Shown: positions 1 through 64,000 of the stretch, one piece after another | Layout of the letters: the number at the start of each line of letters is the position of its first letter | Position numbering within the stretch: position 1 is the stretch's first letter | NCBI GenBank assembly: GCA_024741835.1 | Contig: JAENRP010000134.1 | Location: 46,220 to 110,219, forward strand | Reading direction: 5' to 3' | Source: Diplocarpon mali | Taxonomy: Eukaryota > Ascomycota > Leotiomycetes > Helotiales > Drepanopezizaceae | DNA length: 64,000 bases | Program-made: the position numbers and the translations under genes | Notes under the pieces: model-generated | Database searches by the model: none | What the model was told of the DNA's origin: nothing | The model's input: only the letters and a program-made list of their open reading frames with translations

Positions 1-1483
1 AATTCCTAAATGAGCTTACTAATACTTGATAATAGATTTTATAAAGCTTCCGCTTAACGAACTTAGTTATAATTTTGCCTTTATAATTATTAATAGGTTA
101 TTAAAGAAGGCAGTTTCGGTTTTATACTATAATTCGATTGATGCAAAAGGCTTTGCAAAGTTGTTTTTAATTCATTAGATATACTATTTTAATATGCCTA
201 ACTCAATTCTATTAAATAGAGGCGCTTAATTTGTCTCTTCCTTTTAGAAAGAACTCTATCGGATACTAGGTATAAAGGTTAAGCTAACTATAGCTTATAA
301 CCTTAACGTTAATAGCTAAACTAAGATTATGAATTAGTACTTAAAATAATGCCTTAGACTATTCTACTTATACTATTAAGACAATTAGAGTCGTCTCTTG
401 CCTTTGATAGATATTGCCTAATTGACTTTGCCTTACGAATCCCTAGGGCAAATTTCCCCTTTTCAAGTGCTAAACGGCTATAAAGCTCGCTCCTCTTAGA
501 ATTTAATTAACCTAAAACCTTTATAAATAGCAAATAAGAGAGTAAATTGTAAAATAGCGCTTTATATAGCTACTAAAGCTTAAAAAGTAGTCCAATTCGC
601 TTAATTGTCTCTTTAAGTATAATAAGCTAAAATGAAATGGCTTGCAGATCTCTACTGCTGGCTAGTTGATTAGACTATAGGAGATGATATGCTAATTAAT
701 ACTAAAAATTGGAAATTAGACTAGCCGAGCCGAAAGCTCTTTAATAAGTAGTACGGCCTAGTAAAAGTACTAGAAAAGCTAAGAGAAAGCTAAAAGCTAC
801 AATTGCCTGATTCACTCTATTCGATCTACCTTATATTCTACTTCTACTTACTGCGAAAATACGTTCCTAACCCTCTGCTAGGCTAAGCTTAGGAACCTCC
901 GGCTTTAATTAAAGTATTACTAGAATAAGAGGAATAAGAGATAAAAGAAATAATTAGATCTTATATTTAAGTTAAAAAGCTCGAATATTAGATTAAGTAG
1001 AAAGGAGCTAATAAAGACCTCGAATAGTACTTATGCTTTAATGCTATAATAGCGCCGTATACTATTCGAAACTTCTATTTAAAAAACCCTTAAGCTAAGG
1101 GGCTACTAAGGGCGCTATTAAGCTGGCTTAGGTCATATAATGATAGAGTTGACGATTATAAGGACCTAAAGGATAATACGCCTATAGATACAACTGCGCA
1201 GGCGCAGTTTTTCAAAGGGGAGAGGTAGTATTACAGTTGCATTATATATACGGTTATATTATATATTAGTTAGGTATACGAAGTTAGGTGCCCGCTAAGG
1301 TAGTAAGGTGGCTGGATCATATATACGCTAGTAAAGCACTTGTACTTATTCTAAAGGAGCTCTACTAAAGACTCTCTTTTCTTCTTTATCTTTTCTTCTT
1401 AATTATATAGCGTACTTCTTGAGGTAATATAGTCAGCGTCATTCGATTCTCGCCTTCTGTACGCTCGAGAGCGAGTCGTAACA
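1..1483 (+). mobile_element. Gypsy-1: 3' end of a Ty3/Gypsy element, cut by the window edge
   Basis: The first 1.1 kb reads on the plus strand, through many TAG/TAA codons, as the C-terminal part of a Ty3/Gypsy integrase followed by a chromodomain-like segment near 900-1100 (KKLEY.IKWKGANKDLE) that ends in an H/NFYLKNP-like stretch. The catalytic Glu of the integrase appears as Lys (near 325-335), as expected for a G-to-A RIP change. A purine-rich tract (AAAGGGGAGAGGTAG, ending at 1228) lies directly before a 255-bp LTR. The 5' part is outside the window. It abuts the Copia-B LTR at 1484. Confidence 0.75.
1229..1483 (+). repeat. 3' LTR of Gypsy-1
   Basis: The 255-bp segment begins TATTAC (TGTTAC after one G-to-A change) and ends GTAACA, which gives the short terminal inverted repeat usual for an LTR. 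A polypurine tract is directly upstream. No second copy is in the window, so the exact ends rest on the termini only. Confidence 0.6.
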
Positions 1484-1632
1484 ATTCTCAGTGGTGGCAG
1501 AAGCTTGTAAAATTCTACTCTAACTGTATATCTGAGCTCCCTTTATAGAAGTGCTCTATAGCCACTTCAGGGGTATATTACATAAGCCAGTCCTCAGATG
1601 CCTCAATGCCTAAGGCTCCTTATAGCGCAATA
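1484..1632 (-). repeat. Left (3') LTR of Copia-B
   Basis: The 149 bp match 55764-55912 with scattered C-to-T and G-to-A differences. Read on the minus strand it starts TATTGCGC (TGTTGCGC in the other copy). It is bordered on its inner side by TACCCCTTAGG, which resembles the polypurine tract next to the Copia-A 3' LTRs. The alternative is a primer-binding/leader segment of Gypsy-1, since TGGTGGCAGAAGC near its left end looks like a tRNA primer site. Confidence 0.55.
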
Positions 1633-2179
1633 TACCCCTTAGGTAAGAAGCAGCTCCTAGCTAGGCTCAGCTATAACTAGCGCTAGATCTAGTATATAAG
1701 ACTCCTTTATCATACTCCTTAGCTTTTAGAATAATGAAAATTGCTTAATAAAGCTATAATAAATAAAAGAGGAAGCGCGTTCCAGGTGCTTCCTCCTTAG
1801 AATAGAAGCTAAATCAGGTAACAAAGGAAAGTCAATAAAGGCAGCGCGCCTATAAAAGTACGCGTTTTTCCCTATAAAGCTTTCCTTCTTTATACTTCTT
1901 TAAATAATTACTTTAAAAAATGGAGAATAGTAATAATAACTCTAAGGAGCGCCCTACTAGGGCTACTACTATACGCTTCCTAATTATACTCCCTTACTCC
2001 TGCTAATAGCCTTATAACAAAGTCGTTATGCTTAAATATAACTTAAAGCTTTTTAGCGCAGCAGATAGTAAGAGGATGATAACGCGCCTAAGACGTTCGA
2101 TATAGTAATACCCTTAAGAGGGAGCGCGCCCCCTCCCCTCCCTGCCACCCCCTAGGCCGTAGTTCCTAGGATACCGGCG

Positions 2180-2790
2180 GTCCCCTCTATAGCTCCCTCC
2201 TCCTACCGCAAGCCAAAGCAGGGGCTAATAAGGAATATACTATATAAGGGATACGTTTAAAGCTTCCTAGCTAGGAAGTCGGCTGGCGTATGCTTTAATA
2301 GCATAGTAGGAGTACGCTACTTTTATTATACAAAAGGAGGCCACGCGTATTAAAAGCTTTCTATTAGCGCCTTAAAGGCATAGGAAGATTATATATTCTT
2401 ATTAGAAGAGAACGATAGTAATGCTATAGTACGTTCTCAAGCTCCCTTTAAGTAGTTTACCACTAATAAGCAGTTTAAGGCCTTGCCGCCATTAAGAGGA
2501 AGGTGAGAGAGGAGCTTCGGAAGGCGCGCTAGAAAGAGACAAAAGAGGTAGTATTATTAGAGGGTATATTAATTATAAGCTTTCTTATACTATAGCTAAT
2601 AGCTTCCTAGAACCAATTGGTTAAAAGCTCCTACTGCCACTAATTATAGCACCTCTTAGCCTTGCCGCCCGCCTTGCAAAGGCTTTTAAAGCTCCTGCGG
2701 CTGCTCCTATTATTGCTCCTAGCGTTGCTCCCCAGGCGGCTCCTAGGGCTATACCACCAAAGGAGTCAATTGCTTCTTAATAGAAATGCG
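2180..2790 (+). pseudogene. Antisense Cys-motif ORF of Copia-B (aORF)
   Basis: On the strand opposite to Copia-B pol, just inside its 3' LTR, a frame runs through PK..LI, then ARKSAG, then a Cys motif at about 2252-2350. The motif reads C-F-N-S-x5 followed by Tyr-x2-Tyr-x6-Tyr, where the Copia-A copies show Cys or Tyr at the same spacing. TAC/TAT are one G-to-A change from TGC/TGT. Downstream follows an acidic stretch near 2390-2430 and an Ala/Pro-rich tail near 2650-2780. The frame is interrupted only by TAA/TAG codons. No start codon can be fixed. Function unknown; the Cys spacing suggests a zinc-binding fold. It is homologous to the aORF of Copia-A (shared ARKS and CFNS blocks). Confidence 0.55.
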
Positions 2791-3169
2791 CCCTTATATT
2801 ATTTGCAAAGCTGCTAAAGGTTCTGATTATCTAAGGGAGTTAGTTTTAAGCCTCCTTATATATTAGTATAAGGAAATTAAACCCTATCTTACGCTTCCTT
2901 CCCATTCGCTATTATAAAGGAGATATAAAAAGGATTATAGAGCATTTAAAATGCTAGCTTCTCGACTAAACCTCTTACGTCTTAAAGGTTCAAAAGCTTA
3001 ATAAAGCTCTCGAACTTTTATCAAGGAAGGTTTTTAATAAGGCCATCGGCATGCATATCCTTAGTAGGGAGATAGGCCATTTGAAAGCTCCCTTTTTAGT
3101 GCTCCTATTATAGTTATATATTATATATATCAACGTATTAGAGCTTTATAAAAATCCTTTAAAAGTCTC

Positions 3170-4600
3170 TTATAATAAGCTGTATTATCTATTGATTATC
3201 GCAAAATATAAACTATAGAGCTTCTACCTTAAGCTCTATTTCCTTAAAGAACCTCTCTAAAGCCATTATCTCCTTTGCTATATGCGCTACTCCTAGGAGC
3301 TCAGCCTCTATAGTAGAAGTAGTAACTATCGGTTGCTTTAAGGCTTTCCAAATGATTGCTCCTTTAAATAAGAATATAATAAAACTATAAGAGGAGCGCC
3401 TTATTTTTAAATTATCTATAAAGGAAGCATCTGATAATACTACTAGGTTATTTGATCTATTAAATCGACTATAAGTGATTCTTAAGAAGCGTATACTAAA
3501 AAGGTAGCGAATTATCTAATTAATAGCTTTAAAGTATTCGAAGCTTAGGTTTATATAAAAATAAGATAGCTAGGCAATTATAAAAGCTATATCTAAGCGC
3601 AGTATAATAGCTATATATAAGGCAGAGCCTACTTTTTCCTAAAACTCCTTAATTCTCAAGTAGAGAGCTATTTTATAATTCTTTTTAAGTTCAAAGTAAG
3701 GGAGCGGCATACTAAGGAAACGCCCTATATTAAGGCTAAACCTCTTTGCCATCTTCTCAATATAAGCGTTATAAAGCAGAGTAATTATACCCTACTTCCT
3801 ATCTTAAGAGACTCTTACCCCTAAGAACCACTTAATATCTCCTATAGCTATCAATTCATATACTTTGCGCAGTCCCTCTATAGTCTTCTAAGCTTCTTCT
3901 ATATAAGAGGAGTAGTATATTACTTATATATTATTAATATAAAAGGCTATAAATACAGTCCTATCCTTATTAACGAATATATAAGGCTCCTTATTAAGAG
4001 GGGTAAGCTTCAAAGACTTTAAAGTACTAGTAAAATCCCTATACTAAAGCGCTAAGGAGTCTCGAAGGCTATATAAGACGCGATCGAGCTCTATTACCTT
4101 ATCTTTCTACTTTTAACTATTTAATAAGAAGCAAACAACTAGCGCGCTCTAAGGGTCTCTCTTAGCATTTATAAAGGCGTTAATAACATCGAACTATCGA
4201 AGCTTTATATCGAATTTAGCAACAATCGCCATTATAACCCTAAAAGATCTTAATATAAGCGTCGCAGTATAGGTAGAGAAAATAGAAGCTTCCTCCTAAA
4301 GATCTCCCCTTACTACTATTCTTGACTTAAAGCGGCTAATCTCCTTAAAGGAGTTTAGCTTATAGTTAAAGACCCACTTTAGTAGTATAGGCCTTATAGT
4401 AGCCTTGCTTCTATTGATCACTCTTTAGCAATTGCGCACTTTTAAGTTCCTGATCTTAGTTCTGACTTCCTCTTTAAATTGCTCTCTAAAAGGGTGATTT
4501 ACAAGCTCCTTCTAATAAGTTGGCGCTTTAGAAAGCTTGTCTTAAGGTGGAATTAAAAGGGTAGAGTTTCCTTTAAAGCTTTTAAATTAAGTTATCGCAG
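3170..4600 (-). pseudogene. Copia-B reverse transcriptase and RNase H remnant
   Basis: The minus strand reads as Copia reverse transcriptase (about 4600-3650) and RNase H (about 3600-3170). The polymerase motif expected as YVDD reads FYINNI near 3950, both Asp being changed to Asn by GAT/GAC to AAT/AAC. The RNase H segment keeps the recognisable block WKALKQPIVTTSTIEAELL followed by AKEIMAL. Several in-frame TAG/TAA codons replace Gln or Trp. Confidence 0.75.
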
Positions 4601-4699
4601 TAATAATATAGTATACCGCTTTATACTCTTTTCTATTAGTTCTCGCAGGCTTTTAACTTAATTAGAAAGTCGATATAAAGCTATTTACCTACTTTAACT

Positions 4700-6360
4700 A
4701 ATATATTTTAAGTTCTTTAAGGGCTAGTAGAAGATCCTTAATATATATTATATATATAGTATTCCCGCTTCCTCTTCTCCTTTTCGACCTATAAAGCGGT
4801 ATAGGTACTATTTCCTACTCCTTATTAGGCTTCTTGCGTTTTCAAAAGGCCCTTATATCAAGTACTTTAAGCTGAGCTTCTATTAATTTCAAAGAGCTCC
4901 CTCTTTTAGTATTACCCTTAAGAGCTTCTATATCCTAGCGTAGCTCCCGATCGATTAGTGCTTCTAATAAGAGCTAGCGTGCTTCTTTACTAGTTGCTTA
5001 TAGTAGAGCTTTTAGTAATTAAAGGGCCTGCTCCTACCCTTGCGATTGCTTAGTCTGTATAACAACTAAAGGCCTAGTATTACACTCCCTAGCGGAATTG
5101 GCATTTATAATATCGCTTTCGACGCTCCTCTTAACTATTAATAGTTGTCTTAAAGCATCTAACCCTTTGCTACTAAGCAGCTGCTCCTAAGTAGCTAGGA
5201 TAGAAATGCTATAAGTAGCCTTATAAGGAATAATAGCCCTTAATAGATCTGAGCTTAGAGCTTCTATTAATAATAAATTAATAGGCTTACCTCTTATTAG
5301 ATTATCCGTAGGCTGCTTATCTAAAGCTCCTTCTATATTCTTAATAATTAACTCAGCGTCTTAAGCTTCCTCCTCTTCTTCCTTAATCATTTGCATAATC
5401 TTCTTAATAATTAGAAGCAGATGGCCAGCCACCTTTTCGTACTTCTTAAAGTAGAATTTAGACTTATTAAACTTAACGTTTTAGGAGATTATAACCTTTC
5501 AAAGCTTAGGTACCTAAATCCTATATATATTAATAGCGCAGTAACTAACTAGGTATTTAATATATCCTTATAGTATAGTTTTAAAAGCTCTCTTATTCTT
5601 TAAAGCTTCCTATTCCTTTGCTAATAGGTACGCGCGCGCTTTATACGCTTTTATATCCTCCTATTCTAATCTTAAATCAATAGTAAGCTTTATAATAATC
5701 TGCGGATCATACTATCTAAAGTATTATCTAAACTAAAGCTAAAGCACCTCATTTAGACTCTTCTATCCCCTATGCTTTAATAGGCCGATATTATAAAGGT
5801 ATATTACAGCTAGTACGGCTTTAGGCCATAAGTGCTTTAAAAGGTTAATAAAGATTAGTATAATAAGTGCCTTTTTAATAATCTCTGCTCCTACTCTCTT
5901 AAAAGCTCCATTTGATTTATAAGTATAGGTTAGAGTAACTTCTACCTTTATGCCTTTAGCTTCGCATTACTCTCTATATTTCAATACTCCTTATAAGGGA
6001 AATACTAAGGTATTATTATCGCTCTTTAGAATATATAAGGAAAGGTAGTAATAGCGCTTCACCTATACTTCAAAAGATTAAAGAGCTCTTAGAACTAGCA
6101 TTAAGGACTTATAGAGTAGAGTATATCTAAATAACTTCCTACTAAATTCATCCTTAATTAAGAGAAGCCAGCTTTCTAAAGAGAGGCTTAATATACTATA
6201 GTCAAATAGGTCTTAGGAGCACCTAAAGAACGGTCTTAGAGCCTTAAAATCTGACTCTCTTTTAAAAGGCTTTTACTTAGCTTTTACCTAAGCGCAAGCT
6301 TTATAATTGATTTATAGCTTCCCCTTAATCTTCACCCCTTTTACGTTTAGCATAAGCTTC
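4700..6360 (-). pseudogene. Copia-B integrase and linker, left part
   Basis: The minus strand from 6360 downwards reads GVKIKGK ... ALRPFFRC, which is colinear with the integrase region of Copia-A (GVKIKG ... LRPFF), and continues through a degraded integrase into a low-conservation linker (about 5400-4700). At 6356-6360 it ends in GCTTC, the target duplicated by Copia-A copy 1, and continues at 38434. Confidence 0.7.
6356..6360. repeat. Target-site duplication of Copia-A copy 1 (GCTTC)
   Basis: GCTTC lies directly before the 5' LTR here and again directly after the 3' LTR at 38434-38438. Confidence 0.85.
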
Positions 6361-6558
6361 TGTTGTGCAGAATGGGCAGAGTCTCCACTTATTCTGGAGA
6401 CCCTCCACGTGACTCCTGCTAAGTCATAGACTCTCCCTTTTCTTTCCGAAGTCTCCTTACCAGATATATACTAGATAATAATATAATTAATCATCTTTAT
6501 TTATATTAGCAAGCCTCTTAAGCGACCTAATGAAGGCCCTTTAGCTGACTATACTATA
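6361..6558 (+). repeat. 5' LTR of Copia-A copy 1
   Basis: The 198-bp LTR starts TGTTGTGCAGAATGGG and ends in a RIP-altered form of GACCGCACCACA. It contains CCACGTGAC near 6414-6422 and AAGTCAT near 6430. The inner border continues with GTTATAAGCC as in the other copies. Confidence 0.85.
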
Positions 6559-9500
6559 GTTATAAGCCTTATAAGCATTTTAATATGCTTTCTCTTTGTA
6601 TGCAACCAGCTAAAGGGCCTTTTGAACTCCTGACCGACTTTTCGAGTATTTATAATAACTTAAAGGACCTTCATTTTTAATTAATAAATCTTTAATTTCC
6701 GATCGAACTTTATTTGCAAACTTTATTTATATACCTAACCTTTTTTACTAGACTCTATTTAATATATCTAACTCTTTAAGCATTTTTAAGCCTTACTTTA
6801 ATACCTTTGCCTCTTAAGTGAAGTGGTTTAGTAAATATATATTCTTTATTAAGCTTTATAATATTACTATTTTTACTAATCTAAGACTTTTATTTAAGTC
6901 AATTATAAAGACTGAGCCTTAAGCTTCCTTTATATAAGAGCTTAAGGAATTAGAAACGGCTAACCTTTGCATAGCATATATAAGGTTATATAAAGAGTAT
7001 ATAGCGACTCTATCCGAATAGATTTACGCCCGCTTTCCCTTAAGAGATCTATTAAAGGCTCCTCCTTTATAGGCTTCTTATAAGGATATTAAAGATGAGT
7101 ATAAAATCCTAATAAAGGAGTACTATATATATAAGGAAACTTAAAAGACCTAATGCAAATACTATAAGCTACTACTCAAATAGGTCTTTAAGACTATTAA
7201 CAGAATGCTCTTAGCTTTTGCGATAGCTTAAGTATAAATCCAAGCTAAGAAGCTCTCCTTCTTAATACCTAATAGAGATACTTTTATAAGTGGAACTACT
7301 GCTAATAACTTGTATTTTAATTTAATAAATTAGCAACTCTTACTCTAAGGCCTAGTATCTATTTTAAAGTATGATATTGCGCCTTTTAATAAGGCTATTC
7401 AGTCTTAAATAAGGCTCTAATACTGCGATATACTATGCTAAGGTAAGATTAGGAGAACTAATACTTAATAGTAGATCTAAGAGTAATAGGAGGCATACTG
7501 CTTAATAGAGTAATATAGTCTTTTTAAGATTAAAGGGAGACTAAGAGTTACTGACTTTTTAGACTTAGTTATAATAAAGATCAATTTAAGTTAGGCGACT
7601 CGCTTAAAGGAGGAAATTATTACTAATAAGTAGATAGGAACCCTATGTAAGTACGACCTAATGCAGCTAAGCTGCGCCTTAGTAGGCATTGAATCTAATA
7701 AAGCGATTAATAATAAAGGGCTAGCAGTTTTTACTACTTAAGAGTCTCTTTTAAATGCCGAAACCCCTTTGTAAGCTTTAGCAAGCAGCTCCTAAAATCG
7801 CTCTATAAGCTTTAAAAGGGAGATCAGGCCTAAGTGCCCTTATAAAGGCTTTAAAAATCACTATTAGAAGCCTTAGGACTATTGGAAACTATTATATACT
7901 ATAGATAGGCGTAAGGAAAATATAAAGGTTCTCCCTTTGCAAGAGGAGGTCTTATAAATACAAAAGGCGTTAAACGCAAGAGACTAGTTTAAGGGTCTTT
8001 AAGTATGACTTAAGGAGAATGATATTGCAGTAATAGCAATTAATAAATTTAAAGGAAAGGCTTTAGCCTTTAAGGAGGATAGTTTAAGTAATAAAAGGGA
8101 GAACTTACTAGTCTTTATAGTAATGGATCCCTTTGCCTTCGACGCTTTTGAAGAATCGTTTAACGTTTACTACCTCTTTAAGCTAGAATGCCACTTGCTC
8201 TCCTTAAGTACGCTCCTTAATAATTGCGCAGCTACTTATATTATTAATTCGAAGGATTTACTTATCGCAGGTACCTTTAAGCCTTTTAGCGACTTATAGT
8301 AATATATTAAAGCAGGTACTTTAAGACTCTTAATTATTAAGAGAGGTAATAGATATATAGTAGACTCTCTTTTATAGCGTAACGGCTCTCTTATAGGAAT
8401 AACGCTTTATAATATTACTATTATAAAGGAGTTTACTATTAATATTATCTTAAAGAGGCTTCTTATAAATAAGGGTTTTTAATACTCTGGAGTAGACCTT
8501 ACTTTGCGCTTTAAGAGCATTGGAGATTCTATTAAGCGAGCTTAATTAGAGTGTTGCTATAATCTCATTTTCTTTAAATATAAGTCTATTAACTATTTAG
8601 ATCTTCCAAATATGCTTTAATATAACTTCTCTACTTTAATAGCGTTTCCTATAGCTAAGATAATGCTTTATAATAGGTTCTAATCTAGCTATATATCTAT
8701 TAGGGTATAGGATAACGACGCGTATACTTAGTACCTTTGTACTAGCTACTTAGGCGTAGAGGCTCTTTAAGCGCTAGTTAAGTGCACTAGGGGAGTGAAG
8801 ATCAAGGGAATATAAAGGCTAAAGTACCTTATATGCGTAGTAGCGTCTGCTAAGCAAGTTATTTCTTGCGCTACCTTTAAGAACTGATCTCTAAGGCCCT
8901 TCTTTAGGATCTTTTAAGATCTCTTTAACTTTTTAAATAACTTATATAATAGTTGCTTATAGGTTCTTTTAATTAAGGATAAGTATAGTAGTATACTTTA
9001 GACGTTCCTATTAAAATTAAAGAGCAGAGATATAGTTATAAAGGTCCTCTAGGCCTTTGAAGTATAAGTGAAATGCTAATATAGGCTTTCAATTTGCAAG
9101 ATTAGGCAAGATAATAATACTTTAGTAATCTCCTTAAGGGAAGACTCTCTTATAAAGTACTAAAGATAGGTAAAAGAGGAGGGAATTGATTTAAAGCTTA
9201 CTCTTATCTATATATATTAATCTAATAGAGGCGTAAAGCAAGTAGGAAAGGAATTGATTAAATGCTTTATTAAAATAAGGATCTATGCTAGGCTTTTAGT
9301 AAGCCTTTGGCTAGAGGTTGTAAAGGCTGCTATATACCTTTATAATATCTCCTTACTCGCTAGGAAGAAGATGATCTTATTAAGTGAGACTCTTTATAGT
9401 TAGTTTAAGTAGTATTTTCGATTCTATAAGCTGCTGCTTATTAAGCAGATGATAGTAAGCTTAAAGCCCAATTAAAGTCGCGTTTATATATATAGCACTT

Positions 9501-9660
9501 GCGTATACCCTTTAATTAAGGAGAGGGAGGCGGGGAGGGACTGCCGAACTTTTAAAATTGAATTATAAGGGCACTTAAGTTACTTAGTTAGATATATTAC
9601 CTTTAATATTTATAGAATCTAGGTTCCTATACTTTAGCAAGTAATAATAACTTATAATAT
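6559..9660 (+). pseudogene. Copia-A copy 1 gag, protease and integrase (broken)
   Basis: The plus strand reads as Copia gag (about 6780-7960), with a degraded zinc-knuckle region near 7840-7900. A protease follows near 8210-8270, whose active-site block reads NNCAAT where the Copia-B copy keeps DNCAAT, so the catalytic Asp is lost. The integrase (about 8790-9660) contains LRPFF and a W/YLYNISLL block. Stops are frequent and nearly all TAA/TAG. It is cut at 9660 by the gag-only LTR element. Confidence 0.75.
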
Positions 9661-9908
9661 TATAAAAGGAAGCAGGAACAACACCTGAGAATAGGCCTAC
9701 GTAAAGACCAAAGACAAAGAGGGAGGAAGCACCACAAGCGGGCTCTCCGAAGATAGAACTAGGACAAATCACTCGTTAGGGGTAGAATAGGTAGTTAGCA
9801 TTACGCGCTATCTCTAAGTATAATAGTAGTCCTATATATACCCCTTTCTTAGTCCTCATCTGACTATATAACTTATATTATAAGATCCTCCACTTCTAGG
9901 TCTTTATA
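9661..9908 (-). repeat. Left (3') LTR of the gag-only element
   Basis: The 248 bp match 12362-12609. The termini TATA...TATA here and TATA...TACA in the other copy imply an original TGTA...TACA. On the element's own strand a TATA box-like GGTATATATA lies in the middle (complement near 9835-9845). Confidence 0.85.
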
Positions 9909-10067
9909 TATGCCCTAACCAACTTAAGTAGCGGCCCCTGCTACTATTAGTAAAGAATACAAGACTCTTGCAGGTTAAGAATACTAATCCCTATTTGTAA
10001 GAACAATAAGTGCAAGTAGAGTTAGTACCTAAAGTTGTAAAGATAGGGAAGAGGAGAGAGGGTTTTT

Positions 10068-10128
10068 NNNNNNNNNNNNNNNNNNNNNNNNNNNNNNNNN
10101 NNNNNNNNNNNNNNNNNNNNNNNNNNNN
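10068..10128. other. Assembly gap (61 N)
   Basis: A run of N lies inside the gag-only element, beside a G-rich stretch (10129-10140). The sequence here is unknown. Confidence 0.99.
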
Positions 10129-10379
10129 GGGGGAGGTGCGGTAGTAAACGTATAAAATAATAAAAACTCCTTTTTCCTCCTTTAGTAATGCGACTCCCAG
10201 TTTAGGACCGCGAGTCAAAAGCTCGAAGTTATTAAAGCTATCAAATCGCAATTTTAAGGAAAATTCGAAGACAATTTCAAGTAATCCTAAGCATATATGC
10301 CCTAACCAACTTAAGAGGCGTCCTCGCTAAAGAAAATTCAAGCTTCGTATAAAATTCGACTGATAATTTAGGAATTCCT

Positions 10380-11603
10380 TTAATACAGACGTTTATTAAG
10401 CCTTTCTAAGGTAGTAACTCGCTTATTCAACCTAAGGGAAGCTGGATTTAGGTATTTAGAGTTCGCGTACTAGTTTTTGCCTTTTAAAGCCTATCGATTT
10501 CCAAACTAAAGGGCATAATGAGTTTTCTAAAGAAGGCCTTCGATTAAGGTTTCTAAACGTTAGATGCGGAGTTTAGAAAACTGGGCTTCGAGTTCCTTAA
10601 TTTTTAAGGCAGATTTCACTCCTAGGCTAGGACCGCGAGTAAAGGGAATTACTACTAGATTTCTCTTTGCCTCCTCTATAACTTCTAGAGCCTTTGAGTG
10701 TTTTTAAACCAAGCTCTTAAGGTCTTTAATATAAGAGGAAGTAAGGGCTTTTTCCTATTCCATAGTATTAATAGTTCTCTTACTAAGATCTGATTTTAAA
10801 GCAAAGGCCGAGAACTCCTCAAATAAGGCAAAGGTTATAAGGTCTTGTTTATCAATCCTAAAATTCTTAATAATCTTATTATAAAGGCTAGTAGGTAATC
10901 CGAGTAAGAAAAGGCGGCCTCTTTCAACTTCGCTAAGTATTTTCTAGTCGATCAAGGTATTCGACACTCAAGTAAAGGTCCGATAGTAGTTTTTAAGTTC
11001 CTTAAGAGTGCGAGTAATAAGAACAAACTCCTTTAGAAAGGCTAGAGTATCGCAAATCTGCTATCTATCAAATTCCCGAAATTCAGCTTTAAGAGCCTTA
11101 ACAAGTAGTTCCTAGGACTCGCGAAGCTTCTACTTAGGCAGAGATTTGATAATATCTTTGCTAGTTTGATTGTAGTAGCAAGGAAGTCGATTGATTATTT
11201 CATTATATCCAATGCCGAAATCATAATAAGTCTCCTTATATTATTTAAGGAAATTAGTAACATTAGCTTTAGTGAAATAAGGAGCGCTAAGGGAACTAAG
11301 GAGGGGAAAATGATTAGTAATAGCTTTAAAGGCGGCCATTATCGCTTTATTCGTTTCGATAAGAGGGGAGTTAGGTCGAATATAGGGCCTAAGGTGTTCT
11401 AAGGAGTTTTCAGAATCCGAGTCAATCTTAGAGTGACTAGGGCGAGCTTGAAAAGATTCGGGCAAAGGGTCAAAAGGAGGTTTAAAATTGATATTTTTAG
11501 TATTTTCAAGTGTCGACATTAAGAAAGCAGGTGCAGTTGTCGAAGGGGAAGGTGTCGAAGGAGAAGGTGTAAAAGGGGAAGGTAAAGAACTCGAGTTATA
11601 CAA
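10380..11603 (-). pseudogene. gag-like gene of the non-autonomous LTR element
   Basis: A 120-codon open frame (11603-11241) starts MYNSSSLPSPFTPSP, a Ser/Pro-rich leader. It then runs into SAPYFTKANVTNFLK, which resembles the start of the capsid domain of fungal Gypsy gag proteins (a sequence of the type 'F.G.NVTDFLE.YE'). After the first stop the same frame continues with TAG/TAA interruptions to about 10380, including a segment around 11050-11230 that still looks like gag. No zinc knuckle is certain. The start at 11603 is the first ATG before the conserved part. Confidence 0.6.
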
Positions 11604-12361
11604 AATTGCATTTTTAGATTCCTACTCGCGGGCCTAGCCCAAGAGTGAAAATCCGGCTTTTATAAAAAGTTTATTTATACTTTGCCAAGACTTCTTTAGT
11701 AGGTACGAAGCAATAAATAAAGGTACTATAATCACTAGTAGTAAGAAAAGGTTTATTGAGTCAAAGACTAATTTCTAAGATAAAGTTTCTAAGAAAGATT
11801 CATCTTAGCTTTTAGGACAATTCCCATTAGTCCTTAGAATAAAGGGGTCTCTAGAGACGATTCTAGGGCAGTTTTCAGAGTTCTATTAAGTGGAGGCGGC
11901 TAAAGTATCCGATTTAGCTTTTTAAGGAAGCTAAGGAGACACTCCCAATTAGAGCTTTTGTTTAGTATTATATAAATACTCGAAACTGCTATTATTTAAA
12001 GTAGCTATTATAGCTAATCAAACTTCTTTATATTAGAAAGGCTGGGAATCCGATAATCGTACCGATAAGCTGACAATTTAAGCTTTATCGGATCAGAGGT
12101 AGGAGAGTCGGAATAGGGGCCGAAATAGGAAAATCTAAGGCTATTGATAGTAGAGAGTGGCAATCGACAGTTCCAAATAACTGAGTGATTGCAAGGTCGA
12201 CAATAGAGGAATGACAACTGATAGTTCCAAATAACTGAGTGATTATTATCTTAAGAGGGTTTTTCAAAGGGTTGATCTCTTATCTGCGAACTAAGAGAAT
12301 CAAGAGGAGAAGTCGTATAAAGACAAAATCTCAAAGGAATCGTCCTTGCGTAGGTCACTAA

Positions 12362-12609
12362 TATAAAAGGAAGTAGGAACAATACCTAAGAATAGGCCTA
12401 CGTAAAGACCAAAGATAAAGAGGGAGGAAGCACCACAAGCGGGCTCTCCGAAGACAGAACTAGGACAAATCACTTATTAGGGGTAGAATAGGTAGTTAGC
12501 ATTGCGCGCTATCTCTAAGTACAACAGTAGTCTTATATATACCCCTTTCTTAGTCCTCATCTGACCATATGACCTATATCACAAGATCCTCCACTTCCAG
12601 GTCTCTACA
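12362..12609 (-). repeat. Right (5') LTR of the gag-only element
   Basis: The 248 bp match 9661-9908. It ends CTCTACA and is followed by ATAT and the resumed Copia-A sequence (TAAATTTGATAAG). Confidence 0.85.
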
Positions 12610-13320
12610 ATATTAAATTTGATAAGTCTCTCTTTTATAGTCTAGAAGCTAAGCGCGCAAACCCTATATTGCGCTAGGAATTTAAAATGACCCTTTAATT
12701 GATTAAAGAGGGAAAGGGAGCTTAGGATGCTAAGTTCGAAGGCATTTTCGAAGAATCGGAGCTTATTATAAGGCCGAATGCAATCGCTATAAAAGAAGCC
12801 GCTATATAAGAAGAGCCTATATTATAGACTAACGCTGCTCTATAGCCTTTAACTAATGATATAAAAGGCCTTAACTTAAATTTAAATTCTTTAAAAAACC
12901 TACTTAGAAACTTAAGGGTAGAAGCAAGTAAACTAGAAGCCACTTTGCCAGTCTTTAAAAAGACAAATGGCGACTAAAGCTTAAGGGTAATGATTCCTTA
13001 TAGAGGCCCTATTAAAGAAGGAACTATAGACGACTTTAAGGGAGTTTTTAAAGATAAGTTCTATAAGGCGATCGGCAGATCTTTAGCTACTATTTTATAT
13101 AAGAATAAAGATAGCTTAAGGGCTTTAAGATAAAGTCTTTAATTATAAAGGCAGGCCTTAGTAAACTTTAGTAGAAGGCTAGAGGTACTGCTGCTAAGAT
13201 CTAGGAGGAGCTTTAATAGTCTTATAAGAAGCGACTTAGTAAAAGGAGCAGGCCTTAATAATATAATACCTTAAGTTATAATACTAGCTTAAAGACTATA
13301 GGCTTAAGAGACAAAGCTAC
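12610..13320 (+). pseudogene. Copia-A copy 1, integrase to RT linker
   Basis: This stretch continues Copia-A copy 1 after the gag-only element and corresponds to 50167-50876 of copy 4. It ends in GCTAC (13316-13320), the target-site duplication of Copia-A copy 2, and continues at 34859. Confidence 0.8.
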
Positions 13321-13519
13321 TATGGTGCGGTCGGCTGGAGGGCCTTCATTAGGTCGCTTAGGAGGCTCGCAGAAGTAGGAGAAAATGATTGATTATATTA
13401 TTATCTAGTATATATATAATAAGGAGACTTCGGAAAGAAAAAGGGAGAGTCTATAACTTAGCAGGAGTCATATAAAGGGTCTTTAGAATAAGTGGAGACT
13501 CTGCCTATTCTGTATAATA
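13321..13519 (-). repeat. Left (3') LTR of Copia-A copy 2
   Basis: It starts TATGGTGCGGTCGGC and ends TGTATAATA, the reverse of the Copia-A LTR. The adjoining TACCCCCTAG is the complement of the polypurine tract. Confidence 0.85.
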
Positions 13520-13984
13520 TACCCCCTAGTTAGGTAATGCTCCTAGAATCGCTTAGCTATATAGATAAAATAAAAGAAAGAATATCAGTTATAAGGAAAA
13601 GAGGCTCTATCTTATATGCTGCCTCTCTAAAGGTTGTTCTTTCTAAAATAAAAAGGGTTATTATAGGCAATAAGTGCACTTAAGAATCTTCGCGATTCTA
13701 TACTAATGCTCTATTAGGCTTCTTATAGAGTATTTCTATTGCAGAGGTTCTCCTTCCCTTCTTTTAAAAACAACCCTCCTTTATTATTTAAAAATATCGT
13801 CTTTATACTAATAATTTTAAATATAGAAGGAACTCCTGCTTATTATAGCCCTGGCCGCCCTTGCAAAGTAAGACCCTTAGAGTCCCTATACCCTGCGTTA
13901 TACTAACTTTGTACTAGGTCGCTAGCGCTCTTATAGGAGCTATAACCTTAGCGCGCTTATCCTAGCGTTTACTAGGCAATAAGC

Positions 13985-14340
13985 CGCTGCTGCCGTCGTT
14001 GCTACCGCCCCTGCTGCTGCTGCCACTGCCGCTGCCGCCTAAGAGCCCTGCCCCTACTGCGCGTTATATGCCAGAGCCTATAATAGAATATAATAATGCG
14101 TATATATGCTGCATTGTACGCAGGAGCACTAGCAATTTCGATTGTTAATGCTTTAATAGTACCTTTAGTGCGCGTTATATCTATTATACTATACTAAGCA
14201 ATAGCTGCTAGTAGGCCAGCGGCCCTTTCCTTACCTCTTAAAAGGCTATTATATCGGCTCGCGCCTGCAGCGCCTTTAAAGAGGAGGTAGCACTACTGCT
14301 TAATATAGTAAAAGGTACGCTTTAGAGCTTTTATAATACG
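13985..14340 (+). pseudogene. Antisense Cys-motif ORF (aORF) of Copia-A copy 2
   Basis: The frame opposite to pol begins in a GCT/GCC/CCG-rich tract (13985-14050, Ala/Pro-rich) and reads PKSPAPTARYMPEP. A Cys motif follows at 14101-14208 (Cys or its RIP product at C-x2-C, then C-x-C-F-N-S, then C-x2-C-x6-C). Then come ASGP and FKEEVALLLN near 14275-14305. Only TAA/TAG stops occur. The same frame is found at the matching place in the other three Copia-A copies. No function is known to me. Confidence 0.6.
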
Positions 14341-14735
14341 TTTATTAAGTCTTATTAAGTTCTAGGCTAATTTTAAAAGATAGGAGCGATCGGACCCTAA
14401 TGCTAAGAGAGCCTGCCACTCCTGCGAGTAGTAGTATCGCTGCCTCCCTTGCTCTTAGCGTACTATTCCTATTTGCTCTTAGCCCCTTCGGCTCAGACCT
14501 ATTCGCCCCTATTGCCGCTACCGCTCTTATCCCCTCTGCCTCTGCTATCGCAGCCGCTACTATAGTCTTCTTATTTGTCTCCTTAGCCCTTGCTATTACT
14601 GCGCCTATCCTTACCGCTACCCCCGCCGCCCTTGCTCCTATTGCCTTTGCTATACCCCTTGCCTTTGCCCTTACTATCGCTAGTATTTTTACCAGCAGGC
14701 CTTTAGCTAAGGGAGTACTAATAGGCCTCTCTTAA
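14330..14735. repeat. Ala-rich low-complexity tract open on both strands (copy 2)
   Basis: A GCN-rich block gives long open frames on both strands. The plus strand (14400-14735) reads Ala/Pro/Leu-rich, and the minus strand reads Ala/Lys/Arg-rich. The equivalent block is open on both strands in copies 1, 3 and 4. It lacks the CAA, CAG and TGG codons that RIP turns into stops, which by itself could explain the openness. The ATG at 14400 is not conserved in the other copies. Confidence 0.5.
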
Positions 14736-15199
14736 GAGGAGATCTATATAGAGCTTTTAGCTATAGCATCTCGGCTCTTAACCTTAGCTAGGAGAATCTA
14801 AGAGAGGGTCGCGCCTTATAATAGCAGCTTAGGAACGTTACCTATTCTTATATTTTTAAAAAAGGAGAAGCTTTTGCAATGCGCTTTATAAGAGAAAATA
14901 AATAAATATAACTATAAGAGAGTAAGAGTTTATAAGTATAAGTCTCTTAGTAATAAGTGACTACTTGCTAGTAAGTGCAAGTTGCTAAACAATTATTTAA
15001 AAGCTCTAGAGGTTTAATAAACGAATAAAGCTTTTAAACTTCTAGCGGTTTAGGTTTTTAGTAAGCCTATCTGTATGCATTTCCTTAGTAGGGAAGTAGA
15101 TTATTTAAAAGCTTCCTCTCTAATACTCCTAGCGGATCTATATATTACTGATTTCGATATATTAAAGGCTTGTTTTAATCTTCTCATTCTCTATAATAA

Positions 15200-16310
15200 T
15201 TAGCCGAATCGTCTATTAGTTATTATAATATATATTCTATTTAAAGAAGGAGTCTATGCGAATCTCCTTAAAGAGGCATTTTATAGCTATTATCTCCTTT
15301 ATAGTAGAAACTATACTATAGAGTTCTACTTTAATAGAAGAGAGCGTGATAGTTGCTTAGCGATTCGCTTTCTAAATAATCGGTCCTTTAAATAGAAAGA
15401 AGATATATCCTTAAGAGGATCTGCGGGTCTCTTAGTCATTTTTAAAAGAAGCATTTAAAGAAGTAACCAATTGGTATTCCCTAGCCTTAAAGCTATAGGC
15501 AATTCCTAAGAAGCGCATGCTATATAGGTATTAAAGCGTCTAGTCCGCGGTTAAGAGGTGCTTAAAGCTTAGATTAGTTAGGAAGAAAGATAGTTAGAAG
15601 GCTATAAATGTAATATCTAGGCGTATTATAATTGCTATATAGAGAATAGAGCCTATTTTCTTTTAATACTCCTTTACCTTTTCTAAGGAAGCTTGCCTTA
15701 AGTTCTTAACAAACTCCTTTTTTAGCAGTAGAGTACTAGGCACTCTCCTTATATTAGCTTTAAACTTTTGAGCGATCTTCTTAATATAAGTATTATAAAC
15801 TAAAGAGATCCTCTTTACCTTCTTATTTTAAATAATCCTTACTCTAAGGAACTAGGAGATATCTCTTATAATAGTAAGCTTATATGCCCTCTTTAAGTCT
15901 TCAATTAGATAAGTCGCCTGATCTAAGTTAAAGGCCTTATATAATACTTGAATATCGTTAATATAAAACGCTATAAAGACTATGCGATCCTTTATTATGA
16001 AAATACAAGGCTCCTCGCCTAGTGGCTTAAGTTAAAGGCCCTTAAGCATTCTTACGAAGTTCTTATACTATAGTGCTAAAGAGTCTTTTAGCTTATAGAG
16101 CGCGCGGTCCAGTTCTACTACTATACTAAGGCGCTTAAAGCCATCTAATAGGAAGTATATAACTAGAGCACTCCTTAGGTCTTTAAGAGCATTAACAAAT
16201 GCGTTAATAATATCGAACTGCTTTACTTCTATATCGAAGTATATAGTAAGTGCTATTAGTACTTTAAAAGACCTTACTATAAGTATAGCTGCGTAAGTTG
16301 AGAAAATTGA
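15200..16310 (-). pseudogene. Copia-A copy 2 reverse transcriptase and RNase H
   Basis: The minus strand reads as Copia RT (about 16310-15650) and RNase H (about 15480-15200), colinear with 51470-52580 of copy 4 on the opposite strand. RIP-type stops are scattered through it. Confidence 0.72.
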
Positions 16311-17010
16311 AGCTTTATCTTAAAGATCCCCTTATATAACTAGCTATAATCGGCACTTTAGAAGCTCGCTAAAGCTATTAACCTTATAAGTAAAAACCCA
16401 TTTTAATAGTATCGGCAGGGGCTTTAAGTAGTCCCTTTGCACAATTTTCTAACAACTTTGAGATTCTAAATTCCTAATCTCCTAGTGCCCTCCTTCTTTA
16501 AATTGTTCGCTAAAAGGGTGCTTCTTTAAGTCTAGCCATCCTTTTAAAGGCTTTGGCAAAGAGCCTTAGTACTATAGGCGGTTGAGAGACTGCGCTCTAT
16601 CCTTTACCTAACTATTAACTGCAGCTTTAATAACTGTATAAACCGTCAAATAGTCCTTCTTATCCTCCCTTATCTATTCGTTTGCTTAAAAGGTTGATAT
16701 AAACTCCTACGCATATAAGAAGTAAGGTAAATTAATATTACTTTAAAAGAGCATATGCTTTAAAGTAGTAGTATACACTTTTAAAGTCTCTTATTACTTA
16801 ATGCTTAAGCGTCTTATTCTCTTTTGCCTAAGAAGAAGGAGTTCCTCCTTGCGCTTTTCTCTATAAGTCTCCTCTTCTATTTTTATTATTACTAAAGGTT
16901 CCTTTAAGAGTCTAGGTAGCTCTATCTCCTAAGCCTATAGTCTTTAAGCTAGTATTATAACTTAAGGTATTATATTATTAGGGCCTACTCCTCTTACTAG
17001 GTCGCTTCTT

Positions 17011-17015
17011 ATAAG
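17011..17015. repeat. Target-site duplication of Gypsy-2 (ATAAG)
   Basis: ATAAG here and at 23374-23378 flank Gypsy-2. The uninterrupted sequence (TTATAAGACTATT) is present in Copia-A copy 3 near 42853. Confidence 0.85.
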
Positions 17016-17307
17016 TATGACGGATTATCACTATATATAGGTTGTACCCCGGTTCGTACCCGGTTCGGCTATAGCTTAGCGCAATCTCGGTATAGGTTAC
17101 GAACCGGGTTACCCTTGGTTGGCATCCGGTTCGGCTCTTCCTAAGCGGGTGACCCTCTTTTCTTTATATATATATTCTATGCCTTTCCACTCCTTTAAGG
17201 TTTAGTAGTTATTGATTCTAAGTTATTACTAAGATGTTCTATTAGTATTGCTATATAATTTGTATATATATCAGTGCTAAGCAGAGGTTATACTCTTAGT
17301 CGTTATA
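17016..17307 (+). repeat. 5' LTR of Gypsy-2
   Basis: The 292 bp are bounded by TATGACGG and CGTTATA. The other copy ends CGTCATA, so the ends were probably TGTGACG...CGTCACA. Confidence 0.85.
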
Positions 17308-17559
17308 TTATTAATAACTCTTTCGCTTCGCTAGAGATAGCGTTATAATATCTATTCTTATTATTCCTAGTAGTCGACCGAAACCCTAATAAGTATAATA
17401 ATATACTAGAAGACTTATACCAAGCTCTTGCTATAAGCTTAAAGAATAGTTCCCCCTATTACTCGGTCTTTAAAGACCCCTTGCTCTCTCCCCTAAGGAG
17501 GTGCCAGTATCACTCTTAGTACCTTTCCTACTAACTCCCTACCGGCCGACGACGACGGC

Positions 17560-18920
17560 CCTAAAGTCACTATATCATAAGCTGAACTAGATTCCCTATA
17601 GGTATAACTTATATCTGTATTAGAAGAACGTAATAAGTATAACTATAAGCTGAATTCTATGTACTAATAGTTAATCGATTGAAAAAGAGATCTAGATAAC
17701 CTCTAAAGCGCCTTTAAAGGTATCTTAAGATCAATTGAGAAAACACCTATACCTAAACTCCGAAACACCTCTGATTCACTTATGCGTCCTTAACGCTCTA
17801 TAGACTTCGACTTACCTCCTTCTATTTCCTCTGCTATGCGCAGTAAGCGATGCGACAATTAAGACAATCCTTCTTTTGCTTCCTTTAACTAATATACTAC
17901 TAGTTCGCCTTTAGCTTAGCAGTTAAACCTCCCTTGCATCTATAATATACTAAACCTTACTTAAAAACTGTCTAATAGCTGTAATTACTACGCTAAATAC
18001 TAAGAGGCCTACGTACTTGACAATTTAGAGCTTTACCACCCTTACTTCTATAGGGAATAGGCCTGGCTTAACTACGTTTTAGATTAGACTAAGGGTATAG
18101 CTAAAGACTAGCTAACCCTTTAGGTACTTAATAAGGACGCCCGAATTACCGCCGAAACCTTAGTAAGTCAACTTACTAAGTTCTTAGCTGACCTAGCGGA
18201 ATGCGAAAAAGCCGAGATTGAGTTTACTACCCTCTATATAAAGGCCAATAAGTCTTTTTAGGAATTCTACCTTAAGTTCTCCTAACTGGCCGCTATAGTA
18301 GAGATCGACGATAATAGTCGACTTTATAGCGCCCTTAGGGAGAAAATCCTAAAACGCCTTCAAACCCCCTTTATATAGAAGTGGCATAAGACTAGAACAT
18401 TAGACGAGTAGGTTACCGCCATCTAATAAGAAGACGCCGGATAGCGCGCCGAGAGGACGCTATATAGTTAGATATAATACAAAGAGAGATCAGGCACTAA
18501 GGCCAAGCCTAATCTTAGTAAGCCTGCCTAATAAGGAGATAATAATAAATCAAATCCCTTATTAAGAAACTTTTCTAAATCGTATCCGAACTAACCCTAG
18601 TATAGCACCCCTACCCCCGGCTTCGCCAAGTCCGGAACTCCCTCTTTTCCTCTGCGCTAGGCCGACACCCCTAGTGCTCCTCCTACAGCTGATTGAAAAA
18701 ATCAGTTTGACAAACGGCCGAAATCCCCCTCTGTTACTCCTAGGTATTATAGCTCTCGCGTTAACAAGCTTAAGTATAATAATGGCCAAGGATAGAGTAG
18801 CGATAAAGAGGAGGACCCTAAGGCCGAATAAGACAATAGTAGCGCTCCCCTTTCCCTTCCGACTCCTAAGGGAAACGCCCCCGCTTAAGTAAAGCCTCCT
18901 TCTTAAGCGCACTTTATAAT
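17560..18920 (+). pseudogene. Gypsy-2 gag (broken)
   Basis: The plus-strand translation shows a gag-like protein around 17800-18500 (blocks such as VSQLTKFLADLAECEKAE and EKILKRLQTPF). A Ser/Pro/Lys-rich tail follows to about 18900. Gln and Trp positions are mostly TAA/TAG. I see no zinc knuckle. Confidence 0.6.
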
Positions 18921-21900
18921 ATGCGATACTTTAATTTAAGAAACCTCCTCGGTGGCAATTCGATAACGAAACGGATCCTACTTTTAAAGAATGGTATTTC
19001 TTATAAGGTATTAGTATTAATTGATATAGGCGCTAATAAGTATGCTTTAATTAATTTAGCGTTACTTAAATCTTTATCTTCTTTCCTTAAACTATTGATT
19101 CGTATACTCCTTATACCCTTTCTAATTAAGGGATATAACGGTTCTTAAGGTAGTACTATCACTTATTATATACTACTTAATTTATATATCGACTAGCGAA
19201 TTCAATCTTTTACTCCCTTTCTTATTACCAACCTCGGCAATTATAAAGTGATTTTAGGAAGAGTATGGCTTAAGGAGTATAAAGTTTCTATTAATTATAC
19301 TTCTCGCAAGCTGACCTAGCTTAATTCCTATCCTCCTACTGTCTCTTTTGCAAGGAATATTGAAATCACTAATACTAAATAGTAAAACTTAGATCGATAC
19401 TACTAGCGAAATGCAACTCAATATAATATAGTACTAGAATAGTCCCTTTTTAAGTATGAAGCTCGATGCTAGGAAACCCTCTCCTAACTCCCTCTTAAAT
19501 CACCTCCTATTCCGATTAAACACTCTTTTACCGATTCCACCCCGACTCCACTCTAAGTCGAGGGTGATACCTTTTCTAAGGACTACTCCTATAATATATT
19601 GATTATAAAGTAAGAGCTTAACGCGACTGAGCCTAACTCGGCTCCCTCTTCCGTTTCGACTTTAAAACGTACTTGTAAGTAGATAGCAAAGTGCAAAATT
19701 CCCCTTTCTTCTTTAAATATATGCGCAATTTCAGCCTATGCTTTTTATATAATAGCTAAGAATCAGCAAGGCGCGGAGCTCTTTAATACCTTATTTTATA
19801 AAATTGATCGATTGATTTAAGACAATTAAAAATATTAGGCCTAATAACGCAAAACCGATTCCCTCCTAAACTAATACTATAATAGAGAAGTTTCGGTGGC
19901 TGTTCTAACTGCCTCCTTTAAACTAACCGAAAAACCGATTCCAGCCGCTTATAAAAAGTACCGCTATATATTCTCAAAAGCCGCTTTTGATATACTGCCG
20001 CCCTATCGACCTTATAATTATAAAATCGAGCTCATAGCCGAAGGTGCCTAAAAGGCCCTCCGATACTCCCCCTTATATAAGATGTCTATACTTAAGCTAG
20101 AAATAGTAAAGGCGTACCTTATTGACAACCTTAATAAAGGATTTATCAAGGCCTCCTCTGCCTCCTATGCTACGCTAGTACTATTTATAAAAAAGGCCGA
20201 TAGCTCCCTTCGATTCTATATTAACTACTATATGCTTAATAACCTTACTTATAAAGATCGATACCCCTTACCCCTAATTGATAAGACCTTAGCTCGATTA
20301 GCCAGCGCCTAGATTTTTATAAAGCTCGATATACAGCAGGCTTTCCATCGAATCCGAATGGACCCTGAATCTAAAGAGCTTACTACTTTTAGAACTCAGT
20401 ATAGCGTATATAAGTGCAAAGTGCTTCCTTTTAGCCTTACTAACAGTCTTGCTACTTATCAAAGGTATATGAACGATATCCTTTTCGATTACCTTAATGA
20501 TTTTTATATAGCCTACTTAGACGATATCCTTATTTACTCTACTAACCGACTCGACTACAAATCGCATATAAAACGAGTTCTTTAGCGATTATCGGATATA
20601 GGACTATAGGCCGACTTAAAGAAGTGTGAGTTTAATATTATAGAGACTAAGTACCTTGACTTTATAATCACCACCGAAGGCGTTCGGATTAACCCCGATA
20701 AGGTAGCGGTAGTAGAGAATTGGACCTACCCCTTTACTATAAAGGGTATTTAGTCATTCCTTAGTTTTTACAACTTTTATTATCGTTTTATTTAAGACTA
20801 TAGTCTTATTACCGCCCCCTTAGTGCACCTTACTAAGAATAACATTCCTTTCCGATTCACCTCCGAATACAAGCAGAGCTTCCTATAGCTGCGAGAAGCT
20901 CTTACGCATACCCTAATCCTCTAGTACTATAGGCAAGACCTCCCTTATATGCTAGAAACCGATGCCTCTAATAGTATAGTCGCCTCTATATTATCGCAGC
21001 GATATAGGTCCGAATGGCTCCTAGTTGCCTACTATAGCAAGACTATGGCACTAGCCGAGCTGAACTACGCTATATACAATAAGGAGATGCTAGCTATTAT
21101 TCGATTATTTGGCCATTTCAAAGCCGAGCTCGCAGGAGCACCCTACCGAATTGTAGTGTATACGGATTATAAAGTACTTAAGTACTTTATAACTATAAAA
21201 AACCTTAGTTCTCGATAGGCCCGCTGGGCCGAGCTTCTTTCCGAATACGACTTTACGATTACCTACCAACCCGGCTCCGAAAACCCTCTCGCCAACGCCC
21301 TAACTCGCTGCGTCGATAAGTTAGACGATTAGAATATGATAAAACGCAACAACCGCCTTATAATATTATTGTGCTAGGATTAGATTGACCCCCGAATCCT
21401 CTCCGAACAGCTTTGCGAATAGACTATAGCTAAGAACCTAGTTTCTATCGAAGAAGTTTCGGCTTTCTCCCTTGCTTTCTATATTATTAACTAAGTACTA
21501 GCCGCTAATCGATAACATAGGCCTTACTAGGTCTATCGCCAGGCGGCCCTCCGGAATGGGTCTAATATAGCCCTAACTAAAACTAACCCTTAGATAATAG
21601 AAGGAGATTTGCTTCTCTTCTAAGGTAAGCTAGTAGTACCTAATATGGACCACCTTTATACGCTACTTATATAAGAGGTTTATAATCAAATTGCTACTAT
21701 ATATCTAAGCGCGCGCAAAACCTACTAGCTTCTCTCCTTATAGTATTACTAGCCGAATCTACGCCGATACGTCTCCTAGTACTATAAGAACTGCCATACC
21801 TATAGATAAAGTAAAGTTCTCTAAGATAAGAAACCTAGTTTACTCTAACCTCTCCCAGTACTGAGCCGACCTTAGGAGCATATAACTATAGATTATATAA

Positions 21901-23069
21901 GTTTTAATAAAGACAAGCATAGCTATAATAACATCCTTATAATTATCAATCGGTTTAGTAAATAGGCAATCTCAATACCCTACTAAAAGACCTCCGATTT
22001 ATATTAGTTAGCCTAACTCTATATATACTATATATATTGCTACTTTGGTCCCCCCTTAACAATTACCTCGGACCAGGGCCTTCAATTCATCTCGAGCTTT
22101 TAGAAAGCTTTTACCTCCGTTTTAAGTACGAAACTGACCCTTAGTTCGGCCCACTACCCTTAAACCGACGGCCAAACCGAAAACTATAATTAGTACCTTA
22201 TATAATGCCTCCGCCCCTTTATTAGCTACTACTAAGACGATTAGAGCGAATTCCTACTTATAATGGATTTCGCCTAGCTAACTCTCCCCTATAACTCCCT
22301 TAGTAGCTTATCGCCATTTGAAGTAGTGCATAAGTACGCTCCGCGTACTAATTAGGATTAGAAGCTTAATGTACCTGATTCGAAGTCCTTTTCTTAGAAA
22401 CTTAATCGATAAGACGCCCTTAAGTACTCTGTAAGATATTATAGAGCTTAGACCCTTGCTAAATCTCATATCCTTAAGGCCTAGGAACGCATGCGAAACG
22501 CCACTGATACCTCTTGCCGCCTTGCTACTTTCGAAGTCGGCGATCAGGTATACTTAGATATGCGTCCCTACCCTATAGACAGGCCTTTTAAAAAGCTCAG
22601 CTTCCTTAAAGCTAGCCCGTTTGAGGTAATAGAGAAAGTGTTTAATTTATACTGACTGAAGCTACCCGACTTTATAAAGGTATATAATATCTTCTACCTA
22701 AGTCGCCTCCAAAGGGACCCTAGTACCCCTCTAGATAGTTAAGTAAATAAACCCCCTCCTACTATTAATATTATAAGAGAATAAGAATATAAAGTAAAGG
22801 CCCTGCTTACTATATGAAAGCAAGCTGGTATACTTACGTACCGCGCCTTATAGGTTGGCCGTAATATTGATTTAGAATAGTACTTAGCCTCTAATTTTAT
22901 ATATATACCTTTTAAGCTTCGCGAATTTCATTTGGAAAATCCAGACCTCCTAGGCCTGCCTGCAAGGCTTTTTAATTAAATATAGGCCTATACCGATAGT
23001 ATAGATGATTATAATAAAATAGGTGATAATAAACTTATAATTAGACGCTTAAGGATAAGCTTTTTTTAA
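18921..23069 (+). pseudogene. Gypsy-2 pol: protease, RT, RNase H, integrase, chromodomain
   Basis: One reading frame, broken by RIP-type stops, runs from about 18921 to the TAA at 23067-23069. The protease block near 19020 reads LIDIGANKYALIN (DTG to DIG). RT lies at about 20050-20620 with the polymerase motif IAYLDDILIYS intact, and RNase H at 20949-21218 (ETDASNS near its start). The integrase covers about 21650-22650, with TSDQGLQF keeping the second catalytic Asp. A degenerate chromodomain (about 22790-22970) ends in EFHLENPDL. All longer open pieces are in this frame, so the damage is substitution, not indels. Confidence 0.82.
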
Positions 23070-23081
23070 AAGGGGAGGTGA

Positions 23082-23373
23082 TATAACAGATTATCACTAT
23101 ATATAGGTTATACCCTAGTTCGTACCCGGTTCGGCTACGGCTTGGCGCAATCTTAGTATAGGTTATAAACCAGGTTATCCCTAGTTAGCATCCGGTTCGG
23201 CTCCCCTTAAGCAGGTGACCCTCTTTTCTCTATATATATATTCTATGCCCTTCCACTCCTTTAGGGCTTAGTAGTTATTGATTCTAAGTCATTACTAAGA
23301 CGTTCTATTAGCATTGCTATATGATTCGTATACGTATCGGTGCCGAGCAGAGGTTATACTCCCAGTCGTCATA
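23082..23373 (+). repeat. 3' LTR of Gypsy-2, with upstream polypurine tract
   Basis: The 292 bp match the 5' LTR. AAAAGGGGAGG directly upstream (about 23067-23079) is the polypurine tract. Confidence 0.87.
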
Positions 23374-23378
23374 ATAAG

Positions 23379-24957
23379 ACTATTAGAGCTCTTTCCAGAT
23401 CTTAGCAGCAGTGCCTCTAGCCTTTTACCAGAGTTTACTAAGGCCTGCCTTTATAATTAAAGACTCTATCTTAAAGCCCTTAAGCCATTTCTATTCTTAT
23501 GCAAAATAGTAGCTAAAGATCTGCCGATCGCCCTATAGAACTCATCTTTAAAAACTCCCTTAGAGTTGTCTATAGTTCCTTCTTTAATAGGGCCTTTATA
23601 AGGAATTATCACCCTTAAGCTCTAGTTGCCATTTGCCTTCTTAAAAACTGGCGAAGTAGCTTCTAATTCGCTTGCTTTTACTTCTGAGTTTCTAAGCGGG
23701 TCTCTTAGAGAATTTGGATTTAAGTTAAGGCCTTTTATATTATTAGTTAGAGGCTATAGAGTAGCGTTGGTTTATAATATAGGCTCTTCCTATACGGCGG
23801 CTTCTTCTATAGCGATTGCATTCGGCCCTGCGATAAGCTCCGATTCCTTAAAAATGCCTTCGAACTTAGCGTCCTAAGCTCCCTCTCCCTCTTTAATCAA
23901 TTAAAGGGTTATCTTAAGTTCCTAATATAATATAGGATTTGCGCGCTTAGCTTTTAGACTATAAAAGAGAGACTTATTGAATTCGATATTATAAGTTATT
24001 ATTACTTATTAGAGTATAAGAACTTAGATTCTATAAATATTAAAGGTAATATATTTAATTAAGTAATCTAAGTGCCTTTATAATTCAATTTTAAAGGTTT
24101 AATAGTCCCTCCCTGCCTCCCTCTCTTTAATTAAAGGGTATGCGCAAGTACTATACGTATAAACGCGACTTTAATTAGGCTTTAAGCTCGCTATTATCTA
24201 CTTAATAAGCAGCAGCTTATAGAATCGAAAATACTACTTAAACCAATTATAAAGAGCCTTGCTTAATAAGATCATCTTCTTCTTAGCGAGTAAGGAGATA
24301 TTATAAAGGTATATAGCAGCCTCCATAACCTTTAGCCAAAGGCTTGCTAAAAGCCTTATGTAAATTCTCATTTTAATAGAGTATTTAATCAACTCCCTTC
24401 CTACTTGCTCTACGCCTTTATTAAATTAATATATATAGGTAGAAGTAAGCTTTAAATCAATTCCCTCCTCTTTTACCTATCTTTAGTACTTTATAAAAGA
24501 GTCTTCTTTTAAAGAGATTACTAAAGTATTATTATCTTACCTAATTTTGCAAATAGAAAGCCTATATTAGCGTTTCACTTATGCTTCAAAGGCTTAAAGG
24601 ACCTTTATAATTATATCTTTGCCCTTTGATCTTAGTAGAAACGTTTAAAGCATACTATTATACTTATCTTTAATTAAAAGAACCTATAAGCAACTATTAT
24701 ATAAGTTGTCTAGAAAGTCAAAGAGATCCTAGGAGATCTTAAAGAAGGGCTTTAGAGATCGGTTCTTAAAGGTAGCGCGAGAAATAACTTGCTTAGCAGA
24801 TGCTACTGCGTATGCAAAGCACTTTAGCCTTTGTATTCCCCTAATCTTCACTCCCTTAATGCACTTGACTAGCGCTTAGAAAGCCTCTGCGCCTAGGTAG
24901 CTAGCGCGAAGGTGCTAAGTGTACGTATTATTATCCTATACCTTAGTAGGTGTATAA
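23379..24957 (-). pseudogene. Copia-A copy 2, integrase and linker between the two Gypsy insertions
   Basis: It is colinear with 42855-44434 of copy 3 on the same strand. Integrase remnants lie at about 24950-23980 and the linker covers the rest. It ends at TATAA (24953-24957), the target of Gypsy-3. Confidence 0.75.
24953..24957. repeat. Target-site duplication of Gypsy-3 (TATAA)
   Basis: TATAA lies directly before the 5' LTR and again at 32521-32525. The flanks join to the uninterrupted Copia-A sequence seen near 44430. Confidence 0.88.
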
Positions 24958-25264
24958 TGTAACGGCTGCACCTCCACTTAGTGCAATTACCTGGGAGTAC
25001 GGCGTTTTAAGGTTTCGCAATCTCGATTCGATGCAGGGTTTTCTCGAATCGACCCTAAAGGTGCAAAAGGATATTCTTGTATAATATTACGTGAACGGGC
25101 AATAGAGCTTCTAGCTGCTATGTATATAAGGAAGAAGGGCTCTCCCTTAAGGAGGGTTCTCTAACTTCTTCGTTTCCTTTATATTAGACCTATAGAATAC
25201 GCCTTTTGCACCACTTCTTACTCCTATACTTGATCTCGCACTTTAGCGGTTCTATGTCGTTATA
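24958..25264 (+). repeat. 5' LTR of Gypsy-3
   Basis: The 307 bp start TGTAACGG and end CGTTATA (CATTACA in the 3' copy), so the original ends were TGTAACG...CGTTACA. Confidence 0.9.
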
Positions 25265-25572
25265 TTAAATGAAGAAGTTCTTCTCTGCCGGGGACGGCTT
25301 TCAATAATATCCTACCCCTTTTGAAAATCGATTCGCGGTTATTTCGACTTTCGATAGAGTTAGGATCCTAGAGATCTCTTGGACAAACTAGGAGCTTGAG
25401 TGTAGCTCGTTAACTAGTATAATCGAGGAACGCTTTCATTAGCCGGATTTTCTCAACTACTCCTTTTGTAGAAGCGCTATAGGCAGAAGTTAGGAGAGCA
25501 TTATACTACTAGAACCCTTTTTCTATAGAACCCCTTTTTAACCGAATCCCCACCGAAACCAAAATCGGTAAA

Positions 25573-26871
25573 ATGAATTCCCCACTAGCCGGAAGTTAGC
25601 AAATATGGAATGTACCCAGTTCGTTCAAGGAACCAGCTTCTATAGGGAGTACCCCTACTCCAGCCCTTAGGGCCGGACCTTCCTCCGCTGCTAAGGGCAA
25701 GAGACTACAATGCTATAGCCGAGCCAACCGAGATGAACGAGACTTTTCGAACCCGAACGTCTTACGAGGAACAGTCTTAGGTTTAGAGGAATCCTTGCAA
25801 CGCTAAGACCAATCTAATCGATAATTGCAAAGCGAGATTAGCAGGATTGCTTAGGCTATCTCTAGCCTAAAGACCCTAGCTTATCAAAACTAAGAGACGG
25901 CTTAGCGCATATATTAGACTACTGAGCGAGAACCCACCCACCTTTGAGATACCTAGCCTCCTTTAGAAGTCGATACGGATACGAAACGGCTAAAAATTCA
26001 GCTGATCGAAAAGATCACCCCCCTTGACGATGGAACCTCCCTAATATATAAGCAGTGGTTAGCTTTAGTCCGAGACCGACTGCAAGTCAACGCCGACCTG
26101 TATCCGAATGAGCGAGCTCGCCGAGCCCTCATTTGGGGATCTACCATAGGACAAGCCCGAACGTACCTCGAACCCCAGTACCTTTCGAAGACTAACCCCT
26201 TCCGGAACTGTTAAGAAATGGTGGAACTGCTAAGCAGTTACTTTTTAACTAACTAAGAGGTAGACCTGTTTCGATCCACTTTTCATTACCTTCATATAGG
26301 AGAAGCCGGTCATTCTAGAGAAACTTTCCCTTAGTTTCAGGCCCGATTCCAATCTGCCGCGATCTAAGGAAAGGTCTTAAGATCTAAGTGGTTCTTCTTT
26401 ATATAGAACAAGATTACCCCCTAGCTTAAAGCTGCCTGCGCTCTAGCTAAGGCCTCCTAGGGGAAGGACTATACTATTATAGTCAACCAATTGAACGCCC
26501 TCGATGCCGAACGCCGAAGTAACCAACTTCTTAACCCTTCGACTGGAAGCAAGGCGACCCCGGTATCATACCGGAAGACATCCGGTTCGCTCCTTGACAA
26601 GGCCGCTCGCAGTCCGAGCGCCGGAAATACCACCCGAGTTTCTGGGCCACTAGCCCCGAAGCCTACTACCCCTTTTCGCCGAGACACGCCAGCTAAGGCT
26701 AGTTCTCCTGCTTTGCCCCTTAAGCAAGCCACCTATTGGACCTGTGGCAAAACTGGTCACTATAAGACCGAGTGCCCTTCTATAGGTAAGATCAATGCCT
26801 TAGAAGATGCAAAGGAAGCTGATCCGACTCTGGACTCAACTAAGAACGGGGTTGAAATAGAGGAAGATTAG
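25573..26871 (+). pseudogene. Gypsy-3 gag (RIP-broken)
   Basis: An ATG at 25573 opens a frame that is the same as the 126-codon open piece at 26491-26871, with TAG/TAA at Gln/Trp positions between. The capsid-like part lies around 25990-26460 (ITPLDDGTS, QWLALVRDRL). A Ser/Pro/Ala-rich linker follows, then a zinc knuckle near 26733-26775 that reads Y-x2-C-G-K-T-G-H-x4-C. The first Cys is Tyr (TAT from TGT). The frame probably continues as gag past the TAG at 26869, since EED*ENKEA looks like a Trp-to-stop change. Start choice: the first ATG in frame after the LTR with coding-like sequence. Confidence 0.72.
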
Positions 26872-26959
26872 GAAAACAAAGAGGCCTAGGAAAAGACTCC
26901 TACTTAGGCCTGCGAAAGTGCGACTTATCGAAGCTAGATCTTAACTCTTTAATAAGAGG

Positions 26960-29900
26960 GAAGCAATTCCTAACCTCTTGTACTATTAGTATGAATGGAC
27001 TTGGAGTATTGTTATCAGCTTTAGTAGACACTAGAGCCTTTAGTTACCTGTTTTTAAATCGTTCCCTTTCCGTACGTCTTTCGAGAGCAACTGGCTTTAA
27101 AATTCTTCCTCTTCTAGCCCCTATTCCTATCTATGGATTTTAGAATATTATTCGCGCGTAAGCTATGCACTATATGCGCTTTCACCTGACAATTGATAGA
27201 AGGCGTATTTACAACTGCCCCTGGGTTATTCTCGACCTTGGCTAGCGCGATGCTATCATTGGAGTCAAATGGATGCGCTGATTCCGACTCAAACTTGACC
27301 CGAAGGAAAACCGATTCGTATGGCCTTCGTATTACCCCCTATCTCCCCGATTCGCGAAGGAAATCGTCATTCGTCTTCCCCCTTCTAAAGGACTTCGGAT
27401 CCGATCCGATCATCAAGCCGACGTCAATCGCAGAGAACGGGAAATGGCTATGGACGAAGTTCGACAGATCAATGGAAGACAGTCTTGCGTCAATTTGGTA
27501 GTCCCAGCTAGGCGCGAGATCCCTATTGCTATCACTAGGCCAGAGCCCCTGCCTATGACTAAGCCGGATCTAGGAAAACAGTCTAATACGAATCGACCAC
27601 GTTCTGACCCTGTTCGCAAATGCTCTAAAGCTGCGGTTCCTATTTGCGAAATCAGCGCTAACGCCTTTTATTACAATATGAAGCGTAAGGAGACTGAGTT
27701 CTTTCAAACTAGTATTTATAAAGTAGATAGGATTCTAAAGGAAAGATATGAGCCTAAGAATCCTAATGTCGAAAAGCTAATCAACGATCGGCTCCCGAAA
27801 TAGTACCGATCTTTAAGACAAGCCTTCTTAAAAAGGGATGCGGATACCCTCCCTCCCCATCGGTACTATAATTATAAGATATAGCTGGAAGGGCCCTTGC
27901 CTGACGCCTATTCGCCCCTCTACTGTTAATCTACTAAGGAGCTTAAGGTTATAAAGGAGTACTTACTCGAGAATTTAAATAAAGGCTTTATCGAGACAAA
28001 TACTAGCCCCTTTGCTTCGCTAGTGCTATTTGTAAAGAAGGCCGACGGTAGCCTCCGATTTTGCATAGACTACCGGAAGCTAAACGCACTAACTCGGAAA
28101 GACGCTTACCCGATTCCGAGGATAGACGAGCTTTTAGGGCGAGTATCCAAAGCCAAGATTTTCATGAAACTGGATATTCGGGCCGCTTTTAATCGGATAC
28201 GAATGGACTCCGAATTAGAGGAATACACCACCTTTCGAATAAGGTACAGATCCTACAAATGCAAGGTTCTCCCATTCGGCCTCTGTAACGGACCTGGTAC
28301 TTACCAGCGGTATATGAATGACGTTCTTTTAGATTACTTAAATGATTTTTGCATAGCGTACTTGGATGATATTTTGATTTACTCCGAGAACGTTGAGGAG
28401 CACCAGGGATATGTCGAAAAGGTATTGAAACGACTCTTGGAGGCTGGCCTTTAAGCAGATATTAAGAAGTGCGAGTTCCACGTTACTCGAACTCGATATC
28501 TCGGATACGTTCTAACGACGACCGGGATCGAACCGGACCTTGAAAAGGTCGAACCGCTGCGCAATTAGAAGTACCCGAAAACTGTCACTAGAGTGAAGTC
28601 CTACCTAGGATTTTGCGGGTTCTACCGACAATTCATTCGCAACTTTGGGCTAATCGCTAAACCCCTTTCTATTCTGACCCGACCGACGGTGCCCTAGAAT
28701 TGGACGGAAGAGTGCCGAATCGCTTTTGAAGAGCTTCGCAAGCAGCTGCTCTCGATTCAGCGGATTTACCATTTTGACCCCGACTTACCTACGAAGCTGG
28801 AAACTGACGCTTCTAATAGCGTCGTCGCCAGAGTACTCTCTTAGCAACACTCCAATAAGCAATGGTACCCTATCGGCTTCTATTCGCATGTACTCTCTGG
28901 CTATGAACCTAACTAGGAAATACACAATAAGGAACTCTTTGCTATCGTTGAATCCTGCCATAAATGGAGACCCGAGCTTATGTCACTTAAGGAGCGAGTT
29001 GATATTTACTCAGATCACCGCTCCCTTAAGTACTTTATAACTATTAAGGTTCTGACCGCGAAACAGTGCCGATGGATGGAATTCCTATCTGACTTCAATT
29101 TTCGAATTGTATACACTCCTAGCAAAGACAACCGGAAGGCCGATATTCTTAGCCGCCGAGAGCAGGATGTGCCGGTTTACAAGCAAGCGAAGCTAGATAG
29201 CCGATCCCGGGTTCTGATTTCCCCAGCCCGGTTGGACCCCCGAATCAATACCGAACTGGCCGACAAATTTCTCGCCGAATCTGCCGAAGGCACCCTCGCC
29301 CCGATGTCAACCGATACTTCCGATTCGACTCCGAATCGACCTGAGGATTCCTTTGATTTGATTGAGAAACTTTATTAAGACAATCGCGAATCCTTTTAAG
29401 AGATTCGTACCGACCTCTCTAAGAACTACTCCTTGAAAGACGGATTGCTTTGCTTTAAGGAGCGTCTCTGCGTACGCTGCAACACTCCCTTATGCACTCG
29501 TCTAATTTAGGAAGCTTATGACCAACCTTTAAGCGCGCACCCTAATGGCTTAAAGACCTACCAGCTTCTCGCTCCTAAGTACTATTAGGTCGGGATGGGT
29601 TCGGACTGCAAAAGATTTGTTGCGAACTGCAGACCTTGTCAATTCTCGCATTCGAAGACAACTAAATAACAAGGTCTCCTATAGCCCCTCCTTATTCCTA
29701 ACTATCCTATGCAGCACTTATGTATGGATTTTAAGGATTTCCCTCCTGATAAGCACGGCTTTGATCGAATCCTGGTTTTTATAGACCGACTTAGTAAGAG
29801 CGCTGTTACGATCCCTTATTAAAAAGATATCGACGCTCGAGGAACTGCCCGATTGTTCGTTCAGTGGATTTATTGATTCGGCCACACCCCGGAGACAATT

Positions 29901-30887
29901 ATCTCAAACCGAGGCCCCTAATTCGTTTCCTCATTTTAAAGAGAGTTCTGCTATATTATCGGTATTAAGATTAAACTCTCTATAGCGTACTATAAGGAGA
30001 CTGACGGCCAAATAGAGATTATAAACAAGTATATTGATTTAAGGCTAAGGCCTTTTGTTAATTACTATTAAGATAATTGGAGTGAACTGATTCCGTTAAT
30101 GGATCGTGCGCAATCGACTCTACCTTACGCTTTAATCGGTATGACCTTGTATTAGCTTAGGTATAGAGTTGCACCTCGGACAAGTTGGGACTAGATCTCT
30201 CCGAAAACGTCCAGCCCGTAGGAGAAATTGAACTAGGCAGAAGCTAAGCTGGTAGCAGAGAGGATGCACGCAGCTTAGGAAGTAGCGAAAGGCAATATAG
30301 AACGCGCCTAGGAGAAAATGCGTAAGTCTATGAATCAACACCGAAGGGAGATTGATTGGAAACCTGGAGATATAGTCTACCTCTCGATAAAAAATCTTAA
30401 GAACTACCGCCTTAGTAGGAAACTGGCCAATTAATGGGATAGTCCTTTTAAGGTTCTTAAGAAGGTAGGCAATTCATATCAAATCAAGCTGCCTATAGGT
30501 TCTATAATATATGATATCTTTGCGCTAGAGCTACTATTTAAAGATCTGCAGAACCCTTTGCCAAGTCAGGAATAACCCTAGCCTACTATAGAAAAGATCG
30601 CTAGATAAGAAGAGTATAAAGTGTCTGAGATACTAGGTGTACGCCTATCTTAAGGAAAGCTAGAGTACTAGGTCAAATGGACTGGTTATAACCCCGATTT
30701 GAGTTAGTATCGCGCCTTAAATTTTACAAGATCCTTGTATAAGATTCGCGACTTTTATTAGGCCAATCCTATAAAGCTAGGACCACCTTGGAACCTATAA
30801 GCTTGGCTAAAGGCTTAGGAAAATGGTATAGATGATTACAGTCACTTAGAAGATGATAGGCCGGACGCGAAACGGGTTAGTAAATAA
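26960..30887 (+). pseudogene. Gypsy-3 pol: protease, RT, RNase H, integrase, chromodomain
   Basis: A single frame, -1 relative to gag, runs to the TAA at 30885-30887. The protease block near 27030 reads LVDTRAFS, where DTG became DTR (GGA to AGA), so the enzyme is dead. RT is at about 27930-28460 with IAYLDDILIYS intact, and RNase H at about 28780-29170 (LETDASNS, then SDHRSLKYF). The integrase has a zinc-binding region with CxxC near 29620-29645, then MDFKDFP, VFIDRLSK, and ISNRGP near 29915 where the second catalytic Asp is Asn. A chromodomain lies at about 30600-30780 (EYxVKWTGYNPDLS). Remaining stops are TAG/TAA at Trp/Gln positions. The length, about 1300 codons, is normal for a Gypsy pol. 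Confidence 0.85.
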
Positions 30888-30907
30888 ATCTAAAAATACA
30901 AATAATA

Positions 30908-30941
30908 NNNNNNNNNNNNNNNNNNNNNNNNNNNNNNNNNN
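30908..30941. other. Assembly gap (34 N)
   Basis: A run of N between pol and the antisense ORF of Gypsy-3, in an A-rich simple sequence. Confidence 0.99.
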
Positions 30942-30987
30942 AATAAAAATATAAAAACAATAACACCAGGCCCACTGCCCCCTCCCC

Positions 30988-31935
30988 TTACAACTCCTCC
31001 GACCCCTCTTCCTCTGCGCTTAAGGAGATAAGCTCCAACTCCGTTCCGAAGCTGGAGCTCGCCTCCTGTCCACGCCCCCGCCTGGAACGACCCCGACCTC
31101 CTCTTACTGCCACTGGCGCCGCCCTACTGGCCGCTGCGCCTGACGCTACCCTCGCCACTGCAAGCCCCCCTCCCCCTACGAGAGACTCCGCTGCTATAGC
31201 AGTCTGCTCTACTAATGCAGCGATAGACCCTAAGAGGTCTAGCATAGTTCGGCTGGATTGCTCTAACCTCGCTAGCCGAGACTTGATAAGGTCGCCGCGC
31301 TCCTATTAGAAAGTCAGCGATTGATTCGATACTGATTCGGGTTGAACTTATAGCAACCGTCGCCTGGACCCCCTCTAGCTAGCTTGCTATAGCTTTAGCT
31401 ATAGAGCGGAGCTCCGCGAGGCTAGCACGCTCCAATTGGGAGCGGCTAGTCAGAGCCTCCGCGCTAGCCACTAGCAGGAGGTTGATAAGGACCTGGGCGC
31501 GCTGGACCGCCTCCTAATAGAGCATCTCGCGGTTCCCCGCCGAAACCGCCCGCGCGTTATTGTTGTCGCTACCGTCGTCCTCCTCTTACTGCTAGGCAGC
31601 CTCCCCCTGCCACTCCTCGAGGGCCGCGGACAGCGCCGCGAACTCCTCCCCGACATAGGAGGGAAGCTATAAATAAGTATCAGCGCGAATAGAACTCCAA
31701 AGTCGATTCAGAGTGCTTATAGGGATGCACTCCGCCTTCTGCTCCTAGCACTAGTAGCACTTTTTGCTACGTTTAGACTCGAACTCGCACTTGTGCGCAA
31801 TATCGCGCATAAGGCGCCGCACGCACCAGCAATAACAAACGCAGTAGGCCACCGCAAGGGCGCCCGACGGCAGGGGAATTGGCACTATGCGTATTAGACG
31901 CAATTCGACCCCGGACTAGGGCAAACTTACTTATA
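30988..31935 (-). pseudogene. Antisense accessory ORF of Gypsy-3 (Cys cluster, RGG-like tail)
   Basis: On the strand opposite to gag-pol, between the pol stop and the 3' LTR, about 310 codons of GC-rich coding-like sequence can be read. The N-terminal part (about 31935-31340) has few stops and contains a Cys cluster at 31843-31727: C-x-C-x-C-x-C-x11-C-x9-C-x2-C-x6-C. It continues with Ala/Leu/Glu-rich helical sequence (FAALSAALEEW, ELRSIAKAIA). Near 31350 the frame shifts by one base. The second part, open at 31245-30988 and readable from about 31310, has AALVEQTAIAAESL, then an Arg/Gly-rich stretch (RGGRGRSRRGRG) and an acidic end (EEEGSEEL). The start is unknown. A zinc- and nucleic-acid-binding protein is an inference from these motifs only. 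Confidence 0.65.
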
Positions 31936-32198
31936 GTGGTTAGTAGTGGTGGTAGTAATTGTTTCTACTACTATGCATTAGCCCTATGCTATAGTAGTAG
32001 GAGTAGGGGACCTATGCAATAGTGTGTAGTTGTTATACTAAGGAAGGAAGATCCTATAAGGGGAAAAACAAATTTGAGTGCATAACGCGACTTGCGCTAA
32101 ACCAAATATAGAATAGTACCGTTTGTATAATAACGCGCTAAGTATATCATTGTACGAAAATCGTTACAACCTCCTAACGCTTATAGGCAAGCGTTCTT

Positions 32199-32210
32199 AA
32201 AGGGGGGGGG
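32199..32210 (+). promoter_or_regulatory. Polypurine tract of Gypsy-3
   Basis: AAAGGGGGGGGG lies three bases before the 3' LTR, where plus-strand priming is expected. Confidence 0.8.
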
Positions 32211-32213
32211 TAG

Positions 32214-32520
32214 TGTAATAGCTGCACCTCCACTTAGTGCAATTACCTAGGAGTACGGCGTTTTAAGGTTTCGCAATCTCGATTCGATGCAGGGTTTTCT
32301 CAAATCGACCCTAAAGGTGTAAAAGGATATTCTTATATAATATTATATAAACGGGCAACAGAGCTTCTAGCTACTATATATATAAGGAAGAAGGGCTCTC
32401 CCCTAAGGAGGGTTCTCTAACTTCTTCGTTTCCTTTGTATTAGACCTATAGAATACGCCTTTTGCACCACTTCTTGCTCCTATACTTGATCTCGCACTTT
32501 GGCGGTTCTGTGTCATTACA
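32214..32520 (+). repeat. 3' LTR of Gypsy-3
   Basis: The 307 bp match 24958-25264 and are followed by the TATAA duplication. Confidence 0.9.
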
Positions 32521-32525
32521 TATAA

Positions 32526-34654
32526 TTAGACTAGAACCTATTATAAAGTATTATCTTAGCTATAGGAAATACTATTAAAGTAGAGAAGTTATATTAAAGT
32601 ATATTTAAAAGATCTAAATAGTTAATAGGCTTATATTTAAAGAAAACGAGATTATAGTAATGCTTTAACTAAGCTTGCTTTATAGAATCTCTAATACTCC
32701 TAAAGCGTAAAGTAAGGTCTACTCTAAAGTATTAAAAACCCTTATCTACAAGGAGCCTCTCTAAGATAATATTAATAGTAAACTCCTTTATAATAGCAAT
32801 ATTGCAAAGCATTATCCCTATAGGAGAGCCGTTATACTATAGAAGAGAGTCTGCTATATATCTATTACCTCTCCTAATGATTAGGAGTCTTAAGGTACCT
32901 GCTTTTATATATTGCTATAAGTCGCTAAAAGGCTTAAAGGTGCTTGCAATAAGTAAATCCTTTGAATTAATAATATAAGTAGTCGCGCAATTATTAAGGA
33001 GCGTACTTAAAGAGAGCGGGTGGCGTTCTAGCTTAAAGAGGTAGTAGACGTTAAACGATTCTTCAAAAGCGTTAAAGGCAAAGGGATCTATTATTATAAA
33101 GACTAGTAAGTTCTCCCTTTTATTGCCTAAACCGTCCTCCCTAGAGGCTAAAGCCTTTCCTTTGAATTTGTCAATTGCTATTACTATAATATTATTCTCC
33201 TTAAGCTATGCTTAAAGACCCTTGAACTAGTCTCCTGCGTTTAATGCCTTTTGTATTTATAAGACCTCCTTTCGCAAGGGGAGAACCTTTATATTTTCCT
33301 TGCGCCTATTTATAGTATATAATAGTTTCCGATAGTCCTAGGGCTTCTAATAGTGATTTTTAAAGCCTCTATAAGGGCACTTAGGCCTAATCTCCCTTCT
33401 AAAGCTTATAAAGCGATTTCGAGAGCTGCTCGCTAGAGCCTACGAAGGGGTTTCGGCATTTAAGAGAGACTCTTGAGTAGTAAAAACTGCTAGCCCTTTA
33501 TTATCGATCGCTCTATTAGATTTAATGCCTACTAGGGCGTAGCTTAGCTATATTAGGTTATGCTTGCATAAGGTTCCTATTTGCTTATTAGTAATAATTT
33601 CCTCCTTTAGGTGAGTCGCTTAACTTAGATTAATCTTTACTATAACTAAGTCTAAAAAGTTAGTAACTCCTAGTCTCCTTTTAATCTTAAGAAGACTATA
33701 TTATTCTATTAGGCGGTATACCTCCTACTACTTCCGAATCTACTGCTAAGTATTAGTTCTCTTAATCTTACCTTAGTATAGTATATCGCAATACTAGAGC
33801 CTTATCTAAGACTAAATAGCCTTATTAGAAGGCGCAATATCACGCTTTAAAATAGATACTAGGCCTTGGAGTAAGAGTTGCTAGTTTACTAAAATAGAAT
33901 GCAGGTCGTTAGTAGTAGTTCCAGTTATAGGAGTATCTCTATTAGGTATTAAGGAGGAGAGCTTCTTAGCTTGGATTTGTGCTTAAGCTATTGTAGAAGC
34001 TAAGAGCATTCTATTAACAGTCTTAAAGACTTATTCTAAAAGTAGCTTATAGTATTTGCATTAGGTCTTCCAAGTCTCCTTATATATATAGTGCTCCTTT
34101 ATTAGGATTTTATATTTATCCTTAATATCCTTATATAAAGCCTATAGAGAAGGAGCCTTTGATAGGTCTCCTAAGGGAAAGTAGGCGTAAATCTATTCAG
34201 ATAGAGTCGCTGCATACTCTTTATATGACCTTGCGTATACTACGCAAAGGTTAGCTGTTTCTAATTCCTTAAGCTCCTATATAGAGGGAGCTTAAGGCTC
34301 GGTCTTTATAATTGACTTAAATAGGAGTCTTAGATCGGCAAAAATAGTAATATTATAAAGCTTAGCAAAGAATATATATTTACTAAACTACTTCACTTAA
34401 GAGGCAAAGGTATTAAGGCAAGGCTTAGAGATGCTCGAAGAGTCAGATATATTAAATAGAGTCTAATGAAAAGGTTAGGTATATAAATAAAGTTTGCAAA
34501 TAAGGTTCGATTGGAAAATAGAGATTTGTTAATTAAAAATGAAGGTCCTTTAAGTTGTTATAAATACTTAAAAAGTCGGTCAGGAGCTTAAAGGGCCCTT
34601 TAGCCGGTTGCATGCGAAGAGAAAGTATATTAAAGTGCTCATAGGGCTTATAAC
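32526..34654 (-). pseudogene. Copia-A copy 2 gag and protease
   Basis: The minus strand is colinear with 46563-44440 of copy 3: leader, gag (about 34430-33250) and protease (about 33040-32980), followed by the start of the integrase region. All are interrupted by RIP-type stops. Confidence 0.72.
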
Positions 34655-34853
34655 TATAGTGCGGTCGGCTAAAGGGCCTTTATTAGGTCGCTTAAGAGGC
34701 TCGCAGAAGTAGGAGAAGATAATTGATTATATTATTATCTAGTATATATATAGTAAGGAGACTTCGGAAAGAAAAAGGGAGAGTCTATAACTCAGCAGGA
34801 GTCACGTAGAGGGTCTCCAGAATAAGTGGAGACTCCGCCCATTCTGCACAATA
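34655..34853 (-). repeat. Right (5') LTR of Copia-A copy 2
   Basis: It ends CTGCACAATA and is followed by GCTAC. On the element strand it contains ACGTGACTCC and TGAGTTAT, one base from TGAGTCA. Confidence 0.85.
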
Positions 34854-34858
34854 GCTAC

Positions 34859-37000
34859 TTAGACTCTTAAAGGAACCTTTAGTAATAATAAAAATAGAAG
34901 AAGAGACTTATAAAGAAAAGCGTAAGGAGGAACTCCCTCTTCTTAGGTAAAAGAGGATAAGACACTTAAGCGTTAAGCAATAGGAGACTTTAAAAGTATA
35001 TACTACTACTTTAAAGTATATGCTCTTTTAAAGTAATATTGATTTACCTTACTTCTTATATACGCAAGAGTTTATATTAACCTTTTAAGCGAATAAATAA
35101 ATAAGGAAAGATAGGAAGGACTATTTAATAGTTTATACAGTTATTGAAGCTATAGTTAATAGTTAGGCAAAGGATAGAGCGCAATCTCTTAACTACCTAT
35201 AGTACTAAGGCTCTTTGCTAAAGCCTTTAAAAGGATAGTAAGATTTAAAGAAGTACCCTTTTAGCAAATAATTTAAAGAAGGAGGGCACTAAGAGATTAG
35301 GAATTTAGAATCTCAAAGTTGCTAAAGAATCGTGCAAAGGGACTATTCAAAGCCCTTACTAATACTATTAAAATAGGTTTTTACTTATAAGGTCAATAGC
35401 TCTAGCAAGCTTTTAAAGTGCCGATTATAGCTAATTATACAAAAGGATCTTTAAGACAAAGCTTTAATTTTCTTAACCTACGCAGCCATACTTATAGCAA
35501 GGTCTTTTAAGATACTAATAGCGCTTACTATATACTTTAATATAGAAGTAAAGCAGTTCGATATTATTAATACATTTATTAATACTTTTAAAGACCTAAG
35601 GAGTACTCTAGTTATATGCTTCCTATTAGATGGCTTTAAGCGCCTTAATATAGTAGTAAAACTGAATTGCGCGCTTTATAAGCTAAAAGACTCTTTAATA
35701 CTATAGTATAAGAACTTCGCAGGAACGCTTAAAGGCCTTCAACTTAAGCTATTAGGCAAAGAGCCTTATATTTTCATAATAAAGGATCGTATAGTCTTTA
35801 TAGCATTTTATATTAATGATATTCAAGTATTATATAAGGCGTCTAACTTAGATTAAGCGACTTATCTAATTAAAGACCTAAAGAGGGCATATAAGCTTAC
35901 TATTATAAGAGATATCTTTTAGTTCCTTAAAGTAAGGATTATTTAAGATAAGAAGGCAAAGAGGATCTCCTTAGTTTATAATACCTATATTAAGAAGATC
36001 GCTTAAAAGTTTAAAGCTAATATAGGAAGAGTGCTTAATACTCTACTACTAAAGAAGGAGTTTATTAAGAACTTAAGGCAAGCTTCTTTAAAAAAGGTAA
36101 AGGAGTATTAAGAGAAAATAGGCTCTATTTTCTATATAGTAATTATAATACGCTTAGATATTGCATTCGCAGCCTTTTAACTATCTTTCTTCTTAACTAA
36201 TTTAAGTTCTAAGTACCTCTTAGCTATAGATTAGACGCTTTAATACCTATATAGTACGCGCTTTTTAAGAATTGCTTATAGCTTTAAAGCTAAAGAATAC
36301 CAATTGGTCGCATCTTTAAATGCTTCTTTTAAAGATGATTAAAAGACCTATAGATCCTCTTAAAGATACGTCTTCTTCTTATTTAAAGGACCGATTATTT
36401 AAAAAGCGAATTGCCAAGCGACTATTACGCTCTCCTTTATTAAAGTAGAACTCTATAGTATAGTTTCTATTATAAAGGAGATAATAGCTATAAAATGCCT
36501 CTTTAAAGAGATTCGCATAGACTCCCTCTTTAAATAGAATATATATTACGACAACTAATAGATAATTCGGCTAATTATTATAAAGAATAAGAAGATTAAG
36601 ACAAGCCTTTGATATATCGAAATTAATAATATATAGATCTACTAAGAGTATTAAAGAAAAAGCTTTTAAATAATCTACCTTCCTACTAAGGAGATATACG
36701 CAGATAGGCTTATTAAGAACCTAGACTGCTAGAAGTTTAAAAGCTTCATTTATTTATTAAACCTCTAGAGCTTTTAAACAATTGTTTAGCAACTTGCACT
36801 TACTAACAAGTAGTCACTTATTACTAAGAGACTTATACTTATAAGCTCTTACTCTCTTATAGTTACGTTTATTTATTTTCTCTTATAAAGCGCATTGCAA
36901 AAGCTCTCCTTTTTTAAAAATATAAGATAGGTAATATTCTTAAGCTGCTATTATAAGGCGTAACCCTTTCTTAGATCCTCTTAACTAATGCTAAGAGCTA
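34859..37000 (+). pseudogene. Copia-A copy 1 reverse transcriptase and RNase H
   Basis: This continues copy 1 after the copy 2 insertion. RT lies at about 35440-36110, with the YVDD motif altered to a YINDIQ-like form near 35810-35825. RNase H lies at about 36290-36570. Stops are TAA/TAG. Confidence 0.75.
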
Positions 37001-37036
37001 CAAAGCTATAGCTATAAGCTCTATACGGATCTCCTC

Positions 37037-37775
37037 TTAAGAGAGGCCTAGAGGCACTCCCTTAGCTAAAGGCCTGCTAGCGAATATACTAGCGATAGTA
37101 AGGGCGAAGGCGAAGGGTACAGCAAGGGCGATAAGGGCGAGGATAGCAAGGGCGGCGGCGATAGCAGGAGCAGCGATAGCAGGGGTAGAGATAGGGGAGA
37201 CGAAGGGAGATACTATAGCAGCAGCTATAATAGCAGCAGCGGACGGGATAAGAGCAGTAGCAGTAACGGCAAGGGCGAACAGGTTTAAGCCAGAGGGCTT
37301 AAGAGCGAATAGGAATAGTATGCCAAGAGCAAGGGAGGCAGTAATACTACTACTTGCAAGAGTAGCAGGCCCTTTTAATACTAGGGTTTAATCGCTCCTA
37401 TCTTTTAAAATTAGCTTAAAACTTAATAAGACTTGATAAATATACTATAGAAGCTTTAGAGCGCACCCTTTACTATATTAAGCAATAGTACTACCTCCTC
37501 CTTAAAGGCGCTGCAGGCGTAGGCTAATACAATAGCCTCTTAGGAGGCGAGGAGAGGTCCGCTGGCCTACTAGTAGCTATTGCTTAGCATTATATAATAA
37601 ATGCAACGCATATTAAAGGTGCTATTAAAGCATTAACAATTGAGATTACTAGTACTCTCGCGTGCGATATAACGCACGCACGCGTTATCGCGCTCTATTA
37701 TAGGCTTAGGCATACGGCGCATAGCAGGGGCGGGGCTCTTAGGTAGCGGCAGGGGCGACGGCAGCGGCAGCTTAT
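37037..37775 (-). pseudogene. Antisense Cys-motif ORF and Ala-rich tract of Copia-A copy 1
   Basis: Opposite to pol, PKSPAPAMRRMPKP is followed by the Cys motif at 37680-37573, where copy 1 preserves the first Cys of C-V-R-[C/Y], then C-x-C-F-N-S and C-x2-[C/Y]-x6-[C/Y]. FKEEVVLLLN (near 37507-37478) follows. The block at about 37400-37037 is the Ala-rich tract open on both strands. Stops are TAA/TAG only. Confidence 0.6.
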
Positions 37776-38235
37776 TGCCTAGCAAGCGCTAGGACGATTG
37801 CGCCAGGGTTGCAGCTCCTAAAGGAGCGCTAGCGACCTAGCGCAAAGTTAGTATAACGTAGGGTATAGGGACTCTAAGGGTCTTACTTTGCAAAGGCGGC
37901 CAGGGCTATAATAAGCAAGAGTTCCTTTTATATTTAAAAATTATTAGTATAAAGATGATATTTTTAAATAATAAAGGAGGGTTGTTTTTAAAAGAAGGGA
38001 AAGAGAACCTTTGCAATAGAAATACTCTATAGAAAGCCTAATAGAGCATTAGTATAGAATTACAAAGATTCTTAAGCGCGCTTATTGCTTATAGTAACCT
38101 TTCTTATTTTAAAAGGAACGACCTTTAAAGGGGTAGTATATAAGATAGAGCCTCTTTTCCTTATAATTGCTATTCTTTCTTTTATTTTATTTATATAACT
38201 AAGCGATTTTAAAAGCATCGCTTAATTAAGAGGTA

Positions 38236-38433
38236 TATTATATAGAATAGGCAGAGTCTCTACTTATTCTAAAGACCCTTTATATAACTCCTATTAAGTT
38301 ATAGACTCTCCCTTTTCTTTCTAAAGTCTCCTTATTAGATATATACTAGATAATAATACAATTAATCATCTTTATCTATATTAGCGAGCCTCCTAAGCGA
38401 CCTAATAAAGGCCCTCCAGCCGACCGCACTACA
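38236..38433 (+). repeat. 3' LTR of Copia-A copy 1
   Basis: The 198 bp end GACCGCACTACA and are followed by the GCTTC duplication at 38434-38438. Confidence 0.86.
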
Positions 38434-39163
38434 GCTTCTTAAGCGCCTCTGCTTCTAAATAGCCTAATTGAAGGTGCTAAATATCTATTAAATCGTTCCT
38501 AGCTCTTAGGAATACGCTATTCCTTAAGGGTTTATATTAGCTTCGCAAATGCTATTATAAAGTAGGGAAAGCTAAGCAGATTGGTTAAGTATAGTATAGC
38601 GAGTTAAAAGCGTTATAAAAGTTGATAGGCTTATATTCAAATACTATAACATTCGACTTATACTCTAGCTACTTCACAACTACGTTATTATCTACTATAC
38701 CCCTTTAAAGCGTTACGTCTAAGCCTATATACTATACCCTAGCCTTCTTTAAAAGAGGCTTTAAGATAATATTAATATTAAACCTATTTATAAGCGCTAT
38801 ATTCCTAAGCTCTAAGTCTCCTCTATTAGTAAGAATCCCTTTTATCAAACGTATACCCCTCCCCCTTATTAGTAGACTTAAGCTCCCCGCCTCTATATAG
38901 TCCTAGGGATATGCGATTTTCAATAATCTAGGAATTAAAAGCTCCTCTTAATTAATAAGGTGCGTCGCAGCGCAGTTATCGAGTAGGATTATATTCGAGA
39001 GAGCGTAAGGAGCTTTAAGGGTAGAGTATATTCCTAAGGTAAAGTCTTTAAAGAGAGCTAGATCTAAGAGGGCAGCGATAATCTTAGATTTACCGCTCTT
39101 TAAAGCTTCAGCAGATGTTCTTTCTTTAAATTAATCTATAAGAGCTTATTTAATATAAGAAAG
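38434..39163 (-). pseudogene. Copia-B protease region
   Basis: This 730-bp piece of Copia-B lies between Copia-A copies 1 and 3. The minus strand reads KERTSAEALKSGKSKIIAAL and then the Copia protease active-site block LLDNCAATHLIN near 38990-38955, with the catalytic Asp still present. It joins in frame to 6360 (integrase side). Confidence 0.72.
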
Positions 39164-39361
39164 TGTGGTGCGGTCGGCTGGAGGGCCTTCATTAGGTCGC
39201 TTAAGAGGCTCGCAGAAGTAGAAGAAGATGATTGATTATATTATTATCTAGTATATATATAATAAGGAGACTTCGGAAAGAAAAGGGAGAGTTTATAACT
39301 TAATAGGAGTTATATAAAGGGTCTTTAAAATAAGTAGAGACTTTGCCTATTTTATATAATA
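39164..39361 (-). repeat. Left (3') LTR of Copia-A copy 3
   Basis: It starts TGTGGTGCGGTCGGC, the unmutated form of this LTR end. The other end is heavily RIP-altered (TTTTATATAATA). Confidence 0.86.
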
Positions 39362-39824
39362 TATCCCTTAATTAGGCGATACTTTTAAAATCACTTAGCT
39401 ATATAGATAAAATAAAAGAAAGAATAGCAGTTATAAGAAAAAGAGGCTTTATCTTATATATTGCCCCTTTAAAAGTTATTCCTTTTAAAATAAGAAAGGT
39501 CGCTATAAGCAATAAGTGCGCTTAGGAATCTTTGCAATTCTATACTAGTACTCTATTAGGCTTCTTATAGAGTATTTCTATTACAGAGGTTCTCCTTCCC
39601 TTTTTTTAAAAATAACCTTCCTTTATTATTTAAAAATATCGTCTTTATATTAATAATTTTTAAATATAAAAGGAACTCTTACTTATTATAGCCTCGGCCG
39701 CCTTTATAAAGTAAGACCCTTAGAGTCCTTATACCTTGTATTATATTAACTTTGCGCTAAGTCGCTAGCGCTCCTTTAGGAACTGCAACCTTAGCGCAAT
39801 CGTCCTAGCGCCTGCTAAGTAATA

Positions 39825-40576
39825 AGCCGCCGCTGCTATCGCCCTTACCGCCGCCGCTACCCCTACTGCCGCTGCCGCCACCTAAGAGCCCTGCTCCTAT
39901 TGCGTACTATATGCCTAAGCTTATAATAGAGTATAATAATATATATATATATTATATTGCATATAAGAGTACTAGCAATCTCGATTATTAGTGCTTTAAT
40001 AGTACCTTTAGTATATATTACATTTATTATATAGTATTAAGTAATAGCTGCTAGTAGGCTAGCAGACCTCTCCTTACCTCTTAAGAGGCTGTTATATCGG
40101 CCTGCGCCTATAGTACCTTTAAAGAGGAGGTAGTACTACTGCTTAATATAGTAAAAGGTATGCTCTAGAGCTTCTATAGTACATTTATTAAGTCTTATTA
40201 AGTTTTAAGCTGATTTTAAAAGATAGAAGCGATTAGACCCTAGTGCTATAAGGGCCTGCCACTCTTACGAGTAGTAGTATTACTACCTCCCCTGCTCTTA
40301 GTATACTATTCCTATTCGCTCCTAGCCCCTTTGGCTTAGACCTATTCACCCTTATCGCTACTGCTGCTCCTATCCCCTTTGCTTCTACTATCGCAGCTGC
40401 TGCTATAGTCTCCCTATTTATCTCCTTAGCCCTTGCTATCGCTGCGCCTATTCTTACCGCCGCCCCTACCACCTTTGCTCCTATCGCCTCTGCTGCACCC
40501 TTTGCCTTCGCCTTTGCTATTGCTAGTATATTTGCCAGCAGGCCTCTGGCCAAGGGAGTGCTAGTAGGCCTCTTTT
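39825..40576 (+). pseudogene. Antisense Cys-motif ORF and Ala-rich tract of Copia-A copy 3
   Basis: The frame opposite to pol starts in a CCG/GCT-rich tract (39825-39895) and reads PKSPAPIAYYMPKL. The Cys motif follows at 39944-40051, here largely Tyr through RIP but with CFNS and the final Cys kept, then FKEEVVLLLN near 40113-40142. From about 40215 to 40576 comes the Ala-rich tract open on both strands (minus-strand frame 40553-40233). No indels occur relative to copy 2 within the Cys motif. Confidence 0.6.
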
Positions 40577-41049
40577 AAAAGGAGATCTATATAAAGCTCT
40601 TAGCTATAGTATCTTAACTCCTGGCCTTAGCTAGGAGAATTTGAGAAAGGGTCGCGCCTTATAATAGTAGCTTAAGAACATTACCTATTTTATATTTTTA
40701 AAAAAGGAGAAGCTTCTATAGTACGCTTTATAAGAGAAAATAAATAAATATAATTATAAAAGAGTAAGAGCTTATAAGTATAAGTCTTTTAATAATAAGT
40801 GACTACTTATTAATAAGTGCAAGTTGCTAAACGATTATTTAAAAGCTTTAGAAGTTTAATAAATAAATAAAGCTCTTAAACTTCTAGCGGTCTAGGTTCT
40901 TAATAAGCCTATCTGCGTATATCTCCTTAATAAAGAGGTAGATTATTTAAAAGCTTCCTTTCTAATACTTTTAATAGATTTATATATTACTAATTTCGAT
41001 ATATTAAAGGCTTATCTTAATCTTCTTATTCTTTATAACAATTAGATAA

Positions 41050-42160
41050 ATCGTCTATTAGTTGTTATAATATATATTCTATTTAAAGAAGAAGTCTATG
41101 CGAATCTCCTTAAAGAGGCGTTTTATAGCTATTATCTCCTTTATAATAGAAACTATACTATAGAGTTCTACTTTAGTAGAGGAGAGCGTAATAGTCGCTT
41201 AGCGATTCGCTTTTCAAATAATCAGTCCTTTAAATAGGAAGAAGACATATCCTTAAGAGGATCTGCAGGTCTTTTAATTATCTTTAAAAGAAGCATTTAA
41301 AGATGCGACCAATTGGTATTCCCTAGCCTTAAAGCTATAGGCAATTCTTAAGAAGCGCGTATTATATAAGTATTAAAGCGTCTAATCCATAGCTAAAAGG
41401 TACTTAAAGCTTAGATTAATTAAAAAGAAAGATAATTAGAAGACTATAAACGCAATATCTAAGCGTATTATAATTGCTATATAAAGAATAGAGTCTATTT
41501 TCTCTTAGTACTCCTTTACCTTTTTTAAAAAAGCTTGCCCTAAGTTCTTAATAAACTCCTTCTTTAACAATAGAGTATTAGGCACTCTTCTTATATTAGC
41601 TTTAAACTTTTAAGCGATCTTCTTAATATAAGTATTATAAACTAAGGAGATCCTCTTTGCCTTTCTATCTTAAATAATCTTTACTTTAAGGAACTAGGAG
41701 ATATCTCCTATAATAGTAAGCTTATATGCCCTCTTTAGGTCTTTAATCAGACGAGTCGCCTGATCTAAGTTAAAGGCCTTATATAATACTTAAATATTAT
41801 CGATATAAAATGCTATAAAGACTATATAATCCTTTATTATAAAAATATAAAACTCCTCGCCTAATGGCTCGAGTTAAAGGCCCTTAAGCGTTCCTGCGAA
41901 GTTCCTATACTATAGCGCTAAAGAGTCTTTTAGCCTATAAAGCGCGCGGTCCAGTTCTACTACTATACTAAGGCGCTTAAAGCTATTTAATAGGAAGTAT
42001 ATAACTAAAGCACTCCTTAGGTCTTTAAAAGCATTAATAAATGCATTAATAATATCAAATTGCTTTACTTCTATATTAAAGTATATAGCAAGCGCTATTA
42101 GTACTTTAAAAGACCTTGCTATAAGCGTAGCTATATAGGTTAAGAAAATTGAAGCTTTAT
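41050..42160 (-). pseudogene. Copia-A copy 3 reverse transcriptase and RNase H
   Basis: Colinear with the RT and RNase H of the other Copia-A copies; stops are TAA/TAG. Confidence 0.72.
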
Positions 42161-43479
42161 CTTAAAGATCCCTTTATATAATTAGCTATAATCGGCACTT
42201 TAAAAGCTTGCTAAAGCTATTGACCTTATAGGTAAAAACCTATTTTAATAGTATTAGTAAGGGCTTTAAGTAATCCTTTTATACAATTCTCTAGCAACTT
42301 TAAGATTCTAAATTCCTAATTTCTTAGCGCCCTCCTTTCTTAAATCATTTGCTAAAAGGGTACTTCTTTAAGTCTAGCTATCCTTTTAGAAGCTTTAGTA
42401 AAGAGCCTTAGTGCTATAAGCGGTTAAGAGACTACGCTCTATCCTTTGCTTAACTATCAATTGCAGCTTTAATAATTATATAAACTATCAAATAGTCCTT
42501 CCTATCCTCCCTTATTTATTTATTTATTTAAAAGGTTGATATAAACTCTTATATATATAAGGAGTAAGGTAGATTAATATTACTTTAAGAGAGTATATGC
42601 TTTAAAGTAGTAGCGTATACTTTTAAAGTCTTCTATTGCTTAATACTTAAGTATCTTATCCTCTTTTACCTAAGAAGAGGGAGTTCCTCTTTGCGCTTTT
42701 CTCTATAGGTCTTTTCCTCTATTTTTATTATTGCTAAAGGTTCCTTTAAGAGTCTAGGTAACTCTATCTCTTAAGCTTATAGTCTTTAAGCTAGTATTAC
42801 AACTTAAGGTATTATATTATTAAAGCCTACTCCTTTTACTAGGTCGCTTCTTATAAGACTATTAAAGCTCCTCTTAGATCTTAGCAATAATACCTCTAGC
42901 CTTTTACTAGAGTTTACTAAGGCTTGCCTTTATAATTGAAGACTTTATTTTAAAGCCTTTAAGCCATCTCTATTCCTATATAAAATAGTAGCTAAAGATC
43001 TGCCGATCGCCTTATAGAACTTGTCTTTAAAGACTCCCTTAAAGTCGTTTATAGTTCCTTCTTTAGTAGGGCCTTTATAAGGAATTATTACCCTTAAGCT
43101 TTAATTGCTATTTGCCTTTTTAAAGACTAGCGAAGTAGCTTTTAGTTCGCTTACTTCTACCCTTAAGTTTCTAAGCGGGTCTTTTAAAGAATTTGGATTT
43201 AAGTTAAGGCCTTTTATATTATTAGTTAAAGGCTATAGAGTAGCATTGGTCTATAATATAAGCTCTTCTTATATAGCGGCTTCTTTTATAGCGATTGCGT
43301 TCGGCCCTGCGATAAGCTCTAATTCCTTAAAAATGCTTTCGAACTTAGCGTCCTAAGCTCCCTCTCCCTCTTTAATTAATTGGAAGGTTGTCTTAAGTTC
43401 CTAGTACGATATAAGGTTTGCGCGCTTAGCTTTTGGACTATAAAAGAGAGACTTATTAAATTCAATATTATAAGTTGTT

Positions 43480-46340
43480 ATTACTCGCTAAAGTATAGGA
43501 ACTTAGATTTTATAAATATTAAAGGTAATATATCTAATTAAGTAACTTAAGTACCTTTATAATTCAATTTTAAAGGTTTAGTAGTCCCTTCCTACCTCCT
43601 TCTCTCTAATTAAAAGGTATGCGCAAGCGCTATATATATAAATATAACTCCAATTAGGCTTTAAGCTTTCTATTATCTATTTAATAAGCAGCGGCTTATA
43701 AAATCGAAAATACTACTTAAACTAACTATAAAGAGCCTTACTTAATAAGATTATCTTTTTCTTAATAAGTAGGAAGATATTATAAAGGTATATAGTAGCC
43801 TTTATAACCTTTGGCCAAAGGCTTACTAAAAGCCTAGCGTAGATCCTTATTTTAATAAAGCATTTAATTAACTCCTTTCTTACTTACTCTACGCCTCTAT
43901 TTAATTAGTATATATAAGTAAGAGTAAGCTTTAAATCGATTCCCTCCTCTTTTACCTATCTTTAGTACTCTATAAGAGAGTCTTTCCTTAGGAAGATCAC
44001 TAAAGTGTTATTATCTTACCTAATCTTGCAAATTGAAAGCCTATATTAGCGTTTTACCTATGCTTCAAAGGCCTAAAGGACCTTTATAACTATATCTCTA
44101 TCCTTCGATCTTAGTAAGAATATCTAAAGTATACTACTATACTTGTCCTTAATTAAAAGAACTTATAAGCAACTATTATATAAGTTATTTAAAAAGTTAA
44201 AGAGATCTTAAGAGATCTTAAAGAAGGGCTTTAAAGATCGGTTCTTAAAAGTAGCATAAGAAATAACTTACTTAATAGACGCTATTACGTATATAAGGCA
44301 CTCTAGCCTTTGTATTCCCTTGATTTTTACTCCCTTAGCGCACTTGACTAGCACTTAAAGAGCCTTTACGCCTAAGTGGCTAGCGCAAAGGTGCTAAGTA
44401 TATGCGTTATTATCTTATATCCTAATAGGTATATAGCTAAACTAGAACTTATTATAAAGTGTTATCTTAACTATAGGAAATGCTATTAAGGTAGAGAAGT
44501 TATATTAAAGTATATTTAAGAGATTTAAATAGTTGATAGGCTTATATTTAAAGAAAACGAGATTATGGCAATACTTTAATTAAGCTCGCTTTATAGAATC
44601 TCTAATACTCCTAAAGCGCAAAGTAAGGTCTACTTTAAAGTACTAAAAACCCTTATCCGCAAAGAGCCTCTTTAAGATAATATTAATAGTAAACTCCTTT
44701 ATAATAGCAATATTATAAAGCGTTATCCTTATAAGAGAGCCATTATACTATAAAAGAGAGTCTGCTATATATCTATTACCTCTTTTAATAATTAGAAGTC
44801 TTAAGGTACTTGCTTTAATATATTGCTGCGAGTCGCTAAAAGGCTTAAAGGTGCTTGTAATAAGTAAATCCTTCGAATTAATAATATAAGTAGCTGCGCA
44901 ATTGTTAAGGAGCGTACTTAAGGAAAGCGAGTAGTGTTCTAGCTTAAAGAGGTAGTAGATATTGAATAATTCTTTAAAAGCGTCAAAGGCAAAGGGATCT
45001 ATTACTATAAAGACTGGTGAGTTCTCCCTTTTGCTTAAATTATCCTTTTTAAAGGCTGAAGCCTTTCTCTTAAATTTATTAATTGCTATTATTATAATAT
45101 CATTTTCCTTAAGCCATACTTAAAGACCTTTGAATTGGTCTCTTGCGTTTAACGCCTTTTGTATTTATAAGACCTCCTCTTGCAAAGGGAGAACCTTTAT
45201 ATTTTCCTTACGCCTATCTATAGTATATAATAGTTTCCGATAGTCCTAGGGCTTCTAATAATGATTTTTAAAGCCTCTATAAGGGCACTTAGGCCTAATC
45301 TTCCTTCTAAAGCTTATAGAGCGATTTTAGGAGCTGCTTGCTAGAGCCTGCGAAGGTGTTTTAGCATCTAAGAGAGACTTTTAAGTAGTAAAAACTACTA
45401 GCCCTTTATTATTAATCGCTCTATTAGATTCAATGCTTGCTAAGGCGCGGCTTAGCTGCATTAAGTCGTACTTATATAAGGTTCCTATCTACTTATTAAT
45501 AATGATTTCCTCCTTTAAGCGAGTCGCTTAACTTAAATTAATCTTTATTATAACTAAGTCTAAAAAGTTAATAACTCCTAGTCTCCCTTTAATCTTAAGG
45601 AGATTATATTATTCTATTAAGTAGTACGCCTCCTGCTACTCCTAGATCTACTGCTAAGTATTAGTTCTTCTAGTTTTACCTTAGTATAATATATCGTAGT
45701 ACTAGAGCCTTATCTAAGACTAAATAGCCTTATCGGAAGGCGTAATATCACACTTTAAAATAGATACTAGGCTTTAGAGTAAGAGTTGCTGGTTTACTAA
45801 ATTAATATATAGGTTGTTAGCAGGGGTTCCACTTATAAGAGTATCTCTATTAGGTATTAAAGAGGAGAGCTTCTTAGCTTGGATTTGTACTTAAGCTATT
45901 GCAGAAGCTAAGAGCGTTCTATCAACAGTCTTAAAGACCTATTTTAAGAATAGTTTATAGTATTTACATTAGGTCTTCTAAGTCTCCTTGCGAATATAGT
46001 ACTCCTTTATTAGGATTTTATATTCATCTTTAATATCCTTATATAAAGCCTATAGAAAAGGAGCCTTTAATAGGTCTCCTAAGGGAAAGCGGGCGTAAAT
46101 CTATTTAAATAGAGTCGCTATATACTTTTTATATAACCTTATATATGCTATGCAAAGGTTAGCTATTTCTAGTTCCTTAAGCTCTTATATAAAAGGAGCT
46201 TAAGGCTCGGTCTTTATAATTGACTTAAATAGGAGTCTTAAATTAGTAAAAATAGTAATATTATAAAGCTTAGTGAAGAATATATATTTACTAAACCACT
46301 TCACTTAAAAGGCAAAGGTATTAAAGCAAGGCTTAAAGAT
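43480..46340 (-). pseudogene. Copia-A copy 3 gag, protease and integrase
   Basis: The minus strand follows the same order as copies 1 and 4: gag, protease with the NCAA block, then integrase. Frames are broken by RIP-type stops throughout. Confidence 0.7.
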
Positions 46341-46563
46341 ACTTAAAGATTTAGATATATTAAATAGAGTCTAGTGAAAAAGGTTAGGTATATAAATAAA
46401 GTTTATAAATAAGGTTCGATTGGAAATTAGAGATTTATTAATTAAAAATAAAAGTCCTTTAAGTTGTTATAAATACTCGAAAAGTCGGTTAGGAGCTCGA
46501 AAGGCCCTTTAGCCAGTTGTATGCGAAGAGAAAGCATATTAAAATGCTTATAGGACTTATAAC

Positions 46564-46761
46564 TATAGTACAGTTAGCTAAAGGGCCTTTATTAGGTCGC
46601 TTAAGAGGCTCGCAAAAGTAGGAAAAGATAATTGATTATATTATTATCTAATATATATATAGTAAAGAGACTTCGGAAAGAAAAGGGAGAGTCTATGACT
46701 TAGCAGGAGTCACGTGGAGGGTCTCCAGAATAAGTGGAGACTCCGCCTATTCTGTACGATA
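46564..46761 (-). repeat. Right (5') LTR of Copia-A copy 3
   Basis: 198 bp; ends CTGTACGATA and is followed by GAAAG. On the element strand the ACGTGACTCC block is intact. Confidence 0.86.
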
Positions 46762-46870
46762 GAAAGCTTAGCTCAAAGCTCTCTCCATTCTAAGGAAGCA
46801 AGGTTTTCATACGTTCTTTTAACCTTGTTATAGCTAAGGAGGTTTTAAAGCGTACCTTCCTTAGCGCTAG
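46762..46870 (-). pseudogene. Copia-B fragment between copies 3 and 4 (gag to protease linker)
   Basis: This 109-bp piece of the host element lies between the GAAAG duplication of copy 3 and the GCTAG duplication of copy 4 (46866-46870). Across copy 3 it joins in frame to the protease region at 39163. Confidence 0.7.
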
Positions 46871-47068
46871 TGTCGTGTAGAATGGGCGGAGTCTCCACTT
46901 ATTCTGGAGACCCTCTACGTGACTCCTACTAAGTCATAGACTCTCCCTTTTCTTTCCGAAGTCTCCTTACTATATATATATTAGATAATAATATAATCAA
47001 TCATCTTTATCTATATTAGCGAGCCTCTTAAGCGACCTAATAAAGGCCCTTTAGCCGACCGCACCATA
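46871..47068 (+). repeat. 5' LTR of Copia-A copy 4
   Basis: Starts TGTCGTGTAGAATGGG and ends GACCGCACCATA. Confidence 0.87.
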
Positions 47069-47289
47069 GTTATAAGCCCTATAAGCACTTTAATATGCTT
47101 TCTCTTTGCATACAACCGGCTAAAGGGCCCTTCGAGCTCCTAACCGACTTTTCGAGTACTTATAACGACTCAAAGGACCTTTATTTTCAATTAATAAATC
47201 TCTAATTTCCGATCGAACCTTATTTGCAAACCTTATTTATATACCTAACCTTTTTCACTAGACTCTATTTAAAATATCTAACTCTTTAA

Positions 47290-50160
47290 GCATCTCCAAG
47301 CCTTGCTTTAATACCTTTGCCTTTTAAGTAAAGTAGTTTAATAAATATATATTCTTCGCTAAGCTCTATAATATTACCATTTTTGCCGATCCGAGACTCC
47401 TATTTAAGTCAATTATAGAGACTGAGCCTTAAGCTCCTTCTATATAGGAGCTTAAGGAACTGGAAACGGCTAACCTTTGCGTAGTATACGCGAGGTCATA
47501 TAAAGAGTATGCAGCGACTCTATCTAAATAGATTTACGCCCGCTTTCCCTTAGGAGATCTGTTAAAGGCTCTTCTTCTATAGGCTTCTTATAAGGATATT
47601 AAGGATGAATATGAAATCCTAATAAAGGAGCACCACCTACGCAAGGAAACTTAGAAGACCTAATGCAAATACTATAAGCTACTCTTAGAATAGGTCTTTA
47701 AGACCGTCGATAGAACGCTCCTAGCTTCTGCGATAGCTTAAGCATAAATCCAAGCTAAGAAGCTTTCCTCCTTAATATCTAATAGAGATACTCCTATAAA
47801 TGGAACCACTACTAATGACCCGCATGCTAATTTGGTTAACTAGCAACTCTTACTCTAAGGCCTAGTATCTATCTTAAAGTGTGATATTGCGCCTTCTAAT
47901 AAGGCTATTTAGTCTTAGATAAGGCTTTAATACTGCGATATACTACGCTAAGGTAAAACTAGAAGAATTAATACTTAGTAGTAGATCTAGGAGTAGTAGG
48001 AAGCGTACCGCTTAGTAGAGTAATATAGTCTTCTTAAGATTAAAGGGAGACTGAGAGTTACTAACTTTTTAGACTTAATTGTAATAAAGATCAATCTGAG
48101 TTAGGCGACTCGCTTAAAGGAGGAAATTATTACTAACAAGTAGATAGGAACCCTATGCAAGTACAACCTAATGCAGCTAAGCCGCGCCCTAGCAGGTATT
48201 GAATCTAATAGAGCGATCGATAATAAAGGGCTAGTAGTTTTTACTACTTAAGAGTCTCTCCTAGATGCCGAAACCCCTTCGCAAGCTCTAGCGAGCAGCT
48301 CCTAAAATCGCTCTATAAGCTCTAGGAGGGAGATCAGGCCTAAGTGCCCTTATAGAGGCTTTAAAAATCACTATTAGAAGCCCTAGGACTATCGGAAACT
48401 GTTATATACTATAAATAGGCGTAAGGAAAATATAAAGGTTCTCCCCTTGCAAGAGGAGGTCCTATGAATACAAAAGGCTTTAAACGCAAGAGACCAGTTC
48501 AAGGGTCTCCGAGCATAGCTTAAGGAGAATGATATTGCGGTAATAGCAATTAATAAATTTAAAGGAAAGGCTTCAGCCTTTAAGGAGGATAGTTCAAGTA
48601 GCAAAAGGGAGAACTCACCAGTCTTTATAATAATAGATCCCTCTGCCTTTAACGCTTTTAAAGAATCGTTTAACGTCTACCACCTCTTTAAGCTAGAACG
48701 CCACCCGCTCTCTTTAAGTACGCTCCTTAATAATTGCGCAGCTACTCATATTATTAATTCGAAGGATTTACTTATTGCAAGCACCTTTAAGCCTTTTAGC
48801 GACTTGTAGCAATATATTAAAGTAAGTACCTCAAGACTCCTAATTATTAGGAGAGGTAATAGATATATAGCGGACTCTCTTCTATAGCGTAATAGCTCTC
48901 TTATAAGGATAACGCTTTGCAATATTGCTATTATAAAGGAGTTTACTACTAATATCATCTCAAAGAGGCTCCTTGCAGATAAGGGTTTTTAGTACTCTAG
49001 GGTAGACCTTACTTTACGCTCTAAGAGCATTAGAGATTCTATAAAGCGAGCTTAGTTAAAGCATTACTATAATCTCATTTTCTTTAAATATAAGCCTATT
49101 AACTATTTGGATCTTTTAAATATACTTCAATATAACTTCTCTACTTTAATAGCGTTCCCTATAGCTAAGACGACGCTCTATAATAGGTTCTAGTCTAACT
49201 ATACACCTACTAAGGTATAGGATAATAACATATACACTTAGCACCTTCGCGCTAGCTACCTAGGCGCAGAGGCTCTTTAAGCGCTAGTTAAGTGCGCTAG
49301 GGGAGTGAAGATCAGGGGAATACAAAGGCTAGAGTGCCCTATATGCGTAGTAGCATCTGCTAAGCAAGTTATTTCTTACGCTACCTTTAAGAACCGATCT
49401 CTGAGGCCCTTCTTTAGGATCTCTTAAGATCTTTTTAACTTTTTAAATAATTTGTATAATAGTTGCTTATAGGTTCTTTTAATTAAGGATAAGTATAGCG
49501 GTATGCTTTAGACGTTCCTACTAAGATTAAAGGGCAGAGACGTAGTTATAGAGGTCCTTTAGGCCTTTGAAGCATAGGTGAAACGCCAATATAGGCTTTC
49601 CATTTGCAAAATCAGATAAGATAATAATACTTTAGTGATCTTCCTAAGGGAAGACTCTCTTATAGAGTACTAGAGATAGGTAAAAGAGGAGGGAATCGAT
49701 TTAGAGCTTACTCTTGCCTATATATACTAATCTAATAGAGGCGTAGAGCGAGCAAGAAGGGAGTTGATTAAACGCTCTATTAAAATGAGGATCTATACTA
49801 GGCTTTTAGCAAGCCTTTGGCCGGAGGTTGTAGAGGCTGCTATATACCTTTATAATATCTCCTTACTTACTAGGAAGAAGATGATCTTACTAAGCGAGGC
49901 TCTCTATAGTTGGTTTAAGTAGTATTTTCGATTTTATAAGCTGCTGCTTATTAAGTAGATGACGGCAAGCTTAAAGCCCGACTAAAGTCGCATTTATACA
50001 TATAGCGCTTGCGTATACCCTTTAATTAAGGAGAGGGAGGCGGGAAGGGACTGCCGAACCTTTAAAATTGAACTATAAGGGCACTTAGGTTACTTAATTA
50101 GATATATTACTTTTAATGTTTATAGAATCTAGGTTCCTATGCTCTAGCAAGTAATAACGA
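47290..50160 (+). pseudogene. Copia-A copy 4 gag, protease and integrase
   Basis: Gag ends with a knuckle-like block (KCPYRGFKNHY, near 48337-48370). The protease active site reads NNCAATHIINSKDL near 48730, so the catalytic Asp is Asn. Integrase follows with AKQVIS.ATFKNRSLRPFF and, near the end, YLYNISLL. Nearly all stops are TAG/TAA at Gln or Trp positions. Confidence 0.75.
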
Positions 50161-51469
50161 CTTATAATATCGAATTCGATAAGTCTCTCTTCTATAGTCC
50201 AGAAGCTAAGCGCGTAAACCTTATATTGCGCTAGGAACTTAAGATAACCCTCCAATTGATTAGAAAGGGAGAGGGAGCTTAAGACGCTGAATTCGAAGGC
50301 ATTTTCGAGGAATCAGAGCTTATCGCAAGGCCGAACGCAATCGCTGCAGAAGAAGCCGCTATATAGGAAGAGCCTATATTATAGACCAACGCTGCTCTAT
50401 AGCCTTTAACTAATGATATAGAAGGCCTTAACTTAAATCCAAATTCTCTAAGAGACTTGCCTAGAAACTCAAGGGTAGAAGCAAGCGAATTAGAAGCCAC
50501 TTCGCTAGTCTTTAAGAAGGCAAATAGTAACCAAAGCTTAGGGGTAATAATTCCTTATAGAGGCCCTATTAAAAAAGGAACTATAGATAACTCTAAGGAA
50601 GTCTTTAAAGATGAATTCTATAAGGCGATCGGCAGATCTTTAGCCGCTATTTTACATAAGAATAGAGATGGCTTAAGGGCTTTAAGATAGAGTCTTCAGT
50701 TATAAAGGCAGGCCCTAGTAAACTCTGGTAGAAGGCTAGAGGCACTGCTACTAAGATCTGGGAGGAGCTCTAACAGTCTTATAAGAAGCGATCTAGTAAG
50801 AGGAGTAGGCCTTAATAATATAATACCTTAAGTTATAATACTAGCTTAAAGACTATAGGCTTAGGAGATAGAGCCACCTAGACTCCTAGAGGAACCTCTA
50901 GTAATAATAAAAATAAAGGAGGAGACCTATAGAGAAAAGCGCAAGGAGGAACTCCTTCTTCTTAAGTAAAAGAGGATAAGACGCTTAAGCGTTAAGTAAT
51001 AGGAGACTTCAAAAGTGTATACTACTGCTCTAGAGCATATGCTCTTTTAAAGCAATATTAATTTACCTTGCTCCTTATATGCGTAGGAGTTTATATCGAC
51101 CTTCTAGGCGAATGAATAAACAAGGGAGGATAGGAAGGACTATTTAATAGTTTATGCAATTGTTAAAGCTGCAGTTAATAGTTGGGCAAAGGATAGAGCG
51201 CAGTCTCTTAACCGCCTATAGCACTAAGGCTCTCTACCGAAGCCTCCGAAAGGATAGCTAGACCTAGAGAAGCACCCTTTTAGCGAACGATTTAAGGAAG
51301 AAGGGCGCTAGGAGATTAGGAATTTAGAATCTCAGAGTTGCTAGAGAATCGTGCAAAGGGATTACTCAAAGCCCCTGCCGATACTATTAAAATGGGTTTT
51401 TACCTATAAGGTCAATAGCTCTAGCGAGCTTCTAAAGTGCCAATTACAGCTAGTTATGCAAGGGGATCT

Positions 51470-52580
51470 TTAAAATAAAGCTTCAATTTTCTCAACCTAC
51501 GCAGCTACGCTTATAGCAAGGTCTTTTAAGGTACTAATAGCACTTGCCGCGTACTTTAATATAGAAGTAAAGCAGTTCAATATCATTAACGCATTTGTCA
51601 ACGCTTCTAGAGACCTAAGGAGTGCTCTAATCATATGCTTCCTATTAGATGGCTTTAAGCGCCCTAGTATGGTAATAGAACTAGACCACGCGCTCTACAG
51701 GCTAAAAGACTCTTTAGCGCTATAGTATAAGAACTTCGCAGGAATGCTTAAGGGCCTTTAACTCAAGCTATTAGGCAAGGAGCCTTGTATTTTCATAATA
51801 AAGGATCGTATAGTCTTTATAGCATTTTATATTAACGATATTCAAGTGTTATATAAGGCCTTTAACCTAGATCGGGCGACTCGTCTAATTGAAGACCTAA
51901 AGAGGGCGTATAAGCTTACTATTATAGGAGATATCTCTTAGTTCCTTAGAGTAAGGATTATTTAGGATAGGAAGGCAAAGAGGATCTCCTTAGTTTATAA
52001 TACCTATATTAAGAAGATCGCTTAAAAGTTTGAAGCTAATATAAGGAGAGTGCCTAGTACTCTACTACTAAAGAAGGAGTTTGTTAAGAACTTAAGGCAA
52101 GCTTTCCTAGAAAAGGTAAAGGAGTACTAAGAGAAAATAGACTTTATTCTTTATATAGCGATTATAATACACCTAAATATTGCATTCGCAGCCTTTTAAC
52201 TGTCTTTCTTCTTAACTAATCCAAGCTCTAAGTACCTCTTAGCCGCAGATTAGACGCTTTAATACCTATATAGCACGCGCTTCTTAGGAATTGCCTATAG
52301 CTTCGAGGCTAGGGAATACCAACTAGTTGCGTCTTTAGATGCTTCTTTCAAAGATGACTAAGAGACCCGCAGATCCTCCTAAGGATACGTCTTCTTCCTA
52401 TTTAAAGGACCGATTATTTGGAAAGCGAATCGCCAAGCGACTATCATACTCTCCTCTACTAAAGTAGAACTCTATAGTATGGTTTCTACTGCGAAGGAGA
52501 TAATAGCTATAAAACGCCTCTTTAAGGAGATTTGCATAGACTCCCTCTTTAAATAGAATATATATTGCAATAACTAATAG
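51470..52580 (+). pseudogene. Copia-A copy 4 reverse transcriptase and RNase H
   Basis: RT reads STYAATLIARSFKVLIAL at its start and FYINDIQVLY at the polymerase motif, where YVDD became YIND. RNase H contains WKANRQATIMLSSTKVELYS. This is the clearest Copia-A RT in the window. Confidence 0.8.
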
Positions 52581-53057
52581 ACGATTCGGCTAATTGTTAT
52601 AAAGAATGAGAAGATTAAGATAAGCCTTTGATATATCGAAATTAGTAATATATAGATCCGCTAGGAGTACTAGAGAGGAAGCTTCTAGATAATCTACCTC
52701 CCTACTAGGGAGATGCACGCAGATAAGCTTACTAAGAACCTAGACTGCCAGAAGTTTAAGAGCTTCATTTGTTTATTAAACCTTTAAAGCTTTTAAACAA
52801 TCGTTTAATAACTTATACTTGCTAGCGAGTAGTCACTTATTACTAGGAGACTTATACTTACAAGCTCCTATTCTCTTACAGTTATATTTATTTGTTTTCT
52901 TTTATAAAGCGCACTGTAGAAGCTTCTCCTTTTTTAAAAATATAAGAATAGGTAATATTCCTAAGCCGCTATTGCAAGGCGCGACCCTTTCTCAGATCCT
53001 CTTAGCTAAGGCCAGGAGCCGCGAAGCCATAGCCATAAGCTTTATATAGATCTCCTC

Positions 53058-53790
53058 CTAAGAGAGGCCTGAAGGCACTCCCTTGGCCAGAGGCCCGCTG
53101 GCGAACACACTAGCGATAGCAAGAGCAAAGGCAGGAGGTGCGGTAAGGGCAGCGGCAAAGGCAGGAGCAGCGATAGCAGGGGCCGGGAAGATAAAGGGAG
53201 ATACAAAGGGGTTAGCAGCAGTAGCGGTAGGGATAGGAGTAGCGGTAGCAGCGAGTAAGGGAAACGAGGCGGCAGAGGATAGGCCAGCGGCAAACGCAAA
53301 TAGGATGCTAAAAGCAGAGGAGGTAGTAACACTACCACTTATAGGAGTAGTAAGCCCTCCTAGTACTAGGGTCCGATCGCTCCTATCTTTTAAAAATCAG
53401 CCTAGAACTTAATAAGACTTAATAAGACATATTATAAAAGCTCTAAAGCGCACCCTTTACTACATTTAGTAGTAGTGCCACCTCCTCCTTAAAGGCGCCG
53501 CGGGCGCAGGCTAATACAACAGCCTCCTAAGAGGCGAGGAGAGGTCCGCTAGCCTGCTAGCAGCTATTACTTAGCACTATATAATAAATGCAACGCGCAC
53601 TAAAGGTGCTATTAAAGCATTGATAATCGAGATTGCCAGTGCTCTTGCGTATAATATAACGCATATACGCATTATCGCGCTTTATTATAGGCTTAGGTAT
53701 ATAGTGCGCAGCAGGGGTAGGGCTCTTAGGTGGCGGCAGCGGCGGCGGGGGTAGCGGCGGCAGTAGGGATAGCAGCAGCGGCTCATTACT
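53058..53790 (-). pseudogene. Antisense Cys-motif ORF and Ala-rich tract of Copia-A copy 4
   Basis: Opposite to pol, the frame runs from a GC-rich Pro/Ala tract (53790-53715) through PPPKSPTPAAHYIPKP. The Cys motif is at 53667-53560 (with QCFNSTFSARC intact and C-x2-[Y/C]-x6-C), followed by ASGPLLAS and FKEEVALLLNVVKGAL near 53493-53446. Interruptions are TAA/TAG only. Two 1-bp length differences from copy 2 follow, then the Ala-rich tract (53402-53058) that is open on both strands. This copy is the least damaged version of the C-terminal half. Confidence 0.62.
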
Positions 53791-54244
53791 TAGCAGGCAC
53801 TAAGAGGACTAAGACAGGGTTTTAGCTTCCGCAGGAGCGCTAGCGACCTAGCGTAAAGTTAGTATAACGCAAGGTATAAGGACTTTAAAGGTCTTACTTT
53901 ATAAGGGCGGCTAAGGCTACGATAAGCAGGAGTTCCTTTTATATTTAAAATTATTAATATAAAGATAATATTTTAAATAATAAAGGAGGGTTATTTTTAA
54001 AAGAAGGGAAGGAGAACCTCTATAATGGAAATACTTTATAAAAAGCCTAATAGAGCACTAGCGTAGAATCGCAAAGATTCTTAAGCGCGCTTATTGCCTA
54101 TAGCGACCCTTCTTATTCTAAAAGGAACGACCTTTAAAGGGGCAATATATAAGATAGAGCCTCTTTTCTTTATAACTGCCATTCTTTCTTTTATTTTATC
54201 TATATAGCTAAGCGATTCTAGGAGCATCGCCTAACTAAGGGGTG

Positions 54245-54442
54245 TATTATGCAGAATAGGCAGAGTCTCCACTTATTCTAAAGACCCTTTATATAACTCC
54301 TGCTGAGTCATAGACTCTCCCTTTTCTTTCCGAAGTCTCTTTACCATATATACACTAGATAATAATACAATCAATCATCTTCATCTATATTAGCGAGCCT
54401 CCTAAGCGACCCAATGAAGGCCCTCCAGCCGACCGCACCACA
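54245..54442 (+). repeat. 3' LTR of Copia-A copy 4
   Basis: The 198 bp end GACCGCACCACA and are followed by GCTAG. It keeps TGAGTCA (about 54304-54310), the core site of GCN4/CPC1-type regulators. Confidence 0.87.
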
Positions 54443-55700
54443 GCTAGTTAAGGCGTATTTCAGCCTATTATACTCCTTTAAGTTCTAGAAGTGATTTTTG
54501 ACCTAAGGGCAAAGGCACTTTTTAACGCTCCCCTTAAGAGTCTTCTTCGCCTTACCTTTACTTAATGCTCTTAGATTAGTATAATCGCCTACTCCTTTAA
54601 GCAAGGCGTATACTCTAAGGGTTGCCTTTAATAAAGAGCTTGCAAGGCTTCGCTCTATTAAGCTCGAGAACCAATTGATATAATGAACTATATCTTTTCC
54701 ATACTTTAAACCTAGCTTATTATCTCTAATAAGCTTTGCCTAGGTCTACTAAGACCAAGTGGGAGCCTAGCAGTGAACCGACTATAGAAACTTCGTAATC
54801 GCAAAGGAGCCTTAAACCTCTAGGATTCTATAAGTTCGAGCTTCTTAATAGATCTCCCTAAAGCTAGCAAGCCAGGTCTTCGGGTCCACTTTGCTACTCC
54901 TAGTTTCAAAGAGCTTAGTATTATAGTCTTCCCGAATTGACTCTATTATACTAACCTCAAAGGGGGCTAGTTCCCTACGCAGATGCTTTATAATCTATTG
55001 AATTAACAGTTTCCCCGCTTCCTTATAGTCATATTATACTACTTAAAGCAACGTAAAGTATACTATCTTAGTAATCTAACAGTATAATTAAGTATAAGAG
55101 CTCCTATTCCTTTTCTACATTTCTATTAAAAGATTATATTATATTACTGCCATTTTATACTCTAGCTCTACGTCTTTAGCTATTATCTTTACAAATAGTA
55201 GTAGAGCTAGCATTTATTAATTAATAGCTTCCTACTATTAGTACAACTTGTAATAGCTTTACAATACTCTTTAATCCCGTCCTTCTACAATTTTTTCAAA
55301 CTATAGTAGTTCTATTTCTAGATCTAGCAGATATAAAGCTTCATTCTTATAAAGCGGAGCTTAGTTTCCTATCTCTATAGTATACAGTTTAAGGTTATTA
55401 ACCTATCTTAGCTTCTTTATATGCTTCTAAAGGTGCAGAAATTCGGCCTAAAACTCTAGCTTAGCGTACCAAATACGCTATGACTTCCTATCCTAAAGTA
55501 TAATTCCACTAGAGCTAAGCTCCTAAGCTTCTTTTTACTAGTATTCGCTTATATTAACTAAGATAATAGGAAGTATAGTATTAGTTGGCTAAGAGCATTA
55601 GAATATCGAGTTAGGTCGTATAACGTATATAGGCAAAGGAGAATAGATGAAAAATAGTAGTAAAACCTCTTTAAGAAGTCTCTAAACATAGTAGATTTTT
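54443..55700 (-). pseudogene. Copia-B gag
   Basis: The minus strand from about 55400 reads as a Copia gag (DPKTWLASFREIY, then GKDIVHYINWFSSLIERSL). It ends near 54540-54460 in a zinc-knuckle-like block KCLCP.VKNHF. Interruptions are RIP-type. The upstream 55700-55763 is leader between gag and the 5' LTR. Confidence 0.65.
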
Positions 55701-55763
55701 AATCGTTTGCTCCTTAAGAGTTGCGAATAGTGCTAATAACTATCGTACTATATTTAGAGGTAG

Positions 55764-55912
55764 ATTCTCAATAGTGGCAAAAGCTTATAAAATTCTACTC
55801 TAACTGTATATCTGAGCTCCCTTTATAGAAGTGCTCCGTAGCCACTTCAGGGGTACATTACATAAGCCAGTCCTCAGATGCCTTAGTGCCTGAGGCTCCT
55901 TATGGCGCAACA
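55764..55912 (-). repeat. Right (5') LTR of Copia-B and end of the repeat block
   Basis: The 149 bp match 1484-1632; this copy has fewer C-to-T changes. It ends GGCGCAACA, and ordinary-composition DNA follows at once. Confidence 0.6.
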
Positions 55913-58838
55913 GAAGTGCAAGTTCAAGATAAATAATTTAAATTCGATTTTTCATTTTCAGCTGATTTCTGCTATCTAATGCTTTAGACTTCTCTGCAGC
56001 AGTCGCACTAGATAAGAGACTAATAAGCAAAGAATCTTAAGTATTAGTAAAAGAAAACGTACTTGGACCCTTAAAAATCCCAGGTCGACTGAGCAAGCTT
56101 TATCACTTTGTCTTGATCCAGTCCAGCAAGGAAAGTTCCCTTGCGTAGCCAAAGATTTACAGTCTTGTTCGTGAATCTTTGAATAGCAATATTAGCTCAC
56201 ATATTATGGAAATGAATTCAGATTGACATACGCAGCCGACTGTTCGGGGTTCGCACTTTATTGGGGTACCAGACCCCATGACTCCCAGCGAGTAGAGAAA
56301 AGCAATGCTGAAGAAGACAGGATTCATAATTTTATATCAAGTAGAAATCGAATAATGATATATCACGTAATGTTAAGCTATGAAGCGTTACATCAGAGCA
56401 CTAACTTCGCATGGAGATATCTTAGGTGTTTATATATTTTCATCCACGGCTCCTCCGGAGAAGTCTAGTATCAGGTTAATTAAATACTTGGCAATTTCTT
56501 CTTATTTCACACAAAGGATCAAAGCCAAGGCAGAAACCTACTGAAAGATATGAATTTTAACCAGTTAGAATAGCAAGCGATGTATACCAAGCACTTATGA
56601 ATTCAGAGAGAAGGCAAAAGTGGATAACTTTCCAAATGTTTTATTATTTCAAGCATAGTTAATTACATACAAGATAGTATTTAGCTGTATAGCTCCTAGT
56701 ATTACTAATTCTTAATGCTATTTTAAGATATTTTTAATTATGTAATACAATCTCTACTTTTCAAGATCGACTTTCCCTACAATGAAATAATATAGGTACA
56801 AGCTAAATAAACACATCATGGAAAGATTTTCCCTTATAAACTTTACACAAACAGGCTCAGCCATGGTGTAGTAGGGAAACAACGACTCAAAGCTTGTGCG
56901 CGGTGTCTCCTACGGACCTGTAGATTATCTTAAAGGGTCTGCAGAGCCGAGATCAAGTCTTTTCGACTATAGAACAATCGAACTATGAATCGAATACAGC
57001 TAGAAATTTCGACTATTTCAAAATGAACTTTTTGAATTCTTTGATATTACTTCCTTTATACGTACCATTTACCTTCGATCTTTATTTATATACTCTAGGA
57101 TTATTTTTATATATATTTATCATGGAGAAAAGGCTTAATAAAAGATATTGAGGAGAAAAAGGCAAGTTATAAACTAAGAGGAAGATGATGAAAAGGATAA
57201 GAAGAAAGATATATCTTAATAATATCATACATGTTGATACAAAGGGTTATAATCGAAAGCTGCTGACGAATAATAGAGAGCTTCATACGATTAAATAAAC
57301 AGCTATTACATGTATCAAGTGCTTATACTATGATAGAGAACCCATAGCGATTCTATTTATTAATGCACCTTTTAAAAATAACTCGCTTAAGACTCAGGGA
57401 TTCACTATCGACTGAAGTATGGGTTAGAATCTTTCTTAGGGAATCAGGAATTATATATAATAGGCTAAACAGTAGAGATATATAGAGTTTTTGATCCAGG
57501 TCACCTTTACTTACAAATTCGACTATGGCGAATTTCGCTTGCACTATATAATTTATACCTAATATATCACATAAAAGGGAAACAAAGGAGGAGGAAAAGA
57601 ATGTTTAGTAGAATATTTGTTATATTTATGCGAAAAAAGGGGCCCGAGAGATATGGGAGTATGAAGGCGGGGGGGGGTACGAAGTATTTGTGATATATAG
57701 TACGGAATGCTTTATGGCTCCTCAGCGCCCCAGGTCAGCCCCATACAGTCTTACATATTCCTATCGGCCCTGTCGCATTCATAGGTATATAGTTCAAGAA
57801 GTATTTAGCTACCTATATAATACTTTTCTCCTTTTAATATACTATACTGGTTCTAAATAATATAAGCGAAAATGCTATAATCGAATTTATACACATGGGG
57901 AAATTAATTTAAGAACTCCTTACATTTGACTATTTAACCTCTTATACTTATAATCCTCGATTTCTTAGATAAGAGTCTAACCTATACCTAAGTCGATAGT
58001 TATTCCTTAGTCTTAAGCGAATACATTGTTAAGAGGTGCTTTCATAAATAGAATCGCCTTAGGCTCTCTATTATAGTGTAAGATCTAGATACTAATAGCA
58101 GCTATTTAATTAGTTACATTAAGCGTTTTAACAATTTATAGCAGCTCTTAATCATAACCCTTCTTATCAACTTCATATGAGATTATCAAGATATATCCTC
58201 TTGCTTCTCTACCTCCTCCTTCTTATATACTATAACCTGCCTTTTCTCTTTCATATTCTTTACTAAGTCTTTCCCTTACTCATGGGTAAATGTTTGAATA
58301 ATCCTGGATTGTGTAAGTAGAGGTCGAAGGTAAAGAGTATTCGTAGAAGAGGTGGTATAAAAGAGAGAAAGTTTCTGCATAATATGACATTTAGCATGAA
58401 GCCCCAAAACCGTAGGTGCGATAACCAGTGACGAATAGATTACCAAGAACGCTTTTGACTTGATCCCATGTAATGGGATTTCAAGATAGAATGTTTACAA
58501 TCGCAGCATAAGGGGGAATAGCCTTGAATACAAGACAGGGTCATGATTGTCAAGTAATCTGCATTCTCCTCATCCATTACGGGAAAACGATCCTCCGCTG
58601 TTATTTTAAGAAGCGGACGGGGGGTCTCGCGTGTTAGTATTGAAAAAGGCTGCATGGGCGCTGAGGCAGCCGTATCAAGAACTCTAGGGTTGCTCTATAA
58701 ACGCGAATAGTCAAACCCCCCTGATCCCAAGGCTACCAAGGTACAACGATCATCTCTTGTACCCTATCGCGAGAGAATAAAACTAGCGGGTGGTATGCTT
58801 AGCTCAATTAGGTTCTGTACAGTATAGATTTTACTTTG
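55913..58838. other. Single-copy subtelomeric DNA without a convincing gene
   Basis: The composition is no longer of the RIP type. Short open frames occur (for example 56223-56468 plus, 57353-57544 minus), but none shows a recognisable domain, intron pattern or compositional support. A 6-bp hairpin (TGGGGT ACCAG ACCCCA, 56262-56278) and a run of nine G (about 57669-57677) are the only local structures noted. Decayed genes cannot be excluded. Confidence 0.5.
58440..58655 (-). CDS. Short ORF of unknown function
   Basis: The 71-codon frame starts MQPFSILTRETPRP and contains a CCDCKH cluster near its middle. Its composition is more protein-like than its surroundings, but I recognise no family, and the frame upstream of the ATG also stays open for a few codons. 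It may be an exon of a decayed gene. Confidence 0.2.
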   Translation of the reverse strand: MQPFSILTRETPRPLLKITAEDRFPVMDEENADYLTIMTLSCIQGYSPLCCDCKHSILKSHYMGSSQKRSW

Positions 58839-58840
58839 TA

Positions 58841-60107
58841 CTATGGGTAAATAATGTACAATTCTAGGCTGTGCATACTAGATACTTGGCAATGCTGCTT
58901 TTACAATTTCCTTAATATTTTATATGGCCTCCTCCTGCTGCGATCACAGCTTTATATCTCTTTAGCATTTCCTTAATTAATTCTCTAATCCTTTCAATTG
59001 TTATCGATTCCTACGCTTCTTTTATAGCTTTATATAGTCTCTTATAGGATCGATAAACCTCTGGATATTTACCCTTAATATAATCTTTTATTTTATCCTA
59101 TACTATCTTAATTAGGTTTAAATTAGGAGAATTCGCAAGCTAAAAGATAGGGGTAATCCTAATTGCTTTAAATACCGATTGAGTATATTTAAAAGTGTGC
59201 CCTTTTGCATTATCTTATTAGAATTTAAGCTCGGGATATTGCTATAGAATCTCTTAAACCTTTGGGATAATAATTCTAGAGTACGAACCTTTATTTATTA
59301 TTTCCTAATCCTTTTCTTAGAATAACCCTTAATGCCGACTGTATTTCCTTAATATTATTCCTTAAAATATCTATCTGATCTTCCTTTGATATTGATCTTT
59401 AATACAATCAGGGTGATATTCTTCTTAAGACCCGATTTCTCGTATGATCTATTCCTTTGTATATTTCCTAGGATTAACCTACGTTTCGTCACTTTATAAG
59501 ACTGAAAACTATTGCTCTTTAGTCCAATCCTTATGCTCAATAGCCTATTGAAGTTGAGAGATCTGATTCGTATACGTAAGGACTGGTTTTCGACGAGCAA
59601 TTCGTCGAACGAAGCCTTCCTTCTTAAAAGCTGTACAAATAGTATAGAAGCCGATATTCCAATGAAGAATCGAAGGAATATCAGCCTAAGGAGTATATCG
59701 ATTTGCTCTTAAGGCTATAACCCATTAAATAAGGTATTTTCATTATAGAGTATTTAAGTAAGCTTTACAGCCTTAAAGATAATGTTAAGGAGTCAATCGA
59801 GTCTATAGAGCGTATTGAACTTGACGTCGAGTAAGGTTCAATTAAAGGGCGATCTGATCGTAAGTCCAACCGGCATCAAAATAAAGAGTCTGATAGCATA
59901 TTCGTTTGTTATAAGAGGACTGTTTTATAAGTATCTTTAGAGTCGGTATACTAAATGAAGAATCCATATTAAAAGCATTGATTTTCAATGCAAAAAGCGG
60001 CGAATCGTTATAGATAAATCATTAGCTATACCCCCTATATATAAGCCCTGTTAATAGAAACCGGTAGAACTACGCACAGACAGCAATTGTACATTATTTC
60101 GGGCATG
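58841..60107 (-). mobile_element. Tc1/mariner DNA transposon, RIP-inactivated
   Basis: The 1267-bp element is flanked by TA on both sides (58839-58840, 60108-60109). Its ends are imperfect terminal inverted repeats sharing AAATAATGTACAATT and, further in, CTGTGCRTA. The length is normal for a Tc1/mariner element with one transposase gene. Confidence 0.85.
58912..59967 (-). pseudogene. Tc1/mariner transposase (broken)
   Basis: A frame of 352 codons runs from the ATG at 59967 to the TAA at 58912 with no indel but many TAA/TAG codons at Gln/Trp positions. The N-terminus has a helix-turn-helix-like block (AGWTYDQIAL.LNLTRRQV). The DDE domain shows SDET (first Asp), then DNAKGH (second Asp). The third motif, usually NPIE, reads NLIK, so the catalytic Glu is Lys. 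Blocks such as EHKDWTKEQ and EGFVRRIARRKP match the usual Tc1 layout. RIP explains every lesion seen. Confidence 0.82.
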
Positions 60108-60109
60108 TA

Positions 60110-60298
60110 CTAAGTAGTATCTGCAAGTATCAAGTGTATATTCCATTCAATACGTCGAAGCTCCCTACTTCCACCTTCTTGCTATACCTACAGGGTTCAA
60201 AAGATAAACGCGGTCACTGAGTAAGCCAACCTTTTCCTAGCCTCTTTACTTCGAAGTGCTACTCCGTAAAAGCCCGAGGTTTAGACTCGAGTCTTCAA
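60110..60298. other. Short spacer right of the transposon
   Basis: I see nothing identifiable between the TA duplication and the stop of the minus-strand gene. Confidence 0.5.
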
Positions 60299-60845
60299 CT
60301 AGCAAACCATGTTACATGGTAATATGCAGCTAAAATAAGGTTCTTTTATATCAACTTTCGCGGCGCGTATCCATTTAGGTATTTGATCTGCTCTGTAACG
60401 ATCTTCTCCGGAACAGTGATGCCCTCGATGCTCTCCGCTTTTTCTTATCTTCGTTCGGTTCAGCTTCCGTACATCGTTTGCCTGGGACTCCTGGAGAAGA
60501 TGTTGGGAAATTCCGGATCGAATATTCTGGACCGAGGATCTTCGTGGAGGTTCAGATGAGCTGTACACCACACACCTTGCATCGCGTCGGAAGCCTAATG
60601 AACACAACTGTTCCGAACAAGGCCTCTCTCTCAGAAGTCTCAAGGGGTCCCAAGCAAGATTCTGCCTTCGCCAGGTACTCTATCAGCCGCTTAGTGTTGG
60701 AACTTGGCATCTTCCAAGCATTGGCGTCAACAAATGCCATCCGGATTCCGCATTCCTGACCCATCCCAAGACTCTTGACCGCCGCGGAATGAAACCCACG
60801 TGGGGCAGACTCGTCGTCTGGCTCGTCGAGGGTCTGTCGCAGCAT
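60299..60845 (-). CDS. Possible small two-exon gene of unknown function
   Basis: Exon 1 (60845-60576) starts MLRQTLDEPDDESAPRGF and ends ..LPTRCK. A phase-0 intron (60575-60491; GTGTGT donor, TCCAG acceptor, 85 nt) would join it to ESQANDVRKLNR..., ending at 60299. The result is 153 codons, with a mixed acidic/basic composition and no recognised domain. It is divergent from the phosphate symporter gene, with about 150 bp between start codons. Against it: no family match, and the CACGTGGGG site falls inside exon 1. It could be a chance frame. Confidence 0.35.
60797..60805. promoter_or_regulatory. CACGTGGGG: candidate Pho4/NUC-1 binding site
   Basis: CACGTGGG is the high-affinity form of the site bound by yeast Pho4; its Neurospora counterpart NUC-1 binds CACGTG. 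It lies 194-202 bp upstream of the symporter ATG (60999). The pairing with a phosphate transport gene is what makes it credible; binding is inferred. Confidence 0.55.
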
Positions 60846-60903
60846 TATACTCTTCCTCTCTGAACTTTCACATCCACCCCGGCCCGTGGTAAAATTAAAC
60901 CAA

Positions 60904-60910
60904 GTATATA
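60904..60910 (+). promoter_or_regulatory. TATA-like element before the symporter gene
   Basis: AGTATATAC lies about 90 bp before the start codon. Weak evidence on its own. Confidence 0.3.
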
Positions 60911-60919
60911 CACATCACC

Positions 60920-61066
60920 ATGCCCTTCTCACTGAGATCAGCCCCCCTTGGATCCGGCAACGACGCGCCGCTCACCGAGATACCATCAAATCGCCATCAT
61001 GGTGATGAGCGAGTACAACTACATCTTTGCCTTTGGCACCATGTTTGCCCTTCTGGAGGGGTATAA
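60920..61066 (+). CDS. Upstream ORF overlapping the symporter start
   Basis: A 48-codon frame begins at an ATG in good context (CACCATGCC) and overlaps the main ATG (60999) in another frame, ending at the TAA at 61064-61066. If it is in the mRNA it should reduce translation of the symporter. It may simply lie upstream of the transcription start. Confidence 0.3.
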   Translation: MPFSLRSAPLGSGNDAPLTEIPSNRHHGDERVQLHLCLWHHVCPSGGV

Positions 61067-63331
61067 CAACGGTGCCAGTATGTTTGAGCCGTCTCCATCT
61101 TTTCGTCTACGTCACACCAAAGGAAAAGTGCTGACCTTGGTGTAGACGATGTCGCCAATGCCTGGGCCACATCTGTCTCTTCTCGCTCGGTTTCGTATCG
61201 CCAGGCTATGCTCCTCTGCTTGTGCTTCGAGATGACGGGAGCTTTGGCTGTCGGTGCTCGGACAGCGTCAACAATCAAGAATGGAATGTATGCCAGCGAT
61301 GGCCATTCAATCGTGAGCCTTGACTGACTGCAGCAGAATCCCAATGGAGGCCTTCAATGGAAACGCTGGTGTTCAGTTGCTGGCCTTCGCTTGCGCCGCT
61401 GCGGGCGCGTCTATATGGGTCATGGTAGGCTAAGCGAGAACAGTTCACGTCCCCAGACAACGTCGTCGTCGTCCTTTTCGTCCTCTTCGTCTTCGTCCTC
61501 GCTCCTCCGCTGACCCTGTATCTAGTGGTGTACGCGCCACTCGGCCCACGTCTCATCAACCTATTCTCTTGTCTCGGCCATCGCTGGTGTTGGTGTCGCT
61601 GCTGTGGGTGCCGATAAGGTCCAATGGGGCTGGAATGGGGGCTCGGGTCTTGGGGCTATCTTTGCTGGACTGGCCATGGCACCGGCCATTGCTGCATGTT
61701 TCGGTGCAATCATCTTCATGCTGATCAAGCTGGCCAGTATTTGCCGTTGACATATCTAGCGTCTATTGCTAATACCACCCAGACCGTGCACACTCGCAAG
61801 GATCCTGTCCCGTGGGCGGTCTTCACATCGCCGTTCTTCTTCCTGATTGCCGGCACAATCTGCACGCTCTCCATCGTCTACAAAGGCTCCCCGAAGCTTG
61901 GTCTTGATAAGAAGCCCGCTAGCTTCATCGTCGGCGTTACACTCGGTGTTGGTTTCGGACTTTTTGTACTTTCGGGCCTGTTCTTTGTGCCCTATGTACA
62001 CTGCAAAGTCATCAAGAGAGATTATACTCTCAAGATTTGGGACGTCTGGCAAGGCCCTATGCTCTTTTTCCGCGAGCCGCCCGTAGACGCTGTGGAGGCT
62101 CGCGTCCCCAACTATGCCGTTGTCCAGCATGACGAGGAGGATGATGGAGGGCTACACGTGCCATCCACTACCGCCACCAAGATTCCCGAGGGAAACAAGA
62201 CGTCGTTGGTCGACAGTGATAAAAGCGTAGCCGACGAAGAGGCCCAATTCGTCAAGAAATCGCCCGCCAAGTCAGAAGGCAACTCCGTCCCCAGCAATCC
62301 TCAAGCTCATTACCAACTGCTTCTTAAGCAAGCCGAGGAAAGACATCACGCTGAGCTCAGGAAACAAAGGGGGCCTCTTGGTTGGGTCTGCTTCTTTGCA
62401 TCCACCTGCATCACTCCGTACTGACATTTTGGTACAGGCAATGCGCCTTCTTCACGAGAATCAAATGGGCGCCGGCTCCGTCTATGAGATCCACAACCTG
62501 AAAGCTCATATAAGGAGAATCCCTGCTTACCCTATCATTGCACTGACCTATGGCAAGTACTCTGACTAGCATATGTATAGTACCTCATCTAAGAATTGGC
62601 AGGATTTCACTACGACATCCATCGCTCCCAAATAGGAGTTGCCGGCACCCCCGAAGGGCGTCGTATGGAACGGGTCTACTCTCTCGCAAGTGTATCCTGA
62701 TCACCATCTCGTCGCAACTCTAACTCCCAAGCAGGCCAAGATGTACCCCAACGAAGTCGAATACCTGTATTCCTTCGTCCAGGTTATCACCGCCTGTACC
62801 GCATCTTTCGCGCACGGGGCCAACGATGTAGGGAACGCTGTCGGCGTTTGGGCTGGTATGTACGCCGCATGGAGCACTGGAAAGACAGCAGCCACGAAGG
62901 AAGATGTGCCCCTCTGGCAGATTGCCGTTATTGCCCTAACAATCTGCATTGGATTCATTACATATGGATACGTAGGTTGCCTTCGCTTTCCAGATCACTT
63001 GCCTTTCTAGAAAGAAGCTAATATCAATTGTTAGAATATTATGAAGGTCATGGGCAACAAGATCACATACCATTCGCCGTCCCGTGGTTCCTCTATGGAG
63101 ATGGGCGCGTCTGTTACTATTCTCATCTTCTCGCAATACAAGCTCCCGGTTTCGACGTCCATGTGCATCACCGGCGCCACCGTCGGGGTGGGTCTCTGCA
63201 ATGGTCATCTAAGGGCTGTCAACTGGCAACGAGTTGGTCTGCTCTTCTTCTCGTGGGTTATGACAATCCCCATCGCCGCGCTCATCGCTGGTTGTCTCAT
63301 GGGTCTCGCGGTAAACACTCCGAAGTTTTAA
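60999..63331 (+). CDS. Sodium/phosphate symporter, PHO4/PHO89 family
   Basis: The product is a plasma-membrane Na+-coupled phosphate transporter (PiT family; Neurospora PHO-4, yeast Pho89). Proposed exons: 60999-61077, 61146-61287, 61337-61424, 61526-61732, 61783-62385, 62438-62552, 62603-62691, 62735-62971, 63035-63331. They give 618 codons plus stop, close to the family length of about 570-600. The two family signatures are GANDVAN at residues 25-31 (across intron 1) and GANDVGN at 469-475, each among hydrophobic helices. A charged hydrophilic loop lies between (exon 5), including HHAELRKQRG. Most introns have GT...CTRAC...AG. Two are proposed as GC-AG (61733-61782 and 62553-62602), and the first of these has an unusual donor (GCCAGT). 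The start is the first ATG of the frame; SEYNYIFAFGT matches the usual N-terminus. I see no RIP damage. A Pho4-type site lies upstream. Confidence 0.88.
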
Positions 63332-63946
63332 AGCAATGACCTTTGAAGGCTATCCAGGTGAATTGAATGAAATTTGGAAGATGGTGATATGTATAAATGG
63401 CCGGGCTTGGAACTTCAAGACATTAGGCGCAGGTCGCTGGAATGTACCGTGCTGATAGATGAAATGAGAAGCCACGAGTCAACACAATCAGTAGCTCTCT
63501 GTAGTATATCGAAACAGGCATACGAGATGTATCATTCATATTCAGGCCCAATTGTTTACTAATAGAGTATCAGTCAAACTTCAATTTCTGTTCATCTACT
63601 ACATAACTCTGCCATCTAATTTTCTCGGTCTCACAGGGGGGTGAGGCCCTATAACAATAGGGGCTTCCCGTATATGTATTCAGTTGTGGCTGATTCTTAG
63701 GTAAAGGGCCATTATATACTAGTCGCTAAAGCTGCCACCAAGGCTAGGCCACTATGCACGTGACTGCAATTGGATTTATTCCTATACTGGCCATTTCTAC
63801 TTTTTAAGGTAAAACAACCATAGGATTCGAATGCAATACATTTCCGAAACATCCCTTTTATATGCAGCCTTATCAAAACCAATGCCATTTATACGCTTCC
63901 CTCGAACATTTTTCCTTTGAGGTGATGCCTCAAGTTCTAGGTAAAA
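63332..63946. other. Sequence between the last gene and the telomere
   Basis: No gene is supported here. It should contain the 3' UTR of the symporter. Noted items: a CACGTG at about 63757-63762, an imperfect GCCCTAT/ATAGGGGC inverted repeat near 63645-63666, and a short perfect hairpin TTGAGG TGATG CCTCAA near 63917-63933. Confidence 0.5.
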
Positions 63947-64000
63947 CTAAGGGTTAGGGTTAGGGTTAGGGTTAGGGTTAGGGTTTAGGGTTTAGGGTTA
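63947..64000 (+). repeat. Telomere, TTAGGG repeats
   Basis: From CTAAGGG the sequence continues as tandem TTAGGG to the window end, with two TTTAGGG units at 63984-63997. The G-rich strand runs outward, as it should at a right chromosome end. Confidence 0.95.

What the first reader, a model, noticed from the sequence alone, without database searches (positions are those of the whole stretch)
1640..53790. A related antisense Cys-motif gene in Copia and Gypsy retrotransposons
In Copia-B (2252-2350), all four Copia-A copies (14101-14208, 37573-37680, 39944-40051, 53560-53667) and Gypsy-3 (31727-31843), a frame opposite to gag-pol and just inside the 3' LTR encodes closely spaced cysteines. The Copia copies share C-x2-C ... 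C-F-N-S-x5-C-x2-C-x6-C with Cys or its RIP product Tyr at each place, ARKS/RRST before it, and FKEE-[VA]-LLLN after it in Copia-A. In Gypsy-3 the end of the cluster is C-x9-C-x2-C-x6-C. In the Copia copies the frame is broken only by TAA/TAG, as if RIP hit a real coding sequence. The same position and strand in two superfamilies suggests an accessory gene that was passed between them or recruited repeatedly. A role in transposition control, silencing evasion or nucleic-acid binding is speculation. I do not know of a described family.
Basis: partly seen in the sequence, partly recalled or inferred. Interest (0 to 1): 0.88.

Follow-up and report, generated by a model that had tools for sequence, protein, structure and literature searches.

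The report
Spliced antisense Cys-cluster gene in retrotransposons
Three families of jumping genes in a Diplocarpon-like leaf-blotch fungus each carry, on the strand opposite to their main genes, an extra intron-containing gene for a cysteine-rich protein; it looks like a real but mostly mutated gene whose job is unknown.

Summary
Across the copies examined the Copia pattern is C-x2-C-x12-C-x8-C-x2-C-x6-C and the Gypsy-3 pattern C-x2-C-x11-C-x9-C-x2-C-x6-C. They belong to intron-containing genes lying antisense between the pol stop and the 3' LTR. A lightly mutated Copia-B copy (L097) has an open 116-aa Cys exon; it and the Gypsy-3 frame match five automatic gene models of Diplocarpon coronariae (E 1.3e-38 to 2.8e-11). 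Gene-model exon joints coincide with GT-AG introns on the antisense strand. In Copia-A, 13 of 17 transversion sites in the Cys exon fall at third codon positions, and 59 of 63 gap runs inside exons are multiples of three, against 2 of 31 outside. The two Copia versions are homologous. The Copia-Gypsy link is not shown: profile comparison fails, and similarity beyond the cysteines is near chance (32 of 300 shuffles). I infer a zinc-dependent nucleic-acid-binding accessory protein made from a spliced antisense RNA; no transcript or function was tested. Precedents are Botrytis brtn and plant antisense aORFs.

The parts
1484..1630 (-). 3' LTR of Copia-B (the other LTR is 55764-55910; other elements are nested inside)
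   Evidence: 147-bp direct repeat, 93% identical
1920..1970 (+). Copia-B antisense gene, exon 1 (starts MENSN)
   Evidence: L097 alignment and gene models P0003 and P0004
2018..2428 (+). Copia-B antisense gene, exon 2, holds the Cys cluster; followed by GTACGT-type donor at 2429
2243..2350 (+). Cys cluster of Copia-B, C-x2-C-x12-C-x8-C-x2-C-x6-C
2479..2563 (+). Copia-B antisense gene, exon 3 (charged, Lys/Arg/Glu-rich)
   Evidence: intron boundaries match the gene-model joints
2611..2834 (+). Copia-B antisense gene, exon 4 (Ala/Pro-rich end)
13847..14321 (+). Copia-A (first copy, fragment) antisense Cys exon; cluster 14101-14208
   Evidence: mapped from the copy alignment; exon borders approximate
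14369..14757 (+). Copia-A (first copy) antisense next exon
   Evidence: frame
31722..31890 (-). Gypsy-3 antisense Cys exon (cluster 31727-31834); donor follows the last Cys; upstream border not known
31352..31668 (-). Gypsy-3 antisense exon 2
   Evidence: match to P0001; intron boundaries
30988..31303 (-). Gypsy-3 antisense exon 3 (Arg/Gly-rich tail)
   Evidence: match to P0001
30609..30818 (+). chromodomain-like C-terminus of Gypsy-3 pol (sense), end of pol
   Evidence: sense translation; chromodomain recognised from memory, no profile run
37460..37907 (-). Copia-A (second copy, fragment) antisense Cys exon; cluster 37573-37680
37015..37412 (-). Copia-A (second copy) antisense next exon
39690..40165 (+). 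Copia-A (third copy) antisense Cys exon; cluster 39944-40051; upstream border not known
40212..40600 (+). Copia-A (third copy) antisense next exon; a putative intron of about 44 nt before it shifts the frame
53447..53918 (-). Copia-A (fourth copy) antisense Cys exon; cluster 53560-53667
53036..53398 (-). Copia-A (fourth copy) antisense next exon; pol stop at 52787

Best explanation
Two Copia families and one chromodomain-type Gypsy family in this fungus each carry one accessory gene on the antisense strand, between the pol stop and the 3' LTR. Supported by the results here: the gene reads from the 3' LTR side towards pol; it has small GT-AG introns on the antisense strand; it encodes a protein with a six-cysteine cluster (two C-x2-C pairs 21 residues apart and x6-C at the end) followed by a charged or helical region and an Ala/Pro- or Arg/Gly-rich end; in Copia-A it shows signs of protein-level constraint from before RIP destroyed most copies. 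Inferred: transcription starts in or next to the 3' LTR; the introns survive because the RNA that is reverse-transcribed is the sense RNA, in which they are not introns; the cysteines bind zinc; the protein binds nucleic acid and acts on the element itself (expression, packaging or silencing), in the way antisense accessory proteins of some retroviruses do.
For: Gene models: P0001 (Gypsy-3, E 1.3e-38) and P0002-P0005 (Copia-B, E 2e-37 to 2.8e-11); P0002 holds the complete cluster. Lightly mutated copies: L097 (Copia-B, GC 0.525, 116-aa open Cys exon); L098 (Copia-A, 501 bases, GC 0.69), whose frame is open through the cluster and has one stop, beyond it. Introns: Copia-B second-intron donor keeps GT in 20 of 21 rows; Gypsy-3 second intron has GTAAGT in 4 and ATAAGT in 15 of 19 rows, acceptor AG in 16 of 19. 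Constraint: Copia-A Cys exon 13 of 17 transversion sites at position 3 (binomial P 3.4e-4); Gypsy-3 exons 8 of 11 (P 0.009); Copia-A gap runs multiples of three in 59 of 63 inside exons against 2 of 31 outside. Both Copia-A exon frames have the fewest stop columns of six frames (11 against 17-35; 7 against 8-66).
Against: No transcript was seen; the D. coronariae proteins are automatic models, and P0001, P0003, P0004 and P0005 splice out or lack part or most of the cluster. In the Copia-A next exon transversions are as many at position 1 as at 3 (16, 5, 16), its synonymous fraction barely exceeds that of another frame (0.36 against 0.34), and a sense frame has nearly as few stop columns (8 against 7). 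In Copia-B exon 2 a sense frame has one stop column fewer (10 against 11); in Gypsy-3 exons 2 and 3 a sense frame has fewer (7 against 12; 5 against 6). Gypsy-3 synonymous fraction is no better in the antisense frame than in a sense frame overall (0.27 against 0.26) and worse around exon 2 (0.30 against 0.40). Between L097 and L098 nucleotide identity is 19, 25 and 20 of 37 at codon positions 1, 2, 3. The best whole-region profile match between the Copia families is in a sense frame (E 1.1e-5), the antisense frame second (E 0.0018). Zinc and nucleic-acid binding rest on the pattern alone: no Pfam match above cut-off and no relevant PDB match.
Confidence: 0.82

Rival explanations
1. The Copia and Gypsy antisense genes descend from one gene passed between superfamilies.
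For: Same strand and place, Cys-cluster exon upstream of a charged or helical part, same spacing between the two C-x2-C pairs (21) and same x6-C end; in the best Copia-B/Gypsy-3 pair a gapless alignment puts five of six cysteines, CVR and F-x-S in register; the mean score over 19 copies is reached by 2 of 300 full shuffles. The related Gypsy-2 lacks the module: its alignment to Gypsy-3 ends about 50 bp before its 3' LTR, against about 1350 bp in Gypsy-3.
Against: hhalign finds nothing in register (A-G E 0.078, 4 columns; B-G E 0.0017, 13 columns, off register). Keeping Cys in place, 32 of 300 shuffles reach the Copia-B/Gypsy score; Copia-A/Gypsy 79 of 300; P0001 against P0002 and P0003 at chance (61 and 79 of 300).
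Confidence: 0.3
2. Convergence: two unrelated Cys-cluster genes were captured separately by a Copia ancestor and by Gypsy-3.
For: Little beyond cysteine spacing is shared; the third cysteine sits one residue differently (x12/x8 against x11/x9); the parts after the cluster differ, and Gypsy-3 has an intron right after it.
Against: Same strand, place and exon order would then be a coincidence.
Confidence: 0.45
3. No protein: the frame is an accident of sense or non-coding sequence, and gene models on it are software artefacts; only antisense RNA, if anything, matters.
For: All proteins are automatic models; several sense frames are also fairly open; the best whole-region Copia-A/Copia-B profile match is in a sense frame.
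Against: The sense pol stops (2982 in Copia-B by L097; 52787 in the Copia-A copy) lie outside, so no sense gene is expected there. In the Copia-A Cys-exon region the antisense frame has the highest synonymous fraction (0.62 of 14 sites and 0.93 of 3 sites, against at most 0.28 and 0.64); gap runs and introns.
Confidence: 0.1

Closest known systems
brtn, antisense gene of Boty-like Gypsy elements of Botrytis cinerea (Zhao et al. 2011, Virology 417:248; paper not held, seen as a reference-list title and in passages of PMC8365987 and PMC4227169)
   Same: Additional antisense gene in a fungal Gypsy element with a chromodomain (CHROMO named in a passage of PMC4227169); Botrytis is in the same order, Helotiales (recalled)
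[quoted passage not shown] PMC7264820, abstract and passages)
   Same: Place, strand, and presence in many copies; function unknown
   Different: Plant elements, Gypsy type for the first three (recalled); the word zinc does not occur in that paper
HTLV-1 antisense gene HBZ (recalled; the PMC7264820 passage names only an antisense promoter in the HTLV 3' LTR)
   Same: Antisense gene transcribed from the 3' LTR and spliced (recalled)
   Different: A bZIP protein of a retrovirus (recalled), no Cys cluster
Zn2Cys6 (Gal4-type) zinc cluster, PF00172 (pattern recalled)
   Same: Six cysteines in two halves with C-x2-C, fungal
   Different: Gal4 type has x6 between second and third Cys (recalled); here x11 or x12; no Pfam hit to it

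Membership tests
Antisense aORF between pol and 3' LTR | Lies between pol stop and 3' LTR | tested here: met
   Copia-B gene 1920-2834, pol stop 2982, LTR to 1630; Copia-A pol stop 52787; Gypsy-3 pol end 30818, LTR from 32211
Antisense aORF between pol and 3' LTR | Opposite strand to gag-pol | tested here: met
Antisense aORF between pol and 3' LTR | Present in many copies, not one capture | tested here: met
   Copia-A 295 candidate places, 150 scored, 150 matched; Copia-B 120 of 120; Gypsy-3 384 candidates, 150 scored, 151 matches, often two per copy. Copies lacking the gene were not counted
Antisense aORF between pol and 3' LTR | Antisense transcript | not testable with these tools
   no RNA data
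brtn | Protein sequence similarity | not tested
   sequence not available; paper not held
Zn2Cys6 zinc cluster | C-x2-C-x6-C spacing of the first half (recalled) | tested here: not met
   x12 in Copia, x11 in Gypsy-3
Zn2Cys6 zinc cluster | Pfam profile match | tested here: not met
   no PF00172 hit at E up to 10 with the L097 exon or up to 1 with window frames
CCHC zinc knuckle | C-x2-C-x4-H-x4-C (recalled) | tested here: not met
   the Copia-B end is C-x2-C-x4-H-x1-C; no Pfam hit

The most novel reading that the evidence does not exclude
One intron-containing antisense gene for a Cys-cluster nucleic-acid-binding regulator has moved between Copia and Gypsy superfamilies inside a fungal lineage and is kept as an accessory module that lets LTR elements persist under RIP and silencing.
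Probability: 0.25. Interest if true: 0.8.

Novelty: new variant of a known kind. Interest (0 to 1): 0.6.

Why it matters
Antisense accessory genes are among the least understood parts of LTR retrotransposons. Here is a case in fungal Copia elements with signs of coding constraint, introns that only make sense on the antisense strand, and a definite candidate domain, matched at over a hundred places in one genome, some only lightly mutated. It makes the question of what such genes do testable, and it warns that automatic annotation can list them as 'hypothetical proteins' with the Cys cluster spliced away.

Tried and rejected
Rejected: that the frame merely mirrors a sense gene (pol stops lie outside), though sense frames are often about as open. 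Rejected as a test: fixed-stop runs over whole regions without exon borders, which do not single out the antisense frame in the Copia families. TGA scarcity is not specific to the antisense frame. No result: Pfam (only sub-threshold hits), PDB sequences (best E 0.12, unrelated), a second protein search with P0001 (only itself). Adding L098 to the Copia-A alignment failed in the part I looked at (its row is empty), so the L098 columns are not used. Copies used were parts of what was listed: Copia-A 38 of the 39 other places plus window copies, Copia-B 19 of 39, Gypsy-3 19 of 39, of which L021 was dropped.
Full report
What is there. The window lies in a 49.4-Mb genome of 676 contigs. Most of it is a nest of RIP-degraded LTR elements: in 2-kb bins TA/AT is about 1.5-1.8 up to 56 kb, except two bins at 26-30 kb (1.25 and 1.06), and 0.77-1.08 beyond. 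The protein relatives found are all from Diplocarpon coronariae (Helotiales); that the genome is this species or a close relative is inference. Copia-B runs from its 3' LTR at 1484-1630 to its other LTR at 55764-55910, with other elements inserted in between. Two Copia-A elements sit head to head (39156-46771 and 46808-54442), with two fragments at 13298-17015 and 34853-38441. Gypsy-3 spans 24955-32526 and ends pol in what I recognise from memory as a chromodomain.

The cysteines. Codon tables over the copies show which cysteines are old: Copia-A 42 copies and Copia-B 20 copies, Gypsy-3 19 copies (one more, L021, was dropped because of a duplicated match). At each cluster position the only alternative to Cys is Tyr, the product of RIP on a Cys codon. 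The pattern is C-x2-C-x12-C-x8-C-x2-C-x6-C in both Copia families and C-x2-C-x11-C-x9-C-x2-C-x6-C in Gypsy-3.

Coding evidence. L097 is a Copia-B copy with GC 0.525; its antisense frame is open for 116 residues through the whole cluster. A protein search with it returned four D. coronariae proteins, P0002 to P0005, and the Gypsy-3 frame returned a fifth, P0001. Exon joints of these models fall on GT-AG introns of the antisense strand: three in Copia-B and two in Gypsy-3. Copia-A has a putative intron of about 44 nt with a GTACGT-type donor, which moves the frame from +2 to +1. Independent signs agree: before it frame +2 has the highest synonymous fraction, after it frame +1 has the fewest stop columns (7 against 8-66) and, by a hair, the highest synonymous fraction (0.36 against 0.34). 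Transversions, which RIP does not make, fall at third positions in 13 of 17 sites of the Copia-A Cys exon and 8 of 11 sites in the Gypsy-3 exons; in the Copia-A next exon they do not (16, 5, 16). Gap runs inside Copia-A exons are multiples of three in 59 of 63 cases, outside in 2 of 31; these count copies, not events, and the exons hold low-complexity sequence. Copia-B has too few transversions (6) to test.

Stops. In the Copia-A Cys-exon frame 0 of 313 stop cells are TGA, in Copia-B 1 of 164, in the first two Gypsy-3 exon frames 0 of 51 and 0 of 119, in the third 2 of 44; TGA is also rare in the other frames, so this shows RIP rather than coding. Four Copia-B columns of exon 2 are stops in all 20 copies; three are sense codons in L097, and by the alignment I read the fourth as Gln in P0003 and P0004. 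The one stop of the L098 piece lies after the cluster; all 42 Copia-A copies also have a stop there, but in differing stop codons, so it need not be original. One Copia-B place of 120 shows no stop over the 78-residue query; by hand count 32 of 150 scored Copia-A places, the window's own included, show none over the 80-residue query.

Against. In Copia-B exon 2 and in Gypsy-3 exons 2 and 3 some sense frame has fewer stop columns than the antisense frame (10 against 11, 7 against 12, 5 against 6), and the Gypsy-3 synonymous fraction does not favour the antisense strand. For Gypsy-3 and Copia-B the case therefore rests on the gene models, the open L097 exon, the introns and, for Gypsy-3, the third-position count.

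Relations. Copia-A and Copia-B clusters are homologous: hhalign E 3.5e-5, 0 of 100 shuffles in either scheme; 14 of 37 residues identical, 0 of 2000 codon shuffles; mean Smith-Waterman 0 of 300 full and 1 of 300 Cys-keeping shuffles. This is expected, since they also align over part of pol at about 63% DNA identity. Whole-region comparison prefers a sense frame (E 1.1e-5; by its coordinates it overlaps the Cys exon) over the antisense one, and identity by codon position is flat, so the between-family comparison does not by itself tell the strand. Copia against Gypsy-3 is unresolved, as told under rivals.

Mechanism. The anatomy fits a spliced antisense mRNA starting in or near the 3' LTR. Introns can stay because reverse transcription copies the sense RNA. 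The cluster is most likely a zinc-binding fold, and the charged, Arg/Gly-rich or Ala/Pro-rich remainder suggests a nucleic-acid or chromatin partner. I put about 0.88 on a real coding gene, 0.45 on zinc-dependent nucleic-acid binding with a regulatory role, 0.3 or less on one origin for all three.

Known work. [quoted passage not shown] original not held). Two surveys of fungal LTR elements do not contain the word antisense in their main text (PMC5445492, PMC3248453, term searches only). Library searches listed (20 of 46, 7 of 7, 12 of 15 and 12 of 36 papers) none whose title or abstract start describes such a gene in fungal Copia elements; the library holds only open-licence papers.

Noticed in passing
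17016-23376 against 24955-32526: Gypsy-2 (LTRs 17016-17310 and 23082-23376) has only about 50 bp between the end of its alignment to Gypsy-3 and its 3' LTR, so it lacks the 1.3-kb antisense module.
   Followed up: partly
39156-54442: Two Copia-A elements lie head to head, giving a 15-kb near-palindrome at about 86% identity.
   Followed up: no
1484-1630 and 55764-55910: The Copia-B LTRs are 54 kb apart because several other elements inserted into it.
   Followed up: partly
57038-58364: A stretch that matches its own reverse complement over about 1.3 kb at 66%, in the less RIP-affected flank.
   Followed up: no
L098 (G000:C6:372500-373000): A Copia-A copy with GC 0.69 (501 bases) beside copies with GC 0.34-0.48, near a contig end.
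   Followed up: no
P0001, P0003, P0004, P0005: Automatic D. coronariae gene models of this gene splice out or lack all or part of the Cys cluster; in P0001 a RIP-made TAG used as acceptor may be the cause (inference).
   Followed up: partly
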